A DNA stretch of 64,000 nucleotides from Ascidia mentula (Eukaryota > Chordata > Ascidiacea > Phlebobranchia > Ascidiidae), in contig OX387199.1 of NCBI GenBank assembly GCA_947561715.1, positions 12,653,001 to 12,717,000 of the forward strand, given 5' to 3'. Within the stretch, counting starts at the first letter, position 1, and the number at the start of each line of letters is the position of its first letter. A program made the translations under genes and the position numbers. The notes beneath the pieces are model-generated. The model saw only the letters and a list, made by a program, of their open reading frames with translations. It had not been told where the DNA came from and ran no database searches. Shown here piece by piece: positions 1 to 64,000 of the stretch.

Positions 1-2186
1 CTTTCAGCACTTGTCCATTTTGCAGTATATGACTTTTCGATAAAAAATATTTTTTTTCAGTACAAGCTTTATTATACAGTGGAAAACGCTGATACTCCAG
101 TACTGAGTTTGCGGTTGCACAACGTATGTAACTATGCGATTTCAGCACTTGTCCATTTTGCAGTATACGACTTTTCGGTAAAAAATATTTTATTTCAGTA
201 CAAGCTTTATTATACAGTGGAAAACGCTGGTACTCCAGCATTGCTTTTGCGGTTGCACAACGTATGTAACTATGCGATTTCAGCACTTGTCCATTTTGCA
301 GTATATGACTTTTCGACAAAAAATAGTTTTTTTTCTGTACAAGCTTTATTATACAGTGGAAAAGGCTGATACACCAGTATTGCGTTTGCGGTTGCACAAT
401 GTATGTAATTATGCGATTTCAGCACTTGTCCATTTTGCAGTATATGACTTTTCGATAAAAAATGTTTTTTTTCAGTACAAGCTTTATTATACAGTGGAAA
501 ACGCTGATACTCCAGTAATGAGTTTGCGGTTGCACAACGTATGTAACTATGCGATTTCAGCACTTGTCCATCTTGCAGTATATGACTTTTCGATAAAAAA
601 TATTTTTTTTCGTTACAAGTTTTATTATACAGTGGAAAACGCTGGTACTCCAGTATTACTTTTGCGGTTGCACAACGTATGTAACTATGCGATTTCAGCA
701 CTTGTCCATTTTGCAGTATATGACTTTTCGATAAAAAATAATTTTTTTTCAGTACAAGCTTTATTATACGGTGGAAAACGCTGATACTCCAGTATTGCGT
801 TTGCGGTTGCACAACGTATGTAACTATGCGCTTTCAGCACTTGTCCATTTTGCAGTACATGACTTTTCGATAAAAAATATTTGTTTTCAGTACAAGCTTT
901 ATTATGCAGTGGAAAACGCTGATACTCCAGTATTGCGTTTGCGGTTGCACAACGTATGTAACTATGCGCTTTCAGCACTTGTCCATTTTGCAGTATATGA
1001 CTTTTCGATAAAAAATATTTTTTTTCAGTACAAGCTTTATTATACAGTGGAAAACGCTGATACTCCAGTACTGAGTTTGCGGTTGCACAACGTATGTAAC
1101 CATGCGATTTCAGCACTTGTCCATTTTGCAGTATATGACTTTTCGATAAAAAATATTTTTTTTCAGTACAAGCTTTATTATACATTGGAAAACGCTGATA
1201 CTCCAGTACTGAGTTTGCGGTTGCACAACGTATGTAACCATGCGATTTCAGCACTTGTCCATTTTGCAGTATACGACTTTTCGGTAAAAAATATTTTTTT
1301 TCAGTACAAGCTTTATTATACAGTGGAAAACGCTGATACTCCAGTACTGAGTTTGCGGTTGCACAACGTATGTAACTGTGCGCTTTCAGCACTTGTCCAT
1401 TTTGCAGTATATGACTTTTCGATAAAAAATATTTTTTTTCAGTACAAGCTTTATTATACAGTGGAAAACGCTGATACTCCAGTACTGAGTTTGCGGTTGC
1501 ACAACGTATGTAACTATGCGCTTTCAGCACTTGTCCATTTTGCAGTATATGACTTTTCGATAAAAATTTTTTTTTTTCTGTACAAGCTTTATTATACCGT
1601 GGAAAACGCTGATACTCCAGTACTGAGTTTGCGGTTGCACAACGTATGTAACTATGCGATTTCAGCACTTGTCCATTTTGCAGTATATGAATTTTCGATA
1701 AAAAATATTTTTTGTCAGTACAAGCTTTATTATACAGTGGAAAACGCTGATACTCCAGTACTGAGTTTGCGGTTGCACAACGTATGTAACCATGCGATTT
1801 CACCACTTGTCCATTTTGAAGTATACGACTTTTCGGTAAAAAATATATTTTATTCAGTACAAGCTTTATTATACGGTGGAAAACGCTGATACTCCAGTAT
1901 TGCGTTTGCGGTTGCACAACGTATGTAACTATGCGCTTTCAGCACTTGTCCATTTTGCAGTATATGACTTTTCGATAAAAAATATTTTTTTTCAGTACAA
2001 GCTTTATTATACAGTGGAAAACGCTGATACTCCAGTACTGAGTTTGCGGTTGCACAACGTATGTAACTATGCGCTTTCAGCACTTGTCCATTTTGCAGTA
2101 TATGACTTTTCGATAAAAAATATTTTTTTTCAGTACAAGCTTTATTATACAGTGGAAAACGCTGATACTCCAGTACTGAGTTTGCG

Positions 2187-2196
2187 GTTGCACAAC
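2187..2196. other. Short dyad GTTGCACAAC in each monomer
   Basis: Seen: a 10-bp word with GTTG and CAAC arms around a central CA, present at this place in almost every monomer of the window (coordinates are those of the reference monomer). It matches 9 of 10 positions of the C/EBP-type bZIP consensus RTTGCGYAAY. This is the most symmetrical element I noticed in the unit. Whether any protein binds it is unknown; a 10-bp match of this kind can arise by chance. It is not a CENP-B box. Confidence 0.45.
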
Positions 2197-2202
2197 GTAT
2201 GT
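2197..2202 (+). other. Splice-donor-like GTATGT in each monomer
   Basis: Seen: GTATGT follows the dyad directly in most monomers (reference copy given). Together with the T8CAG block at 2261-2271 it would delimit a 75-nt intron-like stretch. GTATGT is the common yeast donor and an acceptable donor elsewhere. Some variants lose it: GTATTT in the monomers near 4547, 13527 and 24296, and GTATAT or GTACAT in the five landmark monomers near 16424, 22361, 27194, 31336 and 36305. No transcript is shown by the sequence, so use as a splice site is speculative. Confidence 0.3.
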
Positions 2203-2252
2203 AACTATGCGCTTTCAGCACTTGTCCATTTTGCAGTATATGACTTTTCGAT

Positions 2253-2271
2253 AAAAAATATTTTTTTTCAG
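2253..2271 (+). other. A6/T8 tract ending in CAG, splice-acceptor-like and indel-prone
   Basis: Seen: an A6 run, TA, then a T8 run and CAG, repeated about every 138 bp through the window (reference copy given). The T-run plus CAG is a textbook 3' splice acceptor in form. Phased A/T tracts are known to bend DNA and disfavour nucleosomes. Most of the length variation between monomers lies here: 139-bp forms near 315, 1848, 5710, 8620 and 14690, and a shortened T-run near 30030, 31000 and 35407. Slippage at the homopolymers is the likely cause. Confidence 0.5.
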
Positions 2272-2278
2272 TACAAGC

Positions 2279-2284
2279 TTTATT
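2279..2284 (-). other. AATAAA hexamer on the minus strand in each monomer
   Basis: Seen: TTTATT on the plus strand just after AAGCTT gives AATAAA on the minus strand, present in nearly every monomer (reference copy given). AATAAA is the canonical animal polyadenylation hexamer. If the minus strand were transcribed, signals would recur every 138 nt. The plus strand has no matching regular AATAAA. With this AT content a chance match is quite possible. Confidence 0.3.
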
Positions 2285-4664
2285 ATACAGTGGAAAACGC
2301 TGATACTCCAGTACTGAGTTTGCGGTTGCACAACGTATGTAACTATGCGATTTCAGCACTTGTCCATTTTGCAGTATACGACTTTTCGGTAAAAAATATT
2401 TTATTTCAGTACAAGCTTTATTATACAGTGGAAAACGCTGGTACTCCAGCATTGCTTTTGCGGTTGCACAACGTATGTAACTATGCGATTTCAGCACTTG
2501 TCCATTTTGCAGTATATGACTTTTCGACAAAAAATAGTTTTTTTTCTGTACAAGCTTTATTATACAGTGGAAAAGGCTGATACTCCAGTATTGCGTTTGC
2601 GGTTGCACAATGTATGTAACTATGCGATTTCAGCACTTGTCCATTTTGCAGTATATGACTTTTCGATAAAAAATGTTTTTTTTCAGTACAAGCTTTATTA
2701 TACAGTGGAAAACGCTGATACTCCAGTAATGAGTTTGCGGTTGCACAACGTATGTAACTATGCGATTTCAGCACTTGTCCATCTTGCAGTATATGACTTT
2801 TCGATAAAAAATATTTTTTTTCATTACAAGCTTTATTATACAGTGGAAAACGCTGGTACTCCAGTATTGCTTTTGCGGTTGCACAACGTATGTAACTATG
2901 CGATTTCAGCACTTGTCCATTTTGCAGTATATGACTTTTCGATAAAAAATATTTTTTTTCAGTACAAGCTTTATTATACAGTGGAAAACGCTGATACTCC
3001 AGTATTGCGTTTGCGGTTGCACAACGTATGTAACTATGCGATTTCAGCACTTGTCCATTTTGCAGTATATGACTTTTCGATAAAAAATATTTTTTTTCAG
3101 TACAAGCTTTATTATACAGTGGAAAACGCTGATACTCCAGTATTGCGTTTGCGGTTGCACAACGTATGTAACTATGCGATTTCAGCACTTGTCCATTTTG
3201 CAGTACATGACTTTTCGATAAAAAATATTTTTTTTCAGTACAAGCTTTATTATACAGTGGAAAACGCTGATACTCCAGTATTGCGTTTGCGGTTGCACAA
3301 CGTATGTAACTATGCGCTTTCAGCACTTGTCCATTTTGCAGTATATGACTTTTCGATAAAAAATATTTTTTTTCAGTACAAGCTTTATTATACAGTGGAA
3401 AACGCTGATACTCCAGTACTGAGTTTGCGGTTGCACAACGTATGTAACCATGCGATTTCAGCACTTGTCCATTTTGCAGTATATGACTTTTCGATAAAAA
3501 ATATTTTTTTTTAGTACAAGCTTTATTATACATTGGAAAACGCTGATACTCCAGTACTGAGTTTGCGGTTGCACAACGTATGTAACCATGCGATTTCAGC
3601 ACTTGTCCATTTTGCAGTATACGACTTTTCGGTAAAAAATATTTTTTTTCCGTACAAGCTTTATTATACAGTGGAAAACGCTGATACTCCAGTATTGCGT
3701 TTGCGGTTGCACAACGTATGTAACTATGCGCTTTCAGCACTTGTCCATTTTGCAGTATATGACTTTTCGATAAAAATAATTTTTTTTTAGTACAAGCTTT
3801 ATTATACAGTGGAAAACGCTGATACTCCAGTACTGAGTTTGCGGTTGCACAACGTATGTAACTATGCGCTTTCAGCACTTGTCCATTTTGCAGTATATGA
3901 CTTTTCGATAAAAAATATTTTTTTTCAGTACAAGCTTTATTATACAGTGGAAAACGCTGATACCCCAGTACTGAGTTTGCGGTTGCACAACGTATGTAAC
4001 CATGCGATTTCAGCACTTGTCCATTTTGCAGTACACGACTATTTGGTAAAAAATATTTTTTTTCAGTACAAGCTTTGTTATACAGTGGAAAACGCTGATA
4101 CTCCAGTTTTGCGTTTGCGGTTGCACAACGTATGTAACTATGCGCTTTCAGCACTTGTCCATTTTGCAGTATATGACTTTTCGATAAAAAATATTTTTTT
4201 TCAGTACAAGCTTTATTATACAGTGGAAAACGCTGATAGTCCAGTACTGAGTTTGCGGTTGCACAACGTATGTAACCATGCGATTTCAGCACTTGTCCAT
4301 TTTTCAGTATATGACTTTTCGATAAAAAATATTTTTTTTCAGTACAAGCTTTATTATACAGTGGAAAACGCTGATACTCCAGTAATGAGTTTGCGGTTGC
4401 ACAACGTATGTAACTATGCGATTTCAGCACTTGTCCATCTTGCAGTATATGACTTTTCGACAAAAAATATTTTTTTTCATTACAAGCTTTATTATACAGT
4501 GGAAAACGCTGGTACTCCAGTATTGCTTTTGCGGTTGCACAACGTATTTAACTATGCGATTTCAGCACTTGTCCATTTTGCAGTATATGACTTTTCGATA
4601 AAAAATATTTTTTTTCAGTACAAGCTTTATTATACAGTGGAAAACGCTGATACTCCAGTATTGC

Positions 4665-4850
4665 CTTTGCGGTTGCACAACGTATGTATCTATGCGCTTT
4701 CAGCACTTGTCCATTTTGCAGTATATGACTTTTCGATAAAAAATATTTTTTTTCAGTACAAGCTTTATTATACAGTGGAAAACGCTGATACTCCAGTACT
4801 GAGTTTGCGGTTGCACAACGTATGTAACTATGCGCTTTCAGCACTTGTCC
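4665..4850 (+). repeat. Conversion-like patch inside the 8,980-bp repeat
   Basis: Against its partner at 13645-13830, this stretch has five clustered differences (4689, 4697, 4799, 4802, 4832), while the flanks agree almost perfectly. All five match the sequence 276 bp downstream (4965-5108). Other copies of this HOR near 19.6 kb carry the 13.7-kb version, so the 4.7-kb form is probably derived. A short non-reciprocal transfer over two monomers fits best; a compensating duplication and deletion is the alternative. Confidence 0.75.
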
Positions 4851-6565
4851 ATTTTGCAGTATATGACTTTTCGATAAAAAATATTTTTTTTCAGTACAAG
4901 CTTTATTATACAGTGGACAACGCTGATACTCCAGTATTGCGTTTGCGGTTGCACAACGTATGTATCTATGCGCTTTCAGCACTTGTCCATTTTGCAGTAT
5001 ATGACTTTTCGATAAAAAATATTTTTTTTCAGTACAAGCTTTATTATACAGTGGAAAACGCTGATACTCCAGTACTGAGTTTGCGGTTGCACAACGTATG
5101 TAACTATGCGCTTTCAGCACTTGTCCATTTTGCAGTATATGACTTTTCGATAAAAAATATTTTTTTTCAGTACAAGCTTTATTATACAGTGGAAAACGCT
5201 GATACCCCAGTACTGAGTTTGCGGTTGCACAACGTATGTAACCATGCGATTTCAGCACTTGTCCATTTTGCAGTATACGACTATTCGGTAAAAAATATTT
5301 TTTTTCAGTACAAGCTTTGTTATACAGTGGAAAACGCTGATACTCCAGTTTTGCGTTTGCGGTTGCACAACGTATGTAACTATGCGCTTTCAGCACTTGT
5401 CCATTTTGCAGTATATGACTTTTCGATAAAAAATATTTTTTTTCAGTACAAGCTTTATTATACAGTGGAAAACGCTGATACTCCAGTACTGAGTTTGCGG
5501 TTGCACAACGTATGTAACTATGCGATTTCAGCACTTGTCCATTTTGCAGTATACGACTTTTCGGTAAAAAATATTTTATTTCAGTACAAGCTTTATTATA
5601 CAGTGGAAAACGCTGGTGCTCCAGCATTGCTTTTGCGGTTGCACAACGTATGTAACTATGCGATTTCAGCACTTGTCCATTTTGCAGTATATGACTTTTC
5701 GACAAAAAATAGTTTTTTTTCTGTACAAGCTTTATTATACAGTGGAAAAGGCTGATACTCCAGTATTGCGTTTGCGGTTGCACAACGTATGTAACTATGC
5801 GATTTCAGCACTTGTCCATTTGGCAGTATATGACTTTTCGATAAAAAATGTTTTTTTTCAGTACAAGCTTTATTATACAGTGGAAAACGCTGATACTCCA
5901 GTAATGAGTTTGCGGTTGCACAACGTATGTAACTATGCTATTTCAGCACTTGTCCATCTTGCAGTATATGACTTTTCGATAAAAAATATTTTTTTTCATT
6001 ACAAGCTTTATTATACAGTGGAAAACGCTGGTACTCCAGTATTGCTTTTGCGGTTGCACAACGTATGTAACTATGCGATTTCAGCACTTGTCCATTTTGC
6101 AGTATATGACTTTTCGATAAAAAATATTTTTTTTCAGTACAAGCTTTATTATACAGTGGAAAACGCTGATACTCCAGTATTGCGTTTGCGGTTGCACAAC
6201 GTATGTAACTATGCGATTTCAGCACTTGTCCATTTTGCAGTATATGACTTTTCGATAAAAAATATTTGTTTTCAGTACAAGCTTTATTATACAGTGGAAA
6301 ACGCTGATACTCCAGTATTGCGTTTGCGGTTGCACAACGTATGTAACTATGCGCTTTCAGCACTTGTCCATTTTGCAGTACATGACTTTTCGATAAAAAA
6401 TATTTTTTTTCAGTACAAGCTTTATTATACAGTGGAAAACGCTGATACTCCAGTATTGCGTTTGCGGTTGCACAACGTATGTAACTATGCGCTTTCAGCA
6501 CTTGTCCATTTTGCAGTATATGACTTTTCGATAAAAAATATTTTTTTTCAGTACAAGCTTTATTA

Positions 6566-8782
6566 TACAGTTGAAAACGCTGATACCCCAGTACTGAGTT
6601 TGCGGTTGCACAACGTATGTAACCATGCGATTTCAGCACTTGTCCATTTTGCAGTATACGACTATTCGGTAAAAAATATGTTTTTTTCAGTACAAGCTTT
6701 GTTATACAGTGGAAAACGCTGATACTCCAGTTTTGCGTTTGCGGTTGCACAACGTATGTAACTATGCGCTTTCAGCACTTGTCCATTTTGCAGTATATGA
6801 CTTTTCGATAAAAAATATTTTTTTTCAGTACAAGCTTTATTATACAGTGGAAAACGCTGATACTCCAGTACTGAGTTTGCGGTTGCACAACGTATGTAAC
6901 TATGCGATTTCAGCACTTGTCCATTTTGCAGTATACGACTTTTCGGTAAAAAATATTTTATTTCAGTACAAGCTTTATTATACAGTGGAAAACGCTGGTA
7001 CTCCAGCATTGCTTTTGCGGTTGCACAACGTATGTAACTATGCGATTTCAGCATCTGTCCATTTTGCAGTATATGACTTTTCGACAAAAAATAGTTTTTT
7101 TTCTGTACAAGCTTTATTATACAGTGGAAAAGGCTGATACACCAGTATTGCGTTTGCGGTTGCACAATGTATGTAATTATGCGATTTCAGCACTTGTCCA
7201 TTTTGCAGTATATGACTTTTCGATAAAAAATGTTTTTTTTCAGTACAAGCTTTATTATACAGTGGAAAACGCTGATACTCCAGTAATGAGTTTGCGGTTG
7301 CACAACGTATGTAACTATGCGATTTCAGCACTTGTCCATCTTGCAGTATATGACTTTTCGATAAAAAATATTTTTTTTCATTACAAGTTTTATTATACAG
7401 TGGAAAACGCTGGTACTCCAGTATTGCTTTTGCGGTTGCACAACGTATGTAACTATGCGATTTCAGCACTTGTCCATTTTGCAGTATATGACTTTTCGAT
7501 AAAAAATAATTTTTTTTCAGTACAAGCTTTATTATACGGTGGAAAACGCTGATACTCCAGTATTGCGTTTGCGGTTGCACAACGTATGTAACTATGCGCT
7601 TTCAGCACTTGTCCATTTTGCAGTACATGACTTTTCGATAAAAAATATTTGTTTTCAGTACAAGCTTTATTATACAGTGGAAAACGCTGATACTCCAGTA
7701 TTGCGTTTGCGGTTGCACAACGTATGTAACTATGCGCTTTCAGCACTTGTCCATTTTGCAGTATATGACTTTTCGATAAAAAATATTTTTTTTCAGTACA
7801 AGCTTTATTATACAGTGGAAAACGCTGATACTCCAGTACTGAGTTTGCGGTTGCACAACGTATGTAACCATGCGATTTCAGCACTTGTCCATTTTGCAGT
7901 ATATGACTTTTCGATAAAAAATATTTTTTTTCAGAACAAGCTTTATTATACATTGGAAAACGCTGATACTCCAGTACTGAGTTTGCGGTTGCACAACGTA
8001 TGTAACCATGCGATTTCAGCACTTGTCCATTTTGCAGTATACGACTTTTCGGTAAAAAATATTTTTTTTCAGTACAAGCTTTATTATACAGTGGAAAACG
8101 CTGATACTCCAGTACTGAGTTTGCGGTTGCACAACGTATGTAACTGTGCGCTTTCAGCACTTGTCCATTTTGCAGTATATGACTTTTCGATAAAAAATAT
8201 TTTTTTTCAGTACAAGCTTTATTATACAGTGGAAAACGCTGATACTCCAGTACTGAGTTTGCAGTTGCACAACGTATGTAACTATGCGCTTTCAGCACTT
8301 GTCCATTTTGCAGTATATGACTTTTCGATAAAAATTTTTTTTTTTCTGTACAAGCTTTATTATACCGTGGAAAACGCTGATACTCCAGTACTGAGTTTGC
8401 GGTTGCACAACGTATGTAACTATGCGATTTCAGCACTTGTCCATTTTGCAGTATATGAATTTTCGATAAAAAATATTTTTTGTCAGTACAAGCTTTATTA
8501 TACAGTGGAAAACGCTGATACTCCAGTACTGAGTTTGCGGTTGCACAACGTATGTAACCATGCGATTTCAGCACTTGTCCATTTTGAAGTATACGACTTT
8601 TCGGTAAAAAATATATTTTATTCAGTACAAGCTTTATTATACAGTGGAAAACGCTGATACTCCAGTATTGCGTTTGCGGTTGCACAACGTATGTAACTAT
8701 GCGCTTTCAGCACTTGTCCATTTTGCAGTATATGACTTTTCGATAAAAAATATTTTTTTTCAGTACAAGCTTTATTATACAG
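6566..8782 (+). repeat. 16-monomer higher-order unit (2,212 bp), first copy
   Basis: The unit starts at a monomer with the private AGTTGAAAACGC start and TACCCC change near 6571, which recurs at 8783, exactly 2,212 bp later (16 monomers plus 4 bp). Positions 6769-8758 also match 1-1990 at an offset of 6,768 bp, so part of the same 16-mer lies at the window start as well. It includes four 139-bp monomers. One of these, near 7095, is the CAAAAAATAG form that serves as a landmark through the window. Confidence 0.88.
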
Positions 8783-10994
8783 TTGAAAACGCTGATACCC
8801 CAGTACTGAGTTTGCGGTTGCACAACGTATGTAACCATGCGATTTCAGCACTTGTCCATTTTGCAGTATACGACTATTCGGTAAAAAATATGTTTTTTTC
8901 AGTACAAGCTTTGTTATACAGTGGAAAACGCTGATACTCCAGTTTTGCGTTTGCGGTTGCACAACGTATGTAACTATGCGCTTTCAGCACTTGTCCATTT
9001 TGCAGTATATGACTTTTCGATAAAAAATATTTTTTTTCAGTACAAGCTTTATTATACAGTGGAAAACGCTGATACTCCAGTACTGAGTTTGCGGTTGCAC
9101 AACGTATGTAACTATGCGATTTCAGCACTTGTCCATTTTGCAGTATACGACTTTTCGGTAAAAAATATTTTATTTCAGTACAAGCTTTATTATACAGTGG
9201 AAAACGCTGGTACTCCAGCATTGCTTTTGCGGTTGCACAACGTATGTAACTATGCGATTTCAGCACTTGTCCATTTTGCAGTATATGACTTTTCGACAAA
9301 AAATAGTTTTTTTTCTGTACAAGCTTTATTATACAGTGGAAAAGGCTGATACACCAGTATTGCGTTTGCGGTTGCACAATGTATGTAATTATGCGATTTC
9401 AGCACTTGTCCATTTTGCAGTATATGACTTTTCGATAAAAAATGTTTTTTTTCAGTACAAGCTTTATTATACAGTGGAAAACGCTGATACTCCAGTAATG
9501 AGTTTGCGGTTGCACAACGTATGTAACTATGCGATTTCAGCACTTGTCCATCTTGCAGTATATGACTTTTCGATAAAAAATATTTTTTTTCGTTACAAGT
9601 TTTATTATACAGTGGAAAACGCTGGTACTCCAGTATTACTTTTGCGGTTGCACAACGTATGTAACTATGCGATTTCAGCACTTGTCCATTTTGCAGTATA
9701 TGACTTTTCGATAAAAAATAATTTTTTTTCAGTACAAGCTTTATTATACGGTGGAAAACGCTGATACTCCAGTATTGCGTTTGCGGTTGCACAACGTATG
9801 TAACTATGCGCTTTCAGCACTTGTCCATTTTGCAGTACATGACTTTTCGATAAAAAATATTTGTTTTCAGTACAAGCTTTATTATGCAGTGGAAAACGCT
9901 GATACTCCAGTATTGCGTTTGCGGTTGCACAACGTATGTAACTATGCGCTTTCAGCACTTGTCCATTTTGCAGTATATGACTTTTCGATAAAAAATATTT
10001 TTTTTCAGTACAAGCTTTATTATACAGTGGAAAACGCTGATACTCCAGTACTGAGTTTGCGGTTGCACAACGTATGTAACCATGCGATTTCAGCACTTGT
10101 CCATTTTGCAGTATATGACTTTTCGATAAAAAATATTTTTTTTCAGTACAAGCTTTATTATACATTGGAAAACGCTGATACTCCAGTACTGAGTTTGCGG
10201 TTGCACAACGTATGTAACCATGCGATTTCAGCACTTGTCCATTTTGCAGTATACGACTTTTCGGTAAAAAATATTTTTTTTCAGTACAAGCTTTATTATA
10301 CAGTGGAAAACGCTGATACTCCAGTACTGAGTTTGCGGTTGCACAACGTATGTAACTGTGCGCTTTCAGCACTTGTCCATTTTGCAGTATATGACTTTTC
10401 GATAAAAAATATTTTTTTTCAGTACAAGCTTTATTATACAGTGGAAAACGCTGATACTCCAGTACTGAGTTTGCGGTTGCACAACGTATGTAACTATGCG
10501 CTTTCAGCACTTGTCCATTTTGCAGTATATGACTTTTCGATAAAAATTTTTTTTTTTCTGTACAAGCTTTATTATACCGTGGAAAACGCTGATACTCCAG
10601 TACTGAGTTTGCGGTTGCACAACGTATGTAACTATGCGATTTCAGCACTTGTCCATTTTGCAGTATATGAATTTTCGATAAAAAATATTTTTTGTCAGTA
10701 CAAGCTTTATTATACAGTGGAAAACGCTGATACTCCAGTACTGAGTTTGCGGTTGCACAACGTATGTAACCATGCGATTTCACCACTTGTCCATTTTGAA
10801 GTATACGACTTTTCGGTAAAAAATATATTTTATTCAGTACAAGCTTTATTATACGGTGGAAAACGCTGATACTCCAGTATTGCGTTTGCGGTTGCACAAC
10901 GTATGTAACTATGCGCTTTCAGCACTTGTCCATTTTGCAGTATATGACTTTTCGATAAAAAATATTTTTTTTCAGTACAAGCTTTATTATACAG
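8783..10994 (+). repeat. 16-monomer higher-order unit (2,212 bp), second copy
   Basis: Aligned to 6571-8782 at an offset of 2,212 bp. From 8981 it also lies within the second copy of the 8,980-bp repeat, matching 1-2014. It carries small differences from the first 16-mer that are shared with the window start, such as CGTTACAAG near 9592 (also near 611; CATTACAAG near 7379) and TATGCAGTGG near 9893 (also near 913). It is thus closer to 1-2014 than to its immediate tandem neighbour. This shows the order of events: the 16-mer existed before the 65-mer was copied. Confidence 0.85.
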
Positions 10995-13900
10995 TGGAAA
11001 ACGCTGATACTCCAGTACTGAGTTTGCGGTTGCACAACGTATGTAACTATGCGCTTTCAGCACTTGTCCATTTTGCAGTATATGACTTTTCGATAAAAAA
11101 TATTTTTTTTCAGTACAAGCTTTATTATACAGTGGAAAACGCTGATACTCCAGTACTGAGTTTGCGGTTGCACAACGTATGTAACTATGCGCTTTCAGCA
11201 CTTGTCCATTTTGCAGTATATGACTTTTCGATAAAAAATATTTTTTTTCAGTACAAGCTTTATTATACAGTGGAAAACGCTGATACTCCAGTACTGAGTT
11301 TGCGGTTGCACAACGTATGTAACTATGCGATTTCAGCACTTGTCCATTTTGCAGTATACGACTTTTCGGTAAAAAATATTTTATTTCAGTACAAGCTTTA
11401 TTATACAGTGGAAAACGCTGGTACTCCAGCATTGCTTTTGCGGTTGCACAACGTATGTAACTATGCGATTTCAGCACTTGTCCATTTTGCAGTATATGAC
11501 TTTTCGACAAAAAATAGTTTTTTTTCTGTACAAGCTTTATTATACAGTGGAAAAGGCTGATACTCCAGTATTGCGTTTGCGGTTGCACAATGTATGTAAC
11601 TATGCGATTTCAGCACTTGTCCATTTTGCAGTATATGACTTTTCGATAAAAAATGTTTTTTTTCAGTACAAGCTTTATTATACAGTGGAAAACGCTGATA
11701 CTCCAGTAATGAGTTTGCGGTTGCACAACGTATGTAACTATGCGATTTCAGCACTTGTCCATCTTGCAGTATATGACTTTTCGATAAAAAATATTTTTTT
11801 TCATTACAAGCTTTATTATACAGTGGAAAACGCTGGTACTCCAGTATTGCTTTTGCGGTTGCACAACGTATGTAACTATGCGATTTCAGCACTTGTCCAT
11901 TTTGCAGTATATGACTTTTCGATAAAAAATATTTTTTTTCAGTACAAGCTTTATTATACAGTGGAAAACGCTGATACTCCAGTATTGCGTTTGCGGTTGC
12001 ACAACGTATGTAACTATGCGATTTCAGCACTTGTCCATTTTGCAGTATATGACTTTTCGATAAAAAATATTTTTTTTCAGTACAAGCTTTATTATACAGT
12101 GGAAAACGCTGATACTCCAGTATTGCGTTTGCGGTTGCACAACGTATGTAACTATGCGATTTCAGCACTTGTCCATTTTGCAGTACATGACTTTTCGATA
12201 AAAAATATTTTTTTTCAGTACAAGCTTTATTATACAGTGGAAAACGCTGATACTCCAGTATTGCGTTTGCGGTTGCACAACGTATGTAACTATGCGCTTT
12301 CAGCACTTGTCCATTTTGCAGTATATGACTTTTCGATAAAAAATATTTTTTTTCAGTACAAGCTTTATTATACAGTGGAAAACGCTGATACTCCAGTACT
12401 GAGTTTGCGGTTGCACAACGTATGTAACCATGCGATTTCAGCACTTGTCCATTTTGCAGTATATGACTTTTCGATAAAAAATATTTTTTTTTAGTACAAG
12501 CTTTATTATACATTGGAAAACGCTGATACTCCAGTACTGAGTTTGCGGTTGCACAACGTATGTAACCATGCGATTTCAGCACTTGTCCATTTTGCAGTAT
12601 ACGACTTTTCGGTAAAAAATATTTTTTTTCCGTACAAGCTTTATTATACAGTGGAAAACGCTGATACTCCAGTATTGCGTTTGCGGTTGCACAACGTATG
12701 TAACTATGCGCTTTCAGCACTTGTCCATTTTGCAGTATATGACTTTTCGATAAAAATAATTTTTTTTTAGTACAAGCTTTATTATACAGTGGAAAACGCT
12801 GATACTCCAGTACTGAGTTTGCGGTTGCACAACGTATGTAACTATGCGCTTTCAGCACTTGTCCATTTTGCAGTATATGACTTTTCGATAAAAAATATTT
12901 TTTTTCAGTACAAGCTTTATTATACAGTGGAAAACGCTGATACCCCAGTACTGAGTTTGCGGTTGCACAACGTATGTAACCATGCGATTTCAGCACTTGT
13001 CCATTTTGCAGTACACGACTATTTGGTAAAAAATATTTTTTTTCAGTACAAGCTTTGTTATACAGTGGAAAACGCTGATACTCCAGTTTTGCGTTTGCGG
13101 TTGCACAACGTATGTAACTATGCGCTTTCAGCACTTGTCCATTTTGCAGTATATGACTTTTCGATAAAAAATATTTTTTTTCAGTACAAGCTTTATTATA
13201 CAGTGGAAAACGCTGATACTCCAGTACTGAGTTTGCGGTTGCACAACGTATGTAACCATGCGATTTCAGCACTTGTCCATTTTTCAGTATATGACTTTTC
13301 GATAAAAAATATTTTTTTTCAGTACAAGCTTTATTATACAGTGGAAAACGCTGATACTCCAGTAATGAGTTTGCGGTTGCACAACGTATGTAACTATGCG
13401 ATTTCAGCACTTGTCCATCTTGCAGTATATGACTTTTCGACAAAAAATATTTTTTTTCATTACAAGCTTTATTATACAGTGGAAAACGCTGGTACTCCAG
13501 TATTGCTTTTGCGGTTGCACAACGTATTTAACTATGCGATTTCAGCACTTGTCCATTTTGCAGTATATGACTTTTCGATAAAAAATATTTTTTTTCAGTA
13601 CAAGCTTTATTATACAGTGGAAAACGCTGATACTCCAGTATTGCCTTTGCGGTTGCACAACGTATGTAACTATGCGATTTCAGCACTTGTCCATTTTGCA
13701 GTATATGACTTTTCGATAAAAAATATTTTTTTTCAGTACAAGCTTTATTATACAGTGGAAAACGCTGATACTCCAGTATTGCGTTTGCGGTTGCACAACG
13801 TATGTAACTATTCGCTTTCAGCACTTGTCCATTTTGCAGTATATGACTTTTCGATAAAAAATATTTTTTTTCAGTACAAGCTTTATTATACAGTGGACAA

Positions 13901-15545
13901 CGCTGATACTCCAGTATTGCGTTTGCGGTTGCACAACGTATGTATCTATGCGCTTTCAGCACTTGTCCATTTTGCAGTATATGACTTTTCGATAAAAAAT
14001 ATTTTTTTTCAGTACAAGCTTTATTATACAGTGGAAAACGCTGATACTCCAGTACTGAGTTTGCGGTTGCACAACGTATGTAACTATGCGCTTTCAGCAC
14101 TTGTCCATTTTGCAGTATATGACTTTTCGATAAAAAATATTTTTTTTCAGTACAAGCTTTATTATACAGTGGAAAACGCTGATACCCCAGTACTGAGTTT
14201 GCTGTTGCACAACGTATGTAACCATGCGATTTCAGCACTTGTCCATTTTGCAGTATACGACTATTCGGTAAAAAATATTTTTTTTCAGTACAAGCTTTGT
14301 TATACAGTGGAAAACGCTGATACTCCAGTTTTGCGTTTGCGGTTGCACAACGTATGTAACTATGCGCTTTCAGCACTTGTCCATTTTGCAGTATATGACT
14401 TTTCGATAAAAAATATTTTTTTTCAGTACAAGCTTTATTATACAGTGGAAAACGCTGATACTCCAGTACTGAGTTTGCGGTTGCACAACGTATGTAACTA
14501 TGCGATTTCAGCACTTGTCCATTTTGCAGTATACGACTTTTCGGTAAAAAATATTTTATTTCAGTACAAGCTTTATTATACAGTGGAAAACGCTGGTACT
14601 CCAGCATTGCTTTTGCGGTTGCACAACGTATGTAACTATGCGATTTCAGCACTTGTCCATTTTGCAGTATATGACTTTTCGACAAAAAATAGTTTTTTTT
14701 CTGTACAAGCTTTATTATACAGTGGAAAAGGCTGATACTCCAGTATTGCGTTTGCGGTTGCACAACGTATGTAACTATGCGATTTCAGCACTTGTCCATT
14801 TGGCAGTATATGACTTTTCGATAAAAAATGTTTTTTTTCAGTACAAGCTTTATTATACAGTGGAAAACGCTGATACTCCAGTAATGAGTTTGCGGTTGCA
14901 CAACGTATGTAACTATGCTATTTCAGCACTTGTCCATCTTGCAGTATATGACTTTTCGATAAAAAATATTTTTTTTCATTACAAGCTTTATTATACAGTG
15001 GAAAACGCTGGTACTCCAGTATTGCTTTTGCGGTTGCACAACGTATGTAACTATGCGATTTCAGCACTTGTCCATTTTGCAGTATATGACTTTTCGATAA
15101 AAAATATTTTTTTTCAGTACAAGCTTTATTATACAGTGGAAAACGCTGATACTCCAGTATTGCGTTTGCGGTTGCACAACGTATGTAACTATGCGATTTC
15201 AGCACTTGTCCATTTTGCAGTATATGACTTTTCGATAAAAAATATTTGTTTTCAGTACAAGCTTTATTATACAGTGGAAAACGCTGATACTCCAGTATTG
15301 CGTTTGCGGTTGCACAACGTATGTAACTATGCGCTTTCAGCACTTGTCCATTTTGCAGTACATGACTTTTCGATAAAAAATATTTTTTTTCAGTACAAGC
15401 TTTATTATACAGTGGAAAACGCTGATACTCCAGTATTGCGTTTGCGGTTGCACAACGTATGTAACTATGCGCTTTCAGCACTTGTCCATTTTGCAGTATA
15501 TGACTTTTCGATAAAAAATATTTTTTTTCAGTACAAGCTTTATTA
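8981..15545 (+). repeat. Higher-order repeat, 8,980-bp period, second copy
   Basis: Partner of 1-6565. Variant order, homopolymer lengths and rare private changes are shared, for example the T-run ending in TAG near 12493 and 12769, matching 3513 and 3789. Known differences include the patch region (13645-13830, the commoner version) and a G-to-T change near 14203. After about 15545 the match ends and the array continues with the variant series that begins the 5,938-bp repeat family. Confidence 0.9.
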
Positions 15546-17302
15546 TACAGTGGAAAACGCTGATACTCCAGTACTGAGTTTGCGGTTGCACAACGTATGT
15601 AACCATGCGATTTCAGCACTTGTCCATTTTGCAGTATATGACTTTTCGATAAAAAATATTTTTTTTCAGTACAAGCTTTATTATACATTGGAAAACGCTG
15701 ATACTCCAGAACTGAGTTTGCGGTTGCACAACGTATGTAACCATGCGATTTCAGCACTTGTCCATTTTGCAGTATACGACTTTTCGGTAAAAAATATTTT
15801 TTTTCAGTACAAGCTTTATTATACAGTGGAAAACGCTGATACTCCAGTACTGAGTTTGCGGTTGCACAACGTATGTAACTGTGCGCTTTCAGCACTTGTC
15901 CATTTTGCAGTATATGACTTTTCGATAAAAAATATTTTTTTTCAGTACAAGCTTTATTATACAGTGGAAAACGCTGATACTCCAGTTTTGCGTTTGCGGT
16001 TGCACAACGTATGTAACTATGCGCTTTCAGCACTTGTCCATTTTGCAGTATATGACTTTTCGATAAAAAATTTTTTTTTTCTGTACAAGCTTTATTATAC
16101 CGTGGAAAACGCTGATACTCCAGTACTGAGTTTGCGGTTGCACAACGTATGTAACTATGCGATTTCAGCACTTGTCCATTTTGCAGTATATGAATTTTCG
16201 ATAAAAAATATTTTTTGTCAGTACAAGCTTTATTATACAGTGGAAAACGCTGATACTCCAGTACTGAGTTTGCGGTTGCACAACGTATGTAACCATGCGA
16301 TTTCAGCACTTGTCCATTTTGAAGTATACGACTTTTCGGTAAAAAATATATTTTATTCAGTACAAGCTTTATTATACAGTGGAAAACGCTGATACTCCAG
16401 TATTGCGTTTGCGGTTGCACAACGTATATAACTATGCGCTTTCAGCACTTGTCCATTTTGCAGTATATGACTTTTCGATAAAAAATATTTTTTTTCAGTA
16501 CAAGCTTTATTATACAGTGGAAAACGCTGATACTCCAGTACTGAGTTTGCGGTTGCACAACGTATGTAACTATGCGCTTTCAGCACTTGTCCATTTTGCA
16601 GTATATGACTTTTCGATAAAAAATATTTTTTTTCAGTACAAGCTTTATTATACAGTGGAAAACGCTGATACCCCAGTACTGAGTTTGCGGTTGCACAACG
16701 TATGTAACCATGCGATTTCAGCACTTGTCCATTTTGCAGTACACGACTATTCGGTAAAAAATATTTTTTTTCAGTACAAGCTTTGTTATACAGTGGAAAA
16801 CGCTGATACTCCAGTTTTGCGTTTGCGGTTGCACAACGTATGTAACTATGCGCTTTCAGCACTTGTCCATTTTGCAGTATATGACTTTTCGATAAAAAAT
16901 ATTTTTTTTCAGTACAAGCTTTATTATACAGTGGAAAACGCTGATACTCCAGTACTGAGTTTGCGGTTGCACAACGTATGTAACTATGTGATTTCAGCAC
17001 TTGTCCATTTTGCAGTATATGACTTTTCGATAAAAAATATTTTTTTTCAGTACAAGCTTTATTATACAGTGGAAAACGCTGATACTCCAGTACTGAGTTT
17101 GCGGTTGCACAACGTATGTAACCATGCGATTTCAGCACTTGTCCATTTTTCAGTATATGACTTTTCGATAAAAAATATTTTTTTTCAGTACAAGCTTTAT
17201 TATACAGTGGAAAACGCTGATACTCCAGTTTTGCGTTTGCGGTTGCACAACGTATGTAACTATGCGCTTTCAGCACTTGTCCATTTTGCAGTATATGACT
17301 TT
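12651..17302 (+). repeat. Higher-order repeat, 5,938-bp period, first copy
   Basis: Matches 18589-23240 at an offset of 5,938 bp (43 monomers plus 4 bp). A 500-codon minus-strand open frame at 14918-16420 recurs at 20856-22358 with only a couple of residue changes. The landmark monomer with GTATATAAC near 16424 recurs at 22361. The repeat overlaps the end of the 8,980-bp repeat, so the same DNA takes part in two periods, a sign of successive unequal exchanges with different registers. Confidence 0.85.
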
Positions 17303-18588
17303 TCGATAAAAAATATTTTTTTTCAGTACAAGCTTTATTATACAGTGGAAAACGCTGATACTCCAGTATTGCGTTTGCGGTTGCACAACGTATGTAACTA
17401 TGCGATTTCAGCACTTGTCCATTTTGCAGTATATGACTTTTCGATAAAAAATATTTTTTTTCAGTACAAGCTTTATTATACAGTGGAAAACGCTGATACT
17501 CCAGTATTGCGTTTGCGGTTGCACAACGTATGTAACTATGCGATTTCAGCACTTGTCCATTTTGCAGTACATGACTTTTCGATAAAAAATATTTGTTTTC
17601 AGTACAAGCTTTATTATACAGTGGAAAACGCTGATACTCCAGTATTGCGTTTGCGGTTGCACAACGTATGTAACTATGCGCTTTCAGCACTTGTCCATTT
17701 TGCAGTATATGACTTTTCGATAAAAAATATTTTTTTTCAGTACAAGCTTTATTATACAGTGGAAAACGCTGATACTCCAGTACTGAGTTTGCGGTTGCAC
17801 AACGTATGTAACCATGCGATTTCAGCACTTGTCCATTTTGCAGTATATGACTTTTCGATAAAAAATATTTTTTTTTAGTACAAGCTTTATTATACATTGG
17901 AAAACGCTGATACTCCAGTACTGAGTTTGCGGTTGCACAACGTATGTAACCATGCGATTTCAGCACTTGTCCATTTTGCAGTATACGACTTTTCGGTAAA
18001 AAATATTTTTTTTCCGTACAAGCTTTATTATACAGTGGAAAACGCTGATACTCCAGTACTGAGTTTGCGGTTGCACAACGTATGTAACTGTGCGCTTTCA
18101 GCACTTGTCCATTTTGCAGTATATGACTTTTCGATAAAAAATATTTTTTTTCAGTACAAGCTTTATTATACAGTGGAAAACGCTGATACTCCAGTTTTGC
18201 GTTTGCGGTTGCACAACGTATGTAACTATGCGCTTTCAGCACTTGTTCATTTTGCAGTATATGACTTTTCGATAAAAAATTTTTTTTTTCTGTACAAGCT
18301 TTATTATACCGTGGAAAACGCTGATACTCCAGTACTGAGTTTGCGGTTGCACAACGTATGTAACTATGCGATTTCAGCACTTGTCCATTTTGCAGTATAT
18401 GAATTTTCGATAAAAAAAATTTTTTTGTCAGTACAAGCTTTATTATACAGTGGAAAACGCTGATACTCCAGTACTGAGTTTGCGGTTGCACAACGTATGT
18501 AACCATGCGATTTCAGCGCTTGTCCATTTTGAAGTATACGACTTTTCGGTAAAAAATATATTTTATTCAGTACAAGCTTTATTATACG
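17303..18588 (+). repeat. Mosaic insert between the 5,938-bp repeats
   Basis: This stretch is made of pieces matching different places. About 17340-18040 corresponds to 11956-12656 at an offset of 5,384 bp (39 monomers plus 2 bp), sharing the T-run ending in TAG near 17877. About 18050-18588 corresponds to 15840-16378 at an offset of 2,210 bp. The changeover lies within a monomer near 18040. A lengthened A-run near 18413 changes the local frame. It looks like a recombination junction and not a unit of its own. Confidence 0.7.
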
Positions 18589-21500
18589 GTGGAAAACGCT
18601 GATACTCCAGTATTGCGTTTGCGGTTGCACAACGTATGTAACTATGCGCTTTCAGCACTTGTCCATTTTGCAGTATATGACTTTTCGATAAAAATTATTT
18701 TTTTTCAGTACAAGCTTTATTATACAGTGGAAAACGCTGATACTCCAGTACTGAGTTTGCGGTTGCACAACGTATGTAACTATGCGCTTTCAGCACTTGT
18801 CCATTTTGCAGTATATGACTTTTCGATAAAAAATATTTTTTTTCAGTACAAGCTTTATTATACAGTGGAAAACGCTGATACCCCAGTACTGAGTTTGCGG
18901 TTGCACAACGTATGTAACCATGCGATTTCAGCACTTGTCCATTTTGCAGTACACGACTATTCGGTAAAAAATATTTTTTTTCAGTACAAGCTTTGTTATA
19001 CAGTGGAAAACGCTGATACTCCAGTTTTGCGTTTGCGGTTGCACAACGTATGTAACTATGCGCTTTCAGCACTTGTCCATTTTGCAGTATATGACTTTTC
19101 GATAAAAAATATTTTTTTTCAGTACAAGCTTTATTATACAGTGGAAAACGTTGATACTCCAGTACTGAGTTTGCGGTTGCACAACGTATGTAACCATGCG
19201 ATTTCAGCACTTGTCCATTTTTCAGTATATGACTTTTCGATAAAAAATATTTTTTTTCAGTACAAGCTTTATTATACAGTGGAAAACGCTGATACTCCAG
19301 TAATGAGTTTGCGGTTGCACAACGTATGTAACTATGCGATTTCAGCACTTGTCCATCTTGCAGTATATGACTTTTCGACAAAAAATATTTTTTTTCATTA
19401 CAAGCTTTATTATACAGTGGAAAACGCTGGTACTCCAGTATTGCTTTTGCGGTTGCACAACGCATTTAACTATGCGATTTCAGCACTTGTCCATTTTGCA
19501 GTATATGACTTTTCGATAAAAAATATTTTTTTTCAGTACAAGCTTTATTATACAGTGGAAAACGCTGATACTCCAGTATTGCCTTTGCGGTTGCACAACG
19601 TATGTAACTATGCGATTTCAGCACTTGTCCATTTTGCAGTATATGACTTTTCGATAAAAAATATTTTTTTTCAGTACAAGCTTTATTATACAGTGGAAAA
19701 CGCTGATACTCCAGTATTGCGTTTGCGGTTGCACAACGTATGTAACTATTCGCTTTCAGCACTTGTCCATTTTGCAGTATATGACTTTTCGATAAAAAAT
19801 ATTTTTTTTCAGTACAAGCTTTATTATACAGTGGACAACGCTGATACTCCAGTATTGCGTTTGCGGTTGCACAACGTATGTATCTATGCGCTTTCAGCAC
19901 TTGTCCATTTTGCAGTATATGACTTTTCGATAAAAAATATTTTTTTTCAGTACAAGCTTTATTATACAGTGGAAAACGCTGATACTCCAGTACTGAGTTT
20001 GCGGTTGCACAACGTATGTAACTATGCGCTTTCAGCACTTGTCCATTTTGCAGTATATGACTTTTCGATAAAAAATATTTTTTTTCAGTACAAGCTTTAT
20101 TATACAGTGGAAAACGCTGATACCCCAGTACTGAGTTTGCGGTTGCACAACGTATGTAACCATGCGATTTCAGCACTTGTCCATTTTGCAGTATACGACT
20201 AATCGGTAAAAAATATTTTTTTTCAGTACAAGCTTTGTTATACAGTGGAAAACGCTGATACTCCAGTTTTGCGTTTGCGGTTGCACAACGTATGTAACTA
20301 TGCGCTTTCAGCACTTGTCCATTTTGCAGTATATGACTTTTCGATAAAAAATATTTTTTTTCAGTACAAGCTTTATTATACAGTGGAAAACGCTGATACT
20401 CCAGTACTGAGTTTGCGGTTGCACAACGTATGTAACTATGCGATTTCAGCACTTGTCCATTTTGCAGTATACGACTTTTCGGTAAAAAATATTTTATTTC
20501 AGTACAAGCTTTATTATACAGTGGAAAACGCTGGTACTCCAGCATTGCTTTTGCGGTTGCACAACGTATGTAACTATGCGATTTCAGCACTTGTCCATTT
20601 TGCAGTATATGACTTTTCGACAAAAAATAGTTTTTTTTCTGTACAAGCTTTATTATACAGTGGAAAAGGCTGATACTCCAGTATTGCGTTTGCGGTTGCA
20701 CAACGTATGTAACTATGCGATTTCAGCACTTGTCCATTTGGCAGTATATGACTTTTCGATAAAAAATGTTTTTTTTCAGTACAAGCTTTATTATACAGTG
20801 GAAAACGCTGATACTCCAGTAATGAGTTTGCGGTTGCACAACGTATGTAACTATGCTATTTCAGCACTTGTCCATCTTGCAGTATATGACTTTTCGATAA
20901 AAAATATTTTTTTTCATTACAAGCTTTATTATACAGTGGAAAACGCTGGTACTCCAGTATTGCTTTTGCGGTTGCACAACGTATGTAACTATGCGATTTC
21001 AGCACTTGTCCATTTTGCAGTATATTACTTTTCGATAAAAAATATTTTTTTTCAGTAAAAGCTTTATTATACAGTGGAAAACGCTGATACTCCAGTATTG
21101 CGTTTGCGGTTGCACAACGTATGTAACTATGCGATTTCAGCACTTGTCCATTTTGCAGTATATGACTTTTCGATAAAAAATATTTGTTTTCAGTACAAGC
21201 TTTATTATACAGTGGAAAACGCTGATACTCCAGTATTGCGTTTGCGGTTGCACAACGTATGTAACTATGCGCTTTCAGCACTTGTCCATTTTGCAGTACA
21301 TGACTTTTCGATAAAAAATATTTTTTTTCAGTACAAGCTTTATTATACAGTGGAAAACGCTGATACTCCAGTATTGCGTTTGCGGTTGCACAACGTATGT
21401 AACTATGCGCTTTCAGCACTTGTCCATTTTGCAGTATATGACTTTTCGATAAAAAATATTTTTTTTCAGTACAAGCTTTATTATACAGTGGAAAACGCTG

Positions 21501-23240
21501 ATACTCCAGTACTGAGTTTGCGGTTGCACAACGTATGTAACCATGCGATTTCAGCACTTGTCCATTTTGCAGTATATGACTTTTCGATAAAAAATATTTT
21601 TTTTCAGTACAAGCTTTATTATACATTGGAAAACGCTGATACTCCAGAACTGAGTTTGCGGTTGCACAACGTATGTAACCATGCGATTTCAGCACTTGTC
21701 CATTTTGCAGTATACGACTTTTCGGTAAAAAATATTTTTTTTCAGTACAAGCTTTATTATACAGTGGAAAACGCTGATACTCCAGTACTGAGTTTGCGGT
21801 TGCACAACGTATGTAACTGTGCGCTTTCAGCACTTGTCCATTTTGCAGTATATGACTTTTCGATAAAAAATATTTTTTTTCAGTACAAGCTTTATTATAC
21901 AGTGGAAAACGCTGATACTCCAGTTTTGCGTTTGCGGTTGCACAACGTATGTAACTATGCGCTTTCAGCACTTGTCCATTTTGCAGTATATGACTTTTCG
22001 ATAAAAAATTTTTTTTTTCTGTACAAGCTTTATTATACCGTGGAAAACGCTGATACTCCAGTACTGAGTTTGCGGTTGCACAACGTATGTAACTATGCGA
22101 TTTCAGCACTTGTCCATTTTGCAGTATATGAATTTTCGATAAAAAATATTTTTTGTCAGTACAAGCTTTATTATACAGTGGAAAACGCTGATACTCCAGT
22201 ACTGAGTTTGCGGTTGCACAACGTATGTAACCATGCGATTTCAGCACTTGTCCATTTTGAAGTATACGACTTTTCGGTAAAAAATATATTTTATTCAGTA
22301 CAAGCTTTATTATACAGTGGAAAACGCTGATACTCCAGTATTGCGTTTGCGGTTGCACAACGTATATAACTATGCGCTTTCAGCACTTGTCCATTTTGCA
22401 GTATATGACTTTTCGATAAAAAATATTTTTTTTCAGTACAAGCTTTATTATACAGTGGAAAACGCTGATACTCCAGTACTGAGTTTGCGGTTGCACAACG
22501 TATGTAACTATGCGCTTTCAGCACTTGTCCATTTTGCAGTATATGACTTTTCGATAAAAAATATTTTTTTTCAGTACAAGCTTTATTATACAGTGGAAAA
22601 CGCTGATACCCCAGTACTGAGTTTGCGGTTGCACAACGTATGTAACCATGCGATTTCAGCACTTGTCCATTTTGCAGTACACGACTATTCGGTAAAAAAT
22701 ATTTTTTTTCAGTACAAGCTTTGTTATACAGTGGAAAACGCTGATACTCCAGTTTTGCGTTTGCGGTTGCACAACGTATGTAACTATGCGCTTTCAGCAC
22801 TTGTCCATTTTGCAGTATATGACTTTTCGATAAAAAATATTTTTTTTCAGTACAAGCTTTATTATACAGTGGAAAACGCTGATACTCCAGTACTGAGTTT
22901 GCGGTTGCACAACGTATGTAACTATGTGATTTCAGCACTTGTCCATTTTGCAGTATATGACTTTTCGATAAAAAATATTTTTTTTCAGTACAAGCTTTAT
23001 TATACAGTGGAAAACGCTGATACTCCAGTACTGAGTTTGCGGTTGCACAACGTATGTAACCATGCGATTTCAGCACTTGTCCATTTTTCAGTATATGACT
23101 TTTCGATAAAAAATATTTTTTTTCAGTACAAGCTTTATTATACAGTGGAAAACGCTGATACTCCAGTTTTGCGTTTGCGGTTGCACAACGTATGTAACTA
23201 TGCGCTTTCAGCACTTGTCCATTTTGCAGTATATGACTTT
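18589..23240 (+). repeat. Higher-order repeat, 5,938-bp period, second copy
   Basis: Partner of 12651-17302, ending near 23240, where the T-run changes and the array continues differently. From about 18850 the same DNA also matches 23683-27983 at 4,833 bp (35 monomers plus 3 bp), so it is a middle copy of three. Private changes include GACTAATCGG near 20197, which places a stop in the otherwise open plus frame, and TATTACTTTTC plus CAGTAAAAGC near 21024-21060. Confidence 0.85.
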
Positions 23241-26200
23241 TCGATAAAAATTTTTTTTTTTCTGTTCAAGCTTTATTATACCGTGGAAAACGCTGATACT
23301 CCAGTACTGAGTTTGCGGTTGCACAACGTATGTAACTATGCGATTTCAGCACTTGTCCATTTTGCAGTATATGAATTTTCGATAAAAAATATTTTTTGTC
23401 AGTACAAGCTTTATTATACAGTGGAAAACGCTGATACTCCAGTACTGAGTTTGCCGTTGCACAACGTATGTAACCATGCGATTTCAGCACTTGTCCATTT
23501 TGAAGTATACGACTTTTCGGTAAAAAATATATTTTATTCAGTACAAGCTTTATTATACGGTGGAAAACGCTGATACTCCAGTATTGCGTTTGCGGTTGCA
23601 CAACGTATGTAACTATGCGCTTTCAGCACTTGTCCATTTTGCAGTACACGACTATTCGGTAAAAAATATTTTTTTTCAGTACAAGCTTTATTATACAGTG
23701 GAAAACGCTGATACCCCAGTACTGAGTTTGCGGTTGCACAACGTATGTAACCATGCGATTTCAGCACTTGTCCATTTTGCAGTACACGACTATTCGGTAA
23801 AAAATATTTTTTTTCAGTACAAGCTTTGTTATACAGTGGAAAACGCTGATACTCCAGTTTTGCGTTTGCGGTTGCACAGCGTATGTAACTATGCGCTTTC
23901 AGCACTTGTCCATTTTGCAGTATATGACTTTTCGATAAAAAATATTTTTTTTCAGTACAAGCTTTATTATACAGTGGAAAACGCTGATACTCCAGTACTG
24001 AGTTTGCGGTTGCACAACGTATGTAACCATGCGATTTCAGCACTTGTCCATTTTTCAGTATATGACTTTTCGATAAAAAATATTTTTTTTCAGTACAAGC
24101 TTTATTATACAGTGGAAAACGCTGATACTCCAGTAATGAGTTTGCGGTTGCACAACGTATGTAACTATTCGATTTCAGCACTTGTCCATCTTGCAGTATA
24201 TGACTTTTCGACAAAAAATATTTTTTTTCATTACAAGCTTTATTATACAGTGGAAAACGCTGGTACTCCAGTATTGCTTTTGCGGTTGCACAACGTATTT
24301 AACTATGCGATTTCAGCACTTGTCCATTTTGCAGTATATGACTTTTCGATAAAAAATATTTTTTTTCAGTACAAGCTTTATTATACAGTGGAAAACGCTG
24401 ATACTCCAGTATTGCCTTTGCGGTTGCACAACGTATGTAACTATGCGATTTCAGCACTTGTCCATTTTGCAGTATATGACTTTTCGATAAAAAATATTTT
24501 TTTTCAGTACAAGCTTTATTATACAGTGGAAAACGCTGATACTCCAGTATTGCGTTTGCGGTTGCACAACGTATGTAACTATGCGCTTTCAGCACTTGTC
24601 CATTTTGCAGTATATGACTTTTCGATAAAAAATATTTTTTTTCAGTACAAGCTTTATTATACACTGGACAACGCTGATACTCCAGTATTGCGTTTGCGGT
24701 TGCACAACGTATGTATCTATGCGCTTTCAGCACTTGTCCATTTTGCAGTATATGACTTTTCGATAAAAAATATTTTTTTTCAGTACAAGCTTTATTATAC
24801 AGTGGAAAACGCTGATACTCCAGTACTGAGTTTGCGGTTGCACAACGTATGTAACTATGCGCTTTCAGCACTTGTCCATTTTGCAGTATATGACTTTTCG
24901 ATAAAAAATATTTTTTTTCAGTACAAGCTTTATTATACAGTGGAAAACGCTGATACCCCAGTACTGAGTTTGCGGTTGCACAACGTATGTAACCATGCGA
25001 TTTCAGCACTTGTCCATTTTGCAGTATACGACTTTTCGGTAAAAAATATTTTTTTTCAGTACAAGCTTTGTTATACAGTGGAAAACGCTGATACTCCAGT
25101 TTTGCGTTTGCGGTTGCACAACGTATGTAACTATGCGCTTTCAGCACTTGTCCATTTTGCAGTATATGACTTTTCGATAAAAAATATTTTTTTTCAGTAC
25201 AAGCTTTATTATACAGTGGAAAACGCTGATACTCCAGTACTGAGTTTGCGGTTGCACAACGTATGTAACTATGCGATTTCAGCACTTGTCCATTTTGCAG
25301 TATACGACTTTTCGGTAAAAAATATTTTATTTCAGTACAAGCTTTATTATACAGTGGAAAACGCTGGTACTCCAGCATTGCTTTTGCGGTTGCACAACGT
25401 ATGTAACTATGCGATTTCAGCACTTGTCCATTTTGCAGTATATGACTTTTCGACAAAAAATAGTTTTTTTTCTGTACAAGCTTTATTATACAGTGGAAAA
25501 GGCTGATACTGCAGTATTGCGTTTGCGGTTGCACAACGTATGTAACTATGCGATTTCAGCACTTGTCCATTTGGCAGTATATGACTTTTCGATAAAAAAT
25601 GTTTTTTTTCAGTACAAGCTTTATTATACAGTGGAAAACGCTGATACTCCAGTAATGAGTTTGCGGTTGCACAACGTATGTAACTATGCTATTTCAGCAC
25701 TTGTCCATCTTGCAGTATATGACTTTTCGATAAAAAATATTTTTTTTCATTACAAGCTTTATTATACAGTGGAAAACGCTGGTACTCCAGTATTGCTTTT
25801 GCGGTTGCACAACGTATGTAACTATGCGATTTCAGCACTTGTCCATTTTGCAGTATATGACTTTTCGATAAAAAATATTTTTTTTCAGTACAAGCTTTAT
25901 TATACAGTGGAAAACGCTGATACTCCAGTATTGCGTTTGCGGTTGCACAACGTATGTAACTATGCGATTTCAGCACTTGTCCATTTTGCAGTATATGACT
26001 TTTCGATAAAAAATATTTTTTTTCAGTACAAGCTTTATTATACAGTGGAAAACGCTGATACTCCAGTATTGCGTTTGCGGTTGCACAACGTATGTAACTA
26101 TGCGCTTTCAGCACTTGTCCATTTTGCAGTACATGACTTTTCGATAAAAAATATTTTTTTTCAGTACAAGCTTTATTATACAGTGGAAAACGCTGATACT

Positions 26201-27983
26201 CCAGTATTGCGTTTGCGGTTGCACAACGTATGTAACTATGCGCTTTCAGCACTTGTCCATTTTGCAGTATATGACTTTTCGATAAAAAATATTTTTTTTC
26301 AGTACAAGCTTTATTATACAGTGGAAAACGCTGATACTCCAGTACTGAGTTTGCGGTTGCACAACGTATGTAACCATGCGATTTCAGCACTTGTCCATTT
26401 TGCAGTATATGACTTTTCGATAAAAAATATTTTTTTTCAGTACAAGCTTCATTATACATTGGAAAACGCTGATACTCCAGTACTGAGTTTGCGGTTGCAC
26501 AACGTATGTAACCATGCGATTTCAGCACTTGTCCATTTTGCAGTATACGACTTTTCGGTAAAAAATATTTTTTTTCAGTACAAGCTTTATTATACAGTGG
26601 AAAACGCTGATACTCCAGTACTGAGTTTGCGGTTGCACAACGTATGTAACTGTGCGCTTTCAGCACTTGTCCATTTTGCAGTATATGACTTTTCGATAAA
26701 AAATATTTTTTTTCAGTACAAGCTTTATTATACAGTGGAAAACGCTGATACTCCAGTTTTGCGTTTGCGGTTGCACAACGTATGTAACTATGCGCTTTCA
26801 GCACTTGTCCATTTTGCAGTATATGACTTTTCGATAAAAAATTTTTTTTTTCTGTACAAGCTTTATTATACCGTGGAAAACGCTGATACTCCAGTACTGA
26901 GTTTGCGGTTGCACAACGTATGTAACTATGCGATTTCAGCACTTGTCCATTTTGCAGTATATGAATTTTCGATAAAAAATATTTTTTGTCAGTACAAGCT
27001 TTATTATACAGTGGAAAACGCTGATACTCCAGTACTGAGTTTGCGGTTGCACAACGTATGTAACCATGCGATTTCAGCACTTGTCCATTTTGAAGTATAC
27101 GACTTTTCGGTAAAAAATATATTTTATTCAGTACAAGCTTTATTATACAGTGGAAAACGCTGATACTCCAGTATTGCGTTTGCGGTTGCACAACGTATAT
27201 AACTATGCGCTTTCAGCACTTGTCCATTTTGCAGTATATGACTTTTCGATAAAAAATATTTTTTTTCAGTACAAGCTTTATTATACAGTGGAAAACGCTG
27301 ATACTCCAGTACTGAGTTTGCGGTTGCACAACGTATGTAACTATGCGCTTTCAGCACTTGTCCATTTTGCAGTATATGACTTTTCGATAAAAAATATTTT
27401 TTTTCAGTACAAGCTTTATTATACAGTGGAAAACGCTGATACCCCAGTACTGAGTTTGTGGTTGCACAACGTATGTAACCATGCGATTTCAGCACTTGTC
27501 CATTTTGCAGTACACGACTATTCGGTAAAAAATATTTTTTTTCAGTACAAGCTTTGTTATACAGTGGAAAACGCTGATACTCCAGTTTTGCGTTTGCGGT
27601 TGCACAACGTATGTAACTATGCGCTTTCAGCACTTGTCCATTTTGCAGTATATGACTTTTCGATAAAATATATTTTTTTTCAGTACAAGCTTTATTATAC
27701 AGTGGAAAACGCTGATACTCCAGTACTGAGTTTGCGGTTGCACAACGTATGTAACTATGTGATTTCAGCACTTGTCCATTTTGCAGTATATGACTTTTCG
27801 ATAAAAAATATTTTTTTTCAGTACAAGCTTTATTATACAGTGGAAAACGCTGATACTCCAGTACTGAGTTTGCGGTTGCACAACGTATGTAACCATGCGA
27901 TTTCAGCACTTGTCCATTTTTCAGTATATGACTTTTCGATAAAAAATATTTTTTTTCAGTACAAGCTTTATTATACAGTGGAA
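23241..27983 (+). repeat. Higher-order repeat, 4,833-bp period, third copy of the family
   Basis: Positions 23683-27983 match 18850-23150 at an offset of 4,833 bp. Compared with 18589 onward, one monomer is missing near 23640-23690, which changes the offset from 4,971 to 4,833 bp. Private changes include CACAGCG near 23877, CACTGGACAACG near 24662 (shared with 32945 and 34325) and CTTCATTATAC near 26448. The match ends near 27983, where this copy continues with an AATGAG-type monomer and the earlier one with a TTTTGCGT-type. Confidence 0.82.
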
Positions 27984-29740
27984 AACGCTGATACTCCAGT
28001 AATGAGTTTGCGGTTGCACAACGTATGTAACTATGCGATTTCAGCACTTGTCCATCTTGCAGTATATGACTTTTCGATAAAAAATATTTTTTTTCATTAC
28101 AAGCTTTATTATACAGTGGAAAACGCTGGTACTCCAGTATTGCTTTTGCGGTTGCACAACGTATTTAACTATGCGATTTCAGCACTTGTCCATTTTGCAG
28201 TATATGACTTTTCGATAAAAAATATTTTTTTTCAGTACAAGCTTTATTATACAGTGGAAAACGCTGATACTCCAGTATTGCCTTTGCGGTTGCACAACGT
28301 ATGTAACTATGCGATTTCAGCACTTGTCCATTTTGCAGTATATGACTTTTCGATAAAAAATATTTTTTTTCAGTACAAGCTTTATTATACAGTGGAAAAC
28401 GCTGATACTCCAGTATTGCGTTTGCGGTTGCACAACGTATGTAACTATGCGCTTTCAGCACTTGTCCATTTTGCAGTATATGACTTTTCGATAAAAAATA
28501 TGTTTTTTTCAGTACAAGCTTTATTATACAGTGGACAACGCTGATACTCCAGTATTGCGTTTGCGGTTGCACAACGTATGTAACTATGCGCTTTCAGCAC
28601 TTGTCCATTTTGCAGTATATGACTTTTCGATAAAAAATATTTTTTTTCAGTACAAGCTTTATTATACAGTGGAAAACGCTGACACTCCAGTACTGAGTTT
28701 GCGGTTGCACAACGTATGTAACTATGCGCTTTCAGCACTTGTCCATTTTGCAGTATATGACTTTTCGATAAAAAATATTTTTTTTCAGTACAAGCTTTAT
28801 TATACAGTGGACAACGCTGATACTCCAGTATTGCGTTTGCGGTTGCACAACGTATGTAACTATGCGCTTTCAGCACTTGTCCATTTTGCAGTATATGACT
28901 TTTCGATAAAAAATATTTTTTTTCAGTACAAGCTTTATTATACAGTGGAAAACGCTGATACTCCAGTACTGAGTTTGCGGTTGCACAACGTATGTAACCA
29001 TGCGATTTCAGCACTTGTCCATTTTGAAGTATACGACTTTTCGGTAAAAAATATATTTTATTCAGTACAAGCTTTATTATACAGTGGAAAACGCTGATAC
29101 TCCAGTATTGCGTTTGCGGTTGCACAACGTATGTAACTATGCGCTTTCAGCACTTGTCCATTTTGCAGTATATGACTTTTCGATAAAAAATATTTTTTTT
29201 CAGTACAAGCTTTATTATACAGTGGAAAACGCTGATACTCCAGTACTGAGTTTGCGGTTGCACAACGTATGTAACCATGCGATTTCAGAACTTGTCCATT
29301 TTGCAGTATACGACTTTTCGGTAAAAAATATTTTTTTTCAGTACAAGCTTTATTATACAGTGGAAAACGCTGATACTCCAGTACTAAGTTTGCGGTTGCA
29401 CAACGTATGTAACTATGCGCTTTCAGCACTTGTCCATTTTGCAGTATATGACTTTTCGATAAAAAATATTTTTTTTCAGTACAAGCTTTATTATACAGTG
29501 GAAAACGCTGATACTCCAGTACTGAGTTTGCGGTTGCACAACGTATGTAATCATGTGATTTCAGCACTTGTCCATTTTGCAGTATACGACTTTTCGGTAA
29601 AAAATATATTTTTTTCAGTACAAGCTTTATTATACAGTGGAAAACGATGATACTCCAGTTTTGCGTTTGCGGTTGCACAACGTATGTAACTATGCGCTTT
29701 CAGCACTTGTCCATTTTGCAGTATATGACTTTTCGATAAA
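27984..29740 (+). repeat. Higher-order segment with local dimer structure, first copy
   Basis: Repeated at 37095-38851 at an offset of 9,111 bp (66 monomers plus 3 bp). Around 28531-29000 two-monomer units alternate (GTGGACAACG with TTGCGT, then GTGGAAAACG with ACTGAG), spaced 276 bp apart. Private changes shared with the later copy include GACACTCC near 28681 and 37792 and ATATGTTTTTTTC near 28499 and 37610. The match stops near 29740, where this copy joins an AATGAG-type monomer. Confidence 0.8.
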
Positions 29741-32100
29741 AAATATTTTTTTTCAGTACAAGCTTTATTATACAGTGGAAAACGCTGATACTCCAGTAAT
29801 GAGTTTGCGGTTGCACAACGTATGTAACTATGCTATTTCAGCACTTGTCCATCTTGCAGTATATGACTTTTCGATAAAAAATATTTTTTTTCATTACAAG
29901 CTTTATTATACAGTGGAAAACGCTGATACTCCAGTATTGCTTTTGTGGTTGCACAACGTATGTAACTATGCGATTTCAGCACTTGTCCATTTTGCAGTAT
30001 ATGACTTTTCGATAAAAAATATTTTTTTCAGTACAAGCTTTATTATACAGTGGAAAACGCTGATACTCCAGTATTGCGTTTGCGGTTGCACAACGTATGT
30101 AACTATGCGATTTCAGCACTTGTCCATTTTGCAGTATATGACTTTTCGATAAAAAATATTTGTTTTCAGTACAAGCTTTATTATACAGTGGAAAACGCTG
30201 ATACTCCAGTATTGCGTTTGCGGTTGCACAACGTATGTAACTATGCGCTTTCAGCACTTGTCCATTTTGCAGTACATGACTTTTCGATAAAAAATATTTT
30301 TTTTCAGTACAAGCTTTATTATACAGTGGAAAACGCTGATACTCCAGTATTGCGTTTGCGGTTGCACAACGTATGTAACTATGCGCTTTCAGCACTTGTC
30401 CATTTTGCAGTATATGACTTTTCGATAAAAAATATTTTTTTTCAGTACAAGCTTTATTATACAGTGGAAAACGCTGATACTCCAGTACTGAGTTTGCGGT
30501 TGCACAACGTATGTAACCATGCGATTTCAGCACTTGTCCATTTTGCAGTATATGACTTTTCGATAAAAAATATTTTTTTTCAGTACAAGCTTTATTATAC
30601 ATTGGAAAACGCTGATACTCCAGTACTGAGTTTGCGGTTGCACAACGTATGTAACCATGCGATTTCAGCACTTGTCCATTTTGCAGTATACGACTTTTCG
30701 GTAAAAAATATTTTTTTTCAGTACAAGCTTTATTATACAGTGGAAAACGCTGATACTCCAGTACTGAGTTTGCGGTTGCACAACGTATGTAACTGTGCGC
30801 TTTCAGCACTTGTCCATTTTGCAGTATATGACTTTTCGATAAAAAATATTTTTTTTCAGTACAAGCTTTATTATACAGTGGAAAACGCTGATACTCCAGT
30901 TTTGCGTTTGCGGTTGCACAACGTATGTAACTATGCGCTTTCAGCACTTGTCCATTTTGCAGTATATGACTTTTCGATAAAAAATTTTTTTTTCTGTACA
31001 AGCTTTATTATACCGTGGAAAACGCTGATACTCCAGTACTGAGTTTGCGGTTGCACAACGTATGTAACTATGCGATTTCAGCACTTGTCCATTTTGCAGT
31101 ATATGAATTTTCGATAAAAAATATTTTTTGTCAGTACAAGCTTTATTATACAGTGGAAAACGCTGATACTCCAGTACTGAGTTTGCGGTTGCACAACGTA
31201 TGTAACCATGCGATTTCAGCACTTGTCCATTTTGAAGTATACGACTTTTCGGTAAAAAATATATTTTATTCAGTACAAGCTTTATTATACAGTGGAAAAC
31301 GCTGATACTCCAGTATTGCGTTTGCGGTTGCACAACGTACATAACTATGCGCTTTCAGCACTTGTCCATTTTGCAGTATATGACTTTTCGATAAAAAATA
31401 TTTTTTTTCAGTACAAGCTTTATTATACAGTGGAAAACGCTGATACTCCAGTACTGAGTTTGCGGTTGCACAACGTATGTAACTATGCGCTTTCAGCACT
31501 TGTCCATTTTGCAGTATATGACTTTTCAATAAAAAATATTTTTTTTCAGTACAAGCTTTATTATACAGTGGAAAACGCTGATACCCCAGTACTGAGTTTG
31601 CGGTTGCACAACGTATGTAACCATGCGATTTCAGCACTTGTCCATTTTGCAGTACACGACTATTCGGTAAAAAATATTTTTTTTCAGTACAAGCTTTGTT
31701 ATACAGTGGAAAACGCTGATACTCCAGTTTTGCGTTTGCGGTTGCACAACGTATGTAACTATGCGCTTTCAGCACTTGTCCATTTTGCAGTATATGACTT
31801 TTCGATAAAAAATATTTTTTTTCAGTACAAGCTTTATTATACAGTGGAAAACGCTGATACTCCAGTACTGAGTTTGCGGTTGCACAACGTATGTAACTAT
31901 GTGATTTCAGCACTTGTCCATTTTGCAGTATATGACTTTTCGATAAAAAATATTTTTTTTCAGTACAAGCTTTATTATACAGTGGAAAACGCTGATACTC
32001 CAGTACTGAGTTTGCGGTTGCACAACGTATGTAACCATGCGATTTCAGCACTTGTCCATTTTTCAGTATATGACTTTTCGATAAAAAATATTTTTTTTCA
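29741..32100 (+). repeat. Higher-order segment matching 20.8-23.1 kb
   Basis: Positions 30050-32100 follow the variant order of 21074-23125 at an offset of 8,976 to 8,975 bp (65 monomers plus about 5 bp). The register landmark near 31336 reads GTACATAAC where the other copies have GTATATAAC. Two shortened T-runs, near 30030 and 31000, break the plus frame. TTTTGTGG near 29943 is private. The segment shows the same higher-order family re-entering the array after the 27984-29740 block. Confidence 0.75.
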
Positions 32101-33618
32101 GTACAAGCTTTATTGTACAGTGGAAAACGCTGATACTCCAGTTTTGCGTTTGCGGTTGCACAACGTATGTAACTATGCGCTTTCAGCACTTGTCCATTTT
32201 GCAGTATATGACTTTTCGATAAAAAATATTTTTTTTCAGTACAAGCTTTATTATACAGTGGAAAACGCTGATACTCCAGTACTGAATTTGCGGTTGCACA
32301 ACGTATGTAACCATGCGATTTCAGCACTTGTCCATTTTTCAGTATATGACTTTTCGATAAAAAATATTTTTTTTCAGTACAAGCTTTATTATACAGTGGA
32401 AAACGCTGATACTCCAGTAATGAGTTTGCGGTTGCACAACGTATGTAACTATGCGATTTCAGCACTTGTCCATCTTGCAGTATATGACTTTTCGACAAAA
32501 AATATTTTTTTTCATTACAAGCTTTATTATACAGTGGAAAACGCTGGTACTCCAGTATTGCTTTTGCGGTTGCACAACGTATTTAACTATGCGATTTCAG
32601 CACTTGTCCATTTTGCAGTATATGACTTTTCGATAAAAAATATTTTTTTTCAGTACAAGCTTTATTATACAGTGGAAAACGCTGATACTCCAGTATTGCC
32701 TTTGCGGTTGCACAACGTATGTAACTATGCGATTTCAGCACTTGTCCATTTTGCAGTATATGACTTTTCGATAAAAAATATTTTTTTTCAGTACAAGCTT
32801 TATTATACAGTGGAAAACGCTGATACTCCAGTATTGCGTTTGCGGTTGCACAACGTATGTAACTATGCGCTTTCAGCACTTGTCCATTTTGCAGTATATG
32901 ACTTTTCGATAAAAAATATTTTTTTTCAGTACAAGCTTTATTATACACTGGACAACGCTGATACTCCAGTATTGCGTTTGCGGTTGCACAACGTATGTAT
33001 CTATGCGCTTTCAGCACTTGTCCATTTTGCAGTATATGACTTTTCGATAAAAAATATTTTTTTTCAGTACAAGCTTTATTATACAGTGGAAAACGCTGAT
33101 ACTCCAGTACTGAGTTTGCGGTTGCACAACGTATGTAACTATGCGCTTTCAGCACTTGTCCATTTTGCAGTATATGACTTTTCGATAAAAAATATTTTTT
33201 TTCAGTACAAGCTTTATTATACAGTGGAAAACGCTGATACCCCAGTACTGAGTTTGCGGTTGCACAACGTATGTAACCATGCGATTTCAGCACTTGTCCA
33301 TTTTGCAGTATACGACTATTCGGTAAAAAATATTTTTTTTCAGTACAAGCTTTGTTATACAGTGGAAAACGCTGATACTCCAGTTTTGCGTTTGCGGTTG
33401 CACAACGTATGTAACTATGCGCTTTCAGCACTTGTCCATTTTGCAGTATATGACTTTTCGATAAAAAATATTTTTTTTCAGTACAAGCTTTATTATACAG
33501 TGGAAAACGCTGATACTCCAGTACTGAGTTTGCGGTTGCACAACGTATGTAACCATGCGATTTCAGCACTTGTCCATTTTTCAGTATATGACTTTTCGAT
33601 AAAAAATATTTTTTTTCA
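32101..33618 (+). repeat. 11-monomer duplication (1,518 bp), first copy
   Basis: A run of 11 monomers starting with the private TTTATTGTACAGTGG monomer near 32113 recurs at 33631, exactly 1,518 bp (11 x 138) later. Shared private changes include ACTGAATTTG (32281 and 33799) and GTATTTAAC (32580 and 34098). The exact multiple with no extra bases, and the shared rare changes, point to one recent unequal exchange. Confidence 0.85.
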
Positions 33619-35170
33619 GTACAAGCTTTATTGTACAGTGGAAAACGCTGATACTCCAGTTTTGCGTTTGCGGTTGCACAACGTATGTAACTATGCGCTT
33701 TCAGCACTTGTCCATTTTGCAGTATATGACTTTTCGATAAAAAATATTTTTTTTCAGTACAAGCTTTATTATACAGTGGAAAACGCTGATACTCCAGTAC
33801 TGAATTTGCGGTTGCACAACGTATGTAACCATGCGATTTCAGCACTTGTCCATTTTTCAGTATATGACTTTTCGATAAAAAATATTTTTTTTCAGTACAA
33901 GCTTTATTATACAGTGGAAAACGCTGATACTCCAGTAATGAGTTTGCGGTTGCACAACGTATGTAACTATGCGATTTCAGCACTTGTCCATCTTGCAGTA
34001 TATGACTTTTCGACAAAAAATATTTTTTTTCATTACAAGCTTTATTATACAGTGGAAAACGCTGGTACTCCAGTATTGCTTTTGCGGTTGCACAACGTAT
34101 TTAACTATGCGATTTCAGCACTTGTCCATTTTGCAGTATATGACTTTTCGATAAAAAATATTTTTTTTCAGTACAAGCTTTATAATACAGTGGAAAACGC
34201 TGATACTCCAGTATTGCGTTTGCGGTTGCACAACGTATGTAACTATGCGCTTTCAGCACTTGTCCATTTTGCAGTATATGACTTTTCGATAAAAAATATT
34301 TTTTTTCAGTACAAGCTTTATTATACACTGGACAACGCTGATACTCCAGTATTGCGTTTGCGGTTGCACAACGTATGTATCTATGCGCTTTCAGCACTTG
34401 TCCATTTTGCAGTATATGACTTTTCGATAAAAAATATTTTTTTTCAGTACAAGCTTTATTATACAGTGGAAAACGCTGATACTCCAGTACTGAGTTTGCG
34501 GTTGCACAACGTATGTAACTATGCGCTTTCAGCACTTGTCCATTTTGCAGTATATGACTTTTCGATAAAAAATATTTTTTTTCAGTACAAGCTTTATTAT
34601 ACAGTGGAAAACGCTGATACCCCAGTACTGAGTTTGCGGTTGCACAACGTATGTAACCATGCGATTTCAGCACTTGTCCATTTTGCAGTATACGACTATT
34701 CGGTAAAAAATATTTTTTTTCAGTACAAGCTTTGTTATACAGTGGAAAACGCTGATACTCCAGTTTTGCGTTTGCGGTTGCACAACGTATGTAACTATGC
34801 GCTTTCAGCACTTGTCCATTTTGCAGTATATGACTTTTCGATAAAAAATATTTTTTTTCAGTACAAGCTTTATTATACAGTGGAAAATGCTGATACTCCA
34901 GTACTGAGTTTGCGGTTGCACAACGTATGTAACTATGCGATTTCAGCACTTGTCCATTTTGCAGTATACGACTTTTCGGTAAAAAATATTTTATTTCAGT
35001 ACAAGCTTTATTATACAGTGGAAAACGCTGGTACTCCAGCATTGCTTTTGCGGTTGCACAACGTATGTAACTATGCGATTTCAGCACTTGTCCATTTTGC
35101 AGTATATGACTTTTCGACAAAAAATAGTTTTTTTTCTGTACAAGCTTTATTATACAGTGGAAAAGGCTGA
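33619..35170 (+). repeat. 11-monomer duplication, second copy with one monomer lost
   Basis: Follows the first copy through the GTATTTAAC monomer near 34098. It then passes straight into the TTGCGT-type monomer at about 34190, so the TTGCCT-type monomer present at 32680-32817 is absent. The junction monomer carries a private TTTATAATACAG near 34182. Whole-monomer loss with no partial unit is what unequal exchange between aligned monomers gives. After this point the order continues as in 24526-25506 at an offset of 9,664 bp. Confidence 0.8.
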
Positions 35171-37641
35171 TACTCCAGTATTGCGTTTGCGGTTGCACAA
35201 CGTATGTAACTATGCGATTTCAGCACTTGTCCATTTGGCAGTATATGACTTTTCGATAAAAAATGTTTTTTTTCAGTACAAGCTTTATTATACAGTGGAA
35301 AACGCTGATACTCCAGTAATGAGTTTGCGGTTGCACAACGTATGTAACTATGCTATTTCAGCACTTGTCCATCTTGCAGTATATGACTTTTCGATAAAAA
35401 ATATTTTTTTCATTACAAGCTTTATTATACAGTGGAAAACGCTGGTACTCCAGTATTGCTTTTGCGGTTGCACAACGTATGTAACTATGCGATTTCAGCA
35501 CTTGTCCATTTTGCAGTATATGACTTTTCGATAAAAAATATTTTTTTTCAGTACAAGCTTTATTATACAGTGGAAAACGCTGATACTCCAGTATTGCGTT
35601 TGCGGTTGCACAACGTATGTAACTATGCGATTTCAGCACTTGTCCATTTTGCAGTATATGACTTTTCGATAAAAAATATTTTTTTTCAGTACAAGCTTTA
35701 TTATACAGTGGAAAACGCTGATACTCCAGTACTGAGTTTGCGGTTGCACAACGTATGTAACTGTGCGCTTTCAGCACTTGTCCATTTTGCAGTATATGAC
35801 TTTTCGATAAAAAATATTTTTTTTCAGTACAAGCTTTATTATACAGTGGAAAACGCTGATACTCCAGTTTTGCGTTTGCGGTTGCACAACGTATGTAACT
35901 ATGCGCTTTCAGCACTTGTCCATTTTGCAGTATATGACTTTTCGTTAAAAAATTTTTTTTTTCTGTACAAGCTTTATTATACCGTGGAAAACGCTGATAC
36001 TCCAGTACTGAGTTTGCGGTTGCACAACGTATGTAACTATGCGATTTCAGCACTTGTCCATTTTGCAGTATATGAATTTTCGATAAAAAATATTTTTTGT
36101 CAGTACAAGCTTTATTATACAGTGGAAAACGTTGATACTCCAGTACTGAGTTTGCGGTTGCACAACGTATGTAACCATGCGATTTCAGCACTTGTCCATT
36201 TTGAAGTATACGAATTTTCGGTAAAAAATATATTTTATTCAGTACAAGCTTTATTATACAGTGGAAAACGCTGATACTCCAGTATTGCGTTTGCGGTTGC
36301 ACAACGTATATAACTATGCGATTTCAGCACTTGTCCATTTTGCAGTATATGACTTTTCGATAAAAAATATTTTTTTTCAGTACAAGCTTTATTATACAGT
36401 GGAAAACGCTGATACTCCAGTACTGAGTTTGCGGTTGCACAACGTATGTAACTATGCGCTTTCAGCACTTGTCCATTTTGCAGTATATGACTTTTCGATA
36501 AAAAATATTTTTTTTCAGTACAAGCTTTATTATACAGTGGAAAACGCTGATACCCCAGTACTGAGTTTGCGGTTGCACAACGTATGTAACCATGCGATTT
36601 CAGCACTTGTCCATTTTGCAGTACACGACTATTCGGTAAAAAATATTTTTTTTCAGTACAAGCTTTGTTATACAGTGGAAAACGCTGATACTCCAGTTTT
36701 GCGTTTGCGGTTGCACAACGTATGTAACTATGCGCTTTCAGCACTTGTCCATTTTGCAGTATATGACTTTTCGATAAAATATATTTTTTTTCAGTACAAG
36801 CTTTATTATACAGTGGAAAACGCTGATACTCCAGTACTGAGTTTGCGGTTGCACAACGTATGTAACTATGTGATTTCAGCACTTGTCCATTTTGCAGTAT
36901 ATGACTTTTCGATAAAAAATATTTTTTTTCAGTACAAGCTTTATTATACAGTGGAAAACGCTGATACTCCAGTACTGAGTTTGCGGTTGCACAACGTATG
37001 TAACCATGCGATTTCAGCACTTGTCCATTTTTCAGTATATGACTTTTCGATAAAAAATATTTTTTTTCAGTACAAGCTTTATTATACAGTGGAAAACGCT
37101 GATACTCCAGTAATGAGTTTGCGGTTGCACAACGTATGTAACTATGCGATTTCAGCACTTGTCCATCTTGCAGTATATGACTTTTCGATAAAAAATATTT
37201 TTTTTCATTACAAGCTTTATTATACAGTGGAAAACGCTGGTACTCCAGTATTGCTTTTGCGGTTGCACAACGTATTTAACTATGCGATTTCAGCACTTGT
37301 CCATTTTGCAGTATATGACTTTTCGATAAAAAATATTTTTTTTCAGTACAAGCTTTATTATACAGTGGAAAACGCTGATACTCCAGTATTGCCTTTGCGG
37401 TTGCACAACGTATGTAACTATGCGATTTCAGCACTTGTCCATTTTGCAGTATATGACTTTTCGATAAAAAATATTTTTTTTCAGTACAAGCTTTATTATA
37501 CAGTGGAAAACGCTGATACTCCAGTATTGCGTTTGCGGTTGCACAACGTATGTAACTATGCGCTTTCAGCACTTGTCCATTTTGCAGTATATGACTTTTC
37601 GATAAAAAATATGTTTTTTTCAGTACAAGCTTTATTATACA
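35073..37641 (+). repeat. Higher-order repeat, 9.1-9.7-kb period, later copy with a four-monomer deletion
   Basis: Positions 35073-35690 match 25409-26026 at an offset of 9,664 bp. From about 35700 the match resumes with 26590 onward at 9,111 bp. The 553-bp step is four whole monomers plus one base from a shortened T-run near 35407. The missing monomers are the CAGTACATGAC form, the following TTGCGT form and the two ACTGAG forms before the TAACTGTGCG monomer. The GTATATAAC landmark lies at 36305. Private changes include TTTTCGTTAAAA near 35940. Confidence 0.85.
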
Positions 37642-39162
37642 GTGGACAACGCTGATACTCCAGTATTGCGTTTGCGGTTGCACAACGTATGTAACTATGC
37701 GCTTTCAGCACTTGTCCATTTTGCAGTATATGACTTTTCGATAAAAAATATTTTTTTTCAGTACAAGCTTTATTATACAGTGGAAAACGCTGACACTCCA
37801 GTACTGAGTTTGCGGTTGCACAACGTATGTAACTATGCGCTTTCAGCACTTGTCCATTTTGCAGTATATGACTTTTCGATAAAAAATATTTTTTTTCAGT
37901 ACAAGCTTTATTATACAGTGGACAACGCTGATACTCCAGTATTGCGTTTGCGGTTGCACAACGTATGTAACTATGCGCTTTCAGCACTTGTCCATTTTGC
38001 AGTATATGACTTTTCGATAAAAAATATTTTTTTTCAGTACAAGCTTTATTATACAGTGGAAAACGCTGATACTCCAGTACTGAGTTTGCGGTTGCACAAC
38101 GTATGTAACCATGCGATTTCAGCACTTGTCCATTTTGAAGTATACGACTTTTCGGTAAAAAATATATTTTATTCAGTACAAGCTTTATTATACAGTGGAA
38201 AACGCTGATACTCCAGTATTGCGTTTGCGGTTGCACAACGTATGTAACTATGCGCTTTCAGCACTTGTCCATTTTGCAGTATATGACTTTTCGATAAAAA
38301 ATATTTTTTTTCAGTACAAGCTTTATTATACAGTGGAAAACGCTGATACTCCAGTACTGAGTTTGCGGTTGCACAACGTATGTAACCATGCGATTTCAGT
38401 ACTTGTCCATTTTGCAGTATACGACTTTTCGGTAAAAAATATTTTTTTTCAGTACAAGCTTTATTATACAGTGGAAAACGCTGATACTCCAGTACTAAGT
38501 TTGCGGTTGCACAACGTATGTAACTATGCGCTTTCAGCACTTGTCCATTTTGCAGTATATGACTTTTCGATAAAAAGTATTTTTTTTCAGTACAAGCTTT
38601 ATTATACAGTGGAAAACGCTGATACTCCAGTACTGAGTTTGCGGTTGCACAACGTATGTAACCATGTGATTTCAGCACTTGTCCATTTTGCAGTATACGA
38701 CTTTTCGGTAAAAAATATATTTTTTTCAGTACAAGCTTTATTATACAGTGGAAAACGATGATACTCCAGTTTTGCGTTTGCGGTTGCACAACGTATGTAA
38801 CTATGCGCTTTCAGCACTTGTCCATTTTGCAGTATATGACTTTTCGATAAAAAAATTTTTTTTTCTGTACAAGCTTTATTATACCGTGGAAAACGCTGAT
38901 ACTCCAGTACTGAGTTTGCGGTTGCACAACGTATGTAACTATGCGATTTCAGCACTTGTCCATTTTGCAGTATATGAATTTTCGATAAAAAATATTTTTT
39001 TTCAGTACAAGCTTTATTATACAGTGGAAAACGCTGATACTCCAGTACTGAGTTTGCGGTTGCACAACGTATGTAACCATGCGATTTCAGCACTTGTCCA
39101 TTTTGAAGTATACAACTTTTCGGTAAAAAATATATTTTATTCAGTACAAGCTTTATTATACA
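37642..39162 (+). repeat. 11-monomer higher-order unit (1,521 bp), first copy
   Basis: Tandem with 39163-40683 at an offset of 1,521 bp (11 monomers plus 3 bp). Shared markers include GACACTCC (37792, 39313), CAGTACTTGTCC (38398, 39919), ACTAAGTTTG (38494, 40015) and GTGGAAAACGATG (38749, 40270). The first part also matches 28531-29740 in the 9,111-bp period, so this unit was built from an older segment with new monomers appended near 38851. The two copies differ at a few single bases, for example AAAAGTATT near 38574. Confidence 0.88.
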
Positions 39163-40683
39163 GTGGAAAACGCTGATACTCCAGTATTGCGTTTGCGGTT
39201 GCACAACGTATGTAACTATGCGCTTTCAGCACTTGTCCATTTTGCAGTATATGACTTTTCGATAAAAAATATTTTTTTTCAGTACAAGCTTTATTATACA
39301 GTGGAAAACGCTGACACTCCAGTACTGAGTTTGCGGTTGCACAACGTATGTAACTATGCGCTTTCAGCACTTGTCCATTTTGCAGTATATGACTTTTCGA
39401 TAAAAAATATTTTTTTTCAGTACAAGCTTTATTATACAGTGGACAACGCTGATACTCCAGTATTGCGTTTGCGGTTGCACAACGTATGTAACTATGCGCT
39501 TTCAGCACTTGTCCATTTTGCAGTATATGACTTTTCGATAAAAAATATTTTTTTTCAGTACAAGCTTTATTATACAGTGGAAAACGCTGATACTCCAGTA
39601 CTGAGTTTGCGGTTGCACAACGTATGTAACCATGCGATTTCAGCACTTGTCCATTTTGAAGTATACGACTTTTCGGTAAAAAATATATTTTATTCAGTAC
39701 AAGCTTTATTATACAGTGGAAAACGCTGATACTCCAGTATTGCGTTTGCGGTTGCACAACGTATGTAACTATGCGCTTTCAGCACTTGTCCATTTTGCAG
39801 TATATGACTTTTCGATAAAAAATATTTTTTTTCAGTACAAGCTTTATTATACAGTGGAAAACGCTGATACTCCAGTACTGAGTTTGCGGTTGCACAACGT
39901 ATGTAACCATGCGATTTCAGTACTTGTCCATTTTGCAGTATACGACTTTTCGGTAAAAAATATTTTTTTTCAGTACAAGCTTTATTATACAGTGGAAAAC
40001 GCTGATACTCCAGTACTAAGTTTGCGGTTGCACAACGTATGTAACTATGCGCTTTCAGCACTTGTCCATTTTGCAGTATATGACTTTTCGATAAAAAATA
40101 TTTTTTTTCAGTACAAGCTTTATTATACAGTGGAAAACGCTGATACTCCAGTACTGAGTTTGCGGTTGCACAACGTATGTAACCATGTGATTTCAGCACT
40201 TGTCCATTTTGCAGTATACGACTTTTCGGTAAAAAATATATTTTTTTCAGTACAAGCTTTATTATACAGTGGAAAACGATGATACTCCAGTTTTGCGTTT
40301 GCGGTTGCACAACGTATGTAACTATGCGCTTTCAGCACTTGTCCATTTTGCAGTATATGACTTTTCGATAAAAAAATTTTTTTTTCTGTACAAGCTTTAT
40401 TATACCGTGGAAAACGCTGATACTCCAGTACTGAGTTTGCGGTTGCACAACGTATGTAACTATGCGATTTCAGCACTTGTCCATTTTGCAGCATATGAAT
40501 TTTCGATAAAAAATATTTTTTTTCAGTACAAGCTTTATTATACAGTGGAAAACGCTGATACTCCAGTACTGAGTTTGCGGTTGCACAACGTATGTAACCA
40601 TGCGATTTCAGCACTTGTCCATTTTGAAGTATACGACTTTTCGGTAAAAAATATATTTTATTCAGTACAAGCTTTATTATACA
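39163..40683 (+). repeat. 11-monomer higher-order unit (1,521 bp), second copy
   Basis: Second tandem copy of 37642-39162. Differences are few: GTGGAAAACG at the start where copy one has GTGGACAACG, AAAAATATT near 40095 and CAGCATATGAA near 40489. The last five monomers also reappear at 42340-42894 as part of the following 16-mer family (offset 2,211 bp), so the 11-mer end was captured into the next higher-order unit. Confidence 0.86.
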
Positions 40684-42894
40684 GTGGAAAACGCTGATAC
40701 TCCAGTATTGCGTTTGCGGTTGCACAACGTATGTAACTATGCGCTTTCAGCACTTGTCCATTTTGCAGTATATGACTTTTCGATAAAAAATATTTTTTTT
40801 CAGTACAAGCTTTATTATACAGTGGAAAACGCTGATACTCCAGTACTGAGTTTGCGGTTGCACAACGTATGTAACTATGCGCTTTCAGCACTTGTCCATT
40901 TTGCAGTATATGACTTTTCGACAAAAAATATTTTTTTTCAGTACAAGCTTTGTTATACAGTGGAAAACGCTGATACTCCAGTTTTGCGTTTGCGGTTGCA
41001 CAACGTATGTAACTATGCGCTTTCAGCACTTGTCCATTTTGCAGTATATGACTTTTCGATAAAAAATATTTTTTTTCAGTACAAGCTTTATTATGCAGTG
41101 AAAAACGCTGATACTCCAGTATTGCGTTTGCGGTTGCACAACGTATGTAACTATGCGATTTCAGCACTTGTCCATTTTGCAGTATATGACTTTTCGATAA
41201 AAAATATTTTTTTTCAGTACAAGCTTTATTATACAGTGGAAAACGCTGATACTCCAGTATTGCGTTTGCGGTTGCACAACGTATGTAACTATGCGCTTTC
41301 AGCACTTGTCCATTTTGCAGTATATAACTTTTCGATAAAAAATATTTTTTTTCAGTACAAGCTTTATTATACAGTGGACAACGCTGATACTCCAGTATTG
41401 CGTTTGCGGTTGCACAACGTATGTAACTATGCGCTTGCAGCACTTGTCCATTTTGCAGTATATGACTTTTCGATAAAAAATATTTTTTTTCAGTACAAGC
41501 TTTATTATACAGTGGAAAACGCTGATACTCCAGTACTGAGTTTGCGGTTGCACAACGTATGTAACTATGCGCTTTCAGCACTTGTCCATTTTGCAGTATA
41601 TGACTTTTCGATAAAAAATATTTTTTTTCAGTACAAGCTTTATTATACAGTGGAAAACGCTGATACCCCAGTACTGAGTTTGCGGTTGCACAACGTATGT
41701 AACCATGCGATTTCAGCACTTGTCCATTTTGCAGTATATGACTTTTCGATAAAAAATATTTTTTTTCAGTACAAGCTTTATTATACAGTGGAAAACGCTG
41801 ATACTCCAGTACTGAGTTTGCGGTTGCACAACGTATGTAACTATGCGATTTCAGCACTTGTCCATTTTGCAGTATACGACTTTTCGGTAAAAAATATTTT
41901 ATTTCAGTACAAGCTTTATTATACAGTGGAAAACGCTGGTACTCCAGCATTGCTTTTGCGGTTGCACAACGTATGTAACTATGCGCTTTCAGCACTTGTC
42001 CATTTTGCAGTATATGACTTTTCGACAAAAAATAGTTTTTTTTCTGTACAAGCTTTATTATACAGTGGAAAAGGCTGATACTCCAGTATTGCGTTTGCGG
42101 TTGCACAACGTATGTAATTATGCGATTTCAGCACTTGTCCATTTTGCAGTATATGACTTTTCGATAAAAAATGTTTTTTTTCAGTACAAGCTTTATTATA
42201 GAGTGGAAAACGCTGATACTCCAGTAATGAGTTTGCGGTTGCACAACGTATGTAACTATGCGATTTCAGCACTTGTCCATCTTGCAGTATATGACTTTTC
42301 GATAAAAAATATTTTTTTTCATTACAAGCTTTATTATACAGTGGAAAACGCTGATACTCCAGTACTGAGTTTGCGGTTGCACAACGTATGTAACCATGTG
42401 ATTTCAGCACTTGTCCATTTTGCAGTATACGACTTTTCGGTAAAAAATATATTTTTTTCAGTACAAGCTTTATTATACAGTGGAAAACGATGATACTCCA
42501 GTTTTGCGTTTGCGGTTGCACAACGTATGTAACTATGCGCTTTCAGCACTTGTCCATTTTGCAGTATATGACTTTTCGATAAAAAAATTTTTTTTTCTGT
42601 ACAAGCTTTATTATACCGTGGAAAACGCTGATACTCCAGTACTGAGTTTGCGGTTGCACAACGTATGTAACTATGCGATTTCAGCACTTGTCCATTTTGC
42701 AGTATATGAATTTTCGATAAAAAATATTTTTTTTCAGTACAAGCTTTATTATACAGTGGAAAACGCTGATACTCCAGTACTGAGTTTCCGGTTGCACAAC
42801 GTATGTAACCATGCGATTTCAGCACTTGTCCATTTTGAAGTATACGACTTTTCGGTAAAAAATATATTTTATTCAGTACAAGCTTTATTATACA
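40684..42894 (+). repeat. 16-monomer higher-order unit (2,211 bp), first copy
   Basis: Compared with 42895 onward, this copy lacks one monomer near 41745: the GTATACGACTATTCGG to CTTTGTTATAC pair at 43945-44090 is represented by a single hybrid monomer. The offset therefore changes from 2,211 to 2,349 bp at that point. It ends with monomers matching 40130-40683, which restores the total length. Markers shared with later copies are TATGCAGTGAAAAACG near 41092 and GCGCTTGCAGC near 41433. Confidence 0.82.
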
Positions 42895-45105
42895 GTGGAA
42901 AACGCTGATACTCCAGTATTGCGTTTGCGGTTGCACAACGTATGTAACTATGCGCTTTCAGCACTTGTCCATTTTGCAGTATATGACTTTTCGATAAAAA
43001 ATATTTTTTTTCAGTACAAGCTTTATTATACAGTGGAAAACGCTGATACTCCAGTACTGAGTTTGCGGTTGCACAACGTATGTAACTATGCGCTTTCAGC
43101 ACTTGTCCATTTTGCAGTATATGACTTTTCGACAAAAAATATTTTTTTTCAGTACAAGCTTTGTTATACAGTGGAAAACGCTGATACTCCAGTTTTGCGT
43201 TTGCGGTTGCACAACGTATGTAACTATGCGATTTCAGCACTTGTCCATTTTGCAGTATATGACTTTTCGATAAAAAATATTTTTTTTCAGTACAAGCTTT
43301 ATTATGCAGTGAAAAACGCTGATACTCCAGTATTGCGTTTGCGGTTGCACAACGTATGTAACTATGCGATTTCAGCACTTGTCCATTTTGCAGTATATGA
43401 CTTTTCGATAAAAAATATTTTTTTTCAGTACAAGCTTTATTATACAGTGGAAAACGCTGATACTCCAGTATTGCGTTTGCGGTTGCACAACGTATGTAAC
43501 TATGCGCTTTCAGCACTTGTCCATTTTGCAGTATATAACTTTTCGATAAAAAATATTTTTTTTCAGTACAAGCTTTATTATACAGTGGACAACGCTGATA
43601 CTCCAGTATTGCGTTTGCGGTTGCACAACGTATGTAACTATGCGCTTGCAGCACTTGTCCATTTTGCAGTATATGACTTTTCGATAAAAAATATTTTTTT
43701 TCAGTACAAGCTTTATTATACAGTGGAAAACGCTGATACTCCAGTACTGAGTTTGCGGTTGCACAACGTATGTAACTATGCGCTTTCAGCACTTGTCCAT
43801 TTTGCAGTATATGACTTTTCGATAAAAAATATTTTTTTTCAGTACAAGCTTTATTATACAGTGGAAAACGCTGATACCCCAGTACTGAGTTTGCGGTTGC
43901 ACAACGTATGTAACCATGCGATTTCAGCACTTGTCCATTTTGCAGTATACGACTATTCGGTAAAAAATATTTTTTTTCAGTACAAGCTTTGTTATACAGT
44001 GGAAAACGCTGATACTCCAGTTTTGCGTTTGCGGTTGCACAACGTATGTAACTATGCGCTTTCAGCACTTGTCCATTTTGCAGTATATGACTTTTCGATA
44101 AAAAATATTTTTTTTCAGTACAAGCTTTATTATACAGTGGAAAACGCTGATACTCCAGTACTGAGTTTGCGGTTGCACAACGTATGTAACTATGCGATTT
44201 CAGCACTTGTCCATTTTGCAGTATACGACTTTTCGGTAAAAAATATTTTATTTCAGTACAAGCTTTATTATACAGTGGAAAACGCTGGTACTCCAGCATT
44301 GCTTTTGCGGTTGCACAACGTATGTAACTATGCGATTTCAGCACTTGTCCATTTTGCAGTATATGACTTTTCGACAAAAAATAGTTTTTTTTCTGTACAA
44401 GCTTTATTATACAGTGGAAAAGGCTGATACTCCAGTATTGCGTTTGCGGTTGCACAACGTATGTAATTATGCGATTTCAGCACTTGTCCATTTTGCAGTA
44501 TATGACTTTTCGATAAAAAATGTTTTTTTTCAGTACAAGCTTTATTATAGAGTGGAAAACGCTGATACTCCAGTAATGAGTTTGCGGTTGCACAACGTAT
44601 GTAACTATGCGATTTCAGCACTTGTCCATCTTGCAGTATATGACTTTTCGATAAAAAATATTTTTTTTCATTACAAGCTTTATTATACAGTGGAAAACGC
44701 TGGTACTCCAGTATTGCTTTTGCGGTTGCACAACGTATGTAACTATGCGATTTCAGCACTTGTCCATTTTGCAGTATATGACTTTTCGATAAAAAATATT
44801 TTTTTTCAGTACAAGCTTTATTATACAGTGGAAAACGCTGATACTCCAGTATTGAGTTTGCGGTTGCACAACGTATGTAACTATGCGATTTCAGCACTTG
44901 TCCATTTTGCAGTATATGACTTTTCGATAAAAAATATTTTTTTTCAGTACAAGCTTTATTATACAGTGGAAAACGCTGATACTCCAGTACTGAGTTTGCG
45001 GTTGCACAACGTATGTAACTATGCGCTTTCAGCACTTGTCCATTTTGCAGTATATGACTTTTCGATAAAAAATATTTTTTTTCAGTACAAGCTTTATTAT
45101 ACAGT
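42895..45105 (+). repeat. 16-monomer higher-order unit (about 2.2 kb), second copy
   Basis: Shares GACAAAAAATATT near 43131, TATGCAGTG near 43303, GTATATAACTTTTC near 43540 and GCGCTTGCAGC near 43644 with the first copy. At about 44330 it enters the CAAAAAATAG landmark monomer and then an AATGAG-type monomer with TATAGAGTGG near 44546. That change is also seen near 42198 and 46755, tying the three copies together. Confidence 0.8.
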
Positions 45106-46636
45106 GGAAAACGCTGATACTCCAGTATTGCGTTTGCGGTTGCACAACGTATGTAACTATGCGCTTTCAGCACTTGTCCATTTTGCAGTATATGACTTTT
45201 CGATAAAAAATATTTTTTTTCAGTACAAGCTTTATTATACAGTGGAAAACGCTGATACTCCAGTACTGAGTTTGCGGTTGCACAACGTATGTAACTATGC
45301 GCTTTCAGCACTTGTCCATTTTGCAGTATATGACTTTTCGACAAAAAATATTTTTTTTTAGTACAAGCTTTGTTATACAGTGGAAAACGCTGATACTCCA
45401 GTTTTGCGTTTGCGGTTGCACAACGTATGTAACTATGCGCTTTCAGCACTTGTCCATTTTGCAGTATATGACTTTTCGATAAAAAATATTTTTTTTCAGT
45501 ACAAGCTTTATTATGCAGTGGAAAACGCTGATACTCCAGTATTGCGTTTGCGGTTGCACAACGTATGTAACTATGCGATTTCAGCACTTGTCCATTTTGC
45601 AGTATATGACTTTTCGATAAAAAATATTTTTTTTCAGTACAAGCTTTATTATACAGTGGAAAACGCTGATACTCCAGTATTGCGTTTGCGGTTGCACAAC
45701 GTATGTAACTATGCGCTTTCAGCACTTGTCCATTTTGCAGTATATGACTTTTCGATAAAAAATATTTTTTTTCAGTACAAGCTTTATTATACAGTGGACA
45801 ACGCTGATACTCCAGTATTGCGTTTGCGGTTGCACAACGTATGTAACTATGCGCTTGCAGCACTTGTCCATTTTGCAGTATATGACTTTTCGATAAAAAA
45901 TATTTTTTTTCAGTACAAGCTTTATTATACAGTGGAAAACGCTGATACTCCAGTACTGAATTTGCGGTTGCACAACGTATGTAACTATGCGCTTTCAGCA
46001 CTTGTCCATTTTGCAGTATATGACTTTTCGATAAAAAATATTTTTTTTCAGTACAAGCTTTATTATACAGTGGAAAACGCTGATACCCCAGTACTGAGTT
46101 TGCGGTTGCACAACGTATGTAACCATGCGATTTCAGCACTTGTCCATTTTGCAGTATACGACTATTCGGTAAAAAATATTTTTTTTCAGTACAAGCTTTG
46201 TTATACAGTGGAAAACGCTGATACTCCAGTTTTGCGTTTGCGGTTGCACAACGTATGTAACTATGCGCTTTCAGCACTTGTCCATTTTGCAGTATATGAC
46301 TTTTCGATAAAAAATATTTTTTTTCAGTACAAGCTTTATTATACAGTGGAAAACGCTGATACTCCAGTACTGAGTTTGCGGTTGCACAACGTATGTAACT
46401 ATGCGATTTCAGCACTTGTCCATTTTGCAGTATACGACTTTTCGGTAAAAAATATTTTATTTCAGTACAAGCTTTATTATACAGTGGAAAACGCTGGTAC
46501 TCCAGCATTGCTTTTGCGGTTGCACAACGTATGTAACTATGCGATTTCAGCACTTGTCCATTTTGCAGTATATGACTTTTCGACAAAAAATAGTTTTTTT
46601 TCTGTACAAGCTTTATTATACAGTGGAAAAGGCTGA
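45106..46636 (+). repeat. 16-monomer higher-order unit, third copy (2,209-bp offset)
   Basis: Matches 42895-44427 at an offset of 2,209 bp (16 monomers plus 1). Private differences are a T-run ending in TAG near 45360, which closes the plus frame, TATGCAGTGGAAAACG near 45513 (GTGAAAAACG in the earlier copies), GTATATGAC near 45740 instead of GTATATAAC, and ACTGAATTTG near 45957. The unit ends in the CAAAAAATAG landmark monomer near 46590 and leads into the dimer block. Confidence 0.8.
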
Positions 46637-47041
46637 TACTCCAGTATTGCGTTTGCGGTTGCACAACGTACGTAATTATGCGATTTCAGCACTTGTCCAT
46701 TTTGCAGTATATGACTTTTCGATAAAAAATGTTTTTTTTCAGTACAAGCTTTATTATAGAGTGGAAAACGCTGATACTCCAGTAATAAGTTTGCGGTTGC
46801 ACAACGTATGTAACTATGCGATTTCAGCACTTGTCCATCTTGCAGTATATGACTTTTCGATAAAAAATATTTTTTTTCATTACAAGCTTTATTATACAGT
46901 GGAAAACGCTGGTACTCCAGTAGTGCTTTTGCGGTTGCACAACGTATGTAAATATGCGATTTCAGCACTTGTCCATTTTGCAGTATATGACTTTTCGATA
47001 AAAAATATTTTTTTTCAGTACAAGCTTTATTATACAGTGGA
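46637..47041 (+). repeat. Transition monomers before the dimer block
   Basis: Three monomers resembling the opening of several higher-order units (GGCTGATACTCC with TTGCGT, AATGAG-type, and GCTGGTACTCC-type) but with several private changes: CGTACGTAATT near 46667, AATAAGTTTG near 46785, AGTAGTGCTTTTG near 46920 and GTAAATATGCG near 46948. They are more diverged from the equivalents at 44428-44830 than most pairs here are. This suggests an older or less homogenised edge beside the young dimer block. Confidence 0.65.
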
Positions 47042-50000
47042 AAACGCTGATACTCCAGTATTGCGTTTGCGGTTGCACAACGTATGTAACTATGCGATTT
47101 CAGCACTTGTCCATTTTGCAGTATATGACTTTTCGATAAAAAATATTTTTTTTCAGTACAAGCTTTATTATACAGTGGAAAACGCTGATACTCCAGTACT
47201 GAGTTTGCGGTTGCACAAAGTATGTAACCATGCGATTTCAGCACTTGTCCATTTTGCAGTATATGACTCTTCGATAAAAAATATTTTTTTTCAGTACAAG
47301 CTTTATTATACAGTGGAAAACGCTGATACTCCAGTATTGCGTTTGCGGTTGCACAACGTATGTAACTATTCGATTTCAGCACTTGTCCATTTTGCAGTAT
47401 ATGACTTTTCGATAAAAAATATTTTTTTTCAGTACAAGCTTTATTATACAGTGGAAAACGCTGATACTCCAGTACTGAGTTTGCGGTTGCACAAAGTATG
47501 TAACCATGCGATTTCAGCACTTGTCCATTTTGCAGTATATGACTCTTCGATAAAAAATATTTTTTTTCAGTACAAGCTTTATTATACAGTGGAAAACGCT
47601 GATACTCCAGTATTGCGTTTGCGGTTGCACAACGTATGTAACTATGCGATTTCAGCACTTGTCCATTTTGCAGTATATGACTTTTCGATAAAAAATATTT
47701 TTTTTCAGTACAAGCTTTATTATACAGTGGAAAACGCTGATACTCCAGTACTGAGTTTGCGGTTGCACAAAGTATGTAACCATGCGATTTCAGCACTTGT
47801 CCATTTTGCAGTATATGACTTTTCGATAAAAAATATTTTTTTTCAGTACAAGCTTTATTATACAGTGGAAAACGCTGATACTCCAGTATTGCGTTTGCGG
47901 TTGCACAACGTATGTAACTATGCGATTTCAGCACTTGTCCATTTTGCAGTATATGACTTTTCGATAAAAAATATTTTTTTTCAGTACAAGCTTTATTATA
48001 CAGTGGAAAACGCTGATACTCCAGTACTGAGTTTGCGGTTGCACAAAGTATGTAACCATGCGATTTCAGCACTTGTCCATCTTGCAGTATATGACTTTTC
48101 GATAAAAAATATTTTTTTTCAGTACAAGCTTTATTATACAGTGGAAAACGCTGATACTCCAGTATTGCGTTTGCGGTTGCACAACGTATGTAACTATGCG
48201 ATTTCAGCACTTGTCCATTTTGCAGTATATGACTTTTCGATAAAAAATATTTTTTTTCAGTACAAGCTTTATTATACAGTGGAAAACGCTGATACTCCAG
48301 TACTGAGTTTGCGGTTGCACAAAGTATGTAACCATGCGATTTCAGCACTTGTCCATTTTGCAGTATATAACTTTTCGATAAAAAATATTTTTTTTCAGTA
48401 CAAGCTTTATTATACAGTGGAAAACGCTGATACTCCAGTATTGCGTTTGCGGTTGCACAACGTATGTAACTATGCGCTTTCAGCACTTGTCCATTTTGCA
48501 GTATATGACTTTTCGATAAAAAATATTTTTTTTCAGTACAAGCTTTATTATACAGTGGAAAACGCTGATACTCCAGTACTGAGTTTGCGGTTGCACAACG
48601 TATGTAACCATGCGATTTCAGCACTTGTCCATCTTGCAGTATATGACTTTTCGATAAAAAATATTTTTTTTCAGTACAAGCTTTATTATACAGTGGAAAA
48701 CGCTGATACTCCAGTATTGCGTTTGCGGTTGCACAACGTATGTAACTATGCGATTTCAGCACTTGTCCATTTTGCAGTATATGACTTTTCGATAAAAAAT
48801 ATTTTTTTTCAGTACAAGCTTTATTATACAGTGGAAAACGCTGATACTCCAGTACTGAGTTTGCGGTTGCACAAAGTATGTAACCATGCGATTTCAGCAC
48901 TTGTCCATTTTGCAGTATATGACTCTTCGATAAAAAATATTTTTTTTCAGTACAAGCTTTATTATACAGTGGAAAACGCTGATACTCCAGTATTGCGTTT
49001 GCGGTTGCACAACGTATGTAACTATGCGATTTCAGCACTTGTCCATTTTGCAGTATATGACTTTTCGATAAAAAATATTTTTTTTCAGTACAAGCTTTAT
49101 TATACAGTGGAAAACGCTGATACTCCAGTACTGAGTTTGCGGTTGCACAAAGTATGTAACCATGCGATTTCAGCACTTGTCCATTTTGCAGTATATGACT
49201 TTTCGATAAAAAATATTTTTTTTCAGTACAAGCTTTATTATACAGTGGAAAACGCTGATACTCCAGTATTGCGTTTGCGGTTGCACAACGTATGTAACTA
49301 TGCGATTTCAGCACTTGTCCATTTTGCAGTATATGACTTTTCGATAAAAAATATTTTTTTTCAGTACAAGCTTTATTATACAGTGGAAAACGCTGATACT
49401 CCAGTACTGAGTTTGCGGTTGCACAAAGTATGTAACCATGCGATTTCAGCACTTGTCCATTTAGCAGTATATGACTTTTCGATAAAAAATATTTTTTTTC
49501 AGTACAAGCTTTATTATACAGTGGAAAACGCTGATACTCCAGTATTGCGTTTGCGGTTGCACAACGTATGTAACTATGCGATTTCAGCACTTGTCCATTT
49601 TGCAGTATATGACTTTTCGATAAAAAATATTTTTTTTCAGTACAAGCTTTATTATACAGTGGAAAACGCTGATACTCCAGTACTGAGTTTGCGGTTGCAC
49701 AAAGTATGTAACCATGCGATTTCAGCACTTGTCCATCTTGCAGTATATGACTTTTCGATAAAAAATATTTTTTTTCAGTACAAGCTTTATTATACAGTGG
49801 AAAACGCTGATACTCCAGTATTGCGTTTGCGGTTGCACAACGTATGTAACTATGCGATTTCAGCACTTGTCCATTTTGCAGTATATGACTTTTCGATAAA
49901 AAATATTTTTTTTCAGTACAAGCTTTATTATACAGTGGAAAACGCTGATACTCCAGTACTGAGTTTGCGGTTGCACAAAGTATGTAACCATGCGATTTCA

Positions 50001-50353
50001 GCACTTGTCCATTTTGCAGTATATAACTTTTCGATAAAAAATATTTTTTTTCAGTACAAGCTTTATTATACAGTGGAAAACGCTGATACTCCAGTATTGC
50101 GTTTGCGGTTGCACAACGTATGTAACTATGCGCTTTCAGCACTTGTCCATTTTGCAGTATATGACTTTTCGATAAAAAATATTTTTTTTCAGTACAAGCT
50201 TTATTATACAGTGGAAAACGCTGATCCTCCAGTACTGAGTTTGCGGTTGCACAACGTATGTAACCATGCGATTTCAGCACTTGTCCATTTTGCAGTATAT
50301 GACTTTTCGATAAAAAATATTTTTTTTCAGTACAAGCTTTATTTACAGTGGAA
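47042..50353 (+). repeat. Twelve 276-bp dimers (two-monomer higher-order repeat)
   Basis: Two monomer types alternate strictly: a TTGCGT type with CACAACG and TAACTATGCG, then an ACTGAG type with CACAAAG and TAACCATGCG. Twelve pairs fit 3,312 bp. Dimers carry marks (GACTCTTCG, CCATCTTGCAG, GTATATAACTT), and these marks repeat with a 1,656-bp spacing (6 dimers), for example 48361 and 50017. CACAAAG, the defining change, occurs only here and in 51.2-51.8 kb. No 139-bp monomer occurs in the block, so frames of over 1,270 codons stay open on both strands. Confidence 0.92.
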
Positions 50354-52140
50354 AACGCTGATACTCCAGTACTGAGTTTGCGGTTGCACAACGTATGTAA
50401 CCATGCGATTTCAGCACTTGTCCATTTTGCAGTATATGACTTTTCGATAAAAAATATTTTTTTTCAGTACAAGCTTTATTATACATTGAAAAACGCTGAT
50501 ACTCCAGTACTGAGTTTGCGGTTGCACAACGTATGTAACCATGCGATTTCAGCACTTGTCCATTTTGCAGTATACGACTTTTCGGTAAAAAATATTTTTT
50601 TTCAGTACAAGCTTTATTATACAGTGGAAAACGCTGATACTCCAGTTTTGCGTTTGCGGTTGCACAACGTATGTAACTATGCGCTTTCAGCACTTGTCCA
50701 TTTTGCAGTATATGACTTTTCGATAAAAAATACTTTTTTTCAGTACAAGCTTTATTATACAGTGGAAAACGATGATATTCCAGTACTGAGTTTGCGGTTG
50801 CACAACGTATGTAACTATGCGCTTTCAGCACTTGTCCATTTTGCAGTATATGACTTTTCGATAAAAAATATTTTTTTTCAGTACAAGCTTTATTATACAG
50901 TGGAAAACGCCGATACCCCAGTACTGAGTTTGCGGTTGCACAACGTATGTAACCATGCGATTTCAGCACTTGTCCATTTTGCAGTACACGACTATTCGGT
51001 AAAAAATATTTTTTTTCAGTACAAGCTTTGTTATACAGTGGAAAACGCTGATACTCCAGTTTTGCGTTTGCGGTTGCACAACGTATGTAACTATGCGCTT
51101 TCAGCACTTGTCCATTTTGCAGTATATGACTTTTCGATAAAAAATATTTTTTTTCAGTACAAGCTTTATTATACAGTGGAAAACGCTGATACTCCAGTAC
51201 TGAGTTTGCGGTTGCACAAAGTATGTAACCATGCGATTTCAGCACTTGTCCATTTAGCAGTATATGACTTTTCGATAAAAAATATTTTTTTTCAGTACAA
51301 GCTTTATTATACAGTGGAAAACGCTGATACTCCAGTATTGCGTTTGCGGTTGCACAACGTATGTAACTATGCGATTTCAGCACTTGTCCATTTTGCAGTA
51401 TATGACTTTTCGATAAAAAATATTTTTTTTCAGTACAAGCTTTATTATACAGTGGAAAACGCTGATACTCCAGTACTGAGTTTGCGGTTGCACAAAGTAT
51501 GTAACCATGCGATTTCAGCACTTGTCCATCTTGCAGTATATGACTTTTCGATAAAAAATATTTTTTTTCAGTACAAGCTTTATTATACAGTGGAAAACGC
51601 TGATACTCCAGTATTGCGTTTGCGGTTGCACAACGTATGTAACTATGCGATTTCAGCACTTGTCCATTTTGCAGTATATGACTTTTCGATAAAAAATATT
51701 TTTTTTCAGTACAAGCTTTATTATACAGTGGAAAACGCTGATACTCCAGTACTGAGTTTGCGGTTGCACAAAGTATGTAACCATGCGATTTCAGCACTTG
51801 TCCATTTTGCAGTATATAACTTTTCGATAAAAAATATTTTTTTTCAGTACAAGCTTTATTATACAGTGGAAAACGCTGATACTCCAGTATTGCGTTTGCG
51901 GTTGCACAACGTATGTAACTATGCGCTTTCAGCACTTGTCCATTTTGCAGTATATGACTTTTCGATAAAAAATATTTTTTTTCAGTACAAGCTTTATTAT
52001 ACAGTGGAAAACGCTGATCCTCCAGTACTGAGTTTGCGGTTGCACAACGTATGTAACCATGCGATTTCAGCACTTGTCCATTTTGCAGTATATGACTATT
52101 CGATAAAAAATATTTTTTTTCAGTACAAGCTTTATTTACA
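49390..52140 (+). repeat. 13-monomer higher-order unit (1,793 bp), first copy and lead-in
   Basis: Positions 50348-52140 form one unit, and 49390-50347 is the tail of a preceding partial unit matching 51183-52140. The offset is 1,793 bp, i.e. 13 monomers minus one base. Both units carry the shortened junction TTTATTTACAG (near 50339 and 52132), GATCCTCC (50223 and 52017), CATTTAGCAG (49459 and 51252) and GTATATAACTT. The single-base loss at the junction is a rare mark that dates the duplication after that change. Confidence 0.85.
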
Positions 52141-52943
52141 GTGGAAAACGCTGATACTCCAGTACTGAGTTTGCGGTTGCACAACGTATGTAACCATGCG
52201 ATTTCAGCACTTGTCCATTTTGCAGTATATGACTTTTCGATAAAAAATATTTTTTTTCAGTACAAGCTTTATTATACATTGAAAAACGCTGATACTCCAG
52301 TACTGAGTTTGCGGTTGCACAACGTATGTAACCATGCGATTTCAGCACTTGTCCATTTTGCAGTATACGACTTTTCGGTAAAAAATATTTTTTTTCAGTA
52401 CAAGCTTTATTATACAGTGGAAAACGCTGATACTCCAGTTTTGCGTTTGCGGTTGCACAACGTATGTAACTATGCGCTTTCAGCACTTGTCCATTTTGCA
52501 GTATATGACTTTTCGATAAAAAATACTTTTTTTCAGTACAAGCTTTATTATACAGTGGAAAACGATGATATTCCAGTACTGAGTTTGCGGTTGCACAACG
52601 TATGTAACTATGCGCTTTCAGCACTTGTCCATTTTGCAGTATATGACTTTTCGATAAAAAATATTTTTTTTCAGTACAAGCTTTATTATACAGTGGAAAA
52701 CGCCGATACCCCAGTACTGAGTTTGCGGTTGCACAACGTATGTAACCATGCGATTTCAGCACTTGTCCATTTTGCAGTACACGACTATTCGGTAAAAAAT
52801 ATTTTTTTTCAGTACAAGCTTTGTTATACAGTGGAAAACGCTGATACTCCAGTTTTGCGTTTGCGGTTGCACAACGTATGTAACTATGCGCTTTCAGCAC
52901 TTGTCCATTTTGCAGTATATGACTTTTCGATAAAAAATATTTT
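52141..52943 (+). repeat. 13-monomer higher-order unit, truncated second copy
   Basis: Matches 50348-51150 at 1,793 bp, sharing AAATACTTTTTTTC (50732, 52525), GATGATATTCC (50770, 52563) and GCCGATACC (50909, 52702). It breaks off near 52948 at a monomer with private CAGGACAAGC, after which the CACAAAG dimers of the first copy are absent. The truncation leaves six of the 13 monomers. Confidence 0.82.
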
Positions 52944-54953
52944 TTTTCAGGACAAGCTTTATTATGCAGTGGAAAACGCTGATACTCCAGTACTGAGTTT
53001 GCGGTTGCACAACGTATGTAACTATGCGATTTCAGCACTTGTCCATTTTGCAGTATACGACTTTTCGATAAAAAACATTTTTTTTCAGTACAAGCTTTAT
53101 TATACATTGGAAAACGCTGATACTCCAGTTTTGCGTTTGCGGTTGCACAACGTATGTAACTATGCGCTTTCAGCACTTGTCCATTTTGCAGTATATGACT
53201 TTTCGATAAAAATTTTTTTTTTCAGTACAAGCTTTATTATACAGTGGAAAACGCTGATACTCCAGTACTGAGTTTGCGGTTGCACAACGTATGTAACCAT
53301 GCGATTTCAGCACTTGTCCATTTTGCAGTATATGACTTTTCGATAAAAAATATTTTTTTTCAGTACAAGCTTTATTATACAGTGGAAAACGCTGATACTC
53401 CAGTACTGAGTTTGCGGTTGCACAACGTATGTAACCATGCGATTTCAGCACTTGTCCATTTTGCAGTATACGACTATTCGGTAAAAAATATTTTTTTTCA
53501 GTACAAGCTTTATTATACAGTGGAAAACGCTGATACTCCAGTTTTGCGTTTGCGGTTGCACAACGTATGTAACTATGCGCTTTCAGCACTTGTCCATTTT
53601 GCAGTATATGACTTTTCGATAAAAAATATTTTTTTTCATTACAAGCTTTATTATACAGTGGAAAACGCTGATTCTCTAGTACTGAGTTTGCGGTTGCACA
53701 ACGTATGTAACCATGCGATTTCAGCACTTGTCCATTTTTCAGTATATGACTTTTCGATAAAAAATATTTTTTTTCAGTACAAGCTTTATTATACAGTGGA
53801 AAACGCTGATACTCCAGTAATGAGTTTGCGGTTGCACAACGTATGTAACTATGCGATTTCAGCATTTGTCCATCTTGCAGTATATGACTTTTCGATAAAA
53901 AATATTTTTTTTCATTACAAGCTTTATTATACAGTGGAAAACGCTGGTACTCCAGTATTGCTTTTGCGGTTGCACAACGTATTTAACTATGCGATTTCAG
54001 CACTTGTCCATTTTGCAGTATATGACTTTTCGATAAAAAATATTTTTTTTCAGTACAAGCTTTATTATACAGTGGAAAACGCTGATACTCCAGTATTGCC
54101 TTTGCGGTTGCACAACGTATGTAACTATGCGATTTCAGCACTTGTCCATTTTGCAGTATATGACTTTTCGATAAAAAATATTTTTTTTCAGTACAAGCTT
54201 TATTATACAGTGGAAAACGATGATACTCCAGTATTGCGTTTGCGGTTGCACAACGTATGTAACTATGCGCTTTCAGCACTTGTCCATTTTGCAGTATATG
54301 ACTTTTCGATAAAAAATATTTTTTTTCAGTACAAGCTTTATTATACAGTGGACAACGCTGATACTCCAGTATTGCGTTTGCGGTTGCACAACGTATGTAA
54401 CTATGCGCTTGCAGCACTTGTCCATTTTGCAGTATATGACTTTTCGATAAAAAATATTTTTTTTCAGTACAAGCTTTATTATACAGTGGAAAACGCTGAT
54501 ACTCCAGTACTGAGTTTGCGGTTGCACAACGTATGTAACTATGCGCTTTCAGCACTTGTCCATTTTGCAGTATATGACTTTTCGATAAAAAATATTTTTT
54601 TTCAGTACAAGCTTTATTATACAGTGGAAAACGCTGATACCCCAGTACTGAGTTTGCGGTTGCACAACGTATGTAACCATGCGATTTCAGCACTTGTCCA
54701 TTTTGCAGTATACGACTATTCGGTAAAAAATATTTTTTTTCAGTACAAGCTTTGTTATACAGTGGAAAACGCTGATACTCCAGTACTGAGTTTGCGGTTG
54801 CACAACGTATGTAACTATGCGATTTCAGCACTTGTCCATTTTGCAGTATATGAATTTTCGATAAAAAATATTTTTTTTCAGTACAAGCTTTATTATACAG
54901 TGGAAAACGCTGATACTCCAGTACTGAGTTTGCGGTTGCACAACGTATGTAAC
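52944..54953 (+). repeat. Mixed higher-order segment before the 4,554-bp repeats
   Basis: Fourteen to fifteen monomers that resemble several families. The order at 53670-54640 follows that of 23976-24950, with GATTCTCTAG near 53671, CAGCATTTGTCC near 53862 and GCGCTTGCAGC near 54411 as extra marks. The last is otherwise typical of the 40.7-46.6-kb units. Positions up to about 54640 also match the region before 59330 at an offset of 4,692 bp (34 monomers). A monomer near 54840 with GTATATGAATTT is lacking in the later copy. Confidence 0.65.
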
Positions 54954-57900
54954 CATGCGATTTCAGCACTTGTCCATTTTGAAGTATTCGACTTTTCGGT
55001 AAAAAATATATTTTATTCAGTACAAGCTTTATTATACAGTGGAAAACGCTGATACTCCAGTACTGAGTTTGCGGTTGCACAACGTATGTAACCATGCGAT
55101 TTCTGCACTTGTCCATTTTGCAGTACACGACTTTTCGGTAAAAAATATATTTTATTCAGTACAAGCTTTATTATACAGTGGAAAACGCTGATACCCCAGT
55201 ACTGAGTTTGCGGTTGCACAACGTATGTAACCATGCGATTTCAGCACTTGTCCATTTTGCAGTACACGACTATTCGGTAAAAAATATTTTTTTTCAGTAC
55301 AAGCTTTGTTATACAGTGGAAAATGCTGATACTCCAGTTTTGCGTTTGCGGTTGCACAACGTATGTAACTATGCGCTTTCAGCACTTGTCCATTTTGCAG
55401 TATATGACTTTTCGATAAAAAATATTTTTTTTCAGTACAAGCTTTATTATGCAGTGGAAAACGCTGATACTCCAGTACTGAGTTTGCGGTTGCACAACGT
55501 ATGTAACTATGCGATTTCAGCACTTGTCCATTTTGCAGTATACGACTTCGATAAAAAACATTTTTTTTCAGTACAAGCTTTATTATACATTGGAAAACGC
55601 TGATACTCCAGTTTTGCGTTTGCGGTTGCACAACGTATGTAACTATGCGCTTTCAGCACTTGTCCATTTTGCAGTATATGACTTTTCGATAAAAATTTTT
55701 TTTTTCAGTACAAGCTTTATTATACAGTGGAAAACGCTGATACTCCAGTACTGAGTTTGCGGTTGCACAACGTATGTAACCATGCGATTTCAGCACTTGT
55801 CCATTTTGCAGTATATGACTTTTCGATAAAAAATATTTTTTTTCAGTACAAGCTTTATTATACAGTGGAAAACGCTGATACTCCAGTACTGAGTTTGCGG
55901 TTGCACAACGTATGTAACCATGCGATTTCAGCACTTGTCCATTTTGCAGTATACGACTATTCGGTAAAAAATATTTTTTTTCAGTACAAGCTTTATTATA
56001 CAGTGGAAAAGGCTGATATTCCAGTTTTGCGTTTGCGGTTGCACAACGTATGTAACTATGCGCTTTCAGCACTTGTCCATTTTGCAGTATATGACTTTTC
56101 GATAAAAAATATTTTTTTTCAGTACAAGCTTTATTATACAGTGGAAAACGCTGATACTCCAGTAATGAGTTTGCGGTTGCACAACGTATGTAACTATGCG
56201 ATGTCAGCACTTGTCCATCTTGCAGTATATGACTTTTCGATAAAAAATATTTTTTTTCATTACAAGCTTTATTATACAGTGGAAAACGCTGGTACTCCAG
56301 TATTGCTTTTGCGGTTGCACAACGTATTTAACTATGCGATTTCAGCACTTGTCCATTTTGCAGTATATGACTTTTCGATAAAAAATATTTTTTTTCAGTA
56401 CAAGCTTTATTATACAGTGGAAAACGCTGATACTCCAGTATTGCGTTTGCGGTTGCACAACGTATGTAACTATGCGATTTCAGCACTTGTCCATTTTGCA
56501 GTATATGACTTTTCGATAAAAAATATTTTTTTTCAGTACAAGCTTTATTATACAGTGGACAACGCTGATACTCCAGTATTGCGTTTGCGGTTGCACAACG
56601 TATGTAACTATGCGCTTTCAGCACTTGTCCATTTTGCAGTATATGACTTTTCGATAAAAAATATTTTTTTTCAGTACAAGCTTTATTATACAGTGGAAAA
56701 CGCTGATACCCCAGTACTGAGTTTGCGGTTGCACAACGTATGTAACCATGCGATTTCAGCACTTGTCCATTTTGCAGTATACGACTATTCGGTAAAAAAT
56801 ATTTTTTTTCAGTACAAGCTTTGTTATACAGTGGAAAACGCTGATACTCCAGTTTTGCGTTTGCGGTTGCACAACGTATGTAACTATGCGCTTTCAGCAC
56901 TTGTCCATTTTGCAGTATATGACTTTTCGATAAAAAATATTTTTTTTCAGAACAAGCTTTATTATACAGTGGAAAACGCTGATACTCCAGTACTGAGTTT
57001 GCGGTTGCACAACGTATGTAACTATGCGATTTCAGCACTTGTCCATTTTGCAGTATACGACTTTTCGGTAAAAAATATTTTATTTCAGTACAAGCTTTAT
57101 TATACAGTGGAAAACGCTGGTACTCCAGCATTGCTTTTGCGGTTGCACAACGTATGTAACTATGCGATTTCAGCACTTGTCCATTTTGCAGTATATGACT
57201 TTTCGATAAAAAAAAGTTTTTTTTCTGTACAAGCTTTATTATACAGTGGAAAAGGCTGATACTCCAGTATTGCGTTTGCGGTTGCACAATGTATGTAACT
57301 ATGCGATTTCAGCACTTGTCCATTTTGCAGTATATGACTTTTCGATAAAAAATGTTTTTTTTCAGTACAAGCTTTATTATACAGTGGAAAACGCTGATAC
57401 TCCAGTAATGAGTTTGCGGTTGCACAACGTATGTAACTATGCGATTTCAGCACTTGTCCATCTTGCAGTATATGACTTTTCGATAAAAAATATTTTTTTT
57501 CATTACAAGCTTTATTATACAGTGGAAAACGCTGGTACTCCAGTATTGCTTTTGCGGTTGCACAACGTATGTAACTATGCGATTTCAGCACTTGTCCATT
57601 TTGCAGTATATGACTTTTCGATAAAAAATATTTTTTTTCAGTACAAGCTTTATTACACAGTGGAAAACGCTGATACTCCAGTATTGCGTTTGCGGTTGCA
57701 CAACGTATGTAACTATGCGATTTCAGCACTTGTCCATTTTGCAGTATATGACTTTTCGATAAAAAATATTTTTTTTCAGTACAAGCTTTATTATACAGTG
57801 GAAAACGCTGATACTCCAGTATTGCGTTTGCGGTTGCACAACGTATGTAACTATGCGCTTTCAGCACTTGTCCATTTTGCAGTACATGACTTTTCAATAA

Positions 57901-59507
57901 AAAATATTTTTTTTCAGTACAAGCTTTATTATACAGTGGAAAACGCTGATACTCCAGTATTGCGTTTGCGGTTGCACAACGTATGTAACTATGCGCTTTC
58001 AGCACTTGTCCATTTTGCAGTATATGACTTTTCGATAAAAAATATTTTTTTTCAGTACAAGCTTTATTATACAGTGGAAAACGCTGATACCCCAGTACTG
58101 AGTTTGCGGTTGCACAACGTATGTAACCATGCGATTTCAGCACTTGTCCATTTTGCAGTACACGATTATTCGGTAAAAAATATTTTTTTTCAGTACAAGC
58201 TTTGTTATACAGTGGAAAACGCTGATACTCCAGTTTTGCGTTTGCGGTTGCACAACGTATGTAACTATGCGCTTTCAGCACTTGTCCATTTTGCAGTATA
58301 TGACTTTTCGATAAAAAATATTTTTTTTCAGTACAAGCTTTATTATACAGTGGAAAACGCTGATACTCCAGTACTGAGTTTGCGGTTGCACAACGTATGT
58401 AACTATGTGATTTCAGCACTTGTCCATTTTGCAGTATACGACTTTTCGATAAAAAATATTTTTTTTCAGTACAAGCTTTATTATTCAGTGGAAAACGCTG
58501 ATACTCCAGTTTTGCGTTTGCGGTTGCACAACGTATGTAAATATGCGCTTTCAGCACTTGTCCATTTTGCAGTATATGACTTTTCGATAAAAAATATTTT
58601 TTTTCAGTACAAGCTTTATTATACAGTGGAAAACGCTGATACTCCAGTACTGAGTTTGCGGTTGCACAACGTATGTAACCATGCGATTTCAGCACTTGTC
58701 CATTTTTCAGTATATGACTTTTCGATAAAAAATATTTTTTTTCAGTACAAGCTTTATTATACAGTAGAAAACGCTGATACTCCAGTAATGAGTTTGCGGT
58801 TGCACAACGTATGTAACTATGCGATGTCAGCACTTGTCCATCTTGCAGTATATGACTTTTCGATAAAAAATATTTTTTTTCATTACAAGCTTTATTATAC
58901 AGTGGAAAACGCTGGTACTCCAGTATTGCTTTTGCGGTTGCACAACGTATTTAACTATGCGATTTCAGCACTTGTCCATTTTGCAGTATATGACTTTTCG
59001 ATAAAAAATATTTTTTTTCAGTACAAGCTTTATTATACAGTGGAAAACGCTGATACTCCAGTATTGCGTTTGCGGTTGCACAACGTATGTAACTATGCGA
59101 TTTCAGCACTTGTCCATTTTGCAGTATATGACTTTTCGATAAAAAATATTTTTTTTCAGTACAAGCTTTATTATACAGTGGACAACGCTGATACTCCAGT
59201 ATTGCGTTTGCGGTTGCACAACGTATGTAACTATGCGCTTTCAGCACTTGTCCATTTTGCAGTATATGACTTTTCGATAAAAAATATTTTTTTTCAGTAC
59301 AAGCTTTATTATACAGTGGAAAACGCTGATACCCCAGTACTGAGTTTGCGGTTGCACAACGTATGTAACCATGCGATTTCAGCACTTGTCCATTTTGCAG
59401 TATACGACTATTCGGTAAAAAATATTTTTTTTCAGTACAAGCTTTGTTATACAGTGGAAAACGCTGATACTCCAGTACTGAGTTTGCGGTTGCACAACGT
59501 ATGTAAC
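54954..59507 (+). repeat. 33-monomer higher-order unit (4,554 bp), first copy
   Basis: Repeats at 59508 onward with an offset of exactly 33 x 138 bp. Shared rare marks include GAAGTATTCGAC (54977, 59531), GATTTCTGCAC (55098, 59652), the 2-bp-shortened GACTTCGAT (55544, 60098), GATGTCAGCAC (56209, 60763), CAGAACAAGC (56948, 61502) and ATAAAAAAAAG (57204, 61758). Open frames of 510 codons at 55727-57259 and 60281-61813 translate identically, so the copies are very young. A net length change of zero is unusual among these periods. Confidence 0.9.
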
Positions 59508-62500
59508 CATGCGATTTCAGCACTTGTCCATTTTGAAGTATTCGACTTTTCGGTAAAAAATATATTTTATTCAGTACAAGCTTTATTATACAGTGGAAAA
59601 CGCTGATACTCCAGTACTGAGTTTGCGGTTGCACAACGTATGTAACCATGCGATTTCTGCACTTGTCCATTTTGCAGTACACGACTTTTCGGTAAAAAAT
59701 ATATTTTATTCAGTACAAGCTTTATTATACAGTGGAAAACGCTGATACCCCAGTACTGAGTTTGCGGTTGCACAACGTATGTAACCATGCGATTTCAGCA
59801 CTTGTCCATTTTGCAGTACACGACTATTCGGTAAAAAATATTTTTTTTCAGTACAAGCTTTGTTATACAGTGGAAAATGCTGATACTCCAGTTTTGCGTT
59901 TGCGGTTGCACAACGTATGTAACTATGCGCTTTCAGCACTTGTCCATTTTGCAGTATATGACTTTTCGATAAAAAATATTTTTTTTCAGTACAAGCTTTA
60001 TTATGCAGTGGAAAACGCTGATACTCCAGTACTGAGTTTGCGGTTGCACAACGTATGTAACTATGCGATTTCAGCACTTGTCCATTTTGCAGTATACGAC
60101 TTCGATAAAAAACATTTTTTTTCAGTACAAGCTTTATTATACATTGGAAAACGCTGATACTCCAGTTTTGCGTTTGCGGTTGCACAACGTATGTAACTAT
60201 GCGCTTTCAGCACTTGTCCATTTTGCAGTATATGACTTTTCGATAAAAATTTTTTTTTTCAGTACAAGCTTTATTATACAGTGGAAAACGCTGATACTCC
60301 AGTACTGAGTTTGCGGTTGCACAACGTATGTAACCATGCGATTTCAGCACTTGTCCATTTTGCAGTATATGACTTTTCGATAAAAAATATTTTTTTTCAG
60401 TACAAGCTTTATTATACAGTGGAAAACGCTGATACTCCAGTACTGAGTTTGCGGTTGCACAACGTATGTAACCATGCGATTTCAGCACTTGTCCATTTTG
60501 CAGTATACGACTATTCGGTAAAAAATATTTTTTTTCAGTACAAGCTTTATTATACAGTGGAAAAGGCTGATATTCCAGTTTTGCGTTTGCGGTTGCACAA
60601 CGTATGTAACTATGCGCTTTCAGCACTTGTCCATTTTGCAGTATATGACTTTTCGATAAAAAATATTTTTTTTCAGTACAAGCTTTATTATACAGTGGAA
60701 AACGCTGATACTCCAGTAATGAGTTTGCGGTTGCACAACGTATGTAACTATGCGATGTCAGCACTTGTCCATCTTGCAGTATATGACTTTTCGATAAAAA
60801 ATATTTTTTTTCATTACAAGCTTTATTATACAGTGGAAAACGCTGGTACTCCAGTATTGCTTTTGCGGTTGCACAACGTATTTAACTATGCGATTTCAGC
60901 ACTTGTCCATTTTGCAGTATATGACTTTTCGATAAAAAATATTTTTTTTCAGTACAAGCTTTATTATACAGTGGAAAACGCTGATACTCCAGTATTGCGT
61001 TTGCGGTTGCACAACGTATGTAACTATGCGATTTCAGCACTTGTCCATTTTGCAGTATATGACTTTTCGATAAAAAATATTTTTTTTCAGTACAAGCTTT
61101 ATTATACAGTGGACAACGCTGATACTCCAGTATTGCGTTTGCGGTTGCACAACGTATGTAACTATGCGCTTTCAGCACTTGTCCATTTTGCAGTATATGA
61201 CTTTTCGATAAAAAATATTTTTTTTCAGTACAAGCTTTATTATACAGTGGAAAACGCTGATACCCCAGTACTGAGTTTGCGGTTGCACAACGTATGTAAC
61301 CATGCGATTTCAGCACTTGTCCATTTTGCAGTATACGACTATTCGGTAAAAAATATTTTTTTTCAGTACAAGCTTTGTTATACAGTGGAAAACGCTGATA
61401 CTCCAGTTTTGCGTTTGCGGTTGCACAACGTATGTAACTATGCGCTTTCAGCACTTGTCCATTTTGCAGTATATGACTTTTCGATAAAAAATATTTTTTT
61501 TCAGAACAAGCTTTATTATACAGTGGAAAACGCTGATACTCCAGTACTGAGTTTGCGGTTGCACAACGTATGTAACTATGCGATTTCAGCACTTGTCCAT
61601 TTTGCAGTATACGACTTTTCGGTAAAAAATATTTTATTTCAGTACAAGCTTTATTATACAGTGGAAAACGCTGGTACTCCAGCATTGCTTTTGCGGTTGC
61701 ACAACGTATGTAACTATGCGATTTCAGCACTTGTCCATTTTGCAGTATATGACTTTTCGATAAAAAAAAGTTTTTTTTCTGTACAAGCTTTATTATACAG
61801 TGGAAAAGGCTGATACTCCAGTATTGCGTTTGCGGTTGCACAATGTATGTAACTATGCGATTTCAGCACTTGTCCATTTTGCAGTATATGACTTTTCGAT
61901 AAAAAATGTTTTTTTTCAGTACAAGCTTTATTATACAGTGGAAAACGCTGATACTCCAGTAATGAGTTTGCGGTTGCACAACGTATGTAACTATGCGATT
62001 TCAGCACTTGTCCATCTTGCAGTATATGACTTTTCGATAAAAAATATTTTTTTTCATTACAAGCTTTATTATACAGTGGAAAACGCTGGTACTCCAGTAT
62101 TGCTTTTGCGGTTGCACAACGTATGTAACTATGCGATTTCAGCACTTGTCCATTTTGCAGTATATGACTTTTCGATAAAAAATATTTTTTTTCAGTACAA
62201 GCTTTATTACACAGTGGAAAACGCTGATACTCCAGTATTGCGTTTGCGGTTGCACAACGTATGTAACTATGCGATTTCAGCACTTGTCCATTTTGCAGTA
62301 TATGACTTTTCGATAAAAAATATTTTTTTTCAGTACAAGCTTTATTATACAGTGGAAAACGCTGATACTCCAGTATTGCGTTTGCGGTTGCACAACGTAT
62401 GTAACTATGCGCTTTCAGCACTTGTCCATTTTGCAGTACATGACTTTTCAATAAAAAATATTTTTTTTCAGTACAAGCTTTATTATACAGTGGAAAACGC

Positions 62501-64000
62501 TGATACTCCAGTTTTGCGTTTGCGGTTGCACAACGTATGTAACTATGCGCTTTCAGCACTTGTCCATTTTGCAGTATATGACTTTTCGATAAAAAATATT
62601 TTTTTTCAGTACAAGCTTTATTATACAGTGGAAAACGCTGATACTCCAGTACTGAGTTTGCGGTTGCACAACGTATGTAACTATGTGATTTCAGCACTTG
62701 TCCATTTTGCAGTATACGACTTTTCGATAAAAAATATTTTTTTTCAGTACAAGCTTTATTATTCAGTGGAAAACGCTGATACTCCAGTTTTGCGTTTGCG
62801 GTTGCACAACGTATGTAAATATGCGCTTTCAGCACTTGTCCATTTTGCAGTATATGACTTTTCGATAAAAAATATTTTTTTTCAGTACAAGCTTTATTAT
62901 ACAGTGGAAAACGCTGATACTCCAGTACTGAGTTTGCGGTTGCACAACGTATGTAACCATGCGATTTCAGCACTTGTCCATTTTTCAGTATATGACTTTT
63001 CGATAAAAAATATTTTTTTTCAGTACAAGCTTTATTATACAGTAGAAAACGCTGATACTCCAGTAATGAGTTTGCGGTTGCACAACGTATGTAACTATGC
63101 GATGTCAGCACTTGTCCATCTTGCAGTATATGACTTTTCGATAAAAAATATTTTTTTTCATTACAAGCTTTATTATACAGTGGAAAACGCTGGTACTCCA
63201 GTATTGCTTTTGCGGTTGCACAACGTATTTAACTATGCGATTTCAGCACTTGTCCATTTTGCAGTATATGACTTTTCGATAAAAAATATTTTTTTTCAGT
63301 ACAAGCTTTATTATACAGTGGAAAACGCTGATACTCCAGTATTGCGTTTGCGGTTGCACAACGTATGTAACTATGCGATTTCAGCACTTGTCCATTTTGC
63401 AGTATATGACTTTTCGATAAAAAATATTTTTTTTCAGTACAAGCTTTATTATACAGTGGACAACGCTGATACTCCAGTATTGCGTTTGCGGTTGCACAAC
63501 GTATGTAACTATGCGCTTTCAGCACTTGTCCATTTTGCAGTATATGACTTTTCGATAAAAAATATTTTTTTTCAGTACAAGCTTTATTATACAGTGGAAA
63601 ACGCTGATACCCCAGTACTGAGTTTGCGGTTGCACAACGTATGTAACCATGCGATTTCAGCACTTGTCCATTTTGCAGTATACGACTATTCGGTAAAAAA
63701 TATTTTTTTTCAGTACAAGCTTTGTTATACAGTGGAAAACGCTGATACTCCAGTTTTGCGTTTGCGGTTGCACAACGTATGTAACTATGCGCTTTCAGCA
63801 CTTGTCCATTTTGCAGTATATGACTTTTCGATAAAAAATATTTTTTTTCAGAACAAGCTTTATTATACAGTGGAAAACGCTGATACTCCAGTACTGAGTT
63901 TGCGGTTGCACAACGTATGTAACTATGCGATTTCAGCACTTGTCCATTTTGCAGTATACGACTTTTCGGTAAAAAATATTTTATTTCAGTACACGCTTTA
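59508..64000 (+). repeat. 33-monomer higher-order unit, second copy with two monomers lost
   Basis: Follows the first copy to about 62500. The offset then falls from 4,554 to 4,278 bp, exactly two monomers: the TACCCC / CACGATTATTCGG monomer and its neighbour (58090-58220) are missing. The remainder to 63939 matches 58330 onward and then the 56.7-kb order. The window ends inside a monomer with a private CACGCTTTA near 63992, and the array continues beyond it. Confidence 0.88.

Follow-up and report, generated by a model that had tools for sequence, protein, structure and literature searches.

A 138-bp satellite with irregular higher-order repeats as putative centromere DNA of the ascidian Ascidia mentula

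The window analysed here, a stretch of 64,000 nucleotides from chromosome 3 of the ascidian Ascidia mentula (C52:12653001-12717000), most likely is part of the core of that chromosome's array of the main centromere-type satellite, a putative regional centromere shaped by in-register unequal homologous exchange (probability roughly 0.8). Judged from its occurrence on all nine chromosomes, the 138-bp satellite very probably is the centromere DNA of A. mentula and was built by repeated uneven copying. The array is ordinary in kind; as far as the literature search goes, it is the first handle found on the centromeres of this species, and the ascidians are a chordate group for which the literature searched contained no published centromere monomer. 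The titles and abstracts listed from the open-licence literature yielded no report of this satellite, which may exist in print elsewhere, and the main text of the A. mentula genome note has no word beginning with centromer, repeat, satellite, or telomer.

Monomers and blocks in the window

According to TRF, positions 2-64000 of the window form a single tandem array (one row) with a period of 138, 463.5 copies, and 95% matches. Monomer segmentation yielded 463 complete monomers, close to the approximately 462 counted in the earlier note, with 157 distinct sequences of which 72 occur once. Most monomers are 138 bp long (406), and the others measure 139 bp (47), 137 bp (8), or 136 bp (2). Their mean identity is 97.1% to the consensus, 95.4% in pairwise comparison, and 95.1% between neighbours, and the self-identity of the window at a shift of 138 bases is 0.872 (median 0.272 across shifts 1-29,999). 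Two monomer types, distinguished at consensus positions 102 and 105, account for 379 of the 463 monomers (202 and 177; typed by four variable positions). Neither segmentation nor TRF found a foreign insertion, inversion, or gap in the 64 kb, so that the earlier note's description of an uninterrupted array is true for the window; it does not extend to the array beyond, where a 6.05-kb insertion lies about 22 kb downstream. With its many head-to-tail copies, on a scale of kb to Mb, the 138-bp repeat is satellite DNA. No Rfam families were found in window positions 1-20000, and a 1.4-kb piece of the window had no match in phage records. A special hairpin was considered and rejected, because the single-strand fold of one monomer was no better than that of shuffled sequences (z -0.74); the inverted repeats within the monomer are imperfect only.

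Since 138 equals 3 x 46 and both strands of the consensus contain a frame without stops, the array might be viewed as a coding repeat with a 46-codon unit, open in one frame per strand and giving frames of up to 1,292 residues. The window contains 141 ORFs of at least 60 amino acids. This explanation deserves almost no credence: 57 of the 463 monomers are 136, 137, or 139 bp long and break the frame, and of 5,000 shuffled consensus sequences, 784 had an open frame on one strand or more and 47 on both, which makes such openness uncommon, not extraordinary.

The monomers of the satellite are organised in blocks recurring at many spacings (Table 1). In 200 shuffles of the monomer order, the highest exact-match fraction at lags 1-299 had a 99th percentile of 0.054. 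Over the whole window, this value is exceeded at lags 65 (0.138), 16 (0.092), 43 (0.074), 33 (0.070), 213 (0.064), 66 (0.063), 108 (0.062), and 78 (0.060), and lags 35 (0.047), 11 (0.046), 2 (0.033), and 13 (0.031) stay below it. The latter four all show a local run, 7-13 monomers long, with no more than a single difference in any monomer; the longest runs in 50 shuffles of monomer order comprised 3 or 4 monomers. The periods listed in the earlier note (2, 11, 13, 16, 33, 35, 43, 65, and 66) are thus all real, with 65, 16, 43, 33, and 66 standing above the whole-window null and 35, 11, 2, and 13 being borne out by their local runs rather than by the whole-window fraction. Lags 78, 108, and 213, and local runs at lags 12, 143, 60, and 31, were missing from that list. 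Some lags are sums of others (35 + 43 = 78, 43 + 65 = 108, and 65 + 78 = 143), which points to nested copies of the same blocks and not to independent units. The longest run comprises 33 monomers at lag 65 (null maximum 4), and 44 runs of six or more monomers, under the same limit of one difference each, span 390 of the 463 monomers. Exact self repeats of 600 bp or more number 30; the longest measures 4,238 bp at an offset of 8,980, and block offsets are approximately whole numbers of monomers. Three exact copies of one 977-bp block lie at 15711, 21649, and 26482. The blocks, exact over up to 4,238 bp, are far more alike than adjacent monomers (95.1%), and the array is a higher-order-repeat satellite in which no single unit dominates the window.

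Table 1. Array and block features within the window (window positions) and matches of the rare-variant marker on the nine chromosome contigs (contig positions in Mb).
Feature	Coordinates	Strand	Evidence or count
Head-to-tail 138-bp satellite array, uninterrupted, 463 complete monomers plus ends	1..64000	+	TRF, segmentation
4,238-bp longest exact repeat, copy 1, 65-monomer register, offset 8,980 bp	1..4238	+	exact self match; 33-monomer run at lag 65
65-monomer-register block, copy 2	8981..13218	+	exact self match
2,192-bp exact block, copy 1, 43-monomer register, offset 5,938 bp	15121..17312	+	exact self match
43-monomer-register block, copy 2	21059..23250	+	977 bp (21649-22625) recur at 26482-27458, 35-monomer register
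Part of the 43-monomer-register block, third exact copy (977 bp); 43 + 35 = 78	26482..27458	+	exact self match
1,829-bp exact block, copy 1, 66-monomer register, offset 9,111 bp	27460..29288	+	exact self match
66-monomer-register block, copy 2	36571..38399	+	exact self match
Exact block of 929 bp with its copy, 11-monomer register	37648..40097	+	exact self match
Copies in 16-monomer register (8- and 10-monomer runs; 718- and 710-bp exact blocks)	40606..46670	+	run analysis, exact self match
Local 2-monomer alternation, 7-monomer run at lag 2	47098..48063	+	run analysis
Copies in 13-monomer register (999- and 852-bp exact blocks)	49306..52950	+	exact self match
3,066-bp exact block, copy 1, 33-monomer register, offset 4,554 bp	54893..57958	+	exact self match
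33-monomer-register block, copy 2	59447..62512	+	exact self match
Marker matches, C1	12.49-13.31 Mb		16
Marker matches, C2	17.91 Mb		1
Marker matches, C52	11.94-12.58 Mb		8
Marker matches, C67	11.95-12.36 Mb		4
Marker matches, C69	11.91-12.29 Mb		15
Marker matches, C70	7.89-8.39 Mb		7
Marker matches, C71	11.26-11.72 Mb		8
Marker matches, C72 (chromosome 8)	10.46 Mb		1
Marker matches, C73	6.71-7.11 Mb		16

At 4,238 bp, the window's longest exact repeat falls short of the usual HiFi read length. This argues against the layered pattern being an assembly artefact, in which reads of a more regular or differently ordered array would have been collapsed or mis-joined, as do the average difference of about 5% between adjacent monomers and the monomer phase of the block offsets. 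Such an artefact, which we regard as very improbable, would be favoured by the near-identity of the 138-bp units and by the difference between the assembly analysed (195.84 Mb, 79 contigs) and the figures in passages of the A. mentula genome note (197.0 Mb, 95 scaffolds); the same passages give a 74-fold HiFi coverage, a contig N50 of 11.9 Mb, and a QV of 64.9, in line with a genuine higher-order structure. The long-range order of the array derives from one HiFi/Hi-C assembly.

Extent and layering on chromosome 3

The chromosome 3 array is 0.91-0.99 Mb long and is situated near the middle of the chromosome, with edges bracketed by samples and a variant match. On the left, samples at 11.60, 11.70, and 11.80 Mb contained no satellite, the sample at 11.90 Mb was satellite over 9,992 of 10,000 bases, and a variant match is at 11,894,067. 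The right-hand end of the satellite lies near 12,800,111, beside a BEL/Pao element. The loci sampled from 11.90 to 12.79 Mb, which cover about one quarter of the array, consist of satellite except for two interruptions at 12,738,840-12,744,892 and 12,791,973-12,798,725 (about 6 and 6.8 kb), the first of which is the aforementioned insertion downstream of the window. The flanks contain gene pieces, namely a match to the TMEM39 family near 11.708 Mb and, near 13.204 Mb, a Runt domain (Pfam); two other flank frames of the six frames scanned, and the frame in the first insertion, had no Pfam match.

Identity to the window consensus is 88.4% for monomers at 11.90 Mb and 95.7-97.4% for those at 15 loci between 12.00 and 12.787 Mb (16 loci compared, with L004, L007, and the interrupted L028, L033, and L034 excluded). 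A pattern of 82 bases from the edge consensus, searched with at most two mismatches, has 563 genome sites. Among the 100 matches listed, C1 accounts for 88, which without exception fall at 12.464-12.490 and 13.312-13.317 Mb and hence at both array ends; four are on C52 at 11.903-11.930 Mb, and the others are on C2 (6), C67 (1), and C70 (1). The layering is clear on both sides of the C1 array and at the left edge of the C52 array, and it is graded on the right of C52, where the array is mildly shifted (94.2-94.8% local identity, 95.7-95.9% to the consensus). A 51-base part of the edge pattern (at most two mismatches) occurs 26 times within the window and, more densely, to its right, where each locus in L029-L033 has 16-24 occurrences; edge-like variants are therefore not restricted to the edges. 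The divergence of the edge variants suggests that they may be older than those of the core. The longest exact match with the window measures 1,379 bp at 70-84 kb upstream, 687 bp at 323 kb, 495 bp at 453 kb, and 270 bp at 653 kb, and no exact match of at least 150 bp exists at 753 kb upstream. This sharing is not monotonic with distance, as the match at 51 kb upstream (818 bp) is shorter than that at 70-84 kb. In the 10 kb adjoining the window downstream, exact matches with the window reach at most 876 bp.

Abundant single-family satellites in other animals often are pericentromeric. The 138-bp satellite might likewise form pericentromeric heterochromatin beside a smaller and different centromere core, such as a retroelement island or a distinct part of the array, and not itself bear the kinetochore. 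The position of the array and its copy number would also suit a pericentromeric satellite, and the right part of the array, which has two interruptions and ends at the BEL/Pao element, would fit as well. However, the sampled quarter of the array between 11.90 and 12.79 Mb is satellite but for these interruptions, and the divergent edges around a homogeneous core resemble the layers that passages of PMC2729386 describe for active human centromeres. We consider a purely pericentromeric role unlikely and retain the reading as a putative regional centromere. The genome contains a match to the CENP-C cupin domain (35 bits, cut-off 29) that covers 52 of 85 model positions; four of 14 prokaryote controls also matched, all of them below the cut-off.

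Distribution across the genome

A 24-mer searched with at most three mismatches has 40,344 sites in the genome (24,041 on the plus and 16,303 on the minus strand), and its reversed control pattern has none. About 40,000 copies of 138 bp each amount to about 5.6 Mb, or about 2.8% of the genome. Contigs C1, C2, and C52 are treated as chromosomes 1, 2, and 3, and C67 and C69-C73 as chromosomes 4-9. On the mitochondrial contig C79, COX1 shows its expected conserved glycines under table 13, the ascidian code, out of five codes compared. A rare-variant marker, chosen for its low count, has 76 matches, all listed, which are located in one place on each of the nine chromosomes and on no other contig (Table 1); a longer form of this variant is absent from the chromosome 3 sample. 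The marker midpoints lie at 0.38-0.58 of the chromosome length on eight of the nine chromosomes and at 0.90 on chromosome 2. The marker thus indicates one main locus per chromosome on all nine, but chromosomes 2 and 8 each have a single match, and chromosome 2 carries, besides the satellite at 17.4-18.0 Mb, a second piece that starts sharply at about 15.171 Mb. Micro-probes contained satellite in one of 13 cases on C73 and one of seven on C71, both within the marker clusters, and in none of 12 on C72, where the sole marker match falls between two probes. The earlier note had proposed a centromere or heterochromatin core and had named a predominance of non-centromeric sites as evidence to the contrary; the confinement of the marker to one place on each chromosome supports the proposal.

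The arrays on other chromosomes change strand. They share monomers yet carry chromosome-biased blocks, as seen among the matches listed in contig order. One variant is biased to C2, with three matches on C1 and at least 97 on C2 among the matches listed (207 in all), and another to C67, with seven on C1, none on C2, six on C52, and at least 87 on C67 among those listed (457 in all). A further abundant variant has at least 72 matches on C67. Exact copies of the commonest window monomer number 46 on C1, zero on C2-C51, and at least 54 on C52 among the matches listed (389 in all). We see an even chance that all nine putative centromeres of A. mentula are based on this one satellite and evolve as in humans, with expanding young cores, partly chromosome-specific higher-order repeats, strand switches, and fossil edge layers shared between non-homologous chromosomes. 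If true, homologous exchange under a regional kinetochore would generally lead to layered centromere growth. The layered variants allow tests, outside primates and plants, of whether expansion of a young core and outward ageing are a general rule, and of whether this rule of regional centromeres needs a CENP-B-like protein.

Possible mechanism and known systems

Misaligned near-identical monomers may lead to unequal sister-chromatid exchange or break-induced replication, and such in-register exchange would copy blocks of a few to about 66 monomers. Block copying would expand young variants in the core and push older variants outward, and its repetition would leave irregular higher-order repeats. 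The arrays would then serve as regional centromeres where CENP-A chromatin and the CENP-C kinetochore assemble, presumably marked epigenetically and not via a CENP-B-box-like motif. Block duplication and deletion were simulated in arrays of 2,500 monomers, and three exchange sizes were compared. With blocks of up to 70 monomers (24 runs, three mutation rates), the simulated arrays had many lags, longest runs of 17-62 monomers, and a coverage of 0.57-0.95. Blocks of up to eight monomers (eight runs) gave longest runs of 8-19, and in single-monomer exchange (six runs) the top lag always was lag 1 (0.50-0.58), with longest runs of 15-24. Taking identity and distinct fraction together, the observed values (0.954 and 0.339) were approached more closely by single-monomer exchange (medians 0.959 and 0.395); block-exchange arrays of matching identity contained too small a share of distinct monomers (median 0.099). 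No simulation setting reproduced all measured statistics, and the array probably arose through a mixture of small and large exchanges. The nested in-phase block copies and the block-exchange simulation, albeit no setting fitted every statistic, support the suggestion in the earlier note that many unequal exchanges of differing register took place.

The centromeric satellite CEN178/CEN180 of Arabidopsis, for which CENH3 data exist, has irregular, locally duplicated higher-order repeats with no dominant period. The 138-bp array is alike in its irregular local higher-order repeats and differs in sequence, kingdom, and monomer length. Human and primate alpha satellite has, in the passages of PMC2729386 that describe it, a homogeneous core and older flanking layers, which are partly symmetrical and partly shared between non-homologous chromosomes. 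The likeness consists of one monomer family on the chromosomes, a core flanked, where sampled, by divergent variants, and higher-order repeats (same passages, PMC2729386). In contrast to alpha satellite, the window has no dominant higher-order repeat, its monomer measures 138 instead of 171 bp, and the monomer consensus contains no full match to the CENP-B box with up to two substitutions. As the hosts are unrelated, this likeness is one of organisation and not of descent. Alpha satellite is of primate origin and carries a CENP-B box in a subset of its monomers. An identity of the array with alpha satellite was rejected on account of the monomer length (not about 171 bp), the ascidian genome, and the missing CENP-B box in the consensus.

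Botryllus schlosseri, also an ascidian, has a long tandem region at 16-17 Mb of sequence Bs3 that was termed likely centromeric repeats; the passages concerned describe it for one chromosome-scale sequence and give no monomer (PMC12448946). For the tunicate Oikopleura dioica, passages of PMC8008620 state that no high-copy tandem repeats marking centromeres were found and that the telomeres are TTAGGG. In A. mentula, by contrast, a high-copy repeat is plain, and the telomere repeat is the same in both: C52 terminates in TTAGGG repeats.

Strand, repeat structure and placement of the satellite on other chromosomes

On chromosome 3, every satellite copy seen lies on the plus strand; the arrays of chromosome 1 and of chromosomes C70 and C73 switch strand (Table). 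On chromosome 4, the matches listed for one variant follow a spacing pattern, judged by eye, with a period of ~3.2-3.9 kb (23-28 monomers), which is a further higher-order repeat, unlike those of the window. The monomers also vary in length. Among the 99 chromosome 1 matches listed, the start-to-start spacing is 117 bp seven times, and this is a monomer form shorter by 21 bp, occurring at irregular intervals. In 600 bases of C70 inspected by eye (minus strand), copies of one main monomer type appear to take turns with copies of the other, giving a 2-monomer unit.

Chromosome 2 has a sharp junction between non-satellite sequence (91 bases seen) and near-core satellite monomers, which are 95.7-98.0% identical to the consensus. 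The main array of chromosome 2, at 17.4-18.0 Mb, is a long way from this junction, and the satellite found here is either an additional block or sequence misplaced in the assembly.

Coordinates of satellite features and array interruptions (C52, chromosome 3; L numbers, sampled loci)
Feature	Location	Description
Chromosome 1 array	C1, about 12.46-13.32 Mb	mainly minus-plus-minus, among matches listed
C73 array	6.71-7.11 Mb	minus-plus-minus, among matches listed
C70 array	7.83-8.39 Mb	plus-minus-plus-minus, among matches listed
Apparent monomer alternation	L068 (C70:7852001-7852600)	
117-bp spacings	C1:12604952-12618512	
Chromosome 4 spacing pattern	C67:11644849-11692525	
Chromosome 2 junction	L067 (C2, about 15170892)	
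Divergent left edge	L042 (C52:11900001-11910000)	
Insertion	L028:1840-7892 (C52:12738840-12744892)	6.05 kb, ~22 kb downstream of window
Second interruption	L033:4973 to L034:1725 (C52:12791973-12798725)	

Edges and interruptions of the chromosome 3 array

At the left edge of the array, the divergent monomers are 98.9% identical at a lag of 66 monomers, with just 6 comparable pairs in 10 kb, which suggests that the edge itself was block-duplicated. The insertion downstream of the window contains an open frame of 769 residues that had no match in a Pfam scan, and direct repeats of at least 60 bp, sought in the same insertion, were absent except for the satellite itself. The second interruption also carries a long open frame, on the minus strand. 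At ~12.800 Mb, a BEL/Pao element adjoins the final satellite monomers.

Open frames of the 138-bp unit

The unit corresponds to 46 codons and has one stop-free frame per strand (window 1-64000); ORF callers therefore give frames of up to 1,292 aa. When the consensus was shuffled, openness on both strands arose in 47 of 5,000 trials.
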